This document shows, piece by piece, positions 1-64,000 of a stretch of DNA of 64,000 nucleotides. The position numbers and the translations under genes are program-made. Within the stretch, counting starts at the first letter, position 1. The number at the start of each line of letters is the position of its first letter. This DNA is from Pseudobutyrivibrio sp. (GTDB lineage: Bacteria; Bacillota; Clostridia; Lachnospirales; Lachnospiraceae). The notes beneath the pieces were generated by a model, which was not told the origin of the DNA, did no database searches, and worked only from the letters and a program-made list of their open reading frames with translations. The stretch spans positions 79,551 through 143,550 of the forward strand of contig JAILGH010000082.1 of the NCBI GenBank assembly GCA_024697025.1, read 5' to 3'.

Positions 1-582
1 CTCACATATAGCAGCGCCCACATCACCTAAGAAGCCCCATGGCTTTACCTGAGCAAGACCAAGGTCACAACACTCCTTAGTGACCTCAACAAGCTTTCTT
101 GTCTCTGGATCAACGTCTCCTATCATAAACATTCTAGATGAGTCAGAATAAAATCCATCTAAAATAGTGGAACAATCTACATTAACTATGTCGCCACTTT
201 TTAAAATCACATCCTCTGAAGGGTAACCATGGCACACCTGATCATTTACAGAAGTACAAACGCTGTATGGGAAGCCCTCATAGTTAAGTGGTGCTGGGAT
301 GCCGCCCATCTTAATTGTTGTGTCATAAACAATCTTATCGATTTCAGCTGTGCTCATGCCTTCGTGAATAGCCTCAGCTACTGCATCAAGACATGCCATA
401 TTGATAACTGCTGATTTCTTAATCTTCTCTACCTGCTCCGGTGTCTTTAGCATATCGTGGGTTGGCACTTTGTGGCCTTTGGTTGCATAGCTGTTAATCT
501 TTCTATCCATAGTCTCGTGGCACTGCTTATACTTTCTGCCGCTGCCACACCAGCAAGGGTCGTTTCTTCCTATCTTATCCAT
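1..582 (-). CDS. map: Methionine aminopeptidase with N-terminal SEC-C zinc motif (3' part missing)
   Basis: Removes the initiator methionine from nascent proteins in the cytosol. The frame opens at an ATG at 582 and stays open to the window edge, so 194 codons are visible and the C-terminal part lies outside. Residues 1-22 form a SEC-C zinc motif (NDPCWCGSGRKYKQCH). The pita-bread aminopeptidase fold follows, with segments typical of type I enzymes such as the NYEGFPYSVCTSVNDQVCHG region (first catalytic His) and a metal-ligand region around VNVDCS. SEC-C fused to Map is common in clostridia and may aid ribosome docking (inference). It is the last visible gene of an operon with the two upstream genes; the gap is 13 nt. 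Confidence 0.93.
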   Translation of the reverse strand, partial: MDKIGRNDPCWCGSGRKYKQCHETMDRKINSYATKGHKVPTHDMLKTPEQVEKIKKSAVINMACLDAVAEAIHEGMSTAEIDKIVYDTTIKMGGIPAPLNYEGFPYSVCTSVNDQVCHGYPSEDVILKSGDIVNVDCSTILDGFYSDSSRMFMIGDVDPETRKLVEVTKECCDLGLAQVKPWGFLGDVGAAICE

Positions 583-595
583 TTCTAATGCCTTT

Positions 596-1312
596 CTAAT
601 CTTCTTCCTTTTTCTTGTCCGCATCAGTTAATCCATTTATATAATTAATCTTTGTATGCCTAAGGGTAATATCTCCAAGGACAAATCTGTTCCAAAGCTT
701 TTTGTTGATTGCAACCTTGTGCTCATCACGAATCAAGCTATAGTAATAGCCGTCATACTTGTAAGCCGCTTGGCTTGGTCCCTGCTCCTTGGCGAGATGA
801 TTTTGATACTTTTCTGCTATTGCAACCACACGCAATTGGTCTTCTATGATGGACTTGTCACATGGCATATGTTCCCACTGTTGGTCCAACATATCCTCCC
901 AAAAATCTGTAATTGCAAACTGCAACTCGTCCTCTTCGCTGGCAGAAAGCTTATCCATACCCTCAGCCACTGCAAGCTGATAAAAGAGATGATCATGGAT
1001 AGCCATACCCATAACCACATCCTTGGCCTCCTCTTGAATGAAGGTGTCATTGGTGTGCAAATTCCAGTAATCCTTGGTTGAGTCTGGATTGTAAATTCTG
1101 GCCTGCTCCTCAACCTTTCGCTCTTCAAATAAAATGTAGAAGGCTAAATCCTGAAATGTCACTGGCTTACCATCTATAGTAACTGCCACATCCTCAAGAT
1201 GGTCCTCATAAGAAATTGGGCCTCTACCTGTATTCATGGTAAGAAATGCGTAGACTATAACACCTACGCATAAAAGTAACAATATCAGCTTGACGAGTTT
1301 GTTTGTCCTCAT
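596..1312 (-). CDS. Membrane-anchored foldase/SurA-N-like protein of unknown function
   Basis: A 238-residue protein with an N-terminal membrane anchor (about residues 7-26, hydrophobic after MRTNKLVK) and an extracytoplasmic alpha-helical domain. The segment VAVTIDGKPVTFQDLAFYI resembles the start of SurA/PrsA-type chaperone domains. No parvulin PPIase domain follows, so any isomerase activity is not supported. I chose the ATG at 1312 because it overlaps the upstream hydrolase stop in an ATGA arrangement, implying translational coupling; an in-frame start 33 nt further upstream would lie inside that gene. The pairing with a peptidoglycan hydrolase suggests a role in envelope protein folding or wall turnover (inference). 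Confidence 0.6.
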   Translation of the reverse strand: MRTNKLVKLILLLLCVGVIVYAFLTMNTGRGPISYEDHLEDVAVTIDGKPVTFQDLAFYILFEERKVEEQARIYNPDSTKDYWNLHTNDTFIQEEAKDVVMGMAIHDHLFYQLAVAEGMDKLSASEEDELQFAITDFWEDMLDQQWEHMPCDKSIIEDQLRVVAIAEKYQNHLAKEQGPSQAAYKYDGYYYSLIRDEHKVAINKKLWNRFVLGDITLRHTKINYINGLTDADKKKEED

Positions 1313-2412
1313 AGTACCCTTCGTATAGTAATAATTGAATGGCAATTAACTGATCGGTAATTAGTAATACCAGTGGCTGTACTCTGGGCCTCCACGATGG
1401 TGCCACCACCTTGGTATATTGCTACATGTCCTGGGTAGCATACTATATCACCGGGTTGCATGTAGTTATAGCTAACCTCTTTACCCACTCCTCTGAAGGT
1501 ACCGGAGGTCATTCTTCCGCCATAACGTATTCCAAAATTAGCTAAAACTCCTTGTACAAATCCGGAACAGTCACATCCTCCGGAAAGATTGTTTCCACCC
1601 CAGACGTAAGGACAACCTACGTACTGGTTTGCAAAGGAAACCACGCTTGAACCACTAATGCCAGTTGAATATCCTGGGTTCAAGTCACCATTTACATTGT
1701 ATCCTGCATAGCCGGCTGAAACGCTGGCTGTGGCTGTACCATTGTTTGCTGCTCTTGCGGCTGCCTCTCTGGCTGCTCTAAGAGCTGCCTCTCTTGCGGC
1801 AATCTCCTTGGCCTCTTTTAACTCGGCATCAAGGTCGTCCATCTCGCCACGCTTCTCAGTAATCATAGTCTTTAAAGCAGCTTCTTGTGTAGCGAGTTCT
1901 TTCTTTGAAGACTCAAGAGACTTTTTTTCTGTCTCCAAAGCAACTGCCAGCTCTTCAATCTCGGCCTGAGTAGCCTCGAACTGGTCTAGCTTGTCCCTAT
2001 CATATTTATATACAGTGCTAGCATACTCCATCTTGTTAAGGAACTGACTGATGGAACCAGACGATATAAGCATTTCAAAAATACTTGGGTCTTCGGCCTC
2101 GTACATATACTGAATGCGAAGCTTCATTGAATCATATTGCTCTTGACGAGCTATCTTGGCTTCCTCTAAAGCGGCCTGAGTCTCTTCAATCTCGGCCTCC
2201 ATGTCCGAGATAGCCGTCTCAATCTCTGTAATCTGACTAACTAAACTATATAAATCTGCATCTAGAGCGTCAATTTCCTGCTCAAGAGAATGCTGCTCAG
2301 CCTCAATTTCTGAGATGGAACGTACCGCCTCTGATACCGTTGAAGCCGAGAATAACATCGCACCAGCTAGAGCGATGCAGCAAAAAGACTTGACTAACTT
2401 CTTGTATTTCAT
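1309..2412 (-). CDS. Secreted coiled-coil NlpC/P60 (C40) peptidoglycan endopeptidase
   Basis: A 367-residue cell-wall hydrolase that should cut stem peptides. Residues 1-29 are a signal peptide (KKLVKSF, hydrophobic core, Ala-rich cleavage zone). Residues about 32-215 are a long coiled coil rich in Glu, Ala and Lys, of the kind found in PcsB/CwlO-type hydrolases activated by FtsEX. An Asn/Thr/Ala/Gly linker leads to a C40 domain from about 245. The catalytic Cys is in DCSGF (about residue 282) and the His in PGHVAIY (about 329). A good Shine-Dalgarno (GGAGAT) precedes the ATG. It heads an operon with the foldase-like gene and map. A CwlO/PcsB-like division or elongation role is likely but inferred. 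Confidence 0.9.
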   Translation of the reverse strand: MKYKKLVKSFCCIALAGAMLFSASTVSEAVRSISEIEAEQHSLEQEIDALDADLYSLVSQITEIETAISDMEAEIEETQAALEEAKIARQEQYDSMKLRIQYMYEAEDPSIFEMLISSGSISQFLNKMEYASTVYKYDRDKLDQFEATQAEIEELAVALETEKKSLESSKKELATQEAALKTMITEKRGEMDDLDAELKEAKEIAAREAALRAAREAAARAANNGTATASVSAGYAGYNVNGDLNPGYSTGISGSSVVSFANQYVGCPYVWGGNNLSGGCDCSGFVQGVLANFGIRYGGRMTSGTFRGVGKEVSYNYMQPGDIVCYPGHVAIYQGGGTIVEAQSTATGITNYRSVNCHSIITIRRVL

Positions 2413-2584
2413 AAAATTATCTCCAAAATAATTGAGAATATATTAACAACATATTGTGCAATTACTCATATTCACTCTATCTTATGATACAAGTCTTAGT
2501 GTTGGTTTTCAAGGGAAATAGTATAATCGAAAAACTTTGTCTATGTAAATTTAATGTCGTCTATTCTCATAAGCCAAAGACAAC

Positions 2585-2620
2585 AAAACGCCCTATGGAA
2601 GCGCTTGCTTCCATAGGGCG
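2585..2620 (-). terminator. Rho-independent terminator of the 2679-3320 orphan gene
   Basis: A perfect 14-bp stem (CGCCCTATGGAAGC and its complement) with a GCTT loop occupies 2589-2620. On the minus strand it is followed by TTTTGTTG. It separates the orphan gene from the C40 hydrolase gene. Confidence 0.85.
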
Positions 2621-2678
2621 CTAATAAACATATTTAATTAAGATGTAGATACATTTACATTCTAGGAGTTGGTAGAAG

Positions 2679-3320
2679 TTATACTCGGCCATGAGGCATT
2701 GGAGCAGGTCTCATAACAGAAGTCCTTTCTTCTTCCTCCACTTGTGAATTTTCAGCAGATATATTAGTTCCCTGCGAATTCACAGTATTTGTACTAATTT
2801 CAGAGTGAGAATCGATATCATCGTTATATACATTATCCATGTTATACCCGAATGTATTTCTATGTGATTGATCTTTTTGAGGCTTGATCATATCACCCGT
2901 TTTAGGATTAAACATATCTCCATACGAAGGATCAATAACTCGAAATTTATTAAAATAACTTAACGGTTGCTCAAGTTCAAAATCCAACCCACTCTTTAAT
3001 CTATTAAATCGTAATTCAGCTTCAGATTGTTTATCGTATACATCTTGCTTATACTCAATAAGAGGATTCACTGTACCATATTTTTCAGCTGCTTTTATCT
3101 CAGTTTTTTTTATTCCCTCAATATTTTTAATATAATTTTCGCATTCCTTAATTCTATTAGCTGCATCATCACTATACCTTTTATAGTATTGATTTAAATT
3201 GTCATTCTGCAACGTACTCTTTTCTTGTAAATTATCTCTACAATACTCAATGATATTACTACATTTGATAATCGTATCGCGACACACATTTATTAGTTCC
3301 TTCTTAGTAGTCTTTGCCAT
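2679..3320 (-). CDS. Orphan AT-rich coiled-coil protein (cassette A), unknown function
   Basis: I do not recognise this 213-residue protein. Residues 1-125 are strongly helical and charged, with several Cys (VCRDTIIKCSNIIEYCRD, IKECENYIK), and probably form a coiled coil. Residues about 145-213 are polar and probably disordered (Asn/Ser/Thr/Glu-rich), ending MRPAPMPHGRV. There is no signal peptide or membrane segment. The ATG at 3320 follows a strong AGGAGG; the in-frame start 24 nt upstream lacks one. It is a single-gene unit between strong terminators. Its upstream region carries the same A-tract/T-tract block found upstream of the orphan genes at 9913-11079 and 37671-38873. Horizontal origin is possible because its composition is more AT-rich than its neighbours. 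Confidence 0.75.
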   Translation of the reverse strand: MAKTTKKELINVCRDTIIKCSNIIEYCRDNLQEKSTLQNDNLNQYYKRYSDDAANRIKECENYIKNIEGIKKTEIKAAEKYGTVNPLIEYKQDVYDKQSEAELRFNRLKSGLDFELEQPLSYFNKFRVIDPSYGDMFNPKTGDMIKPQKDQSHRNTFGYNMDNVYNDDIDSHSEISTNTVNSQGTNISAENSQVEEEERTSVMRPAPMPHGRV

Positions 3321-3347
3321 AATTATGTCCTCCTTCGTCAGCAAAAT

Positions 3348-3370
3348 GGGTCGGTAAGTTTTTACCGCCC
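3348..3370 (-). promoter_or_regulatory. Leader hairpin upstream of orphan gene A
   Basis: The minus-strand leader folds as GGGCGGTAA, loop AAAC, TTACCGACCC with one bulged A, then ATTTTG. It lies between the proposed promoter block and the Shine-Dalgarno, so it could act as a weak attenuator or a stability element. Confidence 0.4.
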
Positions 3371-3422
3371 GTATAATATGTTACTCTTTTATAATTCAAA
3401 AAAATCACTTCACTTTTTTCCA
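3371..3422 (-). promoter_or_regulatory. Shared upstream block A with candidate promoter
   Basis: On the minus strand TGGAAAAAAG begins at 3422 and TTTTTTTGA ends at 3396. The last bases of the block give a -35-like TTGAAT, and a -10-like TTATAC follows after 17 nt (3373-3378). The block start-to-end distance of 27 bp is identical to copy B at 11267-11293, and one base longer than copies C and D. The gene start is 76 nt downstream of the block. Promoter assignment is inference; the repeated block is directly visible. Confidence 0.6.
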
Positions 3423-3552
3423 AAAATCTAAAAAAAGTTAAAAAATATCCTCGATTTAGTTAAAAAAACCACCGAAAACCTCTTTCCCACCTTAAAAGAG
3501 ACCTCAATACAATTAACTTCATTTGCCGCCGTGACACATCTTTCATATAACG

Positions 3553-3578
3553 TAAAAAACCGCCGGCTATGCCGACGG
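3553..3578 (-). terminator. Terminator of veg
   Basis: An 8-bp GC-rich stem (3560-3567 with 3571-3578, one G-U pair in the RNA) with a 3-nt loop is followed on the minus strand by six T residues (3559-3554). Confidence 0.8.
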
Positions 3579-3615
3579 CTTAATTCCATATTTAATTGTA
3601 ACTAGTCGTGAAAAT

Positions 3616-3855
3616 CTAGCAAAGCTTCATGCGAATTTCTTTAGTAATGATGTCTGTATAGCTGAAGGAAAGTAACTGTGATGGACATGTCTCGGTGTCG
3701 TCAACTAAGATAGTAAAAACACTTGGGTAAGCCTCTTGAATAACACCGTGTTGAATGTCGACTTTGTTACGACCCTTGTCTAACTGGATAACAACTCTAC
3801 TACCGCACTGAGATCTGACAGATTCTCGAACCTTGTCGAAGTCTTCGCGTTCCAT
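3616..3855 (-). CDS. veg: Veg family protein (biofilm/development-associated small protein)
   Basis: A 79-residue cytosolic protein of the Veg family, which in Bacillus subtilis stimulates biofilm genes and is linked to spore outgrowth. Family hallmarks visible are the SVRSQCGSRVVIQLDKGRNK segment, the EAYPSVFTI motif and the SFSYTDIITKEI tail. Its length fits the family (about 80-90). The ATG is preceded by GGGGGAGGAC, a very strong ribosome site. It is transcribed alone from a consensus promoter (3916-3944) and has its own terminator. In this organism the exact role is unknown; the small beta-barrel-like fold suggests nucleic acid or protein binding (inference). Confidence 0.9.
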   Translation of the reverse strand: MEREDFDKVRESVRSQCGSRVVIQLDKGRNKVDIQHGVIQEAYPSVFTILVDDTETCPSQLLSFSYTDIITKEIRMKLC

Positions 3856-3915
3856 TGATGTCCTCCCCCTTTTCTAGTATTTGAATGTTTAATACATTCT
3901 TGAACCGCTGCAAGG

Positions 3916-3944
3916 ATTGTACCACTTTTTGTTCATTTTGTCAA
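3916..3944 (-). promoter_or_regulatory. Sigma-A promoter of veg
   Basis: Minus strand: TTGACA (3944-3939), 17-nt spacer, TACAAT (3921-3916). A near-consensus vegetative promoter, as expected for veg. Confidence 0.85.
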
Positions 3945-4155
3945 AATTTCACTGGGACTTTTTGACTAATTATTATAAAAAACAGCCTAATTTTCCTTAT
4001 TTTTCAAGGGCTGAGAGCATTATTAAATTTTGATATAATTGAATTTTTATTCAATAAACAACATGCTTTGTCGTTTATTTATTCACTATATCTTAATTGA
4101 TAAATGGAGTTTTGTACTTTATAATATTTGGAGAAATACAAGTTCGGAGGTATAT

Positions 4156-4887
4156 ATGTTAAAAACCATTTTATCTATCACATTTATCGTGATTTTTTTG
4201 ATTGTAAGTATTCCTATCTGGGGAATCTTATTTATAATAGGGCTTTTCAATAAGGATTTGAAAGACAAGATTGCATATAAGCTTGTTGCTTGGGCATTTG
4301 GAGTTGTTATTTTTATTTCGGGAATTAAATATGAGGTTCTTGGATATGAGAATATTCCAAAGGATAGAGCAGTATTATTTATTGGTAACCACCTTGGTCT
4401 TTTTGATATTATCCTTGGTTACCATCTTTGCCCTGCAGTTACAGGTTTTCTTTCTAAGAATTCAGTTGAGAAAGTTCCTCTTTTGAATGTTTGGATGAAG
4501 CTTACATACTGCCTGTTCCTTACAAGAACAGACCCTAGAAAAGATTTAAAGCTTATTATCAAGGCTCAAGAATATATTAAAAAAGGTATTTCGATGTTCA
4601 TTTTCCCAGAGGGCACACGTTCAAAGACTGGAGAGCTTGCAGCCTTCCACGAAGGTTCTTTCAAGATTGCTACCAAGACTGGCTGCCCAATTGTACCTGT
4701 GTGCTTTACAAACACACGCTCCGTTTTTGAGACTCAAGCGCCTCGCATGAAAAAGGCTCACGTTATCGTAAGATACTGTCAGCCAATTGACCCAACATCT
4801 CTTGAAGGCGACGACAAGAAGCACATCGGGGCTTACGTCAACGGCATTATGAAGGCTCAACTTGAGGCTGACAAATATTTGATTTAG
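4156..4887 (+). CDS. plsC: 1-acyl-sn-glycerol-3-phosphate acyltransferase (PlsC)
   Basis: Transfers an acyl group to lysophosphatidic acid to make phosphatidic acid at the membrane, the second acylation of phospholipid synthesis. The 243-residue protein has an N-terminal hydrophobic segment (about residues 5-30) and the signature blocks of the family: NHLGLFD (His79, Asp84, the HX4D catalytic pair), FPEGTRSKTG (about 150-159) and a VPVCF block. The chosen ATG follows GGAGG by 5 nt; the frame extends 39 codons further upstream without a ribosome site. It is convergent with murF and the two stop regions overlap by 4 bp. Confidence 0.92.
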   Translation: MLKTILSITFIVIFLIVSIPIWGILFIIGLFNKDLKDKIAYKLVAWAFGVVIFISGIKYEVLGYENIPKDRAVLFIGNHLGLFDIILGYHLCPAVTGFLSKNSVEKVPLLNVWMKLTYCLFLTRTDPRKDLKLIIKAQEYIKKGISMFIFPEGTRSKTGELAAFHEGSFKIATKTGCPIVPVCFTNTRSVFETQAPRMKKAHVIVRYCQPIDPTSLEGDDKKHIGAYVNGIMKAQLEADKYLI

Positions 4888-6263
4888 GCTAACTTAACTT
4901 TAATAGCTTCCACTACGGTTGAGAAGTTCATAAAGTGAGATGCTTTTACAAGGATTGTATCTCCACCTCTTATGATAGGCAACAAGTCCTCAAGCATTTT
5001 TTCAACTGTATCGTAGTGATGAGCCATACATGAACTGTTCTTTTGATTAAGAGCATTGTTTATCTCTTGAGATAAATCACCAACAGTAAACACATAACCT
5101 ATATGGTTTTCTTCAAGCGCCTGTCCCATTTCAAAATGGAGCTGGCGCTCATTTTTTCCAAGCTCGCCCATATCACCAAGGACTGCTATGGTTCTGCCCG
5201 GGGCTTTTCCAAGGACCTCAATTGAAGCCTTCATGGATACTGGATTCGCGTTATAGCAATCATCTATAACTGTAATATCTCTAACAGTAATTATATTGTT
5301 TCGACCTGCGATTGTGCCTGCACTTTCCAGGCCGTTTTTTATTTCCTCGGATGTAAGCCCTAACTGTTTACCAACAGCTGCTGCAGCGAGACCATTCATT
5401 ACATTATGAGTACCTGGCAATGGGATAGTAACATCAAAGCTTTCTCCATCGATGCTAACAGTAGCCTTAGTGCCGGAAATCCCATTGGCAACAACATTGG
5501 TTGCATTAAACTGTTGGTTGTTTAAACCATAGTAGACCTTCTTTAAGCCTAGAGTATCTGCAACTGCAAGCTTGTCATCATCTCCGTTAAGGATAACAAC
5601 TCCACCCTTTGGCATATGCTCAAAAACTTCAGTCTTTGCCCTTAAAACTCCATCCCTATCCTTTAAAAATTCTAAATGGCACTGACCTATATTTGTCATA
5701 ACAACAATGTCAGGCTTTGCTATATCGGAAAGTCTATGCATCTCGCCAAAATCAGAAATTCCCATTTCTACTACAGCCACCTGATGGTCATCCCGAATTC
5801 GACATATTGTAAGAGGCAAGCCAATCTCGTTATTAAAATTACCCTCCGTCTTTAATACTCTAAACTTGGTTTCCAAAACCGATGTAATCATTTCCTTGGT
5901 GCTAGTTTTACCAACACTGCCTATTACACCAACTACTGGAATATTTAGCGTCATTCTGTATTCAGTAGCAATCTGCTTTAAAGCCACCTTGGTATCCTTG
6001 ACAATTATGTAGGGACCAGCAGGATTATCAAGCTCTCTTTCTGACAATGTGGCCAAAGCACCTTTTTCAAAAACATCTGGAATGAAATCGTGGCCATCTA
6101 CCCTTGCTCCCACCATAGGAACGAAGAGATTGTCCTTCTCAATCTTTCGATTATCGTTTACTGCCCCCGATATTTCCTTGTCCTTTAAGTTTTCACTGCC
6201 TTCTGGCAAAATCAGTTGTCCATCAACTACCTGAGCAACCTTGGCCAAAGTCATAGTTTTCAT
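4884..6263 (-). CDS. murF: UDP-MurNAc-tripeptide--D-Ala-D-Ala ligase (MurF)
   Basis: Adds the D-Ala-D-Ala dipeptide to UDP-MurNAc-tripeptide in the last cytosolic step of the pentapeptide precursor. The 459-residue length is typical. Visible are the N-terminal Mur domain, the ATP loop GSVGKTSTKEM (about 115-125), the NFNNEIGLPLT block, the metal-binding VEMGISDFGEM segment and the C-terminal DDCYNANPVSMKASI motif. It is downstream of ddl by 38 bp on the same strand, so the dipeptide synthase and the ligase that uses it are probably co-transcribed. The end overlaps the convergent plsC end by 4 bp. Confidence 0.96.
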   Translation of the reverse strand: MKTMTLAKVAQVVDGQLILPEGSENLKDKEISGAVNDNRKIEKDNLFVPMVGARVDGHDFIPDVFEKGALATLSERELDNPAGPYIIVKDTKVALKQIATEYRMTLNIPVVGVIGSVGKTSTKEMITSVLETKFRVLKTEGNFNNEIGLPLTICRIRDDHQVAVVEMGISDFGEMHRLSDIAKPDIVVMTNIGQCHLEFLKDRDGVLRAKTEVFEHMPKGGVVILNGDDDKLAVADTLGLKKVYYGLNNQQFNATNVVANGISGTKATVSIDGESFDVTIPLPGTHNVMNGLAAAAVGKQLGLTSEEIKNGLESAGTIAGRNNIITVRDITVIDDCYNANPVSMKASIEVLGKAPGRTIAVLGDMGELGKNERQLHFEMGQALEENHIGYVFTVGDLSQEINNALNQKNSSCMAHHYDTVEKMLEDLLPIIRGGDTILVKASHFMNFSTVVEAIKVKLA

Positions 6264-6301
6264 AGTTATAAGCTTCTCTCTACTTTTATTAATTGTTATC
6301 T

Positions 6302-7348
6302 CTAATCGTTGTATCTTTCAAGTGATACCTGAACTAGGTGCTCACAAAGGTCTTCAAAATTCATACCAACTGCTGCTGCTTCCTGTGGAAGAAGGCTAGT
6401 TGGTGTCATCCCTGGAAGAGTGTTTGCCTCCAAGCAATAAAGGTTGTTATCCTCATCCATCATGAAATCCATACGAGCGTATGTTGTAAGCCCAAGAACC
6501 TTAAATGCCATCTCAGCATATTTTTGCATTGCTGCTGTAACTTCTGGACTAAGCTCTGCTGGACATGTCTCAACGGCAGATCCTGCGGCATATTTATTCT
6601 TGTAATCGTAGAATCCCTGCTTTGGAGCAATCTCTATAACCGGAAGGGCCTTGCCCTCGATTACACCATCAGAAAACTCTCGCCCTGAGATGAACTGTTC
6701 AATTACGACTTCGTCCTCCCATTCGAAAGCTGCATCTAAAGCCGACTCCAACTCTGCTGGATTGTTAACGATAGTAACACCGATTGACGAGCCGCCACAA
6801 TTTGGCTTAACAATACAAGGGTACTTATCAAATGTAAATCCTGCTCTATCAGCAACGTTTAAGCTTACACCTGCTGGAGTAGGCACGCCTGCTCTCTCAA
6901 AATATTCCTTGGTCTTTTGCTTGTCCATAGCTATTGCACTGGAAATATAATCGTTTCCTGTGTACTTGATTCCATATAAGTCAAATGCTGCCTGAACCTT
7001 GCCGCACTCTCCATCACCACCGTGAAGAGCCATGAATACAATGTCTGCCTTCTGGCAAATCTTGATAACATTTGGTCCGAAAAAGCTCTTGCTCTTATCT
7101 GGACGGCTAGCAATAATCGCCTCTATATCTGGAGCATCAGTAGGAATATCCTCCACCACCACTGAATTTGCCTCGCTGTTTTCAAAAATATCTGTGATGT
7201 CAGTCTCTTTGTCTGAATATCCCATAAATACATCCAAAACAAGAGCTCGGTGTCCCCTAGCTCTAAGAGCCTTTGCCACCATTGTTCCTGATTTGAAAGA
7301 TACGTCGCGCTCAGAACTAAGACCGCCTGCTAAAACTACTATATCCAT
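6302..7348 (-). CDS. ddl: D-alanine--D-alanine ligase
   Basis: Makes D-Ala-D-Ala from two D-Ala and ATP in the cytosol. The 348-residue ATP-grasp protein shows AGGLSSERDVSFKSG at the N-terminus, the ALHGGDGE motif, the YTGNDYISSAIAMDK lid region, the KPNCGGSSIGV ATP-binding block and the C-terminal ARMDFMMDEDNNLYCLEANTLPGMT block with Asp, Glu and Asn metal ligands. I placed the start at the ATG at 7348, seven bases after GAGGGA; the 10-codon longer frame begins upstream of that site. Probable operon with murF. Confidence 0.95.
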   Translation of the reverse strand: MDIVVLAGGLSSERDVSFKSGTMVAKALRARGHRALVLDVFMGYSDKETDITDIFENSEANSVVVEDIPTDAPDIEAIIASRPDKSKSFFGPNVIKICQKADIVFMALHGGDGECGKVQAAFDLYGIKYTGNDYISSAIAMDKQKTKEYFERAGVPTPAGVSLNVADRAGFTFDKYPCIVKPNCGGSSIGVTIVNNPAELESALDAAFEWEDEVVIEQFISGREFSDGVIEGKALPVIEIAPKQGFYDYKNKYAAGSAVETCPAELSPEVTAAMQKYAEMAFKVLGLTTYARMDFMMDEDNNLYCLEANTLPGMTPTSLLPQEAAAVGMNFEDLCEHLVQVSLERYND

Positions 7349-7476
7349 GATTAATCCCTCTTTTATTGTAATTACCACTCTCCATATGAGAATAGTATTC
7401 TTTGCTACAATTCCTTAATATAGTATTTTTCAATGGAAAATACAATAGGCCATTGGCCTAGCTTTTTGCGAAGTAT

Positions 7477-8349
7477 CTAGTTATTTATGTACTTTTTATA
7501 TATGTGCTCCATCAAACGCTTACTAGCTAAAAAAAATCCATCCAAAAGCATTTCTCCCTCTCTATCCCCGTAGGACACGCACATTTGCTGTTCTAACAAA
7601 AGGTTTAAAAATAGCACTCTGTATTTTTCATTTCTAAGCAATTCATTAAAAACTCCTTTTAACAATGAATTAGTTTTTTCAAAATCATCTTCTTCTATCT
7701 GAATTTTTGCCATCTGATGTAGCAAGTAAAGGCACCTATCTCTTCTAAAAGAACTGCGACTATCAAATTGATTACAAATGAGCCCATCCATAATTTTTCT
7801 TGCCATTATCAATTCTTCTATTTCAACATATGCCAAAGCAATTTTCATAAGAATGACAAATTCGATTCTCCTTAGATTAATTAATGCTATCTCATCATAG
7901 CCAGGGAAAACTCCCGCCAGTTGATACACTTCCACGCTTGCCTCTATAAAATCTTCCGCAATCATCCCTCTTTTTCTTGCTAGTACCAGATTGGTGAATA
8001 AATAGTACTGCATATGAATCATATCTTTTCTATCCATCAGGGCTTGATATTTTAAAAGAGTCATATCGATTTCATCCATTTGCCCCAAGTGGATAGCGTC
8101 TAACAATTCATTCCCCACTTTCCTTACTTCACTTAACTTTTCTAGCGTCACTTCATCATATTCAAGCCCAAATTTACCCATGGCCTCATCTACAGCATTG
8201 AATGTTCGCTCCTGTGGATGATGTTCTCCTGTTTCAATTCGAGAGATTGTACAGGTTGAACAATTGGTCATTTCTGCTAGCTTCTCCTGGGTAATTTTGG
8301 CTCTCTTTCGAGCTTTAGCTAAATAGCCTCCGTAAGTGATTCTTATCAT
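7477..8349 (-). CDS. XRE-family transcriptional regulator with helical C-terminal domain
   Basis: A 290-residue regulator with an N-terminal XRE helix-turn-helix (about residues 8-62; KITQEKLAEMTNCSTCTISRIETGEHHP) and a long alpha-helical C-terminal region resembling the TPR-like sensor domains of Rgg/PlcR-type proteins. Such domains often bind peptides, but no peptide gene is visible next to it, so the ligand is unknown. The ATG follows a perfect AGGAGG. That ribosome site is one arm of a large dyad (8354-8400), which points to autoregulation or translational control. Flanking genes are ddl downstream and hpf upstream; no operon is apparent. Confidence 0.8.
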   Translation of the reverse strand: MIRITYGGYLAKARKRAKITQEKLAEMTNCSTCTISRIETGEHHPQERTFNAVDEAMGKFGLEYDEVTLEKLSEVRKVGNELLDAIHLGQMDEIDMTLLKYQALMDRKDMIHMQYYLFTNLVLARKRGMIAEDFIEASVEVYQLAGVFPGYDEIALINLRRIEFVILMKIALAYVEIEELIMARKIMDGLICNQFDSRSSFRRDRCLYLLHQMAKIQIEEDDFEKTNSLLKGVFNELLRNEKYRVLFLNLLLEQQMCVSYGDREGEMLLDGFFLASKRLMEHIYKKYINN

Positions 8350-8353
8350 AAAA

Positions 8354-8400
8354 AACCTCCTAATTGTTATACCGGCTACGGATTATAACAACAGGAGGTT
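8354..8400 (-). promoter_or_regulatory. Dyad that can sequester the ribosome-binding site of the XRE regulator
   Basis: In the minus-strand RNA AACCTCCT (from 8400) can pair with AGGAGGTT (to 8354), and inside it TTGTTATA pairs with TATAACAA, with one bulge and a loop of about 12 nt. The outer arm contains the Shine-Dalgarno of the 7477-8349 gene. If transcription starts upstream, the hairpin hides the ribosome site. A TATAAT also lies inside the dyad, so it could alternatively be a DNA operator over a promoter. Confidence 0.6.
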
Positions 8401-8459
8401 AAAAATCTTTGTATTAATTTTTATCAAACTATGTTCAATTTCTTATATTTTTTTGAACT

Positions 8460-8993
8460 CTAGAACTCTGGTTCAATTAGACCATAGGCCCCATTTTTTC
8501 TCTTGTAAACTACGTTGATTTCATCAGTTTCTGCGTTCCTGAACATGAAGAAATCGTGTCCGATAAGTTCCATCTCAAGGCATGCATCCTCAGCATACAT
8601 TGGCTTCATATCAAATTTCTTTGTTCGGATAATCTGGATTGATTCATCATCAGTAACTTTTTCCTCGATGAAATCCTGAGCAAAAATAGCTCTTGAATCT
8701 GACTGTTTCTTATCGATGATTTTATTTCTGTGCTTCTTCAACTGAGCTTCCAAAGTATTAGTAACAGCCTCGATTGAAGCATACATATCAGATGTGACTT
8801 CTTCTGCTCTAAGGTAGCTTCCCTTCATAGGAATTGTAACTTCGATCTTTTGACGTCCCTTTTCTACGTCTAAGGTAACTATCGCTTCAGTGTCTTTAAT
8901 AAAGTACTTGTCTAATTTTTTAAAACGCTCCTCCACTGCGTCCTTTAATCCTTGTGTTAGTTCGATGTTTTTTCCTGAGATTGTTGTTTTCAT
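8460..8993 (-). CDS. hpf: Long-form ribosome hibernation promoting factor
   Basis: A 177-residue HPF of the long type, which dimerises 70S ribosomes into inactive 100S particles in stationary phase. The N-terminal half has the RaiA/YfiA fold (ISGKNIELTQGLKDAVEERFKKLDKYF, then IEVTIPMKGSYLRAEE). The C-terminal dimerisation domain shows IIRTKKFDMKPMYAEDACLEMELIGHDFFMFRNAETDEINVVYKRKNGAYGLIEP, split here only for description. I chose the ATG at 8993 because it follows AGGTGG; the longer frame has no ribosome site. It is transcribed alone from the promoter at 9060-9088, divergent from the SDR gene. Confidence 0.93.
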   Translation of the reverse strand: MKTTISGKNIELTQGLKDAVEERFKKLDKYFIKDTEAIVTLDVEKGRQKIEVTIPMKGSYLRAEEVTSDMYASIEAVTNTLEAQLKKHRNKIIDKKQSDSRAIFAQDFIEEKVTDDESIQIIRTKKFDMKPMYAEDACLEMELIGHDFFMFRNAETDEINVVYKRKNGAYGLIEPEF

Positions 8994-9059
8994 GCTGTCT
9001 ACCACCTTTACCGCTGTATTTAACAAACGTATTTGATATAATATGTTTGTTATGTAAAT

Positions 9060-9088
9060 AGTATATCAATTCACCCTAACTTTCACAA
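9060..9088 (-). promoter_or_regulatory. Promoter of hpf
   Basis: Minus strand: TTGTGA (9088-9083), 17-nt spacer, TATACT (9065-9060), about 67 nt upstream of the start codon. Confidence 0.7.
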
Positions 9089-9107
9089 GCAATTTATCTG
9101 ATTATTT

Positions 9108-9135
9108 TTGCGTTATTGTGTTAATTGTGTATACT
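9108..9135 (+). promoter_or_regulatory. Candidate promoter of the SDR gene
   Basis: TTGCGT (9108-9113), 16-nt spacer, TATACT (9130-9135), 33 nt before the start codon. Its distance from the divergent hpf promoter is about 20 bp. Confidence 0.6.
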
Positions 9136-9168
9136 ATTTGAATAAACAAATAATACAAGGAGAGCGTT

Positions 9169-9900
9169 ATGAAAAAAACAGCATTAGTAACTGGGGCAAG
9201 CAGAGGTATTGGAAAAGCAATAGCCTACGCATTAGCGAAAGAAGGCTATCATCTAGCACTTTTCTGCCACAACAACTTTCAATTACTGAAGGATTATGCT
9301 GCCCAGTTAGCAAAAGATTTTAAAATCGAAGTTTATGTGTACTGTGGGGACATTTCAGACAGTGAGTTTACTATCAACTCCTGCGAAGATGCCCTTTCAA
9401 AGCTTGGCCAAATTGATGTACTGATAAACAATGCTGGCAAAGCATCCATTGGACTTTTAACTGATATGTACGTAGCAGATTGGAATAGCATTATAGGCAC
9501 CAATCTGTCCGCCCTATTCTACACCGCCAAAGCAATTGTTCCTAACATGATTAGCCGCAAGCAGGGCAACATCATCAATATCAGCTCCATGTGGGGCACT
9601 GTAGGAGCTAGCTGCGAGGTGGCCTACTCCGCATCAAAGGGCGGTGTCAACGCATTTACCAAGGCTCTTGCTAAGGAGCTTGCTCCAAACCAAATCGCAG
9701 TCAACGCCATCGCCTGCGGTGTTGTAGACACCGACATGAACGCCATGCTTTCAGAGGAAGACAGGGCCTCTCTTGCAGAGGAAATCCCTGCAGGCAAGTT
9801 CTGCTCACCGGAGGAAATTGCACACATTGTGCTTGGTATTATAAATGCCCCAACCTACATGACCGGACAAATCATTGGGGTTGATGGGGGGTATATATAG
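9169..9900 (+). CDS. Short-chain dehydrogenase/reductase, FabG-like
   Basis: A 243-residue classical SDR. It has the nucleotide-binding TGASRGIG (8-15), the NNAG motif (87-90), a catalytic Ser near 139, the YSASK catalytic pair (Tyr153, Lys157) and the C-terminal GQIIGVDGGY typical of 3-oxoacyl-ACP reductases. Reduction of 3-oxoacyl-ACP with NADPH is the family activity, but the gene is alone rather than in a fab operon, so another carbonyl substrate is possible. ATG follows AAGGAGAGCG. Its end lies 12 bp from the end of the convergent orphan gene at 9913. Confidence 0.8.
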   Translation: MKKTALVTGASRGIGKAIAYALAKEGYHLALFCHNNFQLLKDYAAQLAKDFKIEVYVYCGDISDSEFTINSCEDALSKLGQIDVLINNAGKASIGLLTDMYVADWNSIIGTNLSALFYTAKAIVPNMISRKQGNIINISSMWGTVGASCEVAYSASKGGVNAFTKALAKELAPNQIAVNAIACGVVDTDMNAMLSEEDRASLAEEIPAGKFCSPEEIAHIVLGIINAPTYMTGQIIGVDGGYI

Positions 9901-9912
9901 AAATACTGATTT

Positions 9913-11079
9913 TTATTTCCCGCCGATTCTAAGCATTTTTTTAACTCCGCCTAGGCAACTGGTTGATGACTTTTCTCGCTGCGCGTTGATTGGATTATTA
10001 TATAGGGGAGCATTATTATTCGGAAGAATTGTTGTCCTCTTATTACCTTTTGTGACATCTTTCATCTCATCCAGCAGCGCCGTTAGGTTTTTACCTATTT
10101 CTTCAGTATTTATCTTTTTTTTAGAAAACTGTTCATTAATTTCGCCCGCCAACTTTTTTATATCGTCCAAAGATTTCTCAGAAATATTGGCCAAAACGTA
10201 TTGACGTGTATTCAAAAACTTTATAAACCCTGCATGTGAATTTAGCATACTATCAAGTCTCTCGATACCTTTTTTGATATTCTTTAGCTCCGCTGAATCT
10301 TTTATTCTTTTAGATTTTTTTTCTAAAAATGTCTTTGTATCGCGCATCTTTTCTATGTCCTGATTCAAAGAAGTTCCTAAATCTTCAATATAGTCTTTGT
10401 ATGCTTTAGAACTATTCTTCTTCATTAAATTCAACTTTGCGTAGTTATCATCGGTATATCCTGTATATGTTTTATGCTTATTATCCCTTATATTTATCTG
10501 TTCTATATTTTCGGCATATATATATTCATCTTTTATTCTGCCATACATTTCTTGTAAACTGCTTTTTACACTAAAGATTTGAGCTTGATGAGATATATCT
10601 ACATTTTCTTTTAATAAATCAATAAATTGTATTTGCTCTTCTACTTCTTCTAAAAATGATTTTTCATGCTCGATTGTATTAAAGCTTTCCAAGATATTTT
10701 CATACTGTTCCTGCAATTTTTTTAATTGATTATTTTGTTTTTTTACTGTAGCTATACGCGCATCATGAATATCCTTTTTGGTTTTAAAGTTACTATCATT
10801 TGGTTCTGCTAAAAGTATTTGTTCACTATCTGCATCCATTTCAGGCTCATATGAAAACTGGTTTAACTCTCCATACATTTTCACTAATTTGCCTTGCATG
10901 ACAGATAATTTGTACATGTCTTTCTGGCTTTTATTTTTTGTTCTATCATGGGCGACCAAATTTATTTTAGTATTCAATAATATGCATTTTTCTTTCAAAT
11001 TTTCACACTCACCACTATTGAATTCCAGTAATATTGGTGTATCAGTAGTCTGATTTATAATTGTATTAATATCTGCCAT
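9913..11079 (-). CDS. Orphan coiled-coil protein (cassette B), unknown function
   Basis: A 388-residue protein I do not recognise. It is almost wholly charged and helical, with probable coiled coils about residues 95-150, 160-200 and 235-350, and a short Asn/Pro-rich tail ending in SSTSCLGGVKKMLRIGGK, which could be a basic membrane or ligand contact (inference). No signal peptide, membrane segment or known catalytic motif is visible. Base composition is clearly more AT-rich than nearby housekeeping genes. The ribosome site is weak (AAGTGAG). Unlike the other two orphans, the leader from the shared upstream block is long (188 nt) and contains a 23-codon ORF and a terminator-like hairpin. Confidence 0.72.
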   Translation of the reverse strand: MADINTIINQTTDTPILLEFNSGECENLKEKCILLNTKINLVAHDRTKNKSQKDMYKLSVMQGKLVKMYGELNQFSYEPEMDADSEQILLAEPNDSNFKTKKDIHDARIATVKKQNNQLKKLQEQYENILESFNTIEHEKSFLEEVEEQIQFIDLLKENVDISHQAQIFSVKSSLQEMYGRIKDEYIYAENIEQINIRDNKHKTYTGYTDDNYAKLNLMKKNSSKAYKDYIEDLGTSLNQDIEKMRDTKTFLEKKSKRIKDSAELKNIKKGIERLDSMLNSHAGFIKFLNTRQYVLANISEKSLDDIKKLAGEINEQFSKKKINTEEIGKNLTALLDEMKDVTKGNKRTTILPNNNAPLYNNPINAQREKSSTSCLGGVKKMLRIGGK

Positions 11080-11102
11080 ATTTTATTCTCACTTTCTTTC
11101 TC

Positions 11103-11174
11103 TTATTTTTTCCCTGTTTTTACAACAAAAAATGACGACAATGCCGAAATCGCATCGCCGCCCAAATTTCTCAT
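11103..11174 (-). CDS. Candidate 23-residue leader peptide of orphan gene B
   Basis: A small ORF begins at the ATG at 11174, preceded by AAGGG at 7 nt spacing, and ends at a TAA at 11105-11103, 23 bp before the start of gene B. It begins MRNLGGDAIS, has a hydrophobic middle (ALSSFFVV) and a basic end (KTGKK). Its codons run right through the hairpin and T-tract at 11127-11162. The layout is that of a leader peptide whose translation would open a terminator. Existence as a translated peptide is unproven; a membrane-active peptide is the alternative. Confidence 0.4.
   Translation of the reverse strand: MRNLGGDAISALSSFFVVKTGKK
11127..11162 (-). terminator. Terminator-like hairpin inside the leader of orphan gene B
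   Basis: Minus-strand RNA: an 11-bp stem with some G-U pairs (11162-11152 with 11144-11134) and a 7-nt loop, then A and six T residues (11132-11127). It lies between block B and the gene start at 11079, so transcripts from the block must read through it. Confidence 0.6.
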
Positions 11175-11266
11175 AACATATCCCTTATATTCAATTTTAA
11201 ATATTGATAACCCTCTTTCTATTCATCTGTATATCTCGAAACTTTTAGACACCCACATTATATATA

Positions 11267-11293
11267 TCAAAAAAATACATCTACTTTTTTCCA
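11267..11293 (-). promoter_or_regulatory. Shared upstream block B
   Basis: Minus strand: TGGAAAAAAG from 11293, nine bases, then TTTTTTTGA ending at 11267. The bases that follow give TTGATA then, after 17 nt, TAAAAG, or a nearer TATAAT. Spacing inside the block is identical to copy A at 3396-3422. Confidence 0.6.
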
Positions 11294-11405
11294 TTTCCCA
11301 AAATTTTTTTTATTTTTTTTATTAAACAACAGGCTGTTAAAATAATTCACTTGAACAATTGTCTAGACTCTGGCTTTCGTAAGGTAAACTTTTCCATTTT
11401 TAAAA

Positions 11406-11607
11406 ATACAGTTTCTAAGACAAAAATAATAAAAAACTGTATGGTATAAACAATTTGTATACGTTATAAAATATTTGTGGTATAGCTATTCAACATTTTT
11501 ATTACATTACGCATAAACATCTAACTCAGATAGAGTAATCACACGTTCTTAAGACTCTGAAATCATTTCATACAGTTTTTTGAGCATTTTCAAAAATAAA
11601 ACTGTAT
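11406..11607. repeat. Two similar inverted repeats with ATACAGTTT arms
   Basis: ATACAGTTT at 11406-11414 pairs with AAACTGTAT at 11434-11442. The same arms recur at 11570-11578 and 11599-11607. The spacers are 19 and 20 nt, and the dyads are 164 bp apart. They may be operators or paired hairpins; no matching sites were noticed elsewhere in the window. Confidence 0.5.
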
Positions 11608-11643
11608 AATCACAAATCAAGAGTTATTTACATTCCCAGCAGT

Positions 11644-11694
11644 GCGAGGCAATCCAACTTCTTCCGTCTCCAAGACGCATCTCGCTTTTTATTT
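11644..11694 (+). terminator. Plus-strand terminator-like structure of an unassigned transcript
   Basis: GCGAG (11644-11648) pairs with CTCGC (11681-11685), enclosing a 5-bp hairpin CGTCT-CCA-AGACG (11665-11677). TTTTT then ATTT follow. No upstream plus-strand protein gene exists, so it may end a small RNA. Confidence 0.35.
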
Positions 11695-11772
11695 ACTATG
11701 ATTAAGGTGTCAAAAGGGTAAATATCATTTGATATATTAATTTTACTAAGAATAGATATTTCCAAGTAATGG

Positions 11773-11796
11773 AAAAGCGATGCATTTCTGCACCGC
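11773..11796 (-). terminator. Terminator of the WYL regulator gene
   Basis: An 8-bp stem with a GAAA loop in the minus-strand RNA (11796-11777), followed by TTTT, 23 nt after the gene's stop. Confidence 0.75.
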
Positions 11797-11818
11797 CATA
11801 TTTCGAAAATAATAATAT

Positions 11819-12787
11819 TTATATAGCCTCAATTATACCCTCCAGGTAGGTCTTGTAGGCGTCAGCCTCAGATTGTGGGAAGCATACAGTTGCTCCGATT
11901 CCAGTGAGCCATCCGTAAAGCTGAGGGCTAACTGCAACGTGAACTCGGGCTCTGAGGTAGTCGTCACCATCTGAGCGAATATCCACTTCGGTTCCAAACT
12001 TATCGATGACTACTCCAATAAGATGCTTCTTGAAGCGAATTGTTATAACTCGCTCCTGACCTGCAAACATGCTGATATGCTGCTTGGCATACTCATGGGG
12101 ATTGAGAGCCTTTATTTCATCTTTGCCCAAGCGCTCCTTTTCGCTCATGGCTGCTGAAAGGATTTTGTCAATGCGGTAATGTCTTATTGCACCACTTTCC
12201 TGGTCGTATGCTACAAGATAGTAGTTTTCATCATTCCTAAGGAGAAATGCCGGGCTAACATGGTAAACCTTGCCACCGTGGCGTGGACGCATTTCCTTGC
12301 CAAGGGTCCATTCCTGGTATTTAAAATCCATCTGCCTGTCATTATCTAGGCACTGGTAGATTACATCTATGGTGTAAAAAATCTTCTCATTTGCTGAGGT
12401 TGCCTTTTCTGGCACAACTACCTGACGTGAAAGCTGAGTGGCATCATCTATGCTGGCAAGGGTTGTTATCTTATCCACAAGCTCTTTCGTTTTCTTTTGA
12501 GATATAAACTTTGACGCACCCACAGCGTCAACAAGTAGCTTAAGTTCAGCAAGCTCAAATACGCGGGAAGCAATATAGTAACCCTTATCTCCCTTTACTA
12601 CGTCTACACCGGCCTCCATCAGCGTTGTCATATCCTTGTAGATGCTCTTGCGCTCTGCAGGAATGCCTCTTTGCTCAAGACGACGTGTCATTTCAATGGC
12701 ATTAATCTGATGATTCTCATCGCTTTCTTCCATAAGGATTTGGTATTCATTGATTATTTTGTATTTCTGACCCCCTACGTGTGGCAT
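11819..12787 (-). CDS. WYL-domain transcriptional regulator
   Basis: A 322-residue regulator. The N-terminal winged helix-turn-helix (about residues 5-75) contains NAIEMTRRLEQRGIPAERKSIYKDMTTL, a DeoR/HTH_11-like fold. The WYL domain (about 140-220) contains RHGGKVYHVSPAFLLRNDENYYLVAYD, and a WCX-like C-terminal domain follows. WYL regulators sense nucleotides or nucleic acid ligands and often act as repressors. It is divergent from murL with 110 bp between starts, so regulation of the murL operon is a possibility (inference). ATG follows GAGGAGGG. Confidence 0.88.
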   Translation of the reverse strand: MPHVGGQKYKIINEYQILMEESDENHQINAIEMTRRLEQRGIPAERKSIYKDMTTLMEAGVDVVKGDKGYYIASRVFELAELKLLVDAVGASKFISQKKTKELVDKITTLASIDDATQLSRQVVVPEKATSANEKIFYTIDVIYQCLDNDRQMDFKYQEWTLGKEMRPRHGGKVYHVSPAFLLRNDENYYLVAYDQESGAIRHYRIDKILSAAMSEKERLGKDEIKALNPHEYAKQHISMFAGQERVITIRFKKHLIGVVIDKFGTEVDIRSDGDDYLRARVHVAVSPQLYGWLTGIGATVCFPQSEADAYKTYLEGIIEAI

Positions 12788-12897
12788 TTTCCCTCCTCAT
12801 AAGCTATTCGTAAGATATTTTATTATGCACTTTTTTATTATATCATTTTATATAATAATAGAAGTATCAAAAGTCTATTAATAGTAGAAGGAATTAT

Positions 12898-14283
12898 ATG
12901 AGCAGACAAGATTTTTATAGTGAATGCAGAAGCAAATTTCCTACATTTACATATCAGGATTATTCTTACACACTTTCAGATGATGAGATTTCAATTACCT
13001 ATAGTTTTTCAATTGATGGTCTTTCGGAGTTTCATCCAACCTGGAAGATTGCTAGAATCAATAAAGTTGACTACGAATTGAATCCGGCTCTTATCGATGA
13101 GATGGTATTTTCCCTTGGAATGGTTGAGCTAATCAGCTACTGGAAGATAGCCTGCCCACCTAAAGTTTCTATAAACAATCATTTCTTGAGCGATAAACAG
13201 ATTGATTGGTGGAAGAAGCTTTACTGGGGTGGTCTAGGCGAGTTTTATTATACCAACGGGATTGAGGATTCTATTGATTCATTTATGAAAATTGAGGTAA
13301 GCCACAATGCCCGCCCTTACAATGTTTGTGAATCAGCCTTGAAGCATCCAACAATGGACGGTAACACCAAAGTTATGATTCCAATCGGCGGCGGTAAGGA
13401 CTCTGTTGTCAGCATTGAGCTGTTGAAAAATAAGGCAGACAGATATTGCTATATTATCAATTCACGAGGTGCTACCGAGGAGACGGCTAAGGTTGCGGCA
13501 CTTAAAGATAAAACAATTTACGCCCGTCGCACTTTGGATAGCAGCATGCTTGATTTGAATAAGCAAGGATACTTAAATGGTCACACTCCATTTTCTGCTT
13601 TGGTTGCTTTTTCTAGCATCATTGCAGGTTATCTCAACGGCATTAGCTACGTTGCTCTTTCCAATGAAAATTCTGCCAACGAATCTACTGTTGAGGGCAG
13701 CTACGTTAATCATCAATACTCTAAGAGTTACGAGTTTGAGGAGGATTTCCGTAACTACGAAAAGGAGTTCATCAACTCCGGAGTTTATTATTTTAGTTTC
13801 CTCAGACCTCTTTCAGAGCTACAGATTGCCATGCTTTTCTCTAGATTCAAAGCTTATCACGGCGTGTTCAAAAGTTGTAACGTAGGTAGCAAACAGGACA
13901 TCTGGTGCGGGCACTGCCCTAAATGCCTATTTGTCTACATTATCCTTTCACCTTATCTTTCACTTGAGGAGTTGGATAAGATTTTTGGCAAGCGACTTTT
14001 TGAGGATGAAAGCCTCAAGGATGATTTTGACAAGCTATGCGGTGTCATTCCTGAAAAGCCTTTTGAGTGCGTAGGCAGTCGAGACGAGGTCAATGCCTCC
14101 CTTACCGAGGCAATCAGTCAGTATGAGGCAGCAAACATCACATTGCCAGTGCTTTTAGCCCACTACAAGGCCATGGCTGTTCCTACTGCTATTCCATTTA
14201 AAAACTATAAAGGACAATTTGCATCAATCCACGGCTTGAACGATTATTTTGCCAAGATTGTTCACGATGCAATCAATGAATAA
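12898..14283 (+). CDS. murL: Probable UDP-MurNAc-L-Ala-L-Glu epimerase (MurL)
   Basis: A 461-residue protein that I assign to the MurL family, which converts the L-Glu of UDP-MurNAc-L-Ala-L-Glu to D-Glu, using ATP. Visible features are an adenylating-type loop IPIGGGKDSVVS (161-172), a Cys-rich CGHCPKC motif (about 337-343) and a central SNENSANES segment. The assignment rests on these motifs and on the neighbour: the next gene is a MurD-type ligase whose ATG shares a base with this stop codon (TAATG). In Xanthomonas MurL works with MurD2 in exactly this pairing. The family was first annotated as hypothetical. The alternative is another ATP-using PP-loop-like enzyme. Confidence 0.72.
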   Translation: MSRQDFYSECRSKFPTFTYQDYSYTLSDDEISITYSFSIDGLSEFHPTWKIARINKVDYELNPALIDEMVFSLGMVELISYWKIACPPKVSINNHFLSDKQIDWWKKLYWGGLGEFYYTNGIEDSIDSFMKIEVSHNARPYNVCESALKHPTMDGNTKVMIPIGGGKDSVVSIELLKNKADRYCYIINSRGATEETAKVAALKDKTIYARRTLDSSMLDLNKQGYLNGHTPFSALVAFSSIIAGYLNGISYVALSNENSANESTVEGSYVNHQYSKSYEFEEDFRNYEKEFINSGVYYFSFLRPLSELQIAMLFSRFKAYHGVFKSCNVGSKQDIWCGHCPKCLFVYIILSPYLSLEELDKIFGKRLFEDESLKDDFDKLCGVIPEKPFECVGSRDEVNASLTEAISQYEAANITLPVLLAHYKAMAVPTAIPFKNYKGQFASIHGLNDYFAKIVHDAINE

Positions 14284-15572
14284 TGAAAGAGACAATTAGA
14301 AATTTAGTTAAAGATAAAAAAGTTTTAATCCTAGGCTTTGGTCGCGAGGGACAGTCTAGCTTTAGAATGCTGCTTTCTGTTGGCGGTTATCAGTGCCTTG
14401 ATATAGCTGATGCCAACGCTGTGAGCTCTGACCTTACTGCCACTCACAATGTTATTACTGGCGCGGCATATTTGGATTGCTTAAATGACTATGATGTTGT
14501 ATTCAAGAGCCCAGGCATAGTCCTTCCAAAGGACATCGGCGAATACAGGTGTCAGTTTACATGTCAGGCTGATTTGTTTATGCAGGTATTTGGCGCCCAG
14601 ACAATTGGTATTACTGGTACTAAAGGCAAGTCCACAACATCTTCACTTTTATATCATATACTTAAATGTTGTGGGAAGGATGTTTTATTCGGCGGCAACA
14701 TTGGTCTTCCAATTTTTGATATCATAGACCAAATTCACCCACGTACAATCATTGTTTTTGAGCTTTCTTGCCATCAGCTTGAGTACGCTGAGCATGCACC
14801 AGCCAAGGCAATTTTGTTAAATCTTTACGAGGATCATCTTGACCACTACGGCACAGTTGAAAAATATTGGGCTGCCAAGAAAAATATTTATAAAAATCAG
14901 GATTACGGCGACTATTTATTCTGCAATCCTGAGTGCCTTCCAGCGTCAGGAGAATGCAAGGCTGCAATCGTCAAAGTTAAGACCGGAGATTTACCTTTTG
15001 CCTCATTTGAGGATGTTCCTGGGGTAACTCTTCGTGGAACTCATAACCTTTTTAACACAGCTTTCGTGTATGATGTTTGTAAGCGATATGAGATTTCAGA
15101 TAAAGAATTCATGGATGCATTGGCTTCCTTCAAGACTCTGGCTCACCGCCTTGAGTTTGTTGGCAGCCTTGATGGTATCGATTACTATGACGATTCCATT
15201 TCCACAACAGTTGAGTCTGCTATAAGTGCTATAAAAGCAATTCCAAATGCCGGCACAATCCTTTTAGGCGGTATGGATAGAGGAATCGACTACAATCCTT
15301 TGGTTGAGTTTTTGCCTACCACTAGACTTGAGCACATCATCTTAATGTATGACAGTGGAAAGGTAATCCTTGAGAAGCTTATAAATACTGCCAGTCCAGC
15401 GTTTATGGAAAAGGTGCATTATATACAGGATTTGGCTGACGCCTGTACATTTGCCAAAGCAAACGCAAGCAAAGGCACCGCAGTTATCCTTTCCCCTGCC
15501 TCAGCAAGCTATGGCGTATTCAAGAATTTCGAACAGCGCGGAGATTTCTTCAAGGAACAAATAGGACTTTAA
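14283..15572 (+). CDS. murD2: MurD-type ligase, probably MurD2 (UDP-MurNAc-L-Ala--L-Glu ligase)
   Basis: A 429-residue Mur ligase. It has an N-terminal Rossmann domain (KVLILGFGREGQSS), the ATP loop GITGTKGKSTTSS (about 110-122), the NLYEDHLDHYG block and a C-terminal LSPASASYGVFKNFEQRG block. The C-terminal DDSISTTVES (about 302) replaces the DSKATN sequence usual in MurD; Thr/Thr at this place fits MurD2, which adds L-Glu rather than D-Glu (from recall of the family, not searched). The gene is translationally coupled to murL. Ordinary MurD is the alternative; a second murD elsewhere in the genome would favour MurD2. Confidence 0.75.
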   Translation: MKETIRNLVKDKKVLILGFGREGQSSFRMLLSVGGYQCLDIADANAVSSDLTATHNVITGAAYLDCLNDYDVVFKSPGIVLPKDIGEYRCQFTCQADLFMQVFGAQTIGITGTKGKSTTSSLLYHILKCCGKDVLFGGNIGLPIFDIIDQIHPRTIIVFELSCHQLEYAEHAPAKAILLNLYEDHLDHYGTVEKYWAAKKNIYKNQDYGDYLFCNPECLPASGECKAAIVKVKTGDLPFASFEDVPGVTLRGTHNLFNTAFVYDVCKRYEISDKEFMDALASFKTLAHRLEFVGSLDGIDYYDDSISTTVESAISAIKAIPNAGTILLGGMDRGIDYNPLVEFLPTTRLEHIILMYDSGKVILEKLINTASPAFMEKVHYIQDLADACTFAKANASKGTAVILSPASASYGVFKNFEQRGDFFKEQIGL

Positions 15573-15589
15573 AAGTTAGGAGAATGTAT

Positions 15590-15865
15590 ATGGATCATTC
15601 AAACAATACTTTTTTAGGTGAAGATGGTCATCTTAAAAGGACCTGTGCTAAGTGTGGCTGCAGAATCCCCGTCAGTTCACCTTATGACACCTGCAAGGAA
15701 TGCATCAAAAAGGAGCTCTTCCCTAAGGTAAAAGAATTTATAAATGAAAATTATGATGTTAACGAAATGATTGTGGCTCAGGAGTTTGGCATAGACCGCT
15801 CGATTATCCATGAATGGGTACAGGAAGGTCATCTGCAGTACCGCAAGAGCCCTAATAATTTCTAA
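15590..15865 (+). CDS. Small zinc-ribbon/helix-turn-helix protein, YvyF-like
   Basis: A 91-residue protein with an N-terminal zinc ribbon (CAKCGC and CKEC, Cys19/22/24 and 35/38) and a C-terminal MerR-like helix-turn-helix (MIVAQEFGIDRSIIHEWVQEGHL). The layout resembles the flagellar-operon protein YvyF, but no flagellar gene is near. I prefer the second ATG (15590), 6-7 nt from AGGAG; the first, at 15584, is too close to the ribosome site. It follows murD2 by 17 bp and ends at a bidirectional terminator, so it belongs to the murL-murD2 operon. The function is unknown, probably nucleic acid binding. Confidence 0.72.
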   Translation: MDHSNNTFLGEDGHLKRTCAKCGCRIPVSSPYDTCKECIKKELFPKVKEFINENYDVNEMIVAQEFGIDRSIIHEWVQEGHLQYRKSPNNF

Positions 15866-15870
15866 TATTA

Positions 15871-15900
15871 ATGCCTGCAGTTTTACTGCAGGCATATTTT
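15871..15900. terminator. Bidirectional terminator
   Basis: A perfect 10-bp stem (ATGCCTGCAG and its complement, 15871-15895) with a 5-nt TTTTA loop and ATTTTAT on the plus side. It lies between the convergent murL operon and yhaN-like gene. Confidence 0.75.
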
Positions 15901-18571
15901 ATAATCGGCTATCGTGGCAGGTAAAATAAATTGTCTGCCTATCAGCTGCTATTTTGTGAAGGAGCTTTAGTGACTCCTTTATTTTGTTGTCATCCAGATT
16001 GGTGAATGGATCATCCAAAATAAGGATTGGCTTTTCCTCTGGATAGAGCACATCTACCAATGCAAGTCGTGAGCACAGTGCTACCAAATCCTGATATCCC
16101 TGAGAAAGATACTCGGCGCTCTTGGTGCTTCCAGAATATGAAAGCTTAATATTCAAATCCATATCCAGCTCAAAGTCATCTACTGCATAGCCTGACTTGG
16201 TGCCGTTTGGACCATCTATCAGACTGAGATACTTGTGCAATCCATTTTGAAGTGGCTGCATGTACTTTGCCTGGAAGCTCTCTCTTGCTTTTTGAAGCAA
16301 GTCCTCTGTCTTTGAAAGCAGCTCAGAATTTTTCCTGTATTCCTTTTCCTGAATTTCCAAACGCTCAATCTGCTCATAAACATCAGACAGTCTTTCCACT
16401 TCTTCAAGGGCCTGGGACAAGTTGTCCTTTTCCTGGTGAATTTGCTTGGTTAAATCCATTATCTGATCATCCAGAAGCTGTTGCCACTGTTGTAAATCAT
16501 TCACAGACTGCACCTGCTCGTTTACATCATAAAGCTTTTCAAAGTTGGCTATCTCTTCCTTTAGGCCAGCGATTCTATCTGATATAGTCTGGTATTCTTT
16601 GCGGTTGAGACCTATAGACTGAATCTGCTCAGCTATTTCTAGTGACTTATCCACTGGAAACTGCGACAATGCCTTTGCTATACCTAAAGATAAAGTCTCG
16701 ATAGTAGCTTCATGGGCCTTAATCTCCTGCTGAGTCTCTAAGTATTTGCTGTAGCGCTCCGCATCCTTTTTGAGATTGGCTAAAAACTTATACTCATCCA
16801 AATCATCATATAGGTTGAGACCATAGTGAGTTGCAAAAGGCTGAATCTTGGTGTAGAGCTCAAGCTGCAAATCTGCAAGCTTATCTAAAGTACCTTCAGC
16901 ATCGATGTGTCTGGACTTTTCCTCTTCTAAAAGATGTCTGTACTGGTCAAGCTTACGACGGATTTCGTAAACATTTTCCTGCATAGTATCAGCTCTGGTA
17001 AGAAGGAAGTGCGATAGGAACTCCTGGCATTTTTCCTGATACTCACGAAGCTCTAGCTTAGTGATTTCCTGGTCAGATTCCTCATCCGCTATTCTATCCT
17101 CGTAATCAGACTGAAACCTAATCCTGTCGACATGTGCCTTTCGTCCAGCGACAATAAGCGTCACCACATCTACTACTATGGCAACAGCACTAAATATTTC
17201 AACAATACGGCCAGTCTCATTTCCAATGTATTTTCTAAATAAAAGACCTATAAGAACAAAAACAATAAGTAGCACTATTCCAAGTACATACCAAACTCTA
17301 ATATTGCTTTGGCTGCTGTGCTTAAGCTCTGCTTCCTTCTCAGCCTTAAGCTTATTTAGCTTGTCCTTGCTACCTTCTATACGTGCCTCAAGGCCAGTAA
17401 TAAGTGTAGTCTCATGCTCAATATCAGCAAGCTCTTCATCTGTAGGAAGCTTTTTATCAAAGAAAAACTTTAACTCTGAAAGCTGGCGATTGGACTCCTC
17501 AGAAAGCTTAGAATGCTCTGCCTTGGCTCTCAGCTCAGCAAGCTGTGTGGCCATTTGGTTCCATTCTTCAAAGTTTTCCTCGCTAGGAATTCCATTTTCA
17601 AATGGCGCTGCAAAAATAGGCTGCTCCTTATTTTGCTCCTCCTCAAGCACGCTAAGAGCCCTCTTGTGAACCGCCAAATCACGCTCATTCTGCTCTAATT
17701 CTGCTATATAATTATCATCTGGAATGCCCGCGGCAAAGAAGGTATCAAGCTCTGATAACTTCTCCTGCTCCTTTTCAAGGTTCTCCTTGTGAGTCTTATA
17801 GGCTCCTAGTTCCTGCTCTTTCTTACTCTGAAGCTGAATTGTTTCAGCAAGCTTGGCCTTCTGGGCAGCAAGCTTGTCAAGATTTTCCTGCTTTTCTTCC
17901 ATAAGAGCACTCATTGACTCTACGCCTTCCTCGATGGCTGGAAGCTTCTCGTAGTCCTCTTTTAGTTTATTTATCTCAAGCTTAACTCCATAGAGCTTAC
18001 CTGGATTGATCTTGCTATTTCTAGTGTAACCAACTCTTGCTTCCTTCACGCTCTTAAGTGCCACGTCAAAGTTGCTAATATCGTCCTTTGCAGCCGCAAG
18101 ATTACCCATCTTGGCATTCAAGGAATCGGTCATTGCTGTTGCCACAGCAAGCTGTGGAATATAGACACTCTTTTCAAAAGAATCTCTATCCACTCTGAAT
18201 AATTCCTCGCCTATATCCTCAGTATAATCCTCCGACTCAAGGCCGGTGGTATTGTTGTAGAGCACAAAGGTATCGTCCTTGTCAGTTTTGCCAAAGGTAC
18301 GCTCTATTCGATACTCCTTGCCCTGGGCAGAAAAAACGATATTTCCACCGCAGAGACTTCCATCCCATGGAAGATAGTGGTTACGCTCTAACAGCTTTTT
18401 TTTAGTATTTGGAGAGTATTCCAATCCGTAAAACATGGCCTTCATAAAGACAGAAAAAGTGGTCTTGCCCCATCCATTTTCCTCAAGAATAGAATTGAAG
18501 CCCTCATCAAAGTAATATGAAAATTCTTTTATTTTGCCAAAATGGGCAATGTAGCATGAAATTAACTTCAT
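15899..18571 (-). CDS. SbcC/YhaN-like AAA ATPase with coiled coils
   Basis: An 890-residue SMC/Rad50-like ATPase. The N-terminal Walker A is ENGWGKTT (31-38). Long coiled coils occupy about 190-430 and 490-790. Two membrane segments (about 428-475) sit in the middle, a hallmark of YhaN rather than classic SbcC. The C-terminal lobe has the signature LSQGYQDL (about 822) and the Walker B/D-loop PILILDDPFTNLDD (about 849). With its SbcD-like partner it should form a nuclease complex processing DNA ends, here tethered to the membrane. Its ATG overlaps the partner's stop by 4 bp (ATGA). Confidence 0.88.
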   Translation of the reverse strand: MKLISCYIAHFGKIKEFSYYFDEGFNSILEENGWGKTTFSVFMKAMFYGLEYSPNTKKKLLERNHYLPWDGSLCGGNIVFSAQGKEYRIERTFGKTDKDDTFVLYNNTTGLESEDYTEDIGEELFRVDRDSFEKSVYIPQLAVATAMTDSLNAKMGNLAAAKDDISNFDVALKSVKEARVGYTRNSKINPGKLYGVKLEINKLKEDYEKLPAIEEGVESMSALMEEKQENLDKLAAQKAKLAETIQLQSKKEQELGAYKTHKENLEKEQEKLSELDTFFAAGIPDDNYIAELEQNERDLAVHKRALSVLEEEQNKEQPIFAAPFENGIPSEENFEEWNQMATQLAELRAKAEHSKLSEESNRQLSELKFFFDKKLPTDEELADIEHETTLITGLEARIEGSKDKLNKLKAEKEAELKHSSQSNIRVWYVLGIVLLIVFVLIGLLFRKYIGNETGRIVEIFSAVAIVVDVVTLIVAGRKAHVDRIRFQSDYEDRIADEESDQEITKLELREYQEKCQEFLSHFLLTRADTMQENVYEIRRKLDQYRHLLEEEKSRHIDAEGTLDKLADLQLELYTKIQPFATHYGLNLYDDLDEYKFLANLKKDAERYSKYLETQQEIKAHEATIETLSLGIAKALSQFPVDKSLEIAEQIQSIGLNRKEYQTISDRIAGLKEEIANFEKLYDVNEQVQSVNDLQQWQQLLDDQIMDLTKQIHQEKDNLSQALEEVERLSDVYEQIERLEIQEKEYRKNSELLSKTEDLLQKARESFQAKYMQPLQNGLHKYLSLIDGPNGTKSGYAVDDFELDMDLNIKLSYSGSTKSAEYLSQGYQDLVALCSRLALVDVLYPEEKPILILDDPFTNLDDNKIKESLKLLHKIAADRQTIYFTCHDSRL

Positions 18572-19653
18572 TCGATATCCTCCCCCATAATGGCTCTTAT
18601 GCCAATTTCTATAATCTTGGCCTTCTCTTCCTCGTCCATATCTTGAGCCTGCACTAAGCGCACAAACTCACCCTTTAGCGACTTGTCATACTGGAAGCTG
18701 TCATAGTCCACTAAGGTCTTAGTCCTGTCGTAGCATTTTACAAAGAAATATTTATTTTCAAAAAGTCTAACGAATCTTGTAATATCCAAGTCATCATCAA
18801 GCTCTCTCTCACCTGTGATGACAAATTTAACCAAATCCTGTGGATCCACGTCATCTAGCAATTCTCTGGCCTTTGCAACAGTAGCCTGAATGTCCATATC
18901 TGCTGTGACCTCCACCTCTATCTCGTGGAGACGACGCTTTGCAAATGGAATAAACTCGGAGGTGATTTTGCCATCCTCAATTTCAAGGACAACAAAGCCC
19001 TTGTCCCCAGTCTCGTCAAAGCCTCTACCTTCGAGACAGCCAGGGTAACAGTATACGCCCCTGTCATCAAGCTGCTCATAAATATATTTATGAACATGCC
19101 CCAGGGCCAAATAGTCTATGAACTTACCTTTTAGTGAACTTGTGTTGATGATTTCTGCGCCATCCTTGCCATCGTAATCCGACTGCTGACCGTGGAGCAT
19201 AACGATGTTGGTAGCGGCAGAATCCAGAGCCAGACGCTGGGACATAGTGCTGATGTTAGAACCATTGATTTCCATGCCGGTGATAACTACATCCTCACAG
19301 TTGTAGCTAGTCCATCCCTCGTCTGTAAAGATATGAAAATTGACAGGCACTTCGTCTATGCCTGCTTCCATAAAATCGCATCTATCGTGATTACCCTTAA
19401 GGTAATAGAAATCTATCTCAGGGTGAGCCAAAATTTGCTCCACCACTCTCTTCTTAACTTCTTTTCGAATATGAGTCTTGTCAAATAAATCTCCTGCAAT
19501 AAGAATAGCTCTCACCTGATTGTTTACGGCATAATCTACCATACGCTCATAGGTTTCAATCAACTCTGAGCGTCTGAGTAATGCCTGTTCCTTATCCAGA
19601 TTGCTTTCCATTTTGGAGTCTAAGTGCAGGTCTGCACAATGAATAATTCGCAT
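18568..19653 (-). CDS. SbcD/YhaO-like metallophosphoesterase
   Basis: A 361-residue calcineurin-like phosphoesterase, the nuclease subunit paired with the ATPase downstream. Metal-binding motifs are in order: HCADLHLDSK (Asp and His near residues 8-10), AGDLFD (about 51-56), KGNHDR (about 87-92), and the GQQSD and ALGHVHKY blocks. A C-terminal capping region contacts the ATPase in this family. Known relatives degrade double-stranded DNA ends with Mn2+. Translation of the downstream ATPase is probably coupled through the ATGA overlap. Confidence 0.9.
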   Translation of the reverse strand: MRIIHCADLHLDSKMESNLDKEQALLRRSELIETYERMVDYAVNNQVRAILIAGDLFDKTHIRKEVKKRVVEQILAHPEIDFYYLKGNHDRCDFMEAGIDEVPVNFHIFTDEGWTSYNCEDVVITGMEINGSNISTMSQRLALDSAATNIVMLHGQQSDYDGKDGAEIINTSSLKGKFIDYLALGHVHKYIYEQLDDRGVYCYPGCLEGRGFDETGDKGFVVLEIEDGKITSEFIPFAKRRLHEIEVEVTADMDIQATVAKARELLDDVDPQDLVKFVITGERELDDDLDITRFVRLFENKYFFVKCYDRTKTLVDYDSFQYDKSLKGEFVRLVQAQDMDEEEKAKIIEIGIRAIMGEDIE

Positions 19654-19693
19654 ACAATCTCCCTAACATTTCTCCCCAAACTTAACTTCTATA

Positions 19694-19727
19694 TTCTAGC
19701 ACAAATGTGTCCGAATTGGTGCTAGAA
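19694..19727 (-). terminator. Probable terminator of the twin-receiver gene
   Basis: TTCTAGCAC (19694-19702) pairs with GTGCTAGAA (19719-19727). The trailing T-tract is poor, so it may be only a partial terminator before sbcD. Confidence 0.45.
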
Positions 19728-19740
19728 ATATAAAACTAAA

Positions 19741-20508
19741 TTATTGCTCCACCTGCTTGAGAAAGATATTCTCAATTGCATTGATAATCTTTGTTTGCAT
19801 AGGTGGCTTTACAAAATAGCCTGCTGGTTTGAGATCAAGAACTGCGTCAACGTGCTCCTTGTCAGCAATTCCAGTAAGGAAAATAACAGGGATGTCCTTA
19901 TAGTCCGACTCGGCGCGAATCATCTCTAGAGTCTGCTTGCCATCTACAACTGGCATCTCATAATCAAGAATGATTAAATCTGGCTTGTCCTGACCCAATG
20001 TCTTCATACACTGAGCAGCAGAGGTTGCTAACGTAACTCTATATTTGTCCTGAAGCATGTTACGCATGTTTCTAAGGAGAACTGGATTGTCGTCTACAAC
20101 AATAACGTGGCGTTTTTCTGTCTCTTCCACCGTATTTATAATAACATCTGCATTCATATTAAATTCTTTACAAATTTCTCTAATAATAGTCTCTCGATTT
20201 GGCTGTGCAATATGCTTGCATTGGCCTGTATAATAGTAGGAAATAAATAATTGCTTTTTCTTTTCACGACCATAAGTAAGCACAGGAAGATGTGGATCAT
20301 ACTCCTGTATAGTCTCGAAAACATCAGCATGTAAGTGATCAAAGCTATCTATATCCATCAAAACCATGTCAGGAATATATAGCTTTAGCATACTTTTCAC
20401 TATCTTGGCGCTGTTGGTGCACAGCTGTGTATGGAAGTTGGAGGATAAATATGAATTTACCTCTGAAGCCTCATTTGTAAAATCTCCAACAATAAGTATT
20501 TTCCGCAT
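19741..20508 (-). CDS. Twin-receiver response regulator without output domain
   Basis: A 255-residue protein made of two receiver domains. The first (1-115) keeps an Asp at 52 but lacks the paired acidic residues and the conserved C-terminal Lys-Pro, so it is probably not phosphorylated normally. The second (about 133-250) is canonical: DD at 139-140, phospho-acceptor Asp182 in LDYEMP, Thr in FLTGI and Lys in VKPP. There is no DNA-binding or enzymatic output, so it may act by protein contact or as a phosphate sink. It lies 20 bp downstream of the hybrid kinase and is its likely partner. Confidence 0.85.
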   Translation of the reverse strand: MRKILIVGDFTNEASEVNSYLSSNFHTQLCTNSAKIVKSMLKLYIPDMVLMDIDSFDHLHADVFETIQEYDPHLPVLTYGREKKKQLFISYYYTGQCKHIAQPNRETIIREICKEFNMNADVIINTVEETEKRHVIVVDDNPVLLRNMRNMLQDKYRVTLATSAAQCMKTLGQDKPDLIILDYEMPVVDGKQTLEMIRAESDYKDIPVIFLTGIADKEHVDAVLDLKPAGYFVKPPMQTKIINAIENIFLKQVEQ

Positions 20509-20528
20509 GTGATGTTCTCCTTAAGTAA

Positions 20529-22973
20529 CTACTTTTGCATTTCCTCTATTATCTCTAGTGCTTCATCTGCCTCAAAATTAACAATACTGATATTTAACTT
20601 ATCAACTTTGGCCTGTATTTCATCGTCATAGGAATAAGATGCAATCTGCTTCATGATTTGGTCTGACTGCTCTGACTGATTGACTATAATTGCCATCTTT
20701 AACATTTCAAGTAGAGCGAACAACTCATCCATATCCTCTAGCTTTGGTTTCTCTACCTCCGATGAAAGGACATTTAATCTCTCCTTCATAGCCAGCAATT
20801 CTTCTATGAGGATTGGATTTAAAGCTTTAATGCGCTCCACTAGTCCATCTCTTGCTGCATACTCACACATCTTTGCCAGTCCTCCAAGAGCAGTAGCACC
20901 GATTGTGTTGGCCATACTCTTTACGCCGTGGACTTTTATTCTGTAATCTTCTAGTGAAGAATCTGAACCTAGCTCGTCATAATATCTTTGCAGCTCTTCT
21001 ATCTCGTAGCCAATTGACTCGTAAAAATCTACTGCTGTCTGATACACCATGTTGCTATCTGGAAAATGAAGCAAAGCGTAGTCCCAATCTATTCCTTCTA
21101 CCTCTGGAAGCTCCACTTTTTTGATGCGGTTCTTTCTAGCCTCATCCTTGGCATCAGCTTCGTGATACTCAAGCAAATCTTCTGGAAGAAAATCACGAAT
21201 CATTTTCTCAAGCTGTGCAGGAACAACCGGCTTAGAAAGGAACCCGTGGAATCCGATTGTAAGATAACGTTCCTTTGCGCCTGCTATGGCATTGGCCGTA
21301 AGAGCAATCACCGGTGTGCCAAGGCACTTATTTCCTTCTAAAGATGCCATTGCCTTAAAGGTCTCTACGCCATCCATACCCGGCATCATATGATCAAGGA
21401 AAATCATATCGTAGTGCTGCTTGGTAATTTTATCTAAGCACTCCTCACCACCGGAAGCTTCATCGATATTAACCCTTGCTTCTTTTAACAATGCAACAAA
21501 TACCTTACGATTCATCGCGTTATCATCCACAATTAAGAAATGAGCGTTTGGTGCCTCGAAGCTGGTGCTATATTCATAATTGGATGTGAGCTGATTGAGC
21601 TTTTGCTGAAAATCCCCTATTGGCTCAGGGTCAGCAACCTCTTGGCTGATTGAAAAAGAAAAAGTAGAACCCTCTCCATATACACTCTCAACATTCAATG
21701 TGCTGCCCATCATCTTTAAGAGATTTTGCGTAATAGTCATTCCAAGACCAGCGCCCTCGATGTTTCTGTTACGGCTAACCTCAAGGCGTTCAAAGGAATC
21801 AAACATTCTCTTAATATCCTCTTCCTTTATGCCAATACCCGTATCCTTTACAGAAAAAGAAAGGTCTACAAAGTTTTCAATGGTCTTGTGACTACTAGCA
21901 CTTATTTCAATATATCCTTCATGAGTATATTTTAACGCATTTGTAATTATATTTGTTAATATTTGTTTGATTCTTATATCATCCCCAAGCATATTGCAAG
22001 GAATGTCGTTTGCTATGTTTAATCTAACCTCAAGGTTTTTCTCTTTAGCCCTTAAAGTTACATTATTTAAAACATCGTGCATGAGACTCATAAAGGCATA
22101 TTCTCCCTTTACAATTCCCATCTTGCCAGATTCGATTTTGGTAATATCCAAGATGTCGTTTATTAAAGATAGAAGGTTTTGAGAAGCCGTCTTGATATCC
22201 AAGGCATACTCTTCAACTACCTTTTCAGATGTCTCTCTTAAAATCATTTCATCCATACCCATGATGGTGTTAATTGGAGTACGGATTTCATGTGACATGT
22301 TGGCAAGGAAATTACTCTTTGCCTCAGTCGCACTCTGTGCCTGCTTCTGAGCCTTTTTTGCCTGCAAGGTTTTTTCCAACAGGTCATCATTATTAATAGA
22401 CGCCTGCTTATAAAGTTTGCTATAAACTGACTTTTGAAACTTTACAATAAAACCTATGGCAAAGCCACTGACTAAAAGTGCCTGAACAACATCAAAGTAT
22501 ATGCTCTCTGGGTTAGGAAGTTCGATTACATATTCCGGATGAATATAAGCAATAATATAGCAACCAACTATAATGGCGATATCCGTCAAAAGCATAAATA
22601 AGAAATCCATGCCGTCTAACAGCATGAATATAAAAACTATGCCCATGCAAAACCAACAGGACATACCACTATTTATACCACCAGTCACAAAGAACATTAA
22701 TGGAAAAAGCGCAATACTAACTACAAAGCAAACTGCAATCGTACTGTTCTTGAGTCTGTTCTTTCGATTGGCCATATAGATGCAAATAGCATCAATAACT
22801 GCAGCCACCACAATAACGACTGTCAATAAAATTGACGAGCCGTTAATAACGTTGAAAGGGATTGTAATAACCGCCCCTATAAATCCTGTAATTGTTATGA
22901 TGTTAAATAAGACCAGTTCTGTTGGTAAATCTGAACCAAAGAATTGTCTATTTAGTTCTTTAAATTTTCCCAA
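20529..22973 (-). CDS. Hybrid sensor histidine kinase (membrane-HisKA-HATPase-REC-Hpt)
   Basis: About 814 residues. Six or so membrane helices occupy the first 185 residues, then a linker coiled coil, HisKA with His about 228 in SHEIRTPINTIMG, HATPase (NALKYTHEG, DTGIGI, GAGLGMTI boxes), a receiver (LIVDDNAMNRK, FLDHMMPG, LSKPV) and a C-terminal Hpt domain (VHGVKSMANTIG). It can therefore carry a full phosphorelay. I place the start at the TTG at 22973, six bases after GGGGG. The in-frame GTG at 23024 would sit at the predicted transcription start with no ribosome site. The signal is unknown. Confidence 0.85.
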   Translation of the reverse strand: MGKFKELNRQFFGSDLPTELVLFNIITITGFIGAVITIPFNVINGSSILLTVVIVVAAVIDAICIYMANRKNRLKNSTIAVCFVVSIALFPLMFFVTGGINSGMSCWFCMGIVFIFMLLDGMDFLFMLLTDIAIIVGCYIIAYIHPEYVIELPNPESIYFDVVQALLVSGFAIGFIVKFQKSVYSKLYKQASINNDDLLEKTLQAKKAQKQAQSATEAKSNFLANMSHEIRTPINTIMGMDEMILRETSEKVVEEYALDIKTASQNLLSLINDILDITKIESGKMGIVKGEYAFMSLMHDVLNNVTLRAKEKNLEVRLNIANDIPCNMLGDDIRIKQILTNIITNALKYTHEGYIEISASSHKTIENFVDLSFSVKDTGIGIKEEDIKRMFDSFERLEVSRNRNIEGAGLGMTITQNLLKMMGSTLNVESVYGEGSTFSFSISQEVADPEPIGDFQQKLNQLTSNYEYSTSFEAPNAHFLIVDDNAMNRKVFVALLKEARVNIDEASGGEECLDKITKQHYDMIFLDHMMPGMDGVETFKAMASLEGNKCLGTPVIALTANAIAGAKERYLTIGFHGFLSKPVVPAQLEKMIRDFLPEDLLEYHEADAKDEARKNRIKKVELPEVEGIDWDYALLHFPDSNMVYQTAVDFYESIGYEIEELQRYYDELGSDSSLEDYRIKVHGVKSMANTIGATALGGLAKMCEYAARDGLVERIKALNPILIEELLAMKERLNVLSSEVEKPKLEDMDELFALLEMLKMAIIVNQSEQSDQIMKQIASYSYDDEIQAKVDKLNISIVNFEADEALEIIEEMQK

Positions 22974-23031
22974 CGTTTTCCCCCGTTTTTGCTGCCTATA
23001 TATCCTATTATGTGCAAAATCCACTAATATA

Positions 23032-23060
23032 AATATAATTGAAAATTAGCAAGTTCTCAA
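23032..23060 (-). promoter_or_regulatory. Promoter of the hybrid kinase gene
   Basis: Minus strand: TTGAGA (23060-23055), 17-nt spacer, TATATT (23037-23032). The predicted start of transcription is near 23025, which argues against the GTG at 23024 and for the TTG at 22973 as start codon. Confidence 0.65.
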
Positions 23061-23096
23061 CAAAACTGACAGATAATTTCGTGAAAAATTTGTGAT

Positions 23097-23771
23097 TTAT
23101 ATGTTTTCTATCTGCCAGTCAATTGGCTCTAATCCTTTGGCTTTTAAAAACTCATTTGTCTGACTAAAATGCTTGCATCCAAAGAAGCCTCTATAAGCTG
23201 ACAAAGGACTCGGATGTGGCGCTTTTAAAATCAAGTGATTAGGGTTGTTAAGCTTTGCACATTTCTTGGCTGCCGGCGAGCCCCAAAGCAAGAATACAAT
23301 AGGTCTGTCCTGCTTATTTAGCACGTCGATTGCCGCATCTGTAAACTGCTCCCAGCCAATGTTTGCATGGCTTGCAGCCTGATGTGCCCTAACAGTCAAA
23401 ACGTTGTTAAGCATTAGCACTCCCTGTCTAGCCCACTTCTCAAGGTAGCCGTTGTTTGGAATATAGCATCCCAAATCGTCGTTTAGCTCCTTGTAAATAT
23501 TTACAAGTGAAGGTGGAGTCTTTACCCCTGGCTTTACAGAAAAACAAAGGCCGTGAGCCTGTCCTGGCTCGTGATATGGATCCTGGCCGATTATTACAAC
23601 CTTAACCTTAGATAGAGGTGTAAAATCAAAGGCATTAAAAATGTCGTCAGCAGGAGGGTAAACTACCTGCTGATGATACTCTGACTTTACTGTCTCATAT
23701 AGCTTCCTGTAATAAGGCTTCTTAAATTCCGGTGTTAATGGTTCTAACCAATCATTTGAAATCGCTGACAT
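23097..23771 (-). CDS. ung: Uracil-DNA glycosylase, family 1
   Basis: Removes uracil from DNA to start base-excision repair. The 224-residue length is standard. Motif GQDPYHEPGQAHGLCFSV carries the catalytic Asp (water activation) and the uracil pocket; the C-terminal HPSPLSAYRGFFGCKHF carries the catalytic His and the DNA intercalation loop. LLWGSPAAKK is also conserved. It follows niaR by 20 bp at the end of the nad operon, so it may be co-transcribed under NAD control; there is no obvious functional link. Confidence 0.96.
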   Translation of the reverse strand: MSAISNDWLEPLTPEFKKPYYRKLYETVKSEYHQQVVYPPADDIFNAFDFTPLSKVKVVIIGQDPYHEPGQAHGLCFSVKPGVKTPPSLVNIYKELNDDLGCYIPNNGYLEKWARQGVLMLNNVLTVRAHQAASHANIGWEQFTDAAIDVLNKQDRPIVFLLWGSPAAKKCAKLNNPNHLILKAPHPSPLSAYRGFFGCKHFSQTNEFLKAKGLEPIDWQIENI

Positions 23772-23791
23772 TATGCCTCTCCCTTTTTATC

Positions 23792-24322
23792 TTACTGCAA
23801 AATCCAACTGTCTAGTGGTAACCAATAGCCCTTGGCCTTTAGCTCTTGTTCAATAATGTCTAAGGACTCTTCGCTGTCGGCACTGATGGTGTGATAGTGG
23901 TATCCGCTGGTAGCTGAGCTAAGTGACTTAGACTTACCAGATTCGATGGCCTCCATAAACTCCTTAGCATCTTTTCTTGAGTGAACATTAAGTGGTGCCT
24001 CCAAGCGATTGTAGTATCTGTGATTGATGATGATATTTTCTGCACATCCACCATTGTCTACAATTGTAAAAAGCTCATCTAAAATCTGCTCATCAGTATG
24101 ACGACACTTGATTACTCTCTTACATTTATGATTATCCGTATTTACGATATATCCTCGATTAGTAGAAATAATATCTATTCCATTTGCCCTGATGAGAGCA
24201 ATGTCTGTCACAACCACCTGACGGCTGACATTTAGTTCAGAAGCAAGGGTTGTACCAGAAACAGGCTTATCTGATTTTGCGACTAACTCTACTAGTTTTT
24301 GTCTTCTAGTTTGTCCGTCCAT
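23792..24322 (-). CDS. niaR: Niacin-responsive repressor NiaR
   Basis: A 176-residue repressor of NAD de novo synthesis in Firmicutes, using nicotinate as corepressor. The N-terminal HTH_11 winged helix (about 5-60, SGTTLASELNVSRQVVVTDIALIRANG) is followed by the 3H domain with its conserved His residues (IINHRYYNRL, LNVHSRKDAKEF, SGYHYHTI), which bind metal and ligand. It sits 8 bp downstream of nadC in the operon it is expected to repress, giving negative feedback. A candidate operator overlaps the nadA promoter. Confidence 0.92.
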   Translation of the reverse strand: MDGQTRRQKLVELVAKSDKPVSGTTLASELNVSRQVVVTDIALIRANGIDIISTNRGYIVNTDNHKCKRVIKCRHTDEQILDELFTIVDNGGCAENIIINHRYYNRLEAPLNVHSRKDAKEFMEAIESGKSKSLSSATSGYHYHTISADSEESLDIIEQELKAKGYWLPLDSWILQ

Positions 24323-24330
24323 AATCCCTC

Positions 24331-25185
24331 CTAAACTGAATGAAGATTCTTCATTGAAATATCAAGGATTGGTGCTGAATGTGTAAGTGCACCGCTTGAT
24401 ACGTAATCTACTCCACTGTCGATAATGTTTGCAATGTTTTCCTTTGTAACATTACCAGAGCACTCTGTCTTTGCTCTTCCGTCTATGATTTTAACTGCTT
24501 CTTTCATGGTTGCTACATCCATGTTATCAAGCATGATTATGTCTGCTCCAGCTTCAACAGCTTCCTTGACCTGCTCAAGTGTCTCAGTCTCTATTTCGAT
24601 TTTACGAACAAATGGAGCATATGCCTTGGCAGCCTCGATTGCTTTTGTAATAGAACCGGCTGCACCAATGTGATTATCCTTGAGAAGGATTCCATCTGAA
24701 AGGTTGTAACGGTGGTTCTGTCCGCCACCACATTTTACAGCATATTTTTCAAATATTCTCATATTAGGTGTAGTCTTTCTTGTATCAAGAAGAACTGTCT
24801 TGCTGCCCTTTAAAAGTGAAGCAACCTGATTAGTGTATGTTGCAATTCCGCTCATTCTCTGAAGGTAATTAAGTGCCACACGCTCACCTGATAAAAGTAC
24901 TCTGATATCACCCTTTACCTTTGCCATAAGCTGGCCATTTTTAACCTCATCCCCATCCTTAACATATTTCTCAACAACTGTATCAGGGTCAAGAAGCTTG
25001 AATGTGCGCTCGTAAACATCCATTCCACAGATGATACCATCCTGCTTACAGATAAGGTCAACCTCCCCTGGCTGAGCCTCTGGCATAACAGAATTAGTAG
25101 TTACATCTTCGCTTGATATATCTTCTCTAAGAGCCATTTTGATAAGCTCATCTGCATTAAGTGTCATTGTAATATTGTTGTTCAT
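24331..25185 (-). CDS. nadC: Nicotinate-nucleotide pyrophosphorylase (quinolinate phosphoribosyltransferase)
   Basis: Converts quinolinate and PRPP to nicotinate mononucleotide, CO2 and pyrophosphate in de novo NAD synthesis. The 284-residue length is typical. Visible landmarks are ALREDISSEDVTTNS near the N-terminus, LNYLQRMSGIAT (about 102-113), DTRKTTPNMR (134-143), KCGGGQNHRYNLSDGILLKDNHI, where key basic residues lie, and the barrel end IIMLDNM and CSGNVTKENI. The ATG shares one base with the nadB stop codon (TAATG) and its ribosome site lies inside nadB, so the two are translationally coupled. Confidence 0.96.
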   Translation of the reverse strand: MNNNITMTLNADELIKMALREDISSEDVTTNSVMPEAQPGEVDLICKQDGIICGMDVYERTFKLLDPDTVVEKYVKDGDEVKNGQLMAKVKGDIRVLLSGERVALNYLQRMSGIATYTNQVASLLKGSKTVLLDTRKTTPNMRIFEKYAVKCGGGQNHRYNLSDGILLKDNHIGAAGSITKAIEAAKAYAPFVRKIEIETETLEQVKEAVEAGADIIMLDNMDVATMKEAVKIIDGRAKTECSGNVTKENIANIIDSGVDYVSSGALTHSAPILDISMKNLHSV

Positions 25186-26492
25186 TATAAAACCTCCTCT
25201 TCGGCTCTTTTGTTGGCTTCTTTTTCTATTTCTCCAACTACCATAGCGTGATAATATTCCATGATTGATGGTAAATCTTCGTAACCATCCATATTTATAA
25301 GACTGTCAAAATCTTTTGGTTGTTTAAATGACTTCGTATTTACGATATCTGCAGCTGCACGTTTTGCAAAAACAAGACTCTCTAAAAGTGAGTTGCTAGC
25401 CAAACGATTGCGTCCGTGAACACCGTTGCAGCTAGTCTCTCCAACAGCGTAGAGCTGTTCCATAGTTGTCTTGCTATCCTTGTCTACGTAGATACCGCCC
25501 ATGAAATAATGCTGAGCTGGCACAACTGGCACCCAATCCTTGAGAGGGTCATACCCTGCTTGCTTGCATCTAGCATAAATATTTGGGAAGTGATTTAAAA
25601 TCTCCTCCTCTGGAATAGGCGAAAAATCAAGCCACACATGCTCTGTATGCTGCTCTTCCATCTTGTCATGGATTGCCTTGCTCACTATATCTCTAGGCTG
25701 AAGCTCGTCTGTAAAACGCTCACCGTTCTTGTCTCTAAGAACTGCTCCCTCGCCACGAACCGACTCGGAAATAAGAAAGCTTCTACCGCCCTCTTTTGTG
25801 TATAAGGTTGTTGGATGAATCTGCACGTAGTCACAGTTCTCAAGCCTTACATTGTGGTACATAGCAAGTGCAAGTGCGTCACCTGAAATATGCTTGAAGT
25901 TGGTAGAATGTTGATAAACTCCACCCAATCCACCGCAAGCAAGAACTGTAACATCTGCCTGAACTGCTGTGGTCTTGCCGTCCATATCCGCCACAACAAT
26001 ACCGTAGCAAACATTATCCTGGCACACCCAATCAACCATTGTAGTGTGAGCCATAAGAGTAATGTTGTCACGCTCCTGTGCTCTAGCTAAAAGTTTGCTA
26101 GTGATTTCTCTACCTGTCACATCCTCGTGGAAAAGAATTCTGTTGTTAGAATGGGCGCCCTCTCTTGTAAAGAGATACTCTCCATCCTTCTTATCAAACT
26201 CCACTCCGTAGTCCACCAAATCCTGAATGACTTCCTGTGAGCTACGAATCATAATTTCCACTGACTCTTCGCGGTTTTCATAGTGACCTGCACGCATAGT
26301 ATCCTCGAAATAAGAGTCATAATCCTCCTCATCTCGAAGCATGCAGATTCCACCCTGGGCTAAGAAAGAATCACATCCATCCAAGGCATCCTTTGAAATA
26401 CAAAGAATCTTTTTATCTCTAGGAAGGCTAAGTGCACAAAAAAGTCCAGCCACACCACTTCCTACTATAACTACATCATATTTCTTATCCAT
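25185..26492 (-). CDS. nadB: L-aspartate oxidase
   Basis: FAD enzyme that oxidises L-aspartate to iminoaspartate, the first step of de novo NAD synthesis; in anaerobes fumarate is the likely electron acceptor. The 435-residue protein starts with the dinucleotide-binding VVIVGSGVAGLFCAL (about 7-21). It shows LAQGG, the REGAHSNNRILF substrate loop, ACGGLGGVYQHSTN, QIHPTTL and the C-terminal GETSCNGVHGRNRLASNSLLE block. It lacks most of the C-terminal helical domain of the 540-residue E. coli protein, as is common in clostridia. The ATG at 26492 follows AAGGAG; the frame extends 12 codons upstream without a site. Confidence 0.95.
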   Translation of the reverse strand: MDKKYDVVIVGSGVAGLFCALSLPRDKKILCISKDALDGCDSFLAQGGICMLRDEEDYDSYFEDTMRAGHYENREESVEIMIRSSQEVIQDLVDYGVEFDKKDGEYLFTREGAHSNNRILFHEDVTGREITSKLLARAQERDNITLMAHTTMVDWVCQDNVCYGIVVADMDGKTTAVQADVTVLACGGLGGVYQHSTNFKHISGDALALAMYHNVRLENCDYVQIHPTTLYTKEGGRSFLISESVRGEGAVLRDKNGERFTDELQPRDIVSKAIHDKMEEQHTEHVWLDFSPIPEEEILNHFPNIYARCKQAGYDPLKDWVPVVPAQHYFMGGIYVDKDSKTTMEQLYAVGETSCNGVHGRNRLASNSLLESLVFAKRAAADIVNTKSFKQPKDFDSLINMDGYEDLPSIMEYYHAMVVGEIEKEANKRAEEEVL

Positions 26493-26527
26493 CGTTTCTC
26501 CTTTGGCTATCAGAAATCTGAATGCCA

Positions 26528-27433
26528 CTATTTAGCAAGCTCTAACATCCTCTGAAGAGGCTGAAGAGACTTGATTCTTGTTTCGTCATCTACCTCGACA
26601 ACACCTGTGCCATCGCGGAGACAATCTCTAACCTTTTCGAGAGTAACCTTCTTCATGTTTGGACAAATCTGTGTCGAGCCAGCAGAATAAAACTTTTTAT
26701 CTGGATTGTTCTGCTTAAGCTGGTAAAGCACCCCAAGCTCTGTAGAAATGATAAACTCTTTCTTCTCAGACTTAGTCGCATAATCGATTATTCCTGAAGT
26801 GCTGCCGATGTAATCAGCTTCCGCCAAAACATCCAAGGTACACTCTGGGTGTATAAGTACCTCTGCCTCAGGATGAGACTCCTTGGCACGCTTAACCATG
26901 TCAAGTGTCACAGCCTTGTGCACATGACAGAATCCATCGTTAAAAATGAAATTCTTCTCAGGCACCTTTTCTGCGATATATCTTCCAAGGTTCTCATCTG
27001 GAATGAAGAAAATATTTTTATTAGGTAATGCCTTAACAATCTTCATCGCATTTGCAGATGTAACACACACGTCAGAATGCTTCTTGAGCTCTGTTGTAGA
27101 ATTAATGTAGCAAACTACAGCCACGTCCTCATACTCTCTCCTAACTTCTTCGATTCTCTCAATCTCTGCCATGTGAGCCATTGGGCAATCTGCCTTTTCA
27201 TCTGGCATAAGTACTGTCTTTTCTGGATTTAAAATCTTAGCAGACTCGCCCATGAACTTAACTCCAGCAAATACAATAGTGCTCTCCTTAAGCCCTACTG
27301 CAACCTTTGCCAAATAGTAGCTATCGCCAATATAATCCGCTATAGCCTGAACCTCATCATTAACGTAGTAGTGTGCCAGCACAACTGCGTTCTTTTCTTT
27401 TTTTAACTGTTGAATTTCTTCTACCAAAGACAT
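26528..27433 (-). CDS. nadA: Quinolinate synthase
   Basis: [4Fe-4S] enzyme that condenses iminoaspartate with dihydroxyacetone phosphate to quinolinate. The 301-residue protein has the motif VLAHYYVNDEVQAIADYIGDS, sampled in part, and the three cysteines expected as cluster ligands in VVCYINST, HPECTLDV and TQICPNMK. It is the first gene of nadA-nadB-nadC-niaR(-ung). ATG follows AAGGAG. A consensus promoter with an overlapping dyad lies about 45 nt upstream. Confidence 0.96.
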   Translation of the reverse strand: MSLVEEIQQLKKEKNAVVLAHYYVNDEVQAIADYIGDSYYLAKVAVGLKESTIVFAGVKFMGESAKILNPEKTVLMPDEKADCPMAHMAEIERIEEVRREYEDVAVVCYINSTTELKKHSDVCVTSANAMKIVKALPNKNIFFIPDENLGRYIAEKVPEKNFIFNDGFCHVHKAVTLDMVKRAKESHPEAEVLIHPECTLDVLAEADYIGSTSGIIDYATKSEKKEFIISTELGVLYQLKQNNPDKKFYSAGSTQICPNMKKVTLEKVRDCLRDGTGVVEVDDETRIKSLQPLQRMLELAK

Positions 27434-27476
27434 AACTATCTCCTTCTACTCAACCCTCATACTTTAGTTGTCAGCA

Positions 27477-27511
27477 AGTATAACACATGTAAAGTCTACT
27501 GACAAGACAGT
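27477..27511 (-). promoter_or_regulatory. nadA promoter with probable NiaR operator
   Basis: Minus strand: TTGTCA (27505-27500), 17-nt spacer, TATACT (27482-27477). The imperfect palindrome ACTGACAAGACAGT (27498-27511) covers the -35 box, as expected for repression by the NiaR encoded in the operon. Assignment to NiaR is inference from context. Confidence 0.7.
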
Positions 27512-27538
27512 AAACTTTTACTATTTTTTATGCTGTTT

Positions 27539-27564
27539 TGGAAAAAAATAATTTATTTTTTTGA
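27539..27564 (+). promoter_or_regulatory. Shared upstream block D
   Basis: TGGAAAAAAA from 27539, seven bases, TTTTTTTGA ending at 27564. Total length is 26 bp, the same as copy C. A -35-like TTGATT is followed after 17 nt by a weak TAGCAA. It points toward the 26-codon ORF at 27620. Confidence 0.55.
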
Positions 27565-27619
27565 TTTATTAGTAGATACGTGATAGCAAAAACTCTAAAA
27601 ACGAAAGGGGATTAATTAT

Positions 27620-27700
27620 ATGCCAAATGATACTAACGAAAGAAACAATAAAAAGCACCAGCCATGCTGGTGCTTTCCTTTTATCCTAATGCTTCCATAA
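27620..27700 (+). CDS. 26-residue ORF behind block D, possible cassette remnant or leader peptide
   Basis: ATG at 27620 is preceded by AAAGGGG at 9 nt. The predicted peptide starts MPNDTNERNNKKHQP and ends in a Cys/Phe/Pro-rich stretch, because its codons run through the hairpin at 27652-27676. The last 20 bases overlap the 3' end of the opposite gene. Three readings are possible: the 5' remnant of a deleted orphan gene, a leader peptide, or chance. It is supported by the upstream block, which is otherwise found only before full-length orphan genes. Confidence 0.35.
   Translation: MPNDTNERNNKKHQPCWCFPFILMLP
27652..27680. terminator. Bidirectional terminator
   Basis: A perfect 11-bp stem AAAGCACCAGC with a CAT loop (27652-27676). 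CCTTTT follows on plus; on minus the stem ends in TTTTTATT, serving the TSCPD gene. Confidence 0.85.
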
Positions 27701-27929
27701 TTCCTTTAGACAACTGGTCGGCACAACTTGTGCCTTTCATGCCACAAAGGTTACCTTGGAGAGTTGCTGCTGCCTGAACTGCATCTGCGCCTTCCAAAAG
27801 TCTTCCTATGGCCTTGAGGTTGCCATCACAACCGCCAGTGAATTTAACATTGTGAAGCTTGCCATCTTCGATTTCAAATTCAATTTTCTTGGAGCAAACG
27901 CCCTGTGGTACATAAGTAAACTTTTCCAT
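27681..27929 (-). CDS. TSCPD-domain protein, unknown function
   Basis: An 82-residue protein of the small stand-alone TSCPD family (TIGR03905 type). It has FTGGCDGNLKAI in the middle and the C-terminal motif GTSCADQLSKGI, which gives the family its name. The domain also occurs at the C-terminus of some ribonucleotide reductases; conserved Cys residues (four visible) suggest metal or redox use (inference). It lies 10 bp downstream of the acyltransferase gene and ends at the 27652-27676 hairpin. No specific process is known. Confidence 0.85.
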   Translation of the reverse strand: MEKFTYVPQGVCSKKIEFEIEDGKLHNVKFTGGCDGNLKAIGRLLEGADAVQAAATLQGNLCGMKGTSCADQLSKGIMEALG

Positions 27930-27938
27930 TATAGACTC

Positions 27939-29093
27939 CTATTCTTGATTTTTAATAAATAACCAACTTGTCTTGTTAAAAGCTTTGATGAGTAGTTTAA
28001 ATATTAAATACTCAGCCACGCCCACTCCAAATACTGCCAGTGCCCATAGAGCAAGCTTTCCTCCAAAGCCGTAAAAGTTAGTGTATAAAAGTGTAATCCA
28101 GTCCTGGGTTCCCCAGATACTGTAAGCAAATCCATTGTCATGAATCAGATAAACCATAAATGTAGCTTGAGCCATCCAATTAATCACTTTGATTTTTGGA
28201 AACTTGATTCGTCTGAAAAACTCAAATAAGCAAATTCCAATGATTACTACTATAAAGCTGTAGTTATCAAACTTAGGAATAGACTGAACGAAATCTGTTT
28301 CAACTGCTCCCGGTAGATTCATGTTGTAGTGATATGATTGAATCTTTCCAATTGTGGTGTTGTAATATGAAATGCCTACTAACGAATTGGCTAATACAAT
28401 TACAAGGATAAGCACGTATCCGCGAACTTTTTCAAATGGATTGTACTTTCTGATGTAACCACCTAAGGCATATAAAAAGATTCCGATTACAACTGTTCTA
28501 AGGCCCTTTGCCAAGTCATCTAACAATCCGCCTGACCATCCCAACTGAGAGATAGCAAGTATGGTAAACAAGAACCCAAGATACTTTTTCCTATCAAGCT
28601 TTGACAAAAAGCTGTTTAGGAACATAAAAGCCAAAAGCATGATTATGAAATAGTATCCCACAAACCAAGACATCTTGTTGAAGTATTGTATTCTAATATA
28701 GCTAAACAAATTATTAGTTGCTGGATTCTCCGCTGTCTGTCTGATAAATGCAGCTGATACAAGCACCAATGTTACTGCTGCAAAAAGCAACTGCGAAAGA
28801 AGCTTCTTGGATATCTTTAGCATATCGATTTCTCTGTCTGCCAAGAAATACCCTGAAATAATTATAAAGAGGGCGTTGCCCACCAAACCGAAAGGCATTA
28901 ACAATGCCAAAAACATTAGCTCCTTATAAAATACTGGGTTGTTAAACCAGCCATTACCCAGTCTCTCAACAGAAGCAACATCTGCTAACTGAACATTTAC
29001 GCAGTGTAAAACTATGTGGTAGACAATAATCATAAACATAGCCAGTATGCGCATAAGTTCTATGTTGGAATCTCTTAAAGATTTGTTGTTCAT
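27939..29093 (-). CDS. Acyltransferase-3 family membrane protein
   Basis: A 384-residue integral membrane protein with about ten hydrophobic helices. The first cytoplasmic/membrane segment has RDSNIELMRILAMFMIIVYH, whose Arg-Ile-x-x-x-H pattern is characteristic of acyltransferase 3 (OafA-like) enzymes that acetylate surface sugars. A second conserved area is VGNALFIIISGYFLADRE. The acceptor is unknown; a cell-surface polysaccharide is most likely. It is a single gene followed closely by the TSCPD gene. Confidence 0.85.
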   Translation of the reverse strand: MNNKSLRDSNIELMRILAMFMIIVYHIVLHCVNVQLADVASVERLGNGWFNNPVFYKELMFLALLMPFGLVGNALFIIISGYFLADREIDMLKISKKLLSQLLFAAVTLVLVSAAFIRQTAENPATNNLFSYIRIQYFNKMSWFVGYYFIIMLLAFMFLNSFLSKLDRKKYLGFLFTILAISQLGWSGGLLDDLAKGLRTVVIGIFLYALGGYIRKYNPFEKVRGYVLILVIVLANSLVGISYYNTTIGKIQSYHYNMNLPGAVETDFVQSIPKFDNYSFIVVIIGICLFEFFRRIKFPKIKVINWMAQATFMVYLIHDNGFAYSIWGTQDWITLLYTNFYGFGGKLALWALAVFGVGVAEYLIFKLLIKAFNKTSWLFIKNQE

Positions 29094-29203
29094 TTATCTT
29101 TATCTCCTTGATTAGTACTTATTTAGGAGAATGAGTTAATCCATATATCTCTCCAAAGCCTTTATAATTATAACCCGCAATACAAAAATGTCTAGAGGAG
29201 AAA

Positions 29204-29932
29204 CTACAATGTATCAACAGAATTTAAAACATTTAAATTTTTAACCTCTGTCTCGTTAAATGTCTTCTCTGAAAAATCCGCTGGCATAACAGATGGTGTG
29301 TACCAAACCTGCGCCATAAAGTAGTTATATAAATCTGGATCCTTAAAAGAATATCCATGTCTAGCATAAATCTCATTTTTAGCTACATGGATGACTTCAG
29401 GAGCAAGACCTTTAAAATCCTCTGGCGAATAAGCCTTTTCATCTGTATGGAACAGATACATGCAATTACCAGAGATATCTGTTACACCTTTGCTCTCCCA
29501 AAAGGAAACCACAGCATCTTGATACTTTGATTTGCCAAGGTACTGGCTGCGCTCGCTTATAGCTGCGTCTATCTCCTCTGAGGACCAACTATTTAAAGGT
29601 GGTGCAAAAGAGTCTGTAGTAATCTCCTGCACTGGTTCACCTTCAACCACCTCTATTACAACATCGGCGTCAGGGTCATCTGCTGGCAAGCCTTCACCTT
29701 CCTTTAAAGCCTCCTCACCAGCTACTGGCTTTTCTGCCGCCTCTTTACTAACACTCAAAGATTTGTCACCCTTCAAAAGATTGAATGTAACGATTCCAAT
29801 TAGAATTCCCACACCAATTGAAATACATCCTTCTACAATCCATCTCTTTGAGTTTGGATTCTCAGCTATTTTCTTGAAAATCCCTGTGAAAAACCCCCGT
29901 ATTTTTGCTAGTACTTCTTTAATTTTTTCCAT
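29204..29932 (-). CDS. Membrane-anchored YARHG-domain protein
   Basis: A 242-residue protein with a basic cytosolic N-terminus, one membrane segment (about 36-56, GCISIGVGILIGIVTFNLL) and an extracytoplasmic part. An acidic low-complexity linker (Glu/Asp/Pro) leads to a C-terminal YARHG domain with NEIYARHGYSFKD and a YNYFMAQVWYTPS segment. YARHG domains are found on extracellular or anchored proteins of Firmicutes and are thought to bind the wall, but the function is unknown. I chose the ATG at 29932 after AAAGGGATG; 17 more codons upstream are open. Confidence 0.8.
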   Translation of the reverse strand: MEKIKEVLAKIRGFFTGIFKKIAENPNSKRWIVEGCISIGVGILIGIVTFNLLKGDKSLSVSKEAAEKPVAGEEALKEGEGLPADDPDADVVIEVVEGEPVQEITTDSFAPPLNSWSSEEIDAAISERSQYLGKSKYQDAVVSFWESKGVTDISGNCMYLFHTDEKAYSPEDFKGLAPEVIHVAKNEIYARHGYSFKDPDLYNYFMAQVWYTPSVMPADFSEKTFNETEVKNLNVLNSVDTL

Positions 29933-29973
29933 AGATTCATCCCTTTTCTTTACTATAATGTTATTCACAATAT

Positions 29974-30002
29974 AGTATAACACAATTATTACGTTATGTT
30001 AC
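29974..30002 (-). promoter_or_regulatory. Candidate promoter of the YARHG gene
   Basis: Minus strand: GTAACA (30002-29997), 17-nt spacer, TATACT (29979-29974). The -35 matches consensus at four of six bases. Confidence 0.5.
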
Positions 30003-30009
30003 ATTTTTA

Positions 30010-31167
30010 TTACAAAACTCTTTCTATTTCGTTCCTTGTAGCCATAACGCTTCCTTGAGCCATTTGTTTGCTTCCACCGCCTTTAGCCCCCAAAAGCTCT
30101 CTAAGCCCTGTTGTAATTGCTGCACAATCCCTAGTAGAACTGCCGATTACAAAGTTGTAGCCCTCCTCATCATCACCAGAGAAAATAGCGCACAAACCTG
30201 AATGCTTCTCCACAAGAGCATTGACGCCATCCCGCATATTTTTAGCGTCAACATCCTCAGTAAAGATTGTCACATCAATGATATCCTCAGGGAATTTTTC
30301 AATTTGTTCCATCAGACCCTTGGCCTTAATTTCAGAAATTGAGTACTCAAGCTGCTTTTTATCATCAAGTAATCCCTGAACTTTTTCTGGGATTTCCTCT
30401 TCCTTACAGTTAAGTGACTGATATGTAGTTTGAAGAATGTCCATTCTGCGATTGTAGTCAGCCAAAGCCCTTAGGCCACAAAGAATTGCAATTCTTGTGC
30501 CGCCCTTATATTTTCCAAAAGAAACCACCTTAAGAAGGCCCACTTGACCTGTGGTCCTTACGTGAGGGGCACAACATGCGCACATATCGGTGCCTTCGAT
30601 TTCTACTATTCGAACGTCTCCATCAATCTCTTTTTTGCTGCGATAATCCAAAGTTTCAAGAACTGATTCTTGAGGATAGTAGGCCCTTACTGTCACATCC
30701 TTTGCTATTACAAGATTCGCCTTGTACTCAAGCTCACGAACCTGCTCCTCATCAAGCTCAATATCAAGATCTAATGTTACTGTATTGTCGCTCAAATGAA
30801 AGCCAACATTCTCCGCACCATAAATGTTGTGAGCTATGCCTGTAAAAATATGCTCGCCTGTATGCTGCTGCATGTTGTTGAATCTGTGCTCCCAGTCTAT
30901 ATCCCCCTGCACCATCTCGCCAACCAAAAATCCGCTGGTACAGTAGTGATAAATAATTCCATCTTCAATCTGAACATCCACTACTTCAGTGTTATCCAAA
31001 GTGCCTATATCACTAGACTGTCCGCCCTGCTCTGGGAAAAATAGCGTAGATGCTAAAGTAACCTTAAAAAGCTTGCTATCCCCCTCTTTTACCTCTTCAC
31101 ACGAAATAACCCTTGATACAAAATTCTTTGCAAAAGGGTCCTTGTCATATAATGCTTCTGTTTTCAT
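30010..31167 (-). CDS. Alanyl-tRNA editing protein, AlaX-L type
   Basis: A 385-residue trans-editing enzyme that should hydrolyse Ser- or Gly-mischarged tRNA-Ala. It has an AlaRS-like second additional domain with the zinc/catalytic motifs QQHTGEHIF (HxxxH) and CACCAPHV (CxxxH), preceded by the FPEQGGQ segment typical of AlaRS editing regions. A coiled linker follows, then a DHHA1-type C-terminal domain (GAKGGGSKQMAQG). Full length with DHHA1 defines the long AlaX form. It begins 3 bp after the end of the upstream 139-residue gene. Confidence 0.92.
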   Translation of the reverse strand: MKTEALYDKDPFAKNFVSRVISCEEVKEGDSKLFKVTLASTLFFPEQGGQSSDIGTLDNTEVVDVQIEDGIIYHYCTSGFLVGEMVQGDIDWEHRFNNMQQHTGEHIFTGIAHNIYGAENVGFHLSDNTVTLDLDIELDEEQVRELEYKANLVIAKDVTVRAYYPQESVLETLDYRSKKEIDGDVRIVEIEGTDMCACCAPHVRTTGQVGLLKVVSFGKYKGGTRIAILCGLRALADYNRRMDILQTTYQSLNCKEEEIPEKVQGLLDDKKQLEYSISEIKAKGLMEQIEKFPEDIIDVTIFTEDVDAKNMRDGVNALVEKHSGLCAIFSGDDEEGYNFVIGSSTRDCAAITTGLRELLGAKGGGSKQMAQGSVMATRNEIERVL

Positions 31168-31170
31168 AAT

Positions 31171-31590
31171 TTAATTCTTCCCTATAGGAATACCAAATAT
31201 TTTCATTTGGAATCCATCATATAAAGTATTGTAATCTGTATAGTTGATATTGCATTTGAAGTTTTGGTTCCATGCGTCCTTAAGGGCATCGCAAATATCT
31301 TTGCCATTTTCCTCATTAGTGAGAATAGATGGGAAAACGTAATAAATCATAAAGTAATTGAGATTCATCTGAACCCTACCTCTGACTTTGCCAAACTTCT
31401 TGTATGTCTCAAACACATCCTGACAAAACTTCTGACACTCTGATGCTACGTCACTAGCCTCCACAAGCTCTTTCAAACCGCTATATCTTTTTTCAAGAAA
31501 AAGCTTGGTGTTGTCTTCGTACTGTGCCTTGGTGTGTACATTTCCAAGAAAAGTATAGTCGTCAAAAATTCTTTCAATATCGTATTTCAT
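31171..31590 (-). CDS. Conserved hypothetical cytosolic protein
   Basis: A 139-residue protein I do not recognise. It is helical and charged (MKYDIERIFDDYTFLG at the start, FCQDVFETYKKFGKVRG in the middle), with no signal peptide, membrane helix or metal motif. The chosen ATG (31590) follows AGGGGG and lies 10 bp beyond the HAD gene's stop; an in-frame start 45 nt upstream would overlap that gene. It is packed between a HAD phosphatase and AlaX in one operon, which hints at a housekeeping role (inference). Confidence 0.7.
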   Translation of the reverse strand: MKYDIERIFDDYTFLGNVHTKAQYEDNTKLFLEKRYSGLKELVEASDVASECQKFCQDVFETYKKFGKVRGRVQMNLNYFMIYYVFPSILTNEENGKDICDALKDAWNQNFKCNINYTDYNTLYDGFQMKIFGIPIGKN

Positions 31591-31600
31591 GAATAACCCC

Positions 31601-32239
31601 CTATTCGATAACTGCATCCAGCTCAGTGATGTCATCTATTTTGGCCACATAGCCATCCACGGACTTGCCGTAGCCATATGCTGCCCATATAAAGTCTACA
31701 CCAGCTGCATCACATGCATCCTTGTCCCCCTGAATATCACCTACATAAACAGGATGCTTAATATCGTTTTTTGATACTAATAATTTAAGATTATCTGCTT
31801 TTCCAAGGCCATTGTCCCCGTAGCAAATAAAATCTTTAAAATATCTGCCTAGGCCGCTGCGCTCAATAAATGTCTCAATGTAGCCCGCCTGACAGTTACT
31901 TACAATGTAAAGACTTGTTCTTCCTATAAGCTTCTCAAGAGTTTCCTCAAGACCTGGATAAGATGTATCCACATCACTTTTTGCCAAATCCTCTATCTCA
32001 TACTCTTCGCAAAGCTCTAATGTCTTGTAGCGCTTATCTGGGTCCTCATCTGGAATACAAGCATCTGCAATATCAGTCATTGTCTTTCCAAAAAGACCTT
32101 TAAGAATATCTGGAGTAAAGGTGATGTCATATCCATTATCGCGACATGCCCTTTCCCAGCTATCAGCAAAAACTATGGTGTTGTCCCAAATGGTGCCGTC
32201 CATGTCAAAAATAATACCATCAGTCTTTATTTTTTCCAT
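31601..32239 (-). CDS. HAD-superfamily hydrolase, phosphoglycolate-phosphatase-like
   Basis: A 212-residue HAD hydrolase. Motif I is IIFDMDGTIWD, with nucleophile Asp and acid/base Asp near residues 11 and 13. Motif II is YIVSNCQAG, the Lys of motif III is in the GLGKADNLK region, and motif IV is VYVGDIQGDKDAC. An alpha-helical cap follows motif I, as in Gph/PGMB enzymes. The likely substrate is a small phosphorylated metabolite and cannot be fixed from sequence. ATG is taken at 32239; a TTG two codons upstream has comparable spacing to GAGGGAG. Confidence 0.85.
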   Translation of the reverse strand: MEKIKTDGIIFDMDGTIWDNTIVFADSWERACRDNGYDITFTPDILKGLFGKTMTDIADACIPDEDPDKRYKTLELCEEYEIEDLAKSDVDTSYPGLEETLEKLIGRTSLYIVSNCQAGYIETFIERSGLGRYFKDFICYGDNGLGKADNLKLLVSKNDIKHPVYVGDIQGDKDACDAAGVDFIWAAYGYGKSVDGYVAKIDDITELDAVIE

Positions 32240-32326
32240 TTTCAATTTTCTCCCTCTTTCTATTTTCGCTAGATGCTATTTTACCTTATTTTAGGTATAA
32301 TGGGAACTCACAGAGAGGATTTTATA

Positions 32327-33100
32327 ATGAACGACGAAGAACAGCTTTTATACAAAAGATTAATAGAGCTTTCCAACAGAGCTTACCAAAATAATATATA
32401 TACTTTTAGCGACTTTCTGAGCCTTAGCCAACAGGAGATTTTATACCAGGCTTGCCGGGATAAGGATTTTGCACCTATCCCATATGAACTCTTTGGTGGC
32501 TACGAAAATTGCGAGCGTAAAATGGCTCGTTTTGGCAGCGAGGCAGACATGGGCTATACCGTGGATTATCCTATCAAATGCATCAAGATAGAGCCTTTGG
32601 CCAAAAAGTTTGCGAAGGAATATACCCACAGAGACTACTTAGGCTCCCTTATGAGCCTTGGAATCGACAGGAAAAAGTTTGGGGATATTTTTGTTGATGG
32701 CATGGATGCATATCTTTATGCCGATGAATCTACCGCTGACTATCTTATAGAAAATCTGGTTTCGGTAGGACGAAACTCAGTAAAATGCTCCTTTAGCGAA
32801 CTGCCTGATTCTTACAAACGAGCTGCCCTCACTGAAGCCACCATTCAGGTTGCATCTCCTCGAGCAGACGCAGTTATCGCAAGAGTTTACAATCTGAGTC
32901 GCAAGGACACTCTCCCTTATTTCACTGAAAAGAAGGTATCTGTAAATGGCCATATAGTTGAAAACAATGACAAAATCCTCTCTTCCGGTGACAGTGTTTC
33001 GGTGCGCGGCCACGGGAAGTTTAACATCACCTCAGAAGGTGGGCTGAGCCGCAAGGGTAAGCTAAATCTTACTGTAGAAATATTTGGAAAAAATAAATGA
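32327..33100 (+). CDS. YlmH-family S4-domain RNA-binding protein
   Basis: A 257-residue protein with the YlmH layout: an N-terminal helical region, a central domain containing LMSLGIDRKKFGDIFVDG, and a C-terminal S4 RNA-binding domain (about 180-255, with SRKDTLPYFTEKKVSVNGHIVENND). Members act in ribosome-associated quality control, helping to handle stalled 50S-peptidyl-tRNA, and in division gene clusters. Here it is away from the usual ylm/division cluster. The ATG at 32327 follows GAGAGGAT. It ends before a bidirectional terminator shared with nadE. Confidence 0.88.
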   Translation: MNDEEQLLYKRLIELSNRAYQNNIYTFSDFLSLSQQEILYQACRDKDFAPIPYELFGGYENCERKMARFGSEADMGYTVDYPIKCIKIEPLAKKFAKEYTHRDYLGSLMSLGIDRKKFGDIFVDGMDAYLYADESTADYLIENLVSVGRNSVKCSFSELPDSYKRAALTEATIQVASPRADAVIARVYNLSRKDTLPYFTEKKVSVNGHIVENNDKILSSGDSVSVRGHGKFNITSEGGLSRKGKLNLTVEIFGKNK

Positions 33101-33126
33101 ACATGGTCTTTTCGGTCAAACTATAA

Positions 33127-33160
33127 AAGGTCTTTAGGTAAATACCTAAAGACCTTATTT
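33127..33160. terminator. Bidirectional terminator between ylmH-like gene and nadE
   Basis: A perfect 14-bp stem AAGGTCTTTAGGTA with a 2-nt centre (33127-33156); ATTT follows on plus and TTTTAT on minus. Confidence 0.8.
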
Positions 33161-33164
33161 AATG

Positions 33165-33917
33165 CTAATCTACTCTCTTAAATGCTGGCATCAGCTGAAG
33201 CTTGTGTAAGTTAGCTACGTATTTCTTTTGGATTGATTCTCTAACATCTGCTGGAATATCAGCATTTGGATCTGAGATGTACTCATCAAGCTGAGCATAC
33301 TTAAATCCAAGCTTATCCTCATCAGACATTCCTGAAAGACCATCAGATGGAACCTTATGTACAAGCTGTTTAGGAAGACCAAGATATTCGCCGACCTGAA
33401 GCACCTCAGTAACTGTAAGGTCCTGAAGTAATGAAACATCTCCTGCCGAATCACCATACTTGGTTGAGTAACCAACGTAATCCTCAGATGCATTGCAAGT
33501 ATTAACTACAAATGATGTAACCCCCTGTCCCTGTGCTACTGCATAAAGAGTAGACATGCGAAGACGTGGTGCAAGGTTAATCTTTAAGTCCTTGGTAACG
33601 TCAAATGTAGTTGCCTTTTCAAATGTAGCAATTGCTGCATTATAATAATCTGTAATAGGTACAATCTCGTAAGTCAATCCAAGATGACTTGCCAAAAGAA
33701 TAGCATCATCTATATCACTCATCTCGCCGTTTGGCATTATCACTGCGCGGATTCTGTCAGTACCAATCGCTTCTTTTAAAACTGCTGCTGTAACAGATGA
33801 ATCCTTTCCTCCGGAAATACCAATAACGGCTCTAGAATTGTCTCCAAACTTGTTGAACCAATCTCTAGTGTAGGCTATAAGTGCCTCAGTCTGTTTCTTA
33901 ACATCAAACTCTCTCAT
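33165..33917 (-). CDS. nadE: NAD+ synthetase, ammonia-dependent type
   Basis: Converts deamido-NAD to NAD with ATP and ammonia, the final step of NAD synthesis. The 250-residue protein lacks a glutaminase domain. Landmarks are the PP-loop GISGGKDSSVTAAVL (about 29-43), RMSTLYAVAQ, a CNASEDYVGYSTKYGDSAGDVS segment for deamido-NAD binding and KVPSDGLSGMSDEDKLGF near the C-terminus. It is 11 bp downstream of nrtR, giving a regulator-enzyme operon. Confidence 0.95.
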   Translation of the reverse strand: MREFDVKKQTEALIAYTRDWFNKFGDNSRAVIGISGGKDSSVTAAVLKEAIGTDRIRAVIMPNGEMSDIDDAILLASHLGLTYEIVPITDYYNAAIATFEKATTFDVTKDLKINLAPRLRMSTLYAVAQGQGVTSFVVNTCNASEDYVGYSTKYGDSAGDVSLLQDLTVTEVLQVGEYLGLPKQLVHKVPSDGLSGMSDEDKLGFKYAQLDEYISDPNADIPADVRESIQKKYVANLHKLQLMPAFKRVD

Positions 33918-33928
33918 AATTGTTGCTC

Positions 33929-34741
33929 CTACTTGAGTATGTATAATTCTGACATTCGGCGACCAACAATTGATTTGCTTTTCTCACCTAAAGCTTCGAT
34001 TCTATCAGCTACCATGATTCTAAAGTTAGCCTTGTAAAGCTTGTGTCCTAATAACAACTCATATATTACTTGTAAATCTGGCAGTGTAAATGTAACCTCT
34101 GCCATTGAGAATGGAAGATCAGTGTACTCAATTTCACGTCTGATCTTTTTCATTGCTTCAATTATAATCTCAACATGATCAAATGCAAGCTTTGTTTTGC
34201 TCTTTAATGTTGGAACTAAATTTGGATATTTGATATGACCATTCTTAAATCTCTTGGTTGAAAGATAGTAAACAATATCTACACCAATATCATCGTTAAA
34301 GATATGAATCCTGTTATCCGTAAATTCGAAATCAAACCAAGCTGCCTCTAATGCATCATCCCCGCCCTTAACCGGAAGGGTAAATGGTGTAAGTGCAATA
34401 TAAGCAACACTCATAACTCTAGTTCTAGGGTCACGGTCTGGCTTTGAGAAAGTATATACTTGCTCTAGGAAAACATCCTTGATGCCTGTCTCTTCTTTAA
34501 GTTCACGCTTTGCTGCCTCGTAGCAAGTCTCGTCTGGGTGAACAAATCCACCAGGCAAAGCCCAGCTATTTAAATAAGGATGCCCACCTCTTTTTATTAA
34601 TAAAATCCTAAGCCCCGACAAATCCTTCTTGGTTCCAAGTACCATCATATCCACTGTAACAGATGGTCTAGGATAATCCCCTGGATCGTATTGAGCTAAG
34701 AATTCGGCTTCTGTAAGTCCATTTTTATCTTTGAGCTCCAT
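33929..34741 (-). CDS. nrtR: NrtR-type Nudix regulator of NAD metabolism
   Basis: A 270-residue two-domain protein: an N-terminal Nudix domain with an intact box (GGFVHPDETCYEAAKRELKEETG, sampled in part) and a C-terminal winged helix (about 195-265, PFSMAEVTFTLPDLQVIYE and GRRMSELYILK). That fusion defines NrtR, a repressor that leaves DNA when it binds ADP-ribose. Because the REXXEE residues are intact it may also hydrolyse ADP-ribose; many NrtR regulators have lost this. It precedes nadE and a dyad overlaps its promoter, consistent with autoregulated control of nadE. Confidence 0.88.
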   Translation of the reverse strand: MELKDKNGLTEAEFLAQYDPGDYPRPSVTVDMMVLGTKKDLSGLRILLIKRGGHPYLNSWALPGGFVHPDETCYEAAKRELKEETGIKDVFLEQVYTFSKPDRDPRTRVMSVAYIALTPFTLPVKGGDDALEAAWFDFEFTDNRIHIFNDDIGVDIVYYLSTKRFKNGHIKYPNLVPTLKSKTKLAFDHVEIIIEAMKKIRREIEYTDLPFSMAEVTFTLPDLQVIYELLLGHKLYKANFRIMVADRIEALGEKSKSIVGRRMSELYILK

Positions 34742-34768
34742 ATTATCCTCCTTAAATAATAGTCCTCA

Positions 34769-34803
34769 AGTAGCAAGCTACTACTATTTTGATATTTTGT
34801 CAA
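34769..34803 (-). promoter_or_regulatory. nrtR-nadE promoter with candidate NrtR operator
   Basis: Minus strand: TTGACA (34803-34798), 17-nt spacer, TAGCTT (34780-34775). The dyad AGTAGC-AA-GCTACT (34769-34782, plus strand) covers the -10 box. Both the position and the neighbouring nrtR suggest an operator. Confidence 0.6.
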
Positions 34804-34830
34804 TGGGTAATATGTTTTTTTATAAATTTT

Positions 34831-36306
34831 TTATATCTTGGACAGTTCTTCAATTATGTCCCTTGCCAAAACCGATTTAATATCTCTGGCTTTTGAGGCA
34901 TTTACCCCAGCTTTTCCATGGAGATAGGCGCCGGCTGTCGCCGAATTTACTGCAGATAAGCCCTGTCCAGCCAATGACGAAACTATTCCTGCCAAAACAT
35001 CTCCCGAACCAGGCGTAGCTAAAGCCTGATTTCCACTTATACAATAAAAAATTTTATCACCGTCAGAAATTACAGTTGTAAAATTTTTCAAAATAAGTGT
35101 GCATTTATTTTTCTTAGAAAACTCTTTTGCAACTTCTTCCATATTGTAATTAATATCAGCCACCTTAACTCCAGACAAGCGCTCCATCTCCTTTAAATGT
35201 GGAGTAAGGATAATAGAAGCTTTTGCTGCCGCCTGCTGCAATTTATCTAAATGTTTTGCTGCTAGATTTACTCCATCAGCATCTATAACTGTAGTGACCT
35301 TAGTATTTTCAAGAACAGTCTTTAAAATATCCTCTGAAACTTCAGACTGCCCCAAGCCTGGACCAATCAAAATCACATCAGCCCATGCCATCTGTTGTAA
35401 CAGCTCCTCTTTGTCAAATTTATCATATCCCAAGTACATTGCCTCTGGCAGTGCCTGCTGGATTGAGTTGATATTGTTGACATGAGTGTATATCTTAACT
35501 AGTCCCGAGCCTGCCACAAGTGCTGCCTTTGCAGATAGATAACATGCTCCATAAATGCTTTCACTTCCCGCTATGACAAGTACCTTTCCGCAAGTGCCTT
35601 TGTTGGCTGTCAATGGACGCTCAGGTATTATCGAAAGAACATCCTCCTCCAAAAGCTTTGCATTGTAATCAGTCTCGCCGTAAATCCCTACGTCTGCAAC
35701 ATATATTTTTCCAATACTTTTTTTGCAATCTCCAAGGACAAGTCCCTTTTTCAAAAATGCAAAGGTAACTGTGTAGTCGCATTTGACTGCCACATCACCA
35801 AGGATTCTTCCACAATCTGTATCAAATCCCGATGGGATATCAACAGCTACAACCGGCTTTCCACTTTCATTTAAATAGGTTGCCGCCGTCGCAAACTCGC
35901 CCTCTAGACCTCTAGTAAGTCCAATTCCAAACATTGCCTCTATATATAAATCTGCCCCATCGGCTTCCTTTGAATCAAACCCAAATACCAAAGGCACATT
36001 ATATGAGCTAGCTATATCTATCTGCTCCTTAAGCTGTGAGGAGAACTTGTCAGGATTCCCTATTACTATAGCTTTAACGTCGTAGCCTTTTATATAAAGA
36101 AGTCTCGCTATAGCTACTCCATCACCGCCGTTATTTCCTGGCCCTGCCAATACGTAAATACGATTTGCTTCAGGGTAGTTAGCAGTTGCTATATCTACCA
36201 CTGCCATGGCTGCTCTTTCCATTAATACCATAGCTGGTACCTTGTGCTTATTAATTGTAGCTTCATCAAAGGATTTCATCTCTTTTGCTGTGACTATACT
36301 TTTCAT
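34831..36306 (-). CDS. nnr: Bifunctional NAD(P)H-hydrate epimerase/ADP-dependent dehydratase
   Basis: Repairs damaged NAD(P)H hydrates. The 491-residue fusion has an N-terminal epimerase domain (YjeF_N; GPGNNGGDGVAIARLL at about 53-68, AMFGIGLTRGLEG, VDIPSGFDTDCG) and a C-terminal dehydratase of the ribokinase-like fold (KVLVIAGSESIYGA, DADGVNL, TPHLKEMERLSG, and GNQALATPGSGDVLAGIV with the catalytic Asp). It sits upstream of nrtR-nadE on the same strand, making this an NAD synthesis/repair neighbourhood, although the nrtR promoter lies in between. Confidence 0.95.
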   Translation of the reverse strand: MKSIVTAKEMKSFDEATINKHKVPAMVLMERAAMAVVDIATANYPEANRIYVLAGPGNNGGDGVAIARLLYIKGYDVKAIVIGNPDKFSSQLKEQIDIASSYNVPLVFGFDSKEADGADLYIEAMFGIGLTRGLEGEFATAATYLNESGKPVVAVDIPSGFDTDCGRILGDVAVKCDYTVTFAFLKKGLVLGDCKKSIGKIYVADVGIYGETDYNAKLLEEDVLSIIPERPLTANKGTCGKVLVIAGSESIYGACYLSAKAALVAGSGLVKIYTHVNNINSIQQALPEAMYLGYDKFDKEELLQQMAWADVILIGPGLGQSEVSEDILKTVLENTKVTTVIDADGVNLAAKHLDKLQQAAAKASIILTPHLKEMERLSGVKVADINYNMEEVAKEFSKKNKCTLILKNFTTVISDGDKIFYCISGNQALATPGSGDVLAGIVSSLAGQGLSAVNSATAGAYLHGKAGVNASKARDIKSVLARDIIEELSKI

Positions 36307-36400
36307 AAATTTGCCCCCAAATGAGTTCTAGTGTTATAATTACCCCTAAATGGTGTTTAGAAACTGATTTTATTATAGTACATATTATAGGAGAATAATC

Positions 36401-37477
36401 GTGAAAAAGAAAATTGTTATAGGACTTTGGATTTCCTTAGTTATACTAGTGATTGCATTTTGCAGCCTAGTAGTTTATCAAAATAAGCAAGAACAGATAC
36501 TTATGGAAACTCAAGAAAAGCTTGAGGAAGCCCAGCTTAAATTAGATCAAAAAGCTGAGGAAGCTGCCCAGGCTCGCAAGGAGCAGGAAGCTCTTGAGGC
36601 TCAGGTAGCAGAAGATATTGATTATACATTCACTGATTTTAAGGCATCATATTTTGCTAAGAAGGATGCAACAGTTAGAGAGAACCCATATGACAGTGCG
36701 GAAGTCGTTGGTACTCTTTCTATTGATACTCCAGTTGAAATAAAGGCAAAATGTGACCAGAGTGATTACTACAAAATTAAAGTTAACGGGGATGATGGAT
36801 ATATTAGCTTTGACGATGTATCAGAGGAATATGTAGAAATTCCGCTTCCAACATCTAGCAAAAAATCTGTGCCATCATCTAAGAAGGATATTTTGTTTAT
36901 TGGTAATTCTATTACCATGTACCCTGCAACCAAAGATTGGTGGGGCTCAGGATGGGGATGCGGTGCTACTGCTCCAGAAAACGACTATGTTCATCGTACA
37001 GTGGCAGCAAAGGGATATTCTTCTTTTGACTTTATGTCACTTCGTTCATGGGAGTTTTCTAACACCAGAAACAACGAGCTTGATGACTTGGATCCTTATA
37101 TCACCAAGCATCAATACGGCACAATAGTCATCGAGTTAGGTGAAAATGTAAAGGGTCACGAGACTCACTTTAAAGAGGATTTGACGGATATGATTAAATA
37201 TATCCACACCTACAATCCTAATGCCAAAATTGTAATGCTGGATAATTTCTGGCCTTACTCAAATATTATCAAAACCAAAAAAGCCGTAGCCTCTGAGACA
37301 GGCAGCACATATGTAAGCCTTTCCGACATCCAAGGTGTTTCATCTTATCAGCTTCAGGAAGGCCAACAGTATACCGCACCAGATGGTACCGTATATACGA
37401 TAAATTCCTTCCTTGCAGGCCATCCAAACGATCAAGGATTTGAGGCTATCGCAAATAAACTTATAGCGGCACTGTAG
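36401..37477 (+). CDS. Membrane-anchored SH3b plus SGNH-hydrolase-like protein
   Basis: A 358-residue protein with a GTG start after AGGAG. A membrane anchor (about 5-25) is followed by a short Glu/Ala coiled coil (30-70), an SH3b-like domain (about 85-150; AKKDATVRENPYDSAEVVGTL) and an SGNH domain (from about 163) with ILFIGNSIT holding the nucleophile Ser, ELGEN, and GHPNDQGF. Where SGNH enzymes usually have DxxH, this has LAGH, so the Asp of the triad is missing or moved. It may deacylate or bind cell-surface glycans. Divergent from nnr; its own terminator follows. Confidence 0.78.
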   Translation: MKKKIVIGLWISLVILVIAFCSLVVYQNKQEQILMETQEKLEEAQLKLDQKAEEAAQARKEQEALEAQVAEDIDYTFTDFKASYFAKKDATVRENPYDSAEVVGTLSIDTPVEIKAKCDQSDYYKIKVNGDDGYISFDDVSEEYVEIPLPTSSKKSVPSSKKDILFIGNSITMYPATKDWWGSGWGCGATAPENDYVHRTVAAKGYSSFDFMSLRSWEFSNTRNNELDDLDPYITKHQYGTIVIELGENVKGHETHFKEDLTDMIKYIHTYNPNAKIVMLDNFWPYSNIIKTKKAVASETGSTYVSLSDIQGVSSYQLQEGQQYTAPDGTVYTINSFLAGHPNDQGFEAIANKLIAAL

Positions 37478-37516
37478 TTGCGGCATAGTGTATCAAAACT
37501 AAATATTTGCATTTCA

Positions 37517-37545
37517 AAAGCTCTTCCTTTCGAAGGGCTTTTTTT
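37517..37545 (+). terminator. Terminator of the SH3b-SGNH gene
   Basis: A 10-bp stem with one G-U pair (37517-37526 with 37532-37541), a 5-nt loop CTTTC and a run of T residues. Confidence 0.85.
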
Positions 37546-37578
37546 GATGAAAGCTTTCATAAAAATTTTTTATTGAAA

Positions 37579-37604
37579 TGGAAAAATTCTCTAAATTTTT
37601 TTGA
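37579..37604 (+). promoter_or_regulatory. Shared upstream block C
   Basis: TGGAAAAA from 37579, nine bases, TTTTTTTGA ending at 37604, 67 nt before orphan gene C. A TTGAAT at the end of the block may be a -35, with TATTTT 18 nt later. Confidence 0.6.
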
Positions 37605-37670
37605 ATAAGAAATAGAGGGACATATTTTAAAATGTGTTAATAAAAATTATATTTAGTGGAGGTAAAAAAT

Positions 37671-38873
37671 ATGGACTACAACAACTATGAAGATATCAAC
37701 TTAATATTTCCAGATACATCTGGAAAGAATCCTGCTTCTTCTTTCAGCGCAGAGCCTGAATTCCCTACAACTCCTAAAATTCCTTCAGATAATGAATCCG
37801 CTTTTGTACCAACTGAAACAGATTCTAAACCATCACGTATCCCAGTAATTGAAAAATGTTCCACTTCCTCTACATACATAAACTTATATGACAATGTTGC
37901 TTCAAATCCACATTTAGAGGATTCTTCCCTAGATAAATTTTTCGATTACAAAAATGATACCGGACGCTTTGAAAAAGCATTTTTTTCTCCAGAATATGAA
38001 TCAGGAGAAGTCCTTCTACATCCAGAATATGTAGGCATGAAACTCCATATGAGTGAGTCTGAAAACGGACGTGATTTTTTTGATATACTTACGACACCTA
38101 ATAACTCTTTATACGATGTGTCAAACGAAAAAAAAGACTATATTAATTCTGAAGAGTATGAAGAAAATTGCAAAAGAATTGAGAAAATACAAACCGCTCT
38201 TTTCTCTAGAGCAAAATTTATCTCTGAAGAAATGGATTCTCTTGAAAATGAAATGTTATATTATTCCACAATAAAAGATTTAATTGAAAAGACATTTCCT
38301 TGTCTCCAAAAAAATTTAGAAAAAGCAACAAGTAGCTGTAAAGATTATGAAAATATAACTGTAGACAATAATGCAAAATTGGGAAAGAAGATATTTAATA
38401 ACTACGAAGTAACTTTAAAAAAAGTATTTAATGATAATAAAAATATTTATCCAGACAAAAAAATCGCCGAAATTGCTTTTCAAGATGAAAAATTTCGAGC
38501 TAGACAGTTTTATACACCACTATTTAAGTCTCTAGAGGTTGCTCATGAAAACGGAGAAAAATCCAAAAACTGTAAAGAACAGCTAGAAAAATATAAACTT
38601 TTTTTTAACGAGTATAATGGATTATATAATAGTTTTAATATTTTGGATAATACTAATATTAATAGCAGAATACAGGAAGTTACTAAAACAATATCTGATT
38701 TAGATTCTTATTTTAAAACTACCTTTAATTCTTTCAAAAAACTACAACGCCCTATACGAAAAAAACCGCCAAAAAGTTTTTTGGATAGCGAGTATTATAA
38801 AAATCTCCGACGTAATAAACAAATTAGAAAACGACAAAATCACACTGGAAGCTTACAACGATTCCATAAGTAA
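37671..38873 (+). CDS. Orphan coiled-coil protein (cassette C), unknown function
   Basis: A 400-residue protein I do not recognise. Residues 1-75 are Ser/Thr/Pro-rich and probably disordered; residues about 150-365 are charged and helical with likely coiled coils; the last 35 residues are very basic (RRNKQIRKRQNH). No signal peptide, membrane helix or catalytic motif is visible. The ATG at 37671 follows a perfect GGAGGT; an in-frame GTG at 37656 precedes that site. It is a single-gene, AT-rich unit between terminators, with the same upstream block as orphan genes A and B. The polar tails and coiled coils suit a scaffold or exported effector (speculative). Confidence 0.75.
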   Translation: MDYNNYEDINLIFPDTSGKNPASSFSAEPEFPTTPKIPSDNESAFVPTETDSKPSRIPVIEKCSTSSTYINLYDNVASNPHLEDSSLDKFFDYKNDTGRFEKAFFSPEYESGEVLLHPEYVGMKLHMSESENGRDFFDILTTPNNSLYDVSNEKKDYINSEEYEENCKRIEKIQTALFSRAKFISEEMDSLENEMLYYSTIKDLIEKTFPCLQKNLEKATSSCKDYENITVDNNAKLGKKIFNNYEVTLKKVFNDNKNIYPDKKIAEIAFQDEKFRARQFYTPLFKSLEVAHENGEKSKNCKEQLEKYKLFFNEYNGLYNSFNILDNTNINSRIQEVTKTISDLDSYFKTTFNSFKKLQRPIRKKPPKSFLDSEYYKNLRRNKQIRKRQNHTGSLQRFHK

Positions 38874-38876
38874 TAA

Positions 38877-38925
38877 AAAAGCCTTCTTGCGGAAAAAATC
38901 TTTCTCTCCGCAAGAAGGTTATTTT
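38877..38925. terminator. Bidirectional terminator
   Basis: A perfect 11-bp stem CCTTCTTGCGG (38882-38892 with 38908-38918). TTATTTT follows on plus, and CTTTTTTATT on minus. It serves orphan gene C and the O-acylation operon. Confidence 0.85.
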
Positions 38926-40207
38926 AATTACTCAAAATATTAATAGTTCTTTGAATTGTCTTAAAGGCCTCATAGTCATAGCGTTCCACCGCCTCAATTA
39001 CTATTACATCTGCAGCCTTGATGTCATCGTGAATACTCTTCATATTATCGCGATGGCAGAAGGTACAGTTGGTAAAATCCTTGGCTAAGTACGGCATCAT
39101 ATTTACTCTAAAGCTGTCGCCTATGAGGCAAAGCCTCCTATCATTCATGCCGTCACTTGTGGTTCGATCTACCTTGGCCTCAACGTCTAATCCGTTAACC
39201 GTCACGTTTGGTCGATAGTCTACTGTTGGCTCCACATCGTCATGAGTAACCATGTTGTCAGGAATACCCATATATGTATAAAGCTCGTATTTGTCAGCGT
39301 CCTGCTGTCCTACCACCCAATCCATTGGATTTGTCTGCTCGACTCCCATGGCTGCATATAATGCGTTTGTTCCAAACAAAGCGCCTATATGATTCCAGTG
39401 GCTATCGTACTTGTAGTATGTCTGTACTATACCTGACGCATACAAGGACTCCGTAAGTGGATATATAAAAGGTGTTCTGCAGTTTTCAGCCATGTAGCTG
39501 TGTAGCTGCTGCTCACGTTTATACGTATTTACGATTTCCACCGTAGGCATGTACTTGGAATAAATCTGCGATTTGTTTGGTGCTATATAAACAAATAGCT
39601 GCTTTCCCTGGGCATCACAAATATCCTGAAGTTGATTGAGCTTTCCTGCAAAATTCTGCAGCTGTTCATCATTTAACAAATTGGTGCCCTGATAGCATTC
39701 TATTTCATTCTCGCCATATAGGAATAGCCAACCATCTCTAGCAATGATTACATCCTCATAGGTCTGCAATGGAAAATAATCATCTGGCAGCTGTTCCTGG
39801 GCAGCCTCCTCAACTGGGTCTGCCACCTCTCCCGGTACTATCGGCTTGTTTCTAGCTGCATCCTCATTTTCCTTGTCATCCTTAGCACTATAAATCTTTT
39901 GACCAACAAAAGATGCAGCTAGTTGATACTTGTCTTCAACCGCATCATTTATATATTTGTACCAAGAAATCAATGTATATCTGAATGGTATTCTATCATC
40001 TACAAACTCCGAAACACTCTCACCGGTGTTTAACAGATTGTCCCACTGAATTGTCTTCATGTTTCGCTTTTCTGTCTCAACCACCGAAAGCTTTTTAAAG
40101 GTCTTTGGCATAGCTATTCCAAAGACCGCCCCTAAAACCCAGGGGGAAACAAGAACGATGATAAATACCAATATCATAATTCGATTTTTAAAATTGGTAA
40201 AATTCAT
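38924..40207 (-). CDS. DHHW/AlgX-J-like protein of polysaccharide O-acetylation
   Basis: A 427-residue protein with one N-terminal membrane segment (about 9-31) and an extracytoplasmic SGNH-like domain of the AlgX/AlgJ/DltD-associated type. Landmarks are FVDDRIPFRYTLISWY, DGWLFLYGENE, the active-site area YKYDSHWNHIG (Asp and His of the DHHW motif) and LIGDSFRVNMMPYL, whose GDS holds the likely Ser nucleophile. Such proteins transfer acetyl groups from an MBOAT partner to an exported polymer. It is 9 bp downstream of the MBOAT gene and ends the three-gene operon. Confidence 0.87.
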   Translation of the reverse strand: MNFTNFKNRIMILVFIIVLVSPWVLGAVFGIAMPKTFKKLSVVETEKRNMKTIQWDNLLNTGESVSEFVDDRIPFRYTLISWYKYINDAVEDKYQLAASFVGQKIYSAKDDKENEDAARNKPIVPGEVADPVEEAAQEQLPDDYFPLQTYEDVIIARDGWLFLYGENEIECYQGTNLLNDEQLQNFAGKLNQLQDICDAQGKQLFVYIAPNKSQIYSKYMPTVEIVNTYKREQQLHSYMAENCRTPFIYPLTESLYASGIVQTYYKYDSHWNHIGALFGTNALYAAMGVEQTNPMDWVVGQQDADKYELYTYMGIPDNMVTHDDVEPTVDYRPNVTVNGLDVEAKVDRTTSDGMNDRRLCLIGDSFRVNMMPYLAKDFTNCTFCHRDNMKSIHDDIKAADVIVIEAVERYDYEAFKTIQRTINILSN

Positions 40208-40216
40208 TTGTCTCCT

Positions 40217-41683
40217 TTAAAACTGATAATAAATAAATGGATTATAAGTTCCGTTTACAAGGAATAGTAGACTGAGTGCCAAAAGCACTAGCGCAACTAA
40301 ACCATTATTTCTAATAAATTTCCACTTGATGTGAGCCTGGAAAAAACCTGCAAATATAACTGCTAAAAATAACGCAATTACGTTTAAACCGGACAATTGA
40401 TTTATGAGGTTTAATAGATTAATTCCTCCTGTAAACATTCTTGCAATGTAGCGCCCAGCCTCCATAATAGTTTCAGCTCTAAACACTACCCAAAGCAATG
40501 TCACAACTGTAAAAATCAAGAATCTGTTCAAAAATTTAAGTGGATTCTTTTCAAGAATTTTCCCAAACCAAATTCTTTCAAATATCAAAAGAAGTCCGTA
40601 CACAAGGCCCCAAACTAAAAATGTCCAGTTTGCCCCGTGCCAGATACCTGTCAGTAAGAACACAATAAAAATATTAAAGCAGTTTCTCGCCATAGAGCAT
40701 CTGCTGCCCCCTAGAGGAATGTAAACATAATCTCTAAACCATGTTGATAGAGAAATATGCCAACGTCTCCAGAATTCTTTGATTGAATCAGCTCTATATG
40801 GGAAATTAAAGTTTTCCTTAAAGTTGAATCCAAACATCTTGCCAAGTCCAATGGCCATGTCTGAATAACCGCTAAAATCATAATAAATCTGGAAGGTGTA
40901 GCAAATCGCACCAAGCCACGCTGTAGACGAATCTAATGTCTTTAAATCCATCGCCCATATGGTATCTACTGTGGATGCCAAGGTGTTGGCAATCAGCACC
41001 TTTTTTCCAAGACCAAAGCAAAATCGCTTGATACCATCTACAAAATCTTCTCCACCTGGATTGCGGTCAGTGAGCTGCTCTGCAATATCCTTGTAGTGAA
41101 CGATTGGTCCTGCAATCAGCTGTGGAAAGCATGATATATAAAGAGCAAAAAATAGTAGATTGCTCTGGATTTCCACCTGATCCCTATATACATCTATTAC
41201 ATAGGACAGGGCCTGAAATGTAAAAAAAGATATACCAACAGGAAGCACTATCTGCTCAATTCCAAGCGCCCCTGTTCCTACTCCAGAGAAAATCCCATGG
41301 GCCTTCTGGCTGATGGACAATTTGTCTCCGTAAAAAATGTTTTCAATTATTGCAATAAATAGATTGAAATATTTGAAGAAGAACAGCAGGCCTATATCAC
41401 TGATAATTGCACCGATTAGACCAATTCTTCTAACGATAATTCCATGTCTTCCTTTGGCACATATAAATCCTGCACCCCAGTTGATGAGAATCACTAGAGA
41501 TATTAACAGCAGATATTTAACACCACCAAAGGCATAAAAAATTAAACTAAAAACTAAAAGTATGTAATTTGATAAAGAAATTTTGCGTTTAATTCCTCCA
41601 CCTGCAAGCTTTGGAATACCGTAGTATGCCAAAAGGCAAAGTGGCAGAAAAATAGTGCAAAATATTATTGAACTAAAAACCAC
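40217..41683 (-). CDS. MBOAT-family O-acyltransferase (AlgI/DltB-like)
   Basis: A 488-residue polytopic membrane enzyme that moves acyl groups across the membrane for surface polymer modification. The conserved block KEFWRRWHISLSTWFRDYVYIPLGG and the catalytic His in TGIWHGANWTF are both present, as is the LPVGISFFTFQALSYVIDVY segment. The protein lies between an acyltransferase-3 gene and a DHHW gene, the usual arrangement of polysaccharide O-acetylation clusters. No D-alanine dlt genes are next to it, so acetylation of a glycan is more likely than teichoic acid D-alanylation. Confidence 0.93.
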   Translation of the reverse strand: MVFSSIIFCTIFLPLCLLAYYGIPKLAGGGIKRKISLSNYILLVFSLIFYAFGGVKYLLLISLVILINWGAGFICAKGRHGIIVRRIGLIGAIISDIGLLFFFKYFNLFIAIIENIFYGDKLSISQKAHGIFSGVGTGALGIEQIVLPVGISFFTFQALSYVIDVYRDQVEIQSNLLFFALYISCFPQLIAGPIVHYKDIAEQLTDRNPGGEDFVDGIKRFCFGLGKKVLIANTLASTVDTIWAMDLKTLDSSTAWLGAICYTFQIYYDFSGYSDMAIGLGKMFGFNFKENFNFPYRADSIKEFWRRWHISLSTWFRDYVYIPLGGSRCSMARNCFNIFIVFLLTGIWHGANWTFLVWGLVYGLLLIFERIWFGKILEKNPLKFLNRFLIFTVVTLLWVVFRAETIMEAGRYIARMFTGGINLLNLINQLSGLNVIALFLAVIFAGFFQAHIKWKFIRNNGLVALVLLALSLLFLVNGTYNPFIYYQF

Positions 41684-41684
41684 G

Positions 41685-42794
41685 TTATTCCCCCTCAGGA
41701 TTCTTTACTATAAACTTTCTAACTAAATGTTTATCCTTTACCGCATTTACGATAACGTTGCACATCAATGCTCCCACAAAAGTAATAGCAACACAAGCAA
41801 TTACCTTAACCACAAAGGTTTCCTTTGGCAACAATTCCTGAACTAAACGAATACTGTAAAATTGATTGAGATAGATAAGCAAGCTTGCCTTTCCCAATTT
41901 TCCAAAAATTGGATTATCAAACACCTCATGAACAGGATTGATATTTGAAAATGTAAGTATTACCGCTATCCACATTACAAAAATTACTGGAAAACTATAT
42001 TTAACATCCATCTCTGTGCAGGAATAAATAAATACCAATATGTAACAAATCACCTCCACAAAAGCCAACAACCTCTTGCCCGCCTTGGTGAACTGATACT
42101 GATTAATACGCCTTGTTAAACTATAAGTGGTGCATCCCAATGCCATTTCTGACAAGCCTCTTAAAAAGCACTTGTAGAACATTCCTGTCCAGCCGTCTAT
42201 TCCAGCTATCCCATCGTACTCGTGAGCCATGTAGCCTAGTATAAACAGCGCCAACATTGGGCAAACTATCTTAACAAACACATCGTAATGCTTCCTCAAG
42301 AAATAATAGAATAAGAAGGTAACCATAAGCCATACGTCCAAATACCATGTGAGCTTGTTTACCCATGTGCTATCAAAGCCAAATACCTGTAGAAAGAAAA
42401 TAGAAGCCCAAGAATCAACCACATATTGGAATCTTGCAAGAGCTGTCTTTTCCAAAAAATACGCATTTGCGATAATTGTTATTATTATGGCGAATAAATG
42501 ATATGGAAAAATATTCCAAAACTTTTTCTTCATCATCAGTGCTGTCTCTGAACCTATTGGCAAGCTCTCATCATCCTGCTTAAAAAAAGCACTTGCCGCA
42601 AGTAAATAGCCTGACACTAAAAAGAAAAACTCAACACCTATGTAGCCTCTAGCAAAAAAATTAAGCCCAGAATTTCCTAACTCAAGGACCTCCCCTTCTT
42701 CAATAAAGCGTTTATGAATATGAAAAAATAATATTCCCAAAGCAAAAACAAAACGCAATAATTCTACTCGTCCATTTTTCTTTGATGTAGTCAT
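41685..42794 (-). CDS. Acyltransferase-3 family membrane protein of the O-acylation operon
   Basis: A 369-residue polytopic protein of the OafA-like family, with GRVELLRFVFALGILFFHIHKR at the N-terminus (Arg and His of the family motif) and GVEFFFLVSGYLLAAS. About ten membrane helices. It starts the operon with MBOAT and DHHW genes, with 1 bp between its stop and the MBOAT start region. The ATG at 42794 follows AAGGAG; ten codons upstream are also open. A perfect 13-bp dyad lies 37 bp upstream. Confidence 0.87.
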   Translation of the reverse strand: MTTSKKNGRVELLRFVFALGILFFHIHKRFIEEGEVLELGNSGLNFFARGYIGVEFFFLVSGYLLAASAFFKQDDESLPIGSETALMMKKKFWNIFPYHLFAIIITIIANAYFLEKTALARFQYVVDSWASIFFLQVFGFDSTWVNKLTWYLDVWLMVTFLFYYFLRKHYDVFVKIVCPMLALFILGYMAHEYDGIAGIDGWTGMFYKCFLRGLSEMALGCTTYSLTRRINQYQFTKAGKRLLAFVEVICYILVFIYSCTEMDVKYSFPVIFVMWIAVILTFSNINPVHEVFDNPIFGKLGKASLLIYLNQFYSIRLVQELLPKETFVVKVIACVAITFVGALMCNVIVNAVKDKHLVRKFIVKNPEGE

Positions 42795-42830
42795 TAAATA
42801 CTCCTTACTAATTGCCGTCAACAATTAACA

Positions 42831-42870
42831 AAGATATAAGTGTCATAGGAAATTATTACACTTATATCTT
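42831..42870. promoter_or_regulatory. Perfect 13-bp dyad upstream of the O-acylation operon
   Basis: AAGATATAAGTGT (42831-42843) and its complement (42858-42870) with a 14-nt centre. There is no GC-rich stem or T-tract of terminator type. It may be an operator for the minus-strand operon or an AU-rich leader hairpin; it also lies downstream of the ABC permease gene. Confidence 0.45.
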
Positions 42871-42939
42871 CTCTCAAGTATTAATTATAACCATTATGGT
42901 ACCTTAAATCAAAAAAGGAAGTCTATGGTGTTTAATAAT

Positions 42940-43611
42940 TTACATTGGTACCTGGTTAACAGGAATTGTTCTGTATGTAAACCAATCTACAAGTGCACCT
43001 GCAATTGCAAGCCCTATTATGGCAGCCCACATGGCTGGTTGATTTGTTGTACCAATCATGAAACTTGTAAATGACCCCATTATTTTGCTGCCGGAGCCAG
43101 ACATACTAATCAACCTTGGCCCACCAATTAAAAGAAGCATAAGTAAAACATAATAAACTATGTATGCTGCCTTTCCATATCTGGTAATACTGTTGCCGGC
43201 CAAACCTTGTGCCCATAAGGCTAATGCAAAAACGATTATTCCAGTCTTAACTATAAAGCCTGCTCCCAAATCTCCTATAAAAAAGCACTCGAAAATACAT
43301 AAAACAATAACTTCAGCAGCATCAAACAAACGGCCAAGGCCAAAGAACTTTCTCCTTGTCATTCCAAACATAATCCCTTTGGCTGTCTCGTCTGAATGAA
43401 GAATAACTCTGAAAAAGCAAGTCATAAAAATATATATGGATATAATCATAATTCCGATAACCGAAATTATTGTTTTCTTAACATCTGCATCATTTGCTCC
43501 TATGATTAATGCAATAATTGTGCCTATTAGAGCTATAGCCACTATGGTAGTAAATGTCACTATCAGGCTCCCCTTCTTAACTGAAAATACAGCTTTAATA
43601 TCTCTAATCAT
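42940..43611 (-). CDS. ABC transporter permease subunit (second of two)
   Basis: A 223-residue membrane protein with six hydrophobic segments, of the ABC-2 type permease fold. Pattern: cytosolic N-terminus MIRDIKAVFSVKKG, paired helices, and a short FGMTRRKFFGLGR loop between helices 2 and 3 that resembles the ATPase-coupling helix seen in related permeases. The ATG at 43611 follows AAAGGAGG; the frame extends 27 codons into the upstream permease gene and was not used. It is the last gene of a YtrA-type regulator/ATPase/permease/permease operon. Confidence 0.78.
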   Translation of the reverse strand: MIRDIKAVFSVKKGSLIVTFTTIVAIALIGTIIALIIGANDADVKKTIISVIGIMIISIYIFMTCFFRVILHSDETAKGIMFGMTRRKFFGLGRLFDAAEVIVLCIFECFFIGDLGAGFIVKTGIIVFALALWAQGLAGNSITRYGKAAYIVYYVLLMLLLIGGPRLISMSGSGSKIMGSFTSFMIGTTNQPAMWAAIIGLAIAGALVDWFTYRTIPVNQVPM

Positions 43612-43622
43612 ATTTCCTCCTT

Positions 43623-44267
43623 TTAGCGAACCATACTCTTGCTGCTCAATTTGTATACCCACATTTCCAGAAGAATAAATGCAACTACACATACAAGTGC
43701 GTAAATAGCAAAACTAATCTGTAAGTTGAATGCTGGGAAAAACACCTGTCTCAATATAGAGCCTGCCGATACAGCTGCTCCACATATTCCTCCTATAATA
43801 GCAATAATCATCACCGCTACTCTTCCCCATTTTCTAATCTTATGACCTATTCCATAGAATAAAGCTGTAAGTGGGAATGCTCCAATTATAGACGTGATTA
43901 ATAGGCCAATTAATTCGAATTGCTTTGTAAAATAAATTGCTATCAAGGCCAATGCTGCACCCAAAACAAGACAAACTGTAGTCTTTAGAATTTGGCCTCT
44001 AAAAATATCCTTGCGTCTGGCTCCCATAGATAGCACAATACTGTCTGTCCAGTTTGCTGCATAAAGTGAATACATAGCATTGAATAATATTAAAATCATA
44101 AAAAAGAAGGAAATGCCTGATCTTGCAATATAGTCCATCCTTAAATCATTGCCATAGTCAAAAAATATTAATTCTGCAATCAGTAAGCACTCAAGCAATA
44201 ATGCGTAGCCTAAGGTGTAAAGGCCTGTTTTAACATAATATTTATCTGAACGTCTTGCTAAGCTCAT
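43623..44267 (-). CDS. ABC transporter permease subunit (first of two)
   Basis: A 214-residue membrane protein with six hydrophobic helices. The loop SMGARRKDIFRGQIL between helices 2 and 3 matches the equivalent loop of the next permease (FGMTRRKFFGLGR), so the two are probably diverged paralogues that form a heterodimer. It directly follows the ATPase gene (1 bp gap). Substrate is unknown; YtrBCDEF-like systems respond to cell-wall antibiotics. Confidence 0.78.
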   Translation of the reverse strand: MSLARRSDKYYVKTGLYTLGYALLLECLLIAELIFFDYGNDLRMDYIARSGISFFFMILILFNAMYSLYAANWTDSIVLSMGARRKDIFRGQILKTTVCLVLGAALALIAIYFTKQFELIGLLITSIIGAFPLTALFYGIGHKIRKWGRVAVMIIAIIGGICGAAVSAGSILRQVFFPAFNLQISFAIYALVCVVAFILLEMWVYKLSSKSMVR

Positions 44268-44268
44268 A

Positions 44269-45147
44269 TTAGGCCTCCTTTCTTCCGTCTACACACATAG
44301 CATAGAAAAGGTTCTGAAGCTGAACAGGCTCAACCTGAACATTCTCACCAAACTTTGCACCTGGCTCGTTTGAAAGCACTGTGACTGCCTTGTGATTTCC
44401 GAGGCTCTCTGGATTGTATACCTTGAAGCCATCAACTGCGCTGTTAACTGCCTCTGCTTCGCCACTGACTCTATATGCTCTGCTAAGAAGATGCTCTGTA
44501 TTTTCCTCCAATACAAGTTGGCCATCATCAATCATAATAACCTTTTCAAATAAGTTTGCTGCCTCTTCAATAATGTGAGTACTGATGATGAATGTTCTAC
44601 CTGTAGCTGCATACTCGTCAATTACAAGCTTATAGAACTGCTCTCTTGCAACTACGTCAAGACCAGCAACTGGCTCATCCAAAATTGTAATATCAGCTTT
44701 ACTAGCCATAGCTACAATGATTGTTACTGCTGAAAGCATACCCTTTGAAAGCTTGTTGATACGCTTTTTGATGTTAATGTTAAAAAGCTTTGTAAGCTCA
44801 TCAGCATATTCCTGATCCCAATTCTTGTAAAAAGCCTTTGCTATATTTAAATACTGCTTTACCTTAAGTGTGTTTGGTCCAAAAAGAGTAAGCTGAGGAA
44901 TCTCTCGTGAATAGCAGATGTGTGAAAGTGCTTCCTCGTTTTCCCATACTGGCTGACCATCTAGTGTAACTGTTCCTTCTGTTGCTGGATTCTGCGCTGT
45001 AAGAATAGAAAGAAGTGTTGTCTTTCCAGCACCATTTCTTCCAATAAGACCGTAAATCTTTCCTGTTTCGATATCGATATCTACGTTCTTTAAAACTGTA
45101 TCCTTACCATATTTCTTTACAATGTTTTTTCCGCTTAATGTTGCCAT
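44269..45147 (-). CDS. ABC transporter ATP-binding protein, YtrB-like
   Basis: A 292-residue ATPase. Walker A is GRNGAGKTT (about 37-45), the signature is LSKGMLSAV (a diverged LSGGQ), and Walker B is ITILDEPVAGLD, with the H-loop in ISTHIIEEA. A C-terminal extension of about 70 residues follows the core. It powers the two permeases downstream. Its operon partner, a GntR/YtrA regulator, lies 12 bp upstream, making this a regulated export or antibiotic-response system (function inferred from family). Confidence 0.92.
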   Translation of the reverse strand: MATLSGKNIVKKYGKDTVLKNVDIDIETGKIYGLIGRNGAGKTTLLSILTAQNPATEGTVTLDGQPVWENEEALSHICYSREIPQLTLFGPNTLKVKQYLNIAKAFYKNWDQEYADELTKLFNINIKKRINKLSKGMLSAVTIIVAMASKADITILDEPVAGLDVVAREQFYKLVIDEYAATGRTFIISTHIIEEAANLFEKVIMIDDGQLVLEENTEHLLSRAYRVSGEAEAVNSAVDGFKVYNPESLGNHKAVTVLSNEPGAKFGENVQVEPVQLQNLFYAMCVDGRKEA

Positions 45148-45159
45148 GATTCCCTCCTA

Positions 45160-45525
45160 CTACACATTATCTTTATCAATCATTTTTTTAAGATCTTCTT
45201 TACTAATACCTATCAGCTTTGCCTCACTGATAATACTTTTAACGTACGAGTTATAAAAACTGTCTCGTCTTGCCTTACGAATAGTCTCTTTTGCTCCCTT
45301 TTGAACAAACATACCTATTCCTCGTTTTTTGTAAATAATATCCTTGTCCACAAGTAGGTTGATACCCTTTGCCGCCGTAGCCGGATTGATTTTATAAAAC
45401 TTGGCCAGCTCCGTGGTGCTAGGCACCCTATCCTCTTCCTTAAGGATATCTCTAAGAATTTCATCCTCTATCATCTCTGAAATCTGTATGTAAATTGATT
45501 TATCTTCCCCTAGATTATCTAGCAC
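45160..45525 (-). CDS. GntR-family regulator, YtrA subfamily
   Basis: A 121-residue short GntR regulator. The winged helix (about 10-75) includes SIYIQISEMIEDEILRDIL, VPSTTELAKFYKINPATAAKGINLL and KRGIGMFVQKG; the small C-terminal part (75-121) is only a helical dimerisation region, which is the YtrA subfamily layout. It should repress its own operon until a cell-envelope signal appears. AGGGAGGTG precedes the ATG. A consensus promoter with an overlapping dyad is at 45552-45598. Confidence 0.92.
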   Translation of the reverse strand: MLDNLGEDKSIYIQISEMIEDEILRDILKEEDRVPSTTELAKFYKINPATAAKGINLLVDKDIIYKKRGIGMFVQKGAKETIRKARRDSFYNSYVKSIISEAKLIGISKEDLKKMIDKDNV

Positions 45526-45551
45526 ATACTCACCTCCCTTGGTCCGTTGGT

Positions 45552-45598
45552 TAGTTACTTGTGTAATTAACTATAACACCATTAAGGTTATGTGTCAA
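45552..45598 (-). promoter_or_regulatory. Promoter and probable operator of the ytrA-like operon
   Basis: Minus strand: TTGACA (45598-45593), 17-nt spacer, TATAGT (45575-45570). An imperfect dyad with TAGTTA arms covers 45552-45573, overlapping the -10 and start site, as expected for autorepression. Confidence 0.75.
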
Positions 45599-45601
45599 CA
45601 C

Positions 45602-45629
45602 AAAAAAAGCAGCCAACGAAGTGACTGCT
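45602..45629 (-). terminator. Terminator of the phosphoglucomutase gene
   Basis: An 8-bp stem with one G-U pair (45629-45622 with 45615-45608) followed on minus by seven T residues. Confidence 0.8.
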
Positions 45630-45638
45630 TCTAAAATC

Positions 45639-47321
45639 TTATTTAAATATTGGCTTTAATGCATCTGCAAGCTTATCTTTCATAGATTCTGCTTCAGCTA
45701 AATCCTTGCCCTTTGTAGTAAAGTATGTCTTAATCTTTGGCTCGGTACCTGAAGGGCGAACAACTACTGTGCAACCATTCTCAAGACCGTAGATAAGTAC
45801 ATTTGCTGATGGAAGCCCAGTCTCTGCTGTGTTCTTGTAATCAGTAACCTTATCAACCTTGATTCCTGCAATATCAGCAGGTGGATTCTCACGAAGCGAG
45901 CTCATGATTCCAGCCATTGTATCCATGCCTGAAAGTCCTGGGAACTCAAAGGAATCTACCTTGTTGAGATAGCGGCCGTACTCAGCATAAATCTCCTCGA
46001 GACGCTGCTTGAGTGAGCTGCCTACGCTGCGGTAGTAAGCAGCCATCTCGCAGATAAGCATAGAGCCGATAACAGCATCCTTATCACGAACGTAAGGGCC
46101 TGCAAGATAACCATATGACTCCTCAAATCCAAAGATAAATCTATCTACCTGTCCATCTGCCTCTAGACCTGCAATCTGATCGCCAATCCACTTGAAGCCT
46201 GTGAGAACTGAGCGAAGCTCTACGCCATAGTGCTCTGCAACTGCATCTGCAAGTGGTGTAGAAACAATAGACTTAACTGCAACTGGATTCTTAGGCATTG
46301 TGCCCTTTTCAATACGTCCTGCTGCAATATAATCAAGAAGAAGTACGCCAACCTCGTTACCAGAAACAAGCTCGTAGCTTCCGTCTGGACACTTCATGGC
46401 GATGCCTACTCTATCTGCATCTGGGTCAGTAGCAAGCATAAGGTCTGCCCCCTCTTTCTTGGCAAGCTCAAGACCAAGCTTAAGAGCCTCGAAAATCTCT
46501 GGGTTTGGATAGCTACATGTTGTAAAGTATCCGTTTGGATATTCCTGCTCAGGTACAATTGTAATATCTGTAATGCCAATGTCGTTAAGTACACGTGTAA
46601 CAGGTACTAAACCAGAACCATTAAGTGGAGAATACACAAGCTTAAGACCAGCTGTCTTGCAAAGACCTGGACGAACTTGACGCTCCTCAATTGCTGCATA
46701 GAAAGCGTCCTTGCAATCATCTCCAGCAAACTTGATAAGTCCCTTTTCAACGCCCTCGGCAAATGACATGACCTTGGCGCCTGTAAGAACATCAGTCTTT
46801 TGAATCTCCTCATATACAATAGCAGCCGCATCATCTGTCATCTGACATCCGTCTGGACCGTAAGCCTTGTATCCATTGTACTTAGCTGGGTTGTGGGAAG
46901 CTGTAACCATGATACCAGCATTACAATTATAGTAACGTGTTGCAAAAGAAAGTGCTGGAACTGGCATAAGTGCATCGTAAATGCGTACATTGATGCCATT
47001 GGCTGCAAGCACACCTGCTGCTGCCTTAGCAAACACATCACTCTTGATACGGCTATCATAGCTGATAGCAACTGTCTGATTGCCCCCCTGAGTCTTAACC
47101 CAATTAGCAAGACCCTGAGTAGCCTGTCTTACAACGTAAATATTCATTCTGTTGGTACCTGCACCGAGTACACCACGAAGTCCTGCTGTACCAAATGCAA
47201 GTGCAACCGCAAATCTATCCTTTATCTCTTCATCATTTCCACTGATTTTGTTAAGCTCTGGCTTAAGATCTGGATCGTCAAGATCCGCTGCAAGCCAACG
47301 CTCATAATCGTCTTTATACAT
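45639..47321 (-). CDS. Phosphoglucomutase/phosphomannomutase
   Basis: A 560-residue alpha-D-phosphohexomutase of the PgcA type. It interconverts glucose-1-phosphate and glucose-6-phosphate, feeding glycogen and surface glycan synthesis. Landmarks are FGTAGLRGVLGAGTNRMN, the phosphoserine loop TASHNPAKYNGYK (Ser about 143), the metal loop DPDADRVGIA, the sugar-binding GFEESYGYL and the C-terminal phosphate-binding RPSGTEPKIKTY. Preceded by its own promoter and followed by a terminator, so monocistronic. Confidence 0.95.
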   Translation of the reverse strand: MYKDDYERWLAADLDDPDLKPELNKISGNDEEIKDRFAVALAFGTAGLRGVLGAGTNRMNIYVVRQATQGLANWVKTQGGNQTVAISYDSRIKSDVFAKAAAGVLAANGINVRIYDALMPVPALSFATRYYNCNAGIMVTASHNPAKYNGYKAYGPDGCQMTDDAAAIVYEEIQKTDVLTGAKVMSFAEGVEKGLIKFAGDDCKDAFYAAIEERQVRPGLCKTAGLKLVYSPLNGSGLVPVTRVLNDIGITDITIVPEQEYPNGYFTTCSYPNPEIFEALKLGLELAKKEGADLMLATDPDADRVGIAMKCPDGSYELVSGNEVGVLLLDYIAAGRIEKGTMPKNPVAVKSIVSTPLADAVAEHYGVELRSVLTGFKWIGDQIAGLEADGQVDRFIFGFEESYGYLAGPYVRDKDAVIGSMLICEMAAYYRSVGSSLKQRLEEIYAEYGRYLNKVDSFEFPGLSGMDTMAGIMSSLRENPPADIAGIKVDKVTDYKNTAETGLPSANVLIYGLENGCTVVVRPSGTEPKIKTYFTTKGKDLAEAESMKDKLADALKPIFK

Positions 47322-47362
47322 ATCCTATCTCCTATCATCTTTAGAGTTTTCAACTGACTATA

Positions 47363-47391
47363 ATTCTAAATTTCTTAGTTAGTCATGTCAA
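47363..47391 (-). promoter_or_regulatory. Promoter of the phosphoglucomutase gene
   Basis: Minus strand: TTGACA (47391-47386), 17-nt spacer, TAGAAT (47368-47363). Confidence 0.75.
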
Positions 47392-47414
47392 TCTCTTCCT
47401 AGTAACGAGGGGTA

Positions 47415-47452
47415 GAAAAATGCCACCTATGTCTATGGGACAAAGGTGGCAT
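47415..47452 (-). terminator. Terminator of the phosphoketolase gene
   Basis: A perfect 9-bp stem ATGCCACCT (47420-47428 with 47444-47452), then TTTTTC on the minus strand. Confidence 0.8.
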
Positions 47453-47471
47453 GAATTAATTATATTTGTGG

Positions 47472-49838
47472 CTATTTAAGACCTGTCCACTTCCATTCAG
47501 CAACTTCTGGCATATCTACACCAATGTCGTGAATGTATGTCTTGTGCTCAACGAGCTTATCCTTCATCTTCTGCTTGAGGAATGCTCCCTTGTTTTCCAT
47601 TTCTGGCATGTTGTTAAGCATTGCGATTACAAGGTTAAAGCGGTCAATCTTGTTTTGAACTCTCATATCAAATGGAGTTGTGATTGTACCCTCTTCGTGG
47701 TAACCATAAACGTGGATGTTTCTGTTGTGTCTTGTATATGTAAGCTCATGGATAAGTGTTGGATATCCATGGAACGCAAATACGATTGGCTTATCCTTTG
47801 TAAAGATTGAATCGTACTCTACGTCTGAAAGACCGTGTGGATGTTTGTTGCTTGGCTCCATCTTCATAAGGTCAACTACGTTTACAAAACGAACCTTAAC
47901 CTCTGGCATCTCCTTGTGGAGAATATCAACTGCTGCAAGAGCCTCAAGTGTAGGTGTATCACCACAGCAAGCGAGAACGATGTCTGGCTCCTGACCCTTG
48001 TCTGTTGAAGCCCAATCCCAGATACCGATACCCTGAGTACAGTGCTTAACAGCCTGCTCCATAGTAAGCCACTGTGGTCTTGGATGCTTAGATGCAACGA
48101 TTGCGTTTACATAGTTCTTGCTCTTTAAGCAGTGATCCATTGTAGAAAGCAAACAGTTTGCATCTGGTGGAAGGTAAAGACGTACAACGTCTGCCTTTTT
48201 ATTTGAAATATGATCAAGGAAACCTGGATCCTGGTGTGTAAATCCGTTGTGATCCTGCTGCCATACATTTGATGTAAGAAGTAGGTTTAGGGATGCAATT
48301 GGACGTCTCCATGGAAGAGCATTGCAAACCTTGAGCCACTTAGCATGCTGAGCAGCCATTGAATCTATAATACGGATGAATGCCTCGTAGCTTGCAAAGA
48401 AACCATGTCTACCGGTAAGGAGGTAACCCTCTAACCAACCTTCGCACATGTGCTCAGAAAGCATTGAGTCCATAACACGACCATCCTGTGCAAGGAACTG
48501 GTCTGTGCCTTCTTCGATTGGTGAATTCCAATCTCTATTTGTAACTTCGAATACCTTGTTAAGACGGTTAGACATAGTCTCGTCTGGTCCAAAGATACGG
48601 AAGTTCTTCTGCTCTTCATTAAGCTTGAATACGTCTCTGATGTATCCGCCAAGCTCAATCATATCCTGCTTTTCAACAGAACCTGGAGCTGGTACTTCTA
48701 TAGCATAATCGCGGAAATCAGGAAGTCTAAGATCACGAAGAAGCTTACCACCGTTAGCGTGTGGATTAGCCCCGATTCTCTTGTCTCCCTTTGGAGCAAG
48801 TTCCTCAAGCTCAGGAATAAGACGACCATTCTCATCGAAAAGCTCCTCTGGCTTGTAGCTTAAGAGCCAATCCTTGAGGATATCAAGATGCTCTGGCTTG
48901 TCCATCATAACTGGAACCTGATGTGCCTGGAATGAGCCCTCAATCTTGTTGCCATCAACAACCTTTGGACCTGTCCATCCCTTTGGTGTACGAAGAACAA
49001 TCATTGGCCATACTGGTCTTGTAGCATCGCCCTTTTCTCTAGCGTTCTTCTGAATTGCCTTGATTTCGTCCATAACGATATCAAGAGTCTCAGCCATCTT
49101 CTTGTGCATTTCCATTGGCTCAGAACCTTCTACGAAATAAGGATTCCAGCCCATACCCTTGAAGAATGACTCAAGCTCTTCGTGTGACATACGAGCAAGA
49201 ATTGTAGGGTTGGAAATCTTGAATCCGTTAAGGTGGAGAATAGGAAGTACTGCACCATCTGTAATAGGATTAAGAAACTTATTTGACTGCCACGAAGTAG
49301 CAAGTGGGCCTGTCTCAGCCTCACCATCACCAACTACACATGTAGCAATAAGCTCTGGGTTATCAAAAACTGCACCGAAAGCATGAGCGATTGAGTAACC
49401 AAGCTCACCACCTTCGTGAATAGAACCAGGAGTCTCTGGAGCAACATGGCTTGAGATACCGCCTGGGAACGAGAACTGCTTACAAAGCTTCTGAAGACCA
49501 TCCATATCACGACTTACGTTTGGATAAACTTCACTGTAAGAGCCCTCAAGATATGTATTAGCAACAAAAAAGTTGCCGCCATGACCTGGGCCTGAAATAA
49601 GGATCATATCCTGGTCGTACTTATTGATTACACGATTCATGTGTACATAGATAAAGTTCTGACCAGGTACTGTTCCCCAGTGACCTACGATTTTCTTTTT
49701 AATCTGCTCTTTCTTAAGAGGCTCACGCAAAAGTGGGTTCTCAAGAAGATACAACTGTGCCGCTGCGAGATAATTAGTTGCACGCCAGTAGGCGTTCATT
49801 TTCTCTAAATACTCATCAGTAATAACATTGTGATTCAT
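47472..49838 (-). CDS. xfp: Phosphoketolase (xylulose-5-P/fructose-6-P)
   Basis: A 788-residue thiamine-diphosphate enzyme that splits xylulose-5-phosphate (and often fructose-6-phosphate) with phosphate into acetyl-phosphate and an aldose phosphate. Landmarks are [40 protein letters not shown] split here, the [19 protein letters not shown] ThDP/Mg site, SFQAHQVPV, and the C-terminal TWQ/GLNQQ-like region replaced by [17 protein letters not shown]. The length matches bacterial Xfp. In Butyrivibrio-type bacteria it supports pentose catabolism to acetate and butyrate. Monocistronic. Confidence 0.96.
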
Positions 49839-49973
49839 ATTACTTCTCCTTCAAAACTGCGATTAACAAACTGCCACATTTTTTAAATCTTGCTGAGTTT
49901 GTTAAAAAATTATCTAACTCCATTGTACTATCGCTTATTTTGCGCTTTTTTTCTATTCAGTTTTTGCCGACAA

Positions 49974-50660
49974 TTATTTAATTCTTGCTATAACATCTAG
50001 AACAATTGCGATAGATTGCTCAGCAGCTTTTCCTGCAAAGGTGTTGTAATCCATTGCACTTCCATCTGCATCTGAAATAGAACGGATAAGTGTAAATGGC
50101 ACATTGTTGATGTAGCATACGTGGGCAATACTTCCACCCTCCATGTCTGCTGCAATTGCATCAAATTTTACGTGAATGTTGTTGCGCTGTCTGTCTGTGT
50201 CAACAAACAGATCACCTGATGCAATAATGCCTGTCTGATAGGCAATTCCTCTTTTTTCAAGAACCTCCTCAACAGCTCTGTTGAGTTCCTTGTCTGCCTC
50301 AAAATTGATAACATTGATTCCTGAGACAAGACCAGCTGGGTCCCCAAGTGCTGTTGTGTTCATGTCGTGCTGAACAGCTGACTGAGCAACTGCCACATCA
50401 AGCACCTTAAGGTCCTTAACTAAAGAACCGGCCACCCCAATGTTGATTACGTGGTCCACGCCAAAATGAATAATCATAACTTCGGTACATATAGCAGCAA
50501 ATACTTTTCCGATTCCACTAACTGCTGCTACTACGTCCACTCCGTTGATTTTGCCTTTGATGAATTCTACTCCACTGATTGTTTCGGTCTTGGCGTTTTT
50601 GATGGAAGGCTTGAGATTCTCAATTTCCATCTGCATAGCACCAATAATACCTAACTTCAT
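49974..50660 (-). CDS. mtnN: 5'-methylthioadenosine/S-adenosylhomocysteine nucleosidase
   Basis: Hydrolyses MTA and SAH (and 5'-deoxyadenosine), releasing adenine. The 228-residue protein starts MKLGIIGAMQMEIENL with the catalytic Glu near residue 12. It has SGIGKVFAAICTEVMI, the NIGVAGSL block, the substrate Glu in AADMEGGSIAHVCY and the catalytic Asp in RSISDADGSA. The next gene upstream is luxS, which uses the S-ribosylhomocysteine it makes, so the two form the SAH recycling/AI-2 branch. Confidence 0.95.
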   Translation of the reverse strand: MKLGIIGAMQMEIENLKPSIKNAKTETISGVEFIKGKINGVDVVAAVSGIGKVFAAICTEVMIIHFGVDHVINIGVAGSLVKDLKVLDVAVAQSAVQHDMNTTALGDPAGLVSGINVINFEADKELNRAVEEVLEKRGIAYQTGIIASGDLFVDTDRQRNNIHVKFDAIAADMEGGSIAHVCYINNVPFTLIRSISDADGSAMDYNTFAGKAAEQSIAIVLDVIARIK

Positions 50661-50727
50661 ATACTTTTCCTCCTGTATGTATGGCCAGTTACTATATCTG
50701 GCTATTAATAATTCTAGTCAATGAAAG

Positions 50728-51189
50728 TTATGATGGATAAGAAAACTCCATGTTTGTCCATGAATTAAGCACATCCAAATAGCGGGCACACTCCTTCTTT
50801 GCCAAGTTAATATCCAAGTTCTCGTAGTGACCACACTCAATAGCAGACTTTCCAAAAACATCGCCATCATGGTCTACCGTCTGCTTGAATACCTTCTTTG
50901 TCACCTCAAAAACTTTCTTGGAATCCACGCCCTTTACCACAAGGTAAAATCCTGTCTGGCATCCCATTGGTCCAAAGTAAATAACATTATCTGCAATCTC
51001 CGAATTGCGGATGTAAGTTGCAATCATGTGCTCCACTGAATGCATTGTTGCATTATCCATGTAATCGCCTGCATTTGGCTTGCGAGTACGTAAATCGTAA
51101 GTAATGATATCTCCATCATCTACACGTGAAATGTAAAAACCTGGTGTAAGTACATTGTGATCAATTGTAAAACTTTTAATTCTTTCCAT
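50728..51189 (-). CDS. luxS: S-ribosylhomocysteine lyase (AI-2 synthase)
   Basis: Converts S-ribosylhomocysteine to homocysteine and DPD, the precursor of autoinducer-2. The 153-residue protein has the metal-binding HSVEHMIAT (HxxEH), the catalytic Cys in PMGCQTGFY and the third metal ligand in GHYENLD. The length is typical. It lies between the DJ-1-like gene and mtnN on the same strand; TTGACT-like sequences between luxS and mtnN could give mtnN its own promoter. Confidence 0.97.
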   Translation of the reverse strand: MERIKSFTIDHNVLTPGFYISRVDDGDIITYDLRTRKPNAGDYMDNATMHSVEHMIATYIRNSEIADNVIYFGPMGCQTGFYLVVKGVDSKKVFEVTKKVFKQTVDHDGDVFGKSAIECGHYENLDINLAKKECARYLDVLNSWTNMEFSYPS

Positions 51190-51237
51190 TTTATCTTATG
51201 TCCTTTCGTTCATGTCTGCTGGAAATCCCAAGGAAAT

Positions 51238-51789
51238 CTACTGTCTAAAAACTATAGACTTAGTAATTCGCTCAGCCTCGGTCTCACCCTTCAATGTCCT
51301 AATAATTTCAAGGGCAAATGGAATAGCTGTGCCAAGTCCGCGGCTTGTTATGATATTTTTATCGTGACATACCTCGTCTGTAGAAACCTGAGCTCCAAGC
51401 AAATCCTTTTCCATTCCAGGATAGCATGTTGCCTTCTTGCCCTGTAAAAAACCTGCTTTACCAAATACTGTTGGGGCAGCACATATGGCAGCCAATCCCT
51501 TGCCTGAAACATTAAATCCATTTACCTGATCCATCAAAGGCTCACAGAGCTCTAAATTAAGTGTACCTGGCATACCACCTGGAAGCACCAGCATATCTGC
51601 ATTATCAAAATTAACAGTCTCAATGAGCTTATCACACACAGTCATGATGCCGTGTGATCCAGGAACTCTCTTGTTTCCTGTAATTGAAACCATATCAATA
51701 TCGATACTGGCACGTCTAAGTAAATCTACAACTGTAAGTGCCTCAATTTCCTCATGTCCCTCAGCAAAAAAGATTAATACCTTACTCAT
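51238..51789 (-). CDS. DJ-1/PfpI-family protein
   Basis: A 183-residue class I glutamine-amidotransferase-like protein of the DJ-1/ThiJ group. Visible are LIFFAEGHEEIEALTVVDLLRRA with the conserved Glu near 15, the LVLPGGMPGT strand, and the nucleophile elbow AICAAPTVFGKAG with Cys near 103. Family members act as deglycases, chaperones or redox sensors; the true substrate is uncertain. It lies 48 bp upstream of luxS and may be co-transcribed. Confidence 0.9.
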   Translation of the reverse strand: MSKVLIFFAEGHEEIEALTVVDLLRRASIDIDMVSITGNKRVPGSHGIMTVCDKLIETVNFDNADMLVLPGGMPGTLNLELCEPLMDQVNGFNVSGKGLAAICAAPTVFGKAGFLQGKKATCYPGMEKDLLGAQVSTDEVCHDKNIITSRGLGTAIPFALEIIRTLKGETEAERITKSIVFRQ

Positions 51790-51832
51790 AGTTACCTCCC
51801 GTTCTATTGTGTTCTACTGATTCCTATAATAA

Positions 51833-51867
51833 CACAAAAGCAGTTTGTGTGTCTCACAAACTGCTTT
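51833..51867 (-). terminator. Terminator of the formate/nitrite channel gene
   Basis: A perfect 13-bp stem AAAGCAGTTTGTG (51837-51849 with 51855-51867), then a T-rich tail on the minus strand (TTTTGTGTT). Confidence 0.8.
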
Positions 51868-51896
51868 AGGTCCTTAGTTTTCATATTTTATAGCAT

Positions 51897-52730
51897 TTAT
51901 TTCCACTTTTTATGAACTAAATAACAAGGCAATCCTACAAAAATAATTCCACCTAAAATATTGCCTATTGTGACTGGAATCTGGTTTAAAATAAATCCCT
52001 GTATACTTAAAGCCGATAGCTGATCGGCAGTTATGCCATAAGCCTCAGCCGCTTTTGCAACATATGTATCGTTGTTAGCGGCAAGCATGCCGATTGGTAT
52101 ATAAAACATGTTGGCAACACAGTGCTCAAATCCTCCTACCACAAAAGCCATGATTGGAAAGAAAATCGCCCAAACCTTACCTGCGATAGCCTTTGCTGCT
52201 GTAGCAAGTAGAATTGCTGCGCAAACTAGAATGTTACACATGATTCCTGATGTGATTCCCTTGGCAAAACTAATTGAACATTTACCAAGTGCCACCTTGA
52301 TAGAATATGCTCCAAGCAAGCCAGCCGAATAATCTAGATTTCCAGAATAATAAGTTAATGCCACAACAAGTAGCGCTCCAACAAGATTTGAAATCCATAT
52401 AATAACAAGGTCCTTTACAACCATTCCCCAAGAAAATCTCTTGTCCATGGCACCCATTGCAGTAAGGCAATTGCCTGTAAACAATTCCCCTCCCATAAAT
52501 GTAATTAGCATGAGCCCAACTGGGAATATTGCTCCTGCCACTAACCTTGACAACCCAACATTTGCAACAGAATGAGCTGCAGTTGAGCTTGTAGCAGCGC
52601 CAATAGCAATAAATGCACCAGCCATAATGCCAAAAATAATCATCTTGTAAAGTCTAAAACTAACTTTGGATTCAGCCTTGCTAAGATTGAATTCGATAAC
52701 CTCTTCAGGTGTGTAACATAAATTATTCAT
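51897..52730 (-). CDS. Formate/nitrite transporter family channel
   Basis: A 277-residue pentameric channel of the FNT family. Six membrane helices are visible; helix-loop motifs include GAFIAIGAATSST, FTGNCLTAMG in the omega loop and the conserved GFEHCVANMFYIPIG with the central His of the pore. It could export formate made by pyruvate formate-lyase or carry nitrite or hydrosulfide; formate is favoured for a fermenter (inference). The ATG at 52730 follows a GGAG at 8 nt. Single gene with its own terminator. Confidence 0.92.
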   Translation of the reverse strand: MNNLCYTPEEVIEFNLSKAESKVSFRLYKMIIFGIMAGAFIAIGAATSSTAAHSVANVGLSRLVAGAIFPVGLMLITFMGGELFTGNCLTAMGAMDKRFSWGMVVKDLVIIWISNLVGALLVVALTYYSGNLDYSAGLLGAYSIKVALGKCSISFAKGITSGIMCNILVCAAILLATAAKAIAGKVWAIFFPIMAFVVGGFEHCVANMFYIPIGMLAANNDTYVAKAAEAYGITADQLSALSIQGFILNQIPVTIGNILGGIIFVGLPCYLVHKKWK

Positions 52731-52842
52731 AATGATTCTCCATTTCTTCAAAAAATCAATAGGTTCATTATAACAAACTCATGTAAGTTATTGAAGCATC
52801 AAATTAGTCTAGCCTAACTTTTATAACTTTTAATCTAATTAT

Positions 52843-54174
52843 TTACATAAACATTAACATAAACATTGGCATCGAAACAATCTTGTCACTCTGCCCAATA
52901 TTTAAAGATGCCATTTTGTAGCCACGGTTTAATTTGGCATTTGATTCTAGTATATTACGAAGTGAATTAGCTTGTTTTCTTCCAGCTTTTATCTCAATTG
53001 GCAGTAGCTCATCTCCCTTCGTAATTACGAATTCGACTTCACTAGTACTTTTCTCGTGTTTATAGAAAAATAGTTTGTCATACCCGCGCTTATAGAGCAT
53101 CTCCGCCGCCAAAGCCTCATACAAAGCACCTTTCGCTGTTCCAAGAACAAGACCTGCCGGCTTTTCCTCTATACTAGCATCCTCAAGTAAAGCTTTTTTC
53201 AAACTCTCATCATACATTCCCACTAATATGCCAATATCCGTGGGATATATTCTAAAATTTGTCTCATCTGAAAATGATTCTAATGGATAGTCAATTCTTT
53301 TTAGCGAATTCACCTGAATTGTTAGCAACTGATTATTTAACCATCCTATGCTTGTTCCAAATTTTGCTGCTGTAGCCTTGGATTCTATTTTTGAATACTG
53401 AAATTTATGATTGTCCTTCGTAAGCTGGTATGGAATTGAATCATAACACTGCTGCGCCTTAACTCTTATGTTTGCATCTGCGAATCTAGCAATATCAGTT
53501 CTATAATCTCTAATAAGCCTACGTTGTATCTCATCAACAAGATGTAAGTCTTTTGTTTCGATATACGTATTTACTACCTCGGGCATACCACCTATAACCA
53601 TATATTTGCGAAGGTAACCAAACATTGTATCCATCAGTGACTTTGGCATTTTCTCTATTTTATTAAAAAACGATTGCAGCTGTTTGATAACATCTTCACC
53701 TAATCCTTCAGCCCATAAATACTCCTCAAAATCCAGGGAATACATATTTAAATATTCGACCTTGCCTACTGGATATGATATTTTGCTCATGTAGTTCATC
53801 CCAAGAGATGAGCCCATACCTATAACATCAAACCTACCATCCTCCGTCCAAAATTTTAGCGAAGCAATAGCGTTTGGACATTCTTGTATCTCATCAAACA
53901 AAATAAGAGTATCACCCTCAATAAACTTTACACCGGGTCTTCGAGCCTGAATATTTAACTTCAATGTTTCAACGTCTAAATCCCCTTCGAACTCTCCAAT
54001 CATAGAAGGTTCCTCGATGAAATTGATAGGGATATATGATTTATATTCTTTCGAAAACATCTTATCAACAACATATGTTTTTCCAATCTGACGCTGACCA
54101 GTAACTATCAAACTCTTATGATTACTGCGATTTTTCCACTCTTTTAGACTATGAAAAATTTTTCTTTTTAACAT
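52843..54174 (-). CDS. AAA ATPase with DUF4143 domain
   Basis: A 443-residue protein of the AAA_14-DUF4143 family. The P-loop GQRQIGKTYVVD (about 26-37), Walker B LILFDEIQECPNA and a sensor-like IGMGSSLG are visible. The C-terminal DUF4143 (about 240-420) includes FRIYPTDIGILVGM, EALAAEMLYKRG and EVEFVITKGDELLPIEIKAG, a PD-(D/E)XK-like nuclease fold signature. These genes are common, mobile and poorly understood in clostridia and archaea. ATG follows AAGGAGGG. Its promoter is overlaid by a series of three phased palindromes. Possible role as toxin or selfish element (inference). Confidence 0.85.
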   Translation of the reverse strand: MLKRKIFHSLKEWKNRSNHKSLIVTGQRQIGKTYVVDKMFSKEYKSYIPINFIEEPSMIGEFEGDLDVETLKLNIQARRPGVKFIEGDTLILFDEIQECPNAIASLKFWTEDGRFDVIGMGSSLGMNYMSKISYPVGKVEYLNMYSLDFEEYLWAEGLGEDVIKQLQSFFNKIEKMPKSLMDTMFGYLRKYMVIGGMPEVVNTYIETKDLHLVDEIQRRLIRDYRTDIARFADANIRVKAQQCYDSIPYQLTKDNHKFQYSKIESKATAAKFGTSIGWLNNQLLTIQVNSLKRIDYPLESFSDETNFRIYPTDIGILVGMYDESLKKALLEDASIEEKPAGLVLGTAKGALYEALAAEMLYKRGYDKLFFYKHEKSTSEVEFVITKGDELLPIEIKAGRKQANSLRNILESNAKLNRGYKMASLNIGQSDKIVSMPMFMLMFM

Positions 54175-54192
54175 TTCTATAGCCCTCCTTGA

Positions 54193-54278
54193 TATTATTC
54201 TATAGAAAAATACCACGCCTGTAAATATTTTTCTATAGAATAATACTCGCTAATCCAATATTTTACTATAGAAAAATA
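54193..54278. repeat. Three 20-bp palindromes at exact 33-bp period
   Basis: Copies at 54193-54212, 54226-54245 and 54259-54278 share TATTNTTCTATAGAANAATA (the third has ACTATAGAA in the core). The core TTCTATAGAA is self-complementary. The start-to-start distance is 33 bp twice. They are probable operators lying on nearly the same helix face. Confidence 0.85.
54197..54225 (-). promoter_or_regulatory. Promoter of the AAA/DUF4143 gene
   Basis: Minus strand: TTTACA (54225-54220), 17-nt spacer, TAGAAT (54202-54197). The -10 box lies within the first palindrome, so binding there should repress. Confidence 0.65.
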
Positions 54279-54300
54279 CTAGTCTTGCTATTTTTAGCAC

Positions 54301-54335
54301 AAAAAAAGACACGCAAACCCAAAGATTTACGTGTC
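54301..54335 (-). terminator. Terminator of the sufC-sufB operon
   Basis: A 10-bp stem with one G-U pair (54335-54326 with 54317-54308), an 8-nt loop and seven T residues on minus. Confidence 0.85.
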
Positions 54336-54351
54336 CTTGCTTTTGAAAATT

Positions 54352-55275
54352 TTATCTCAAGAATCCTGCTACAATCTGCTCTTCAGCCTCTTCTTCGGTA
54401 AGTCCTAAAGACATAAGCTTGATAAGCTGATCGCCAGCAATCTTTCCAATTGCTGCCTCGTGGATAAGTGCTGCATCCACATCATTGGCATCAAGTCTTG
54501 GAATAGCTACAACGTGGGCATTGCCCATAATAATAGCATCGCAGGCTGCGTGACCATTGCAGGCTGTGTTGCCTTCGATTGATACTTCAAAAATCTGCTC
54601 AGAATCATCCTTGGCAACTGAACGAGATACTACATCGGCACTTGAACCCTGTCCGTTAAGTGCAACCTTGTAATCAGATGTAGCTGACTGCTTACCATGA
54701 GTCATGAGTGCCTCGTGAATAAGAAGCGTTGCATTCTCATTAAGCTCAGCTACATTAGTACGAATTGTTGAGTCTACGCCCTTAATCTGTACCATTTCCA
54801 TCTCTACATAGCTGCCCTCTTCCTGATACACCTCTGTAACAGGATTTAAGATACGGGCTCCCTTACCATCGCCCTCGCCATAGTGCTTCTCTACGTATTT
54901 GACCTTGGCATTCTTGCCAACATGGAATGTATGGATACCATCGTGCTGTGAATCTTGGTCGCCGCAATTAGAAATACCGCAACCAGCTACGATAGTAACA
55001 TCAGCATCCTCTCCGATGTAGAAATCATTATAAACCATATCTTTAAGCCCGCTCTGTGTCAGAACAACTGGGATATGTACGCTCTCATTTTTGGTGCCTG
55101 GCTTGATAATAATATCGATACCTGGCTTATCCTCTTTTGTAACAATATCAATATTTGCAGTTGTATTTCTAGCAGCGCTAGCTCCGTTAGAACGAATATT
55201 GTAAGCGCCCTGTGGAAGACCGTCCAAATCCGCAACCTCATGCAAAATGTTCTTTTGAATTGCATCAAGAGCCAT
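54352..55275 (-). CDS. SufB/SufD-like Fe-S scaffold (SmsB-type)
   Basis: A 307-residue SufBD protein with the beta-helix core and the C-terminal pattern ACNGHAACDAIIMGNAHVVAIPRLDANDVDAALIHEAAIGKI, in which the Glu-His and a Cys are conserved. It forms the scaffold for Fe-S cluster assembly with the SufC ATPase. It is much shorter than SufB (about 470) because it lacks the N-terminal domain, and no sufD, sufS or sufU follows. This matches the minimal two-gene SmsCB arrangement of anaerobes. Its start overlaps the sufC stop by one base. Confidence 0.9.
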   Translation of the reverse strand: MALDAIQKNILHEVADLDGLPQGAYNIRSNGASAARNTTANIDIVTKEDKPGIDIIIKPGTKNESVHIPVVLTQSGLKDMVYNDFYIGEDADVTIVAGCGISNCGDQDSQHDGIHTFHVGKNAKVKYVEKHYGEGDGKGARILNPVTEVYQEEGSYVEMEMVQIKGVDSTIRTNVAELNENATLLIHEALMTHGKQSATSDYKVALNGQGSSADVVSRSVAKDDSEQIFEVSIEGNTACNGHAACDAIIMGNAHVVAIPRLDANDVDAALIHEAAIGKIAGDQLIKLMSLGLTEEEAEEQIVAGFLR

Positions 55276-56015
55276 TACTGATCACCTCCTAACTTCTCGC
55301 AGGCAATATTTGCTGCAGATGATGTTCCAAGAAGCTCTGGAAGTATCTTATCCTTTGGTCCCTGAGTCTTTACCTTGCCGTTTTCAATAACAACAATCTC
55401 ATCGGCAATGTTAAGGATTCTCTCCTGGTGAGAAATAACGATAATAGTACCGTTAACTGTCTTTCTCATGTTCTCAAATACCTTGATAAGGTTCTGGAAA
55501 CTCCAAAGGTCGATACCTGCCTCTGGCTCATCAAAGATAGAAAGCTTGGTTCCACGTGCAAGTACTGTTGCAATCTCTATACGCTTAAGCTCGCCACCTG
55601 ATAATGATGAGTTGACCTCACGCTCCACATAATCCTTTGCACAAAGGCCTACCTTTGAAAGATATTCGCAGGCTGCTGCAACAGAAATGTTCTCACCTGA
55701 TGCGAGTCTAAGCAAATCAATTACTCTGATACCTTTAAAATGTACAGGCGCCTGAAAAGCAAAGCTTATGCCCTTCTTTGCACGTTCTGTAATATTAAGT
55801 TCACTGATGTCCTCTCCATCAAGAATAATCTGACCTGATGTAAGAGTATTAACTCCCATAATAAGCTTGGCAAGAGTTGACTTTCCTCCGCCGTTTGGAC
55901 CTGTGATGACGATAAACTTGCCATCCTCTACTGTAAGGTTGAGATTATCAATGATTTCTTTGGTAGAATCATTCTCATCATCAACCCTGTAACTAAGGTT
56001 TTTAATCTCTAGCAT
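55275..56015 (-). CDS. sufC: SufC-type ABC ATPase of Fe-S cluster assembly
   Basis: A 246-residue soluble ABC ATPase. Walker A is GPNGGGKSTLAKL (about 39-51), the Q-loop is SFAFQAPVHFKGI, the signature is SLSGGELKRIEIA and Walker B is KLSIFDEPEAGID. It drives conformational change of the SufB-type scaffold encoded next. It heads the two-gene operon. A TTGACA -35-like box and a 14-bp palindrome lie 50-77 bp upstream, suggesting regulated expression. Confidence 0.94.
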   Translation of the reverse strand: MLEIKNLSYRVDDENDSTKEIIDNLNLTVEDGKFIVITGPNGGGKSTLAKLIMGVNTLTSGQIILDGEDISELNITERAKKGISFAFQAPVHFKGIRVIDLLRLASGENISVAAACEYLSKVGLCAKDYVEREVNSSLSGGELKRIEIATVLARGTKLSIFDEPEAGIDLWSFQNLIKVFENMRKTVNGTIIVISHQERILNIADEIVVIENGKVKTQGPKDKILPELLGTSSAANIACEKLGGDQ

Positions 56016-56064
56016 TTCTAACTCCTCTATTCTAAGTGACCTAACTAAAAGTGCCAGCTTTTGG

Positions 56065-56092
56065 TTAGTTTAAACTAATTCAATTGTGTCAA
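56065..56092 (-). promoter_or_regulatory. Palindrome downstream of a -35-like box, upstream of sufC
   Basis: The perfect palindrome TTAGTTTAAACTAA (56065-56078) directly follows TTGACA (minus strand, 56092-56087). The -10 position falls inside it and is weak. It is a candidate operator for an iron- or Fe-S-sensing regulator. Confidence 0.5.
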
Positions 56093-56152
56093 ATCTATTC
56101 AGCCCTAATATAATAACATGAAAAATCAAATATTAGTGAATAAATTTGCAAA

Positions 56153-56188
56153 CAAAAGGACTACTGAAAAACATTCTCAGTAGTCCTT
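56153..56188 (-). terminator. Terminator of the lytTR-liaF operon
   Basis: A perfect 12-bp stem AAGGACTACTGA (56156-56167 with 56177-56188), then TTG on minus; weak T-tract but strong stem. Confidence 0.65.
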
Positions 56189-56236
56189 CTATATAATATA
56201 CGCTTTGTTTTAAATACTCTTTTACTTAAGTCTGTA

Positions 56237-56938
56237 TTACTCAAAATAAATATCAACTGTTCCAAGTCCATTATCAAGCTTTACCTTAATAAGTGGTGCC
56301 TCTGGGTCCTCTGAGCACTGGCCGTGAGTTGTAACCTTGCCAAGGCCGTTTTCTGTGTTGAACTTCATTCTAAATTCCTTTGGGAAATAGAGTGAAAGTG
56401 TTCCAAGTCCATTATCAATATCAAATTCTGCGCCATCTGCATCGATTGTTGAGCCATTGAAGTATACTGTCAAGTTGCCCATACCATTGTCCACATCAGC
56501 TTTCTTTATATTTTTAGATGAAACATACTCTGTCTTTGAGCCAAAGTTGTTGTCGATGCAAACATATCCTTCATCATCTGAATATGTGTAACTACATGTT
56601 CCCATGTCATCTCTCTTTTCAACGAAGTTATATTTTTTTCTAGAAAAGATCATGCTAAGTCCGATTCCAATAATAAATGCTGCAATCAAAATGATATAAC
56701 CTGGAACTGCGCCTAGTCCTATCTCATCTTGGAACATCCAACCTGCAACACCAACTGGAAACATAACACCAACAAACTCAAGCTTTCTAAGTGCATCAAA
56801 AAACACAACTACAAGAAGGAGTAACACGCCGATTTTTAATAATGGTAAATCCGGGAACTGATTCATCTTATCCAGGATAAGACATACTGCAAATACAATT
56901 AATACTAACCCACCTAAAATATTCTTTTTATTATTCAT
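56237..56938 (-). CDS. LiaF-like membrane protein
   Basis: A 233-residue protein with four membrane helices (about 8-100) and a soluble C-terminal beta-rich domain of the cell-wall-active antibiotic response (LiaF/DUF2154) kind. The C-terminal domain shows repeated strands: FDIDNGLGTLSLYF, FNTENGLGKVTTH, KLDNGLGTVDIYF. LiaF proteins inhibit or tune envelope stress signalling. Its ATG overlaps the stop of the LytTR regulator gene by 4 bp (ATGA), so they act together. Confidence 0.85.
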   Translation of the reverse strand: MNNKKNILGGLVLIVFAVCLILDKMNQFPDLPLLKIGVLLLLVVVFFDALRKLEFVGVMFPVGVAGWMFQDEIGLGAVPGYIILIAAFIIGIGLSMIFSRKKYNFVEKRDDMGTCSYTYSDDEGYVCIDNNFGSKTEYVSSKNIKKADVDNGMGNLTVYFNGSTIDADGAEFDIDNGLGTLSLYFPKEFRMKFNTENGLGKVTTHGQCSEDPEAPLIKVKLDNGLGTVDIYFE

Positions 56939-57396
56939 CTCTTTAACCTCTTTTCATTCATGATTTCTAATAGTGCTTTGATATAGTTTCGTGATGCGTA
57001 AGCCTTTTTAGCGCTATTTTTAAAGGCTACCTCGCTGGCACCTGTGATGTTCTTCTTTATTGAAGCAATCATCAAGGTGTTTACTATAGTAGATTTTGAA
57101 ACTCTAATAAAATCTCTAGGAAGAATTTCCTCTAGTTCATATAACTTTTGCCTGGTTCTGTAAATGTCTCGCACCGTATGTATGGATATGTAATTTCCAT
57201 CAGCCTCCAGGAATAATATGGCTTTCAAATCCAGAAAATATTCTGTCTCATCCATATATGCTGAAATCTTTTGTCGCGCATTCCTTTGAGATGCTAGAAG
57301 TCGCTGCAGCTCTAATATCTCTTCTGTTATCTCCCTACAGTGAATGGTGACTATGTCCTGGTCTAACGAAGCATCTACGTCAATGTTTATCTTCAT
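56935..57396 (-). CDS. LytTR-domain transcriptional regulator
   Basis: A 153-residue regulator with a short N-terminal helical part and a C-terminal LytTR DNA-binding domain (about 50-148; ILFLEADGNYISIHT, EEILPRDFIRVSKSTIVN). There is no receiver domain, so it is not a classical two-component regulator; control may come from the coupled LiaF-like membrane partner. A promoter lies at 57425-57452. This LytTR-membrane protein pair recurs in Firmicutes as a self-contained regulatory unit. Confidence 0.88.
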   Translation of the reverse strand: MKINIDVDASLDQDIVTIHCREITEEILELQRLLASQRNARQKISAYMDETEYFLDLKAILFLEADGNYISIHTVRDIYRTRQKLYELEEILPRDFIRVSKSTIVNTLMIASIKKNITGASEVAFKNSAKKAYASRNYIKALLEIMNEKRLKR

Positions 57397-57424
57397 AACT
57401 ACTGGCGCCTCCTTATGATTTTAT

Positions 57425-57452
57425 TTTACCTACTGTAAAAATAATCGCAACA
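57425..57452 (-). promoter_or_regulatory. Promoter of the LytTR gene
   Basis: Minus strand: TTGCGA (57452-57447), 16-nt spacer, TAAAAT (57430-57425), about 30 nt upstream of the start codon. Confidence 0.6.
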
Positions 57453-57572
57453 CTTTGGGACGAAAGGTAAATTTATGTGTGTAACAGGTAATTTTTATCA
57501 CCTTAAATTGTTATATTTCCTTTTAGTGTACACCAATGTGTGGTATTATTCCTACTGTCGAGAGGTATTAAA

Positions 57573-58343
57573 ATGTTAGCTAACTATCATACACACACCG
57601 TCAGATGCCAGCACGCATCTGGAAGTGAACGAGAATATATTGAAAGCGCAATTAAAAATGGCTTTAAGATTTTGGGATTTTCTGACCATGTGCCTCAGCC
57701 ATATCCTGATAGCTACAGTTCTCATATTCGCATGAAAATGGAAGAAGCTGAGAACTACACAGACACTCTGGTAAAGCTTAGAGATGAATATAAAAATGAT
57801 ATTCAGATTTTCATTGGTTATGAAGTTGAGTATACTCACAAGTATTTTGATAAACTTTTAAATCACTTGCGTCAGTATCCATTGGATTATATCATTCAGG
57901 GTCAACACTTTGCCCCTGATGAGGTGACTGGATTTTATGCCGGTGCCTTAACCCAAAATGAACAGGATCTTATAGATTACGTAGACCTTACTGTCGAGGG
58001 TATGTCTACTGGATTCTTCAGCTATCTGGCCCACCCGGATTTAATTAACTATGAGGGTCCAGATGAAATCTTTCTTAAGCATACTCGTCGTATCATCCAG
58101 GCTTCCATCGACTTTAATGTCCCATTGGAGGTTAATATGCAAGGCCATGCACTGGGCCGCAACTATCCTTGTAACAGGTTCTTCTCTCTTGCATCTGAGA
58201 TGGGTGCCAAGATTGTAATTGGCTGTGATGCTCATGTTCCAAGGGACGTAATGCAGCCAGAGTCAATGCCTGGATTTAAAGCATTTCTTGATGGCAACAA
58301 TATTAAAGTTGGAGATAACATAATAGAGCTAAGGCCTGTATAG
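57573..58343 (+). CDS. hisK: Histidinol-phosphatase, PHP type (HisK)
   Basis: A 256-residue PHP-fold phosphatase that makes histidinol from histidinol phosphate. Metal ligands are visible in NYHTHTVRCQHA (His residues near 6 and 8), FSDHVP, GYEVEYT, QGQHF, AHPD and GCDAHV. The family also contains related phosphatases, but the length and motif order fit HisK. It is outside any his operon here and ends in its own terminator. ATG at 57573 follows GAGAGGT. Confidence 0.88.
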   Translation: MLANYHTHTVRCQHASGSEREYIESAIKNGFKILGFSDHVPQPYPDSYSSHIRMKMEEAENYTDTLVKLRDEYKNDIQIFIGYEVEYTHKYFDKLLNHLRQYPLDYIIQGQHFAPDEVTGFYAGALTQNEQDLIDYVDLTVEGMSTGFFSYLAHPDLINYEGPDEIFLKHTRRIIQASIDFNVPLEVNMQGHALGRNYPCNRFFSLASEMGAKIVIGCDAHVPRDVMQPESMPGFKAFLDGNNIKVGDNIIELRPV

Positions 58344-58358
58344 GTCTTAGCTCTTTTC
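58325..58358 (+). terminator. Terminator of hisK
   Basis: A 12-bp stem with one G-U pair (58325-58336 with 58343-58354) that includes the stop codon region, then TTTC. Confidence 0.7.
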
Positions 58359-58409
58359 TTAAATATGACTCCCTTAGAAATTCTCATCTCCGCCAACAAA
58401 ATCATTCTA

Positions 58410-59456
58410 TTATTTTAACTTTTTAAGGGATTCCCAATATTCATTTCCCTTCATATAATATAACGCTTTATCTTCGGCGAATCTTCTTATTAAGTCCTTA
58501 CGCAAGGACTCGGCATGATTTTCAAGTTCTTTGTCTGCTGACTTTGTATAGATATGTGCATATAAATCTGACTTTGTAAAGTCCATGATTGTTCCACAGT
58601 TATCTATTAGTTTCTTAATAACCTTAGCCGTCTTTGCTACATCCTTCTCAGTCATTGCAATATCAAGTTGTGATTCAACCTCGTGGTATATACCCATATC
58701 AAAGCTATTTGCAATTTTACCATTAATATCCGCAAGTTTATGCGCCAATTTAAGATTGTTCTCTTCTATACAAAAAGTTTGAAAAGCATTAATAGCAATC
58801 CTTATGTTAGCTACCTCTTCCCATATTAGTTGCTCGTAGGTTGTATATGCCTCGTCTTTCCGATCTGTTTTAGCATATACATTTGCCTGTAGTACCTTCT
58901 TGTTTGGATTTTCATCGGACATATGATCTAAATACTTTTCAGCTTTTTCGTATTCACCCTTTCTCTCATATAAGTGAAAAAGTGAACCTACAGCCGATCT
59001 TTTTACATTGTCATCTTGAGACTCGATTAACTGTGTAAACCAAGAAATAATATTCTCATCATAAGAGTCGCTATTCTCCACTTCTAATTGCACTCTCGCC
59101 GAATCAAGAGCCGTTGTCATATAAAGTTTGAGTATCTCACTATTTGGAAATTCTTCTATCTTTCTTTTCGCATCCAAAAACACTATATCAAATGGCTCTT
59201 CAAGCAATCTATCTCTAATCGCACCAATGTATTCAAATGCTTCTTCTGGAGTCAATTCCTCTTTGTAAGAAAGCAACTCGTCTGTTGATATTCCAAGTAG
59301 TCTAGCTATTGGAACTACCATGCTAATGTCCGGCTGAGTATTGTTGTTTTCCCACTTGTTTACAGCTGGAGTTGTAACACCTAGGCGAACCGCCATCTCT
59401 TCCTGAGTCAAACCCAACTCTTTGCGATACTTCCTTATTACATTTCCTATATTCAT
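58410..59456 (-). CDS. XRE-family regulator with TPR-like C-terminus
   Basis: A 348-residue regulator. The XRE helix-turn-helix (about 1-60; KELGLTQEEMAVRLGVTTPAVNKWENNNTQPDI) is followed by a Glu-rich linker and a helical repeat region (about 110-320; YERKGEYEKAEKYLDHM and similar) of TPR type. AGGAGG precedes the ATG. A perfect 8-bp-arm dyad overlaps its promoter (59496-59524), consistent with autorepression. The ligand and target genes are unknown. Confidence 0.85.
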   Translation of the reverse strand: MNIGNVIRKYRKELGLTQEEMAVRLGVTTPAVNKWENNNTQPDISMVVPIARLLGISTDELLSYKEELTPEEAFEYIGAIRDRLLEEPFDIVFLDAKRKIEEFPNSEILKLYMTTALDSARVQLEVENSDSYDENIISWFTQLIESQDDNVKRSAVGSLFHLYERKGEYEKAEKYLDHMSDENPNKKVLQANVYAKTDRKDEAYTTYEQLIWEEVANIRIAINAFQTFCIEENNLKLAHKLADINGKIANSFDMGIYHEVESQLDIAMTEKDVAKTAKVIKKLIDNCGTIMDFTKSDLYAHIYTKSADKELENHAESLRKDLIRRFAEDKALYYMKGNEYWESLKKLK

Positions 59457-59495
59457 TTCATTATCCTCCTAGTTTCCTTTACATGGCCCAAAGAT

Positions 59496-59524
59496 ATAAT
59501 ATCAAAAATGATATTAGAATCCAA
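59496..59524 (-). promoter_or_regulatory. Promoter with palindromic operator of the XRE-TPR gene
   Basis: Minus strand: TTGGAT (59524-59519), 17-nt spacer, TATTAT (59501-59496). The perfect dyad TAATATCA-AAAA-TGATATTA (59497-59516) covers spacer and -10. Confidence 0.75.
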
Positions 59525-59580
59525 TTGAACAGCTGTTAAGCTATGGGAAATTTTCTTGAGTGCCAAGCAATAATCTTCAT

Positions 59581-59609
59581 AAAAAAACGGAAGCAATTTA
59601 TGCTCCCGT
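59581..59609 (-). terminator. Terminator of the histidine kinase gene
   Basis: A 9-bp stem with one G-U pair (59609-59601 with 59595-59587), a 5-nt loop and seven T residues on minus; the stem starts at the stop codon. Confidence 0.8.
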
Positions 59610-60589
59610 CAATTTATTCTACTCTGGTACAAATTAATAGTGAATTTTGTTCCCTTATCAACTTCACTCTTTACCTCGATGTTGCCATCGTGTACTCGAA
59701 TTATTTGCCTTGCCATTGCAAGTCCTATTCCCACACTGTCGTGGGATGAATTTCCAGCCTTGTAAAATCTATCAAATATATGTGGTAGATGCTCTTGCTT
59801 AATTCCTGCTCCGTTGTCCTCGATAACAATTGTTGTACACAGATTGTTCTGGCTAGCAGAAATCTTAACAAATCCCCCAGGATTGGTGTGCTCGATACAG
59901 TTTTTGATGATGTTGGAAAGTGCCTCTTTAAACCAGTGTGAATCAACTTTAACTGTAATTTGCTCTGGAATGCTACATATGTATTCCACCTCTGCAACCT
60001 CGGCCATTATCAAAATCGGTTCGGACAAATCTCTAATTAATTCTTTTAAGTTTGCCCTTTCAGCTTTCATTTCCAAAACTCCAGCTTCCAGCTGTGAAAG
60101 CGTAAGGAGATTTTTGATGAGCCACGTCATTTTGTTAATCTGGGCGTCAATCTTTCCGGCATACTCCACTCGTTGCTCATCACTGACATCTTCACTCATT
60201 AACAGCTCATTCATTAAAGATATGGCCGTCAATGGAGTTTTAAACTGATGAGATATATCAGACATCATATCAGACATATATTTTTTCTGATTATGCTCCA
60301 TGGCATACTGCTCCAGCAGGATGGTTATCACCTTGTAAATCTCACTTTGTAAGATTCCTATGCTTCCCTCGGATATTTTCTTCATCTCAGGTAGGGAAGA
60401 ATAATCCTGCACCTTGGTGATGTATGATATTAATTCATCTATCTGCCTTTTTATCTTTATTTCTTCGACGATGTCCACTGCCAGTATGATAATAAGTGTG
60501 GCTGCCAAAAGGCCAACCACCCAGCGTAAATCCCTCAGCTGGATACATAGTGCAGCGGCAATGACTACAATTCCGATTCTGAGTTTCAT
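59609..60589 (-). CDS. Intramembrane-sensing histidine kinase (BceS-like)
   Basis: A 326-residue kinase with two membrane helices (about 3-18 and 24-41) joined by only a few residues, so it has no external sensor domain. The HisKA box has His114 in DISHQFKTPLTA; ATPase boxes are NIIKNCIEHT, DNGAGI and VGIGLAMARQI. Kinases with this anchor sense through a partner ABC permease, typically antimicrobial peptide transporters. It lies 4 bp downstream of its response regulator, which overlaps a large FtsX-type permease gene. Confidence 0.9.
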   Translation of the reverse strand: MKLRIGIVVIAAALCIQLRDLRWVVGLLAATLIIILAVDIVEEIKIKRQIDELISYITKVQDYSSLPEMKKISEGSIGILQSEIYKVITILLEQYAMEHNQKKYMSDMMSDISHQFKTPLTAISLMNELLMSEDVSDEQRVEYAGKIDAQINKMTWLIKNLLTLSQLEAGVLEMKAERANLKELIRDLSEPILIMAEVAEVEYICSIPEQITVKVDSHWFKEALSNIIKNCIEHTNPGGFVKISASQNNLCTTIVIEDNGAGIKQEHLPHIFDRFYKAGNSSHDSVGIGLAMARQIIRVHDGNIEVKSEVDKGTKFTINLYQSRIN

Positions 60590-60593
60590 TTAA

Positions 60594-61298
60594 TCAAACC
60601 ATACGATAGCCCATTCCGCGAACGGTTTCTATCACGGGCTCGTCACCTTCCTGCTCCAGTTTTTTCCTGAGCCTTTTAACATATACCGATAGGGTGTTGT
60701 CATTGACAAAATCCCCTGCACTGTCCCACATACTGTTTAAGATTTGCTGTCTCGTAAGTAATTGCCCTCTGTTTCTTACAAATATCAGAAGAAGCTTATA
60801 CTCTGCGGCGGAAAGAAATATCTCCTCCTTTCCACACATCACTTTTCCACTTCTAATATCCAAAACATTACTGCCTATCTCTATCAAGTCTTGTTCATCG
60901 TCTGACTTTTTATCAGAATCATTTGAAGAGTTTCCCGCACCTCTTCTTCGTTGTACTGCCTTCATTCTGGCCATAAGCTCTCTTATCCTAAATGGCTTTG
61001 GTATATAGTCATCAGCTTCATTTTCAAAAGCAAGAACCGTATGTACCTCGTCATCACAAGCTGTAAGAAAGATTATTGGAACATCCGACTTTTCTCTTAT
61101 AGCCCTGCATATCTGATAGCCGTCGCCATCAGGAAGAGTTATGTCAAGGAGGCACACATCAAAGTGTACCTCCTCCTTTACTTCCTCCAAAGCGCTATTC
61201 ATGTCGCTGAAGGCTACCACCTCGTAACCTTCTTGCGAAAGGGCAATTTTAAGACCTTCCACTATAATGGAATCATCTTCCGCGATTAAAACCCTCAT
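60594..61298 (-). CDS. OmpR-family response regulator
   Basis: A 234-residue regulator: a receiver (1-118) with the acidic pair in AEDDS, phospho-acceptor Asp52 in LLDITLPDGDG, Thr in FLTAC and Lys in PKPF; a short Ser/Asp-rich linker; and a winged helix (about 135-234; LSAAEYKLLLIFVRNRG, DNTLSVYVKRLRKKL, TVRGMGYRM). It should activate the neighbouring transporter genes. The ATG overlaps the permease stop by 4 bp (ATGA), and the kinase follows. Confidence 0.95.
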   Translation of the reverse strand: MRVLIAEDDSIIVEGLKIALSQEGYEVVAFSDMNSALEEVKEEVHFDVCLLDITLPDGDGYQICRAIREKSDVPIIFLTACDDEVHTVLAFENEADDYIPKPFRIRELMARMKAVQRRRGAGNSSNDSDKKSDDEQDLIEIGSNVLDIRSGKVMCGKEEIFLSAAEYKLLLIFVRNRGQLLTRQQILNSMWDSAGDFVNDNTLSVYVKRLRKKLEQEGDEPVIETVRGMGYRMV

Positions 61299-64000
61299 AC
61301 ACTCTCCCTACGAATCTCATCAATTAACTGCTTGTTACTGCTTTGTCTATAACATACTTTAGTAAATACCATTAAAGCTACTATACATACGAGCACAGTC
61401 ACTAGTATTGTCCAAACAGGCATGCTCAGTTGTACTCCTTCGTATTTTAGATTTATTAGTTTATATAAGCATAGCACAAAGGCTGATGTAATCAAAGCCG
61501 CTTTTATGAATGCTCGTAGTAAAAGCCTTACATTCTCATTATTGAGCATCTTATTCTTCTGCTTGTCAGTCATACCCATTGAGTAAAGCACCGCAAACTC
61601 TTTATGCCTTGCAATACTTCGTCCCATAACTGAGTTATAGAGATTGAGAAGGCATATAATAGCAACTAGAATGGTGAAGCAAACTGCTATTATATTTGCT
61701 ATATCAAGAAATGCTCCCAATGCGGATCTAGAATCAGTTAGCAACTTAGCTTGCCAAAGAGCAGGTTCGTCAAGGTCATCTTTGATTTGTGACAGTCTAC
61801 TTAATATACCTGCATCATCCGCATTTACGTTAAAGAATAGATACTTATATGTATTATAGATAATTTTTCCAAGCTCTGGGTTTATTTTGTTAATATTTTC
61901 TCTAGTCTTCTCTGGCATGAATATTACAAGAGCATCTGGTTTTAAAGTGTAGTACTTCTTTATATCACTGTCGTTTACATATCCCGCAAACCCTACTGGA
62001 GCTACAAGGTCATAGACTTGCTCTTTTTCATCATCATATCCTTTTACCGTTAAATCAAAAGTATCACCAACCTTAACATTTAAAGGTTCTTTAAAAGTGT
62101 ATTCACTATAATCCGGTCTCTGGGCACCATTGTCAAAGATTGTACTATCATCAGTTGTAATTTTAATCGAATTATATACGAGCACTGGATTGCTTTCTGG
62201 CGAATCATACTTTGAAAGGTCGACACCAGCGTTCTTAGCAACCTCTTCAAACTCATCATTTTTCAATATTACGATATGTGAACATGGTTCGGCAAATACT
62301 CTTCTTTTATTCTCACCATTATCAACAAAGTATTTTTGTACTAGCTCAGAATTTCCATTAAACCATTTTTTTACTATCTCCTTAACAGCATCCTGATATT
62401 CATCCCTATAATATTTAAGCGGAACACATTCTATGGCGCCAAGAGTTTCCCATTCTTTATATCCGGTCACTTCATCTGAGCTCATAACATCTTCTTTGCA
62501 CAAATTGTATGTATAATCATCTAAGAATCCGCTACCTCCAAATATATACTTATAATCTTTATATTCTGTACCAATATTCATGGTATCACCGTTAAATGAG
62601 CTATCTAATATATCACTAATACTTCCTGTAGCAAAGGTCACTATCATGGTAAGTGCTATAAATGCTGTAATACTTCTAATTATTCCCTTGGTAGCCGTAC
62701 GGTTTCTATCTACGGAAGCTCTTCCAATAAGCTTTTCAGCCTTCCCCTTAAGCATAAGCCCAAGATATGTTTTATAGCCCTTCTTTCTGGTTTTCTTAGT
62801 TGTTTCATTTCCTCTTATGCTTTCTACAGGTCCCACTTTACTAATCTTGCGGGCAGGAATCCACGCTGAAATCCATACAGCTAAAATTGAAAAGAATACT
62901 ACAAGCAATATATTAATTGGGTTTACCACCAAACCATAGTCAACATCGAAGCTTCTATCTAATGCAATATTTATTGATAGTGTTCTAAATAATTCTGTAA
63001 AATGTGGACAAAGCAGTTCCATTCCACCTTTTACCACCAAAAGTCCCAAGCCTATTCCAATAGGAAGTGCTAGGCTAAGCAACGAAAATACCTCGTAATA
63101 TACGCTCCATTTCTTTTGTCTACGTGTTGCACCTACAGATGAGAGCATGCCCAAATACTTACTTCTTTCCTTATAAGACATACTAAATACATTGTAAATA
63201 AGCACTAGTGATGCAAGTGTAATCAGAACAACAAAGAATACTTGGACAAACATTATGATAAAATTCATGGTTCCATTTTGTCCTTCGTCATAGAAAGATA
63301 AAATCATGTTGTTAACAACAATTCGTCCTTTTTCTACTGGAATCTTTTCGCCTGTCTTTGTTGTATAGCCGCCATTGTTCTCTAATAATGCTTCTCTTTC
63401 CTCAGGTGTTTTTGATGTATCAAGGATTTTGGCAATTTCGCCATAGCTGTCCACCTTTTTGGTTACATCAATTGTTATTACCGCATTTACCTTTTCATCG
63501 TCACCTACTGAGTTATCTAAACCTGCTATGGCTATATATCCACCCTGACCTGGAGCAGCGAAGAAAGGTTCATCCATTATACCAACTACTTTTAGAGTTT
63601 TATTTACGCCTGTTGGCTCATGAATCATTTCAATCAGGCAATTATCTTTGTAGTATTGGAAATGTTCAGGGGCTTTTCTAGTTTCACCTGGAGTTATATC
63701 GTAGTTTGGTGGAAAAAATACATGACAATCTTCATTTCCTGCGTCTATCGCTGCCTGTCTTTCCTCGTCGGTATATGCATGTACGTACCTTTCGAAGCAA
63801 TTTGCATCTATGGTATCTCCTACCTTTATATTCGCTCCGTCCTTTATAGCTCTATAGCTAATAATCACTTCGTCTGGATTTTTAGGATATCGACCTTCTC
63901 TAAGCTTAATATTCATCAATTTAAAGAGGTCACTAGAATATTCCTTGAGCTCAAGGAATGGTGTGGTATCCGGATCTCCACTGGCGGGAAATTCCGTATA
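61295..64000 (-). CDS. FtsX-family ABC transporter permease (5' end outside window)
   Basis: The frame is open from the window edge to a TGA at 61297-61295, giving about 901 visible residues; the true start lies beyond 64000. It has a large extracytoplasmic part, then two FtsX domains: VQVFFVVLITLASLVLIYNVFSMSYKERSKYLGMLSSVGAT, described only in part, and a C-terminal set with SIARHKEFAVLYSMGMTDKQKNKML. A third membrane segment follows SVDRNRTATKG. MacB/BceB-like permeases of this type work with an ATPase that is probably encoded just outside. Operon: permease, regulator, kinase. Confidence 0.9.
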   Translation of the reverse strand, partial: YTEFPASGDPDTTPFLELKEYSSDLFKLMNIKLREGRYPKNPDEVIISYRAIKDGANIKVGDTIDANCFERYVHAYTDEERQAAIDAGNEDCHVFFPPNYDITPGETRKAPEHFQYYKDNCLIEMIHEPTGVNKTLKVVGIMDEPFFAAPGQGGYIAIAGLDNSVGDDEKVNAVITIDVTKKVDSYGEIAKILDTSKTPEEREALLENNGGYTTKTGEKIPVEKGRIVVNNMILSFYDEGQNGTMNFIIMFVQVFFVVLITLASLVLIYNVFSMSYKERSKYLGMLSSVGATRRQKKWSVYYEVFSLLSLALPIGIGLGLLVVKGGMELLCPHFTELFRTLSINIALDRSFDVDYGLVVNPINILLVVFFSILAVWISAWIPARKISKVGPVESIRGNETTKKTRKKGYKTYLGLMLKGKAEKLIGRASVDRNRTATKGIIRSITAFIALTMIVTFATGSISDILDSSFNGDTMNIGTEYKDYKYIFGGSGFLDDYTYNLCKEDVMSSDEVTGYKEWETLGAIECVPLKYYRDEYQDAVKEIVKKWFNGNSELVQKYFVDNGENKRRVFAEPCSHIVILKNDEFEEVAKNAGVDLSKYDSPESNPVLVYNSIKITTDDSTIFDNGAQRPDYSEYTFKEPLNVKVGDTFDLTVKGYDDEKEQVYDLVAPVGFAGYVNDSDIKKYYTLKPDALVIFMPEKTRENINKINPELGKIIYNTYKYLFFNVNADDAGILSRLSQIKDDLDEPALWQAKLLTDSRSALGAFLDIANIIAVCFTILVAIICLLNLYNSVMGRSIARHKEFAVLYSMGMTDKQKNKMLNNENVRLLLRAFIKAALITSAFVLCLYKLINLKYEGVQLSMPVWTILVTVLVCIVALMVFTKVCYRQSSNKQLIDEIRRESV

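What the first reader, a model, noticed from the sequence alone, without database searches (positions are those of the whole stretch)
3371..37604. A repeated upstream block marks four dispersed loci
On the coding strand TGG, five to seven A, seven to nine bases and TTTTTTTGA occur at 3422-3396 (minus), 11293-11267 (minus), 37579-37604 (plus) and 27539-27564 (plus). Two copies span 27 bp and two span 26 bp. In each case it precedes an ORF on the same strand (67, 76, 188 and 56 nt away). Three of the ORFs are large AT-rich orphans with no recognisable domain. I saw no fifth copy. The block is not a usual sigma-70 element alone; it may be a paired A-tract/T-tract activator or UP element that ends in a TTGA -35. 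A regulon of unknown orphan cassettes is the simplest reading.
Basis: partly seen in the sequence, partly recalled or inferred. Interest (0 to 1): 0.8.

Follow-up and report, generated by a model that had tools for sequence, protein, structure and literature searches.

The report
Shared promoter of secretion-system effector genes
A short DNA switch repeated about fifty times in a rumen bacterium sits in front of a protein-injection machine and dozens of unknown, fast-changing proteins, suggesting that this Gram-positive microbe injects a whole set of proteins into other cells.

Summary
The four motif copies are real and not chance. The window's genome (a Pseudobutyrivibrio, rumen Lachnospiraceae) holds 38 exact copies and nine with one mismatch; the reversed control has none for the exact pattern. 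All 38 are 26-27 bp, although 23-30 was allowed, and a TATAAAT-like block follows. Thirty-six of 38 precede an ORF on the same strand (35 ORFs). Two sites precede VirB11 and VirB2 of a type IV secretion system (T4SS) with no relaxase found nearby. Most others precede single AT-rich orphan genes for coiled-coil or disordered proteins. As a group these have basic C-terminal tails, as known for VirB/D4 substrates, and a few end in CaaX boxes. Among 29 genomes of the genus, the motif with its TA block occurs in exactly the four that carry this T4SS clade. In the nearest relative the motif has shifted (TTTTATTGA) and few orphans are shared; two of the three window genes are clean presence/absence cassettes. 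Best reading: the regulon of a dedicated effector-translocating T4SS in a Gram-positive bacterium, probably aimed at rumen protozoa. Co-regulation is well supported by sequence. Translocation, target and the trans-acting factor are inferred. Window copy 27539 is an orphan promoter with a 26-codon stub.

The parts
3396..3422 (-). Regulon promoter motif, 27-bp form (TGGAAAAAAGTGAAGTGATTTTTTTGA), followed by attataaaag; the relative G011 has the same spacer in its copy
   Evidence: G011:C42:50622 TGGAAAAAAGTGAAGTGATTTTATTGA; collinear DNA
2679..3320 (-). Putative effector 1, 213 aa; single-sequence model has an N-terminal helical hairpin (residues 6-69) and a low-confidence rest; tail ...RPAPMPHGRV; RBS GAAGGAGGA
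   Evidence: 32% G+C; only sub-threshold Pfam matches (GrpE, IFT46), no NCBIfam match
11267..11293 (-). Regulon promoter motif, 27-bp form, followed by tatatataatg
9913..11079 (-). Putative effector 2, 388 aa, predicted mostly helical (low-confidence model), basic tail ...KKMLRIGGK
   Evidence: 31% G+C; no Pfam or NCBIfam match
9900..11817 (.). Self-contained cassette (promoter plus gene) absent from the collinear place in G011
   Evidence: the flanking blocks abut in G011 with an 8-bp overlap
37579..37604 (+). Regulon promoter motif, 26-bp form, followed by ataagaaatag
37671..38873 (+). Putative effector 3, 400 aa, basic tail ...KRQNHTGSLQRFHK; RBS GTGGAGG
   Evidence: 30% G+C; no Pfam or NCBIfam match
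37477..38922 (.). Cassette with promoter, gene and a hairpin behind the gene (38874-38926); about 42 bp in its place in G011
27539..27564 (+). Orphaned regulon promoter, 26-bp form, between nadA and a TSCPD gene; not in the same interval of P. xylanivorans MZ8
27620..27700 (+). 26-codon stub behind the orphaned promoter, with a polar start (MPNDTNERNNKK...) like other regulon proteins; runs through a short inverted repeat into the neighbouring gene's 3' side
   Evidence: sequence, read by hand

Best explanation
The block is the core of one dedicated promoter type, consensus TGGAAAAAA-N7/8-ATTTT(T/A)TTGA-W-TATAAATAG. It co-expresses a type IV secretion system that has no relaxase nearby and its substrates: dozens of mostly single-gene, AT-rich, rapidly turning-over orphan proteins scattered over the chromosome. 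Proposed mechanism: (1) one trans-acting factor recognises the bipartite site and fires all copies together; (2) the T4SS (VirB11, VirB4, NlpC/P60 wall hydrolase, VirD4, four VirB6-like proteins, VirB2) assembles; (3) VirD4 recruits the orphans by their basic, acid-poor C-terminal tails; (4) they enter a neighbouring cell, most likely a rumen ciliate or other eukaryote, where those ending in CaaX could be lipid-anchored by host prenyltransferases; (5) conflict with the target drives fast gain, loss and sequence change of the cassettes while the promoter stays. The shared promoter is shown at the level of sequence. Steps 2-5 are inferred; step 1 is inferred and its factor unknown.
For: 38 exact genome copies vs 0 reversed control, all 26-27 bp. 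Motif in front of VirB11 and VirB2 in G000, UBA1225 and MZ8, and at like places in the RGIG7542 T4SS locus. In 29 genus genomes the motif with its TA block occurs only in the four with this VirD4 clade (75% identity or more), 34, 38, 1 and 1 sites, all controls 0. In 397 family genomes two besides G000 have one match each; one control match. The motif has shifted in G011: with one pattern that allows both, TTTTATTGA is 21 of 32 sites in G011 and 1 of 28 in G000. Nine Pfam families among 83 regulon proteins scanned. Last ten residues: +1.58 net charge vs +0.18 background, p = 3e-8 with exact G000 sites plus all G011 sites (65 vs 330); also above 57 compositionally similar background proteins, p = 0.002. 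CaaX 5 of 70 vs 2 of 330, p = 0.002. No relaxase hit among 19 C11 proteins scanned, while a related ICE-like locus has one. Cassette presence/absence in collinear DNA.
Against: No secretion, expression or interaction data. Basic tails and CaaX are statistical, and CaaX was noticed before it was tested; one of the five (C49:1369) sits in an ORF whose best start is in another frame and another (L167) has a weak ribosome site. Some regulon members are not effector-like: a Sec-signal family (four proteins), DUF1287 and DUF5711 proteins, a lipoprotein-like protein, and an acidic-tailed 137-aa protein conserved in both species; behind one G011 site the picked ORF is an AIR-synthase-related enzyme 235 nt away. 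The bare exact pattern, without the TA block, has single matches in three genus genomes that lack this T4SS clade (G003, G016, G019; the one in G019 is 27 bp). MZ8 and RGIG7542 have the T4SS but, with the strict patterns used, motif hits only at its cluster, so the large effector set is known from two metagenome genomes. G000 and G011 are close relatives, so not independent. No regulator was identified.
Confidence: 0.72

Rival explanations
1. Interbacterial weapon: the T4SS injects the orphans into competing bacteria, like the X-Tfe toxins of Xanthomonas (recalled).
For: Rumen bacteria compete; one partial G011 regulon ORF begins like ToxN and one carries an Mbeg1/lipase-like domain.
Against: The cassettes are mostly single genes; adjacent immunity genes were not noticed but were not searched for systematically. 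Few toxin-like domains, and two window proteins are predicted helical or disordered at low confidence. CaaX ends make sense only in eukaryotes.
Confidence: 0.2
2. The orphans are not substrates but accessory, surface or regulatory proteins co-expressed with a conjugation-like machine.
For: Several members have Sec-like signals or membrane domains; the T4SS is related to ICE and plasmid machines.
Against: 75 of 81 members lack a crude signal-like start, and their tails differ from background; no relaxase found near the T4SS.
Confidence: 0.2
3. The motif is the conserved end of a mobile cassette family rather than a promoter; cassettes scatter by transposition.
For: Cassette-like presence/absence in collinear DNA.
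Against: The motif also precedes T4SS genes at conserved places in relatives; it lies a promoter-like 40-75 nt before the start codon in 27 of 35 G000 ORFs (exact sites) and 30 of 42 G011 ORFs; no obvious shared ends in the repeat lists of two cassettes.
Confidence: 0.05
4. Trans-acting factor is the ECF sigma factor at G000:C63 (the -35/-10 would be TGGAAA-N15/16/17-TTGA).
For: Among 29 genus genomes its close ortholog (82%) is only in G011, the other genome with the large regulon; best elsewhere about 30%. Spacing varies by one or two as between sigma contacts.
Against: Its own upstream region, kept in both species, carries a different ECF-like site, GAAGAC-N16-CGTTAT (read by eye). MZ8 and RGIG7542 have no close match but keep the motif at their T4SS. 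Shared ancestry alone could explain the distribution.
Confidence: 0.12

Closest known systems
Effector-translocating VirB/D4 T4SS of Gram-negatives (Agrobacterium, Bartonella; tail signal recalled) and Legionella Dot/Icm with its CaaX effectors (PMC13081727, abstract and passages seen)
   Same: Coupling ATPase plus channel genes, many single-gene orphan candidates scattered in the chromosome, basic C-terminal tails as in VirB/D4 substrates, a few CaaX ends
   Different: Gram-positive host; machine related to Firmicutes conjugation systems; one short promoter type marks machine and candidates; translocation not shown
Firmicutes ICE/plasmid conjugation T4SS with CD1115-family VirD4
   Same: VirD4, VirB4, VirB6, VirB2, NlpC/P60 wall hydrolase and much of the gene order; VirD4 53-61% identical to 20 loci of Lachnospiraceae and like MAGs, below 60% to all 1097 plasmid records matched
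   Different: No relaxase found in or beside the cluster; four VirB6-like genes; regulon of orphans attached
Streptococcus suis 89K island T4SS (as told in PMC12857230, passages seen)
   Same: A Gram-positive T4SS reported to secrete a protein (SspA-1) and to matter for virulence
   Different: One reported substrate; here dozens of candidates tied to the machine by a promoter
Regulons that mark T4SS effectors, such as PmrA or CpxR in Legionella (recalled)
   Same: A shared upstream element predicts effectors
   Different: The motif here is longer; the factor is unknown

Membership tests
Effector-translocating T4SS | VirD4-type coupling protein, VirB4, VirB11, VirB6, VirB2 encoded together | tested here: met
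   Pfam hits in C11:7402-24742; TrbL/VirB6 for two of four paralogues; VirB2 below the curated cut-off (25.3 vs 27.9 bits) but similar and at a like place in relatives
Effector-translocating T4SS | No DNA-transfer functions needed: relaxase absent | tested here: met
   near the T4SS only: no relaxase hit among 19 C11 proteins scanned, the machine genes included, nor seen in the C11:1-40500 gene list read by eye; the rest of the genome was not scanned for one
Effector-translocating T4SS | Candidate substrates co-regulated with the machine | tested here: inconclusive
   shared motif; expression itself not tested
Effector-translocating T4SS | C-terminal positively charged translocation tail (VirB/D4 type, recalled) | tested here: met
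   as a group statistic only
Effector-translocating T4SS | Translocation into a recipient cell that depends on VirD4 | not testable with these tools
   needs experiment
Conjugative ICE | Relaxase with the T4SS | tested here: not met
   no relaxase hit near the T4SS; positive control L077 has one
Conjugative ICE | Integrase with the T4SS | not tested
   gene list read by eye only
ECF-sigma regulon (C63 ECF) | Regulon promoters match the sigma factor's own promoter | tested here: not met
   C63 ECF upstream site differs, read by eye
sigma-70 promoter | TTGACA-N16-18-TATAAT | tested here: inconclusive
   TATAAAT-like block present; the consensus shows A-tract, not TTGACA, 16-18 nt before it

The most novel reading that the evidence does not exclude
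A large, dedicated effector-translocating type IV secretion system in a Gram-positive bacterium: a rumen Pseudobutyrivibrio that injects several dozen fast-evolving proteins, some carrying eukaryotic CaaX prenylation signals, into rumen ciliates or other eukaryotes, with a single promoter motif that serves as a catalogue of its effectors.
Probability: 0.45. Interest if true: 0.93.

Novelty: new variant of a known kind. Interest (0 to 1): 0.85.

Why it matters
[quoted passage not shown] Here is a genome-scale candidate with roughly 45 listed candidate substrates in one genome. The same T4SS clade, with motif promoters, exists in an isolate that was obtained and sequenced, P. xylanivorans MZ8 (PMC8627218, passages seen), so the machine can be tested. 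Lachnospiraceae were the most prevalent bacterial family with rumen protozoa in one study (PMC6217230, abstract and passages seen), and Butyrivibrio was enriched with ciliates in another (PMC6079354, passages seen). If true, it would open the molecular biology of bacteria-ciliate relations in the rumen, which matter for methane and feed use.

Tried and rejected
Chance or AT-richness: rejected (and their controls; stray control matches occur in a few genomes: three of 61, one of 397, and 3 against 60 or 61). Invertible promoter or phase switch: the near-palindrome is imperfect; not pursued. Mobile cassette ends: no obvious shared terminal repeats in the lists for two cassettes. ECF sigma as regulator: attractive by distribution, but its own upstream site differs. 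Effector folds: single-sequence AlphaFold models were poor (pLDDT 48 and 53), so no fold search was run. The profile of the 83 regulon proteins hit long coiled-coil or helical proteins such as dystrophin and dynactin in the PDB (nine sequences); I treat this as coiled-coil noise. NCBIfam gave five weak families. A viral-contig scan with VirB2 found no relative.

Choices that affect counts: of 21 two-mismatch sites in G000 I kept seven by eye (TATAAAT-like block plus orphan ORF) in the 93-ORF set (35 ORFs from exact, 9 from one-mismatch, 7 from two-mismatch sites, 42 from G011). The tail and CaaX statistics were therefore repeated without the seven and the nine. For the 83-protein alignment I left out four T4SS proteins, five ORFs under 70 aa and the AIR-synthase-related ORF L144; L144 stayed in the tail statistics. 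Three of the 83 are cut by the end of the stretch. Two G011 sites gave no ORF. Background proteins come from the same fetched stretches by a simple ORF caller, and a few of them are regulon-like: the CaaX protein ...FKQCCTIM is the second gene behind a G011 regulon promoter, and a 584-aa G011 protein lies behind a one-mismatch motif. Moving the CaaX one gives 6 of 91 vs 1 of 329, a post hoc figure. Literature: eight of ten searches used; judged by titles and abstract starts, no paper listed describes a T4SS effector set in Butyrivibrio or Pseudobutyrivibrio. Only open-licence PMC papers are held, so this is not proof of absence.
Full report
1. The observation. All four copies exist as described; 100 dinucleotide shuffles of the window give none. 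In the whole genome (2.71 Mb, 110 contigs, 91% complete; the window is C11:79551-143550) the pattern TGGAAAAA-N6..13-TTTTTTTGA has 38 matches, 19 on each strand, and the reversed pattern has 0. All 38 are 26 or 27 bp, although 23 to 30 was allowed, so the spacing is constrained. Allowing two mismatches gives 60 matches for spacer 9 and 61 for spacer 10, in overlapping registers, against 3 control matches each; nine distinct sites have one mismatch.

2. Anatomy. Alignment of 47 sites (38 exact, 9 with one mismatch) in G000 and 42 in G011 shows a longer element: an A/T-rich stretch with a T run about ten bases before TGG, then TGGAAAAAA, a free spacer, ATTTT(T/A)TTGA, and at once W-TATAAATAG. 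Motif length is 26 (35 sites) or 27 (12 sites) in G000, and 27 (22), 26 (18) or 25 (2) in G011. The start codon lies 40-75 nt downstream in 27 of 35 ORFs behind exact G000 sites and 30 of 42 in G011, mostly behind a strong Shine-Dalgarno site. Variation of one or two bases between two fixed blocks is what one expects of a promoter contacted at two points. Two models remain: an activator box in front of a TATAAAT -10, or TGGAAA/TTGA as the contacts of an alternative sigma factor.

3. What lies downstream. Of 38 exact sites, 36 precede an ORF on the same strand (35 ORFs, since two sites share one); C11:107089 (window 27539) and C77:3756 do not. Two sites sit at a type IV secretion system at C11:7402-24742, about 55 kb before the window starts. 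One is upstream of VirB11, with a 363-aa protein, VirB4, the NlpC/P60 protein and VirD4 behind it; the other is upstream of VirB2. Pfam supports VirB11 (T2SSE 3e-22), VirB4 (P-loop_TraG 4e-16), VirD4 (T4SS-DNA_transf 2e-40), NlpC/P60, and TrbL/VirB6 for two of four VirB6-like paralogues. VirB2 is below its curated cut-off. No relaxase hit appeared among the 19 C11 proteins scanned; a related locus in a Roseburia MAG (L077) has one. The rest of the genome was not scanned for relaxases. Most other sites precede a single orphan.

4. The orphans. Of 83 regulon proteins from G000 and G011 scanned, nine Pfam families are matched at E 0.001, and five weak NCBIfam families. Of the three window proteins, two have no match and the 213-aa one has only sub-threshold matches to GrpE and IFT46. 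The set is rich in Asn and Lys. Mean G+C is 32.1% against 39.7% for 330 background genes. The last ten residues carry +1.58 charges against +0.18, with 0.43 acidic residues against 1.41 (65 vs 330 proteins, p = 3e-8); G000 alone gives p = 2e-6 (32 proteins) and G011 alone p = 6e-4 (33). The mean over internal ten-residue pieces of the 81-protein set is -0.2 and never exceeds +0.38 in 2000 draws. Against 57 background proteins of similar composition (mean +0.65) the difference remains (p = 0.002). CaaX-type ends occur in 5 of 70 (CKIM, CTFL, CNIL in G000; CRFM, CIIL in G011) against 2 of 330 (p = 0.002). The feature was noticed before it was tested, and the CNIL protein has an uncertain start. 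One G011 regulon protein (L141) carries an Mbeg1-like hydrolase domain; a gene near the T4SS of MZ8 (L175:2878-4692) has the same domain, as has a G000 gene not behind an exact motif.

5. Distribution. A VirD4 at 75% identity or more occurs in four of 29 genus genomes: G000, G011, G013, G017 (G005 has 68/59% in two pieces). The motif GGAAAA-N9..11-TTTTDTTGA-WNTA occurs in exactly those four, 34, 38, 1 and 1 times; 25 genomes have none and all controls are 0; with a like pattern gives 28, 32, 1 and 1. Against this, the bare exact pattern without the TA block has one match each in G003, G016 and G019; only the one in G019 has the usual length, and its downstream gene was not examined. In MZ8 and RGIG7542 the strict patterns hit only the T4SS cluster; looser hits of one or two mismatches add further sites there. 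Of 20 more distant T4SS loci (L063-L082), 19 lack it and L072 has one two-mismatch hit. In 397 family genomes, two besides G000 have a single match, and one has a control match. With one pattern that allows both, the T-tract reads TTTTATTGA in 21 of 32 G011 sites but 1 of 28 G000 sites. A change spread over many promoters points to a shared trans-acting factor.

6. Turnover. G000 and G011 share few regulon proteins by BLAST at 1e-4: the T4SS genes, a 137-aa acidic-tailed protein (58%), a Sec-signal family and a weak pair of membrane-anchored proteins (26%). One further pair, C50:1542 and a 584-aa G011 protein (38%), appeared when the background was searched. Window 1-51.8 kb is collinear in blocks with G011 C42 at 70-91% DNA identity. 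The breaks include the regulon cassettes, though other breaks exist too. Window 9900-11817 (effector 2 with its promoter) is missing cleanly in G011. Window 37477-38922 (effector 3) is replaced by about 42 bp. At effector 1 the promoter and first codons align, with an identical spacer, but the proteins (213 vs 142 aa) hardly do. G011 in turn has a 404-aa orphan with a variant motif promoter (AGG instead of TGG) where G000 has about 70 bp. The orphan promoter at 27539 stands between nadA and a TSCPD gene; the MZ8 interval lacks it and G011 has an unrelated ORF there. This looks like a decayed cassette.

7. Interpretation. A shared promoter for a T4SS without a nearby relaxase and for dozens of orphans with basic tails, in exactly the species that carry that T4SS clade, makes effector translocation the best reading. 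A eukaryotic target is favoured by CaaX ends, by the mostly single-gene cassettes, and by the habitat: Lachnospiraceae were the most prevalent bacterial family with rumen protozoa in PMC6217230 (abstract, passages), and Butyrivibrio was enriched with ciliates in PMC6079354 (passages). My estimates: shared regulon 0.95; orphans are mainly T4SS substrates 0.75; eukaryotic target 0.55.

8. The factor. Four Sigma70_r2 proteins were found in G000. The ECF at C63 has a close ortholog only in G011 (82%), but its own conserved upstream site, GAAGAC-N16-CGTTAT, is different (by eye), and MZ8 and RGIG7542 have no close match. The factor is unknown.

9. Known and new. The machine belongs to the Firmicutes VirD4 (CD1115) kind. 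Effector translocation by T4SS is known in Gram-negatives; for Gram-positives the review PMC12857230 (passages) calls it a long-standing question and cites S. suis 89K as evidence. No paper listed in eight searches describes this regulon, judged by titles and abstract starts. I file it as a new variant of a known kind, not as a proven member of the effector translocators, since translocation was not tested.

Noticed in passing
G000:C11:5946-6359 (L031) and L143:498-911: 137-aa protein with acidic tail, motif-driven, 58% conserved between G000 and G011 while few other regulon proteins are; a candidate chaperone or adaptor of the T4SS.
   Followed up: partly
G000:C53 (L045), L155, L161: Family of small secreted proteins (MKKQIIAATLMASM...) also under the motif, two copies in G000:C53 and three in G011; probably a Sec-exported part of the regulon rather than effectors.
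   Followed up: partly
G000:C63:37622-38143: ECF sigma factor with a following membrane protein, present in only two of 29 genus genomes at high identity, with an upstream site GAAGAC-N16-CGTTAT.
   Followed up: partly
window 11134-11162: Terminator-like hairpin in the 187-nt leader between motif and ORF of effector 2; possible attenuation.
   Followed up: no
L154:3-257: Partial G011 regulon ORF matching the start of the ToxN endoribonuclease family (7.8e-08).
   Followed up: no
G013 C23 (L174:833-1306, L175:2878-4692): Two genes around the MZ8 T4SS end in ...AHC (QATRRMAAHC, PVARKAFAHC), possibly a different C-terminal signal in that species.
   Followed up: no
G000:C77:3756: Second orphan promoter copy with no ORF behind it.
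   Followed up: no
G019:C29:11298-11324: A 27-bp exact match to the bare motif in a genus genome where no VirD4 match was found; downstream gene not examined.
   Followed up: no
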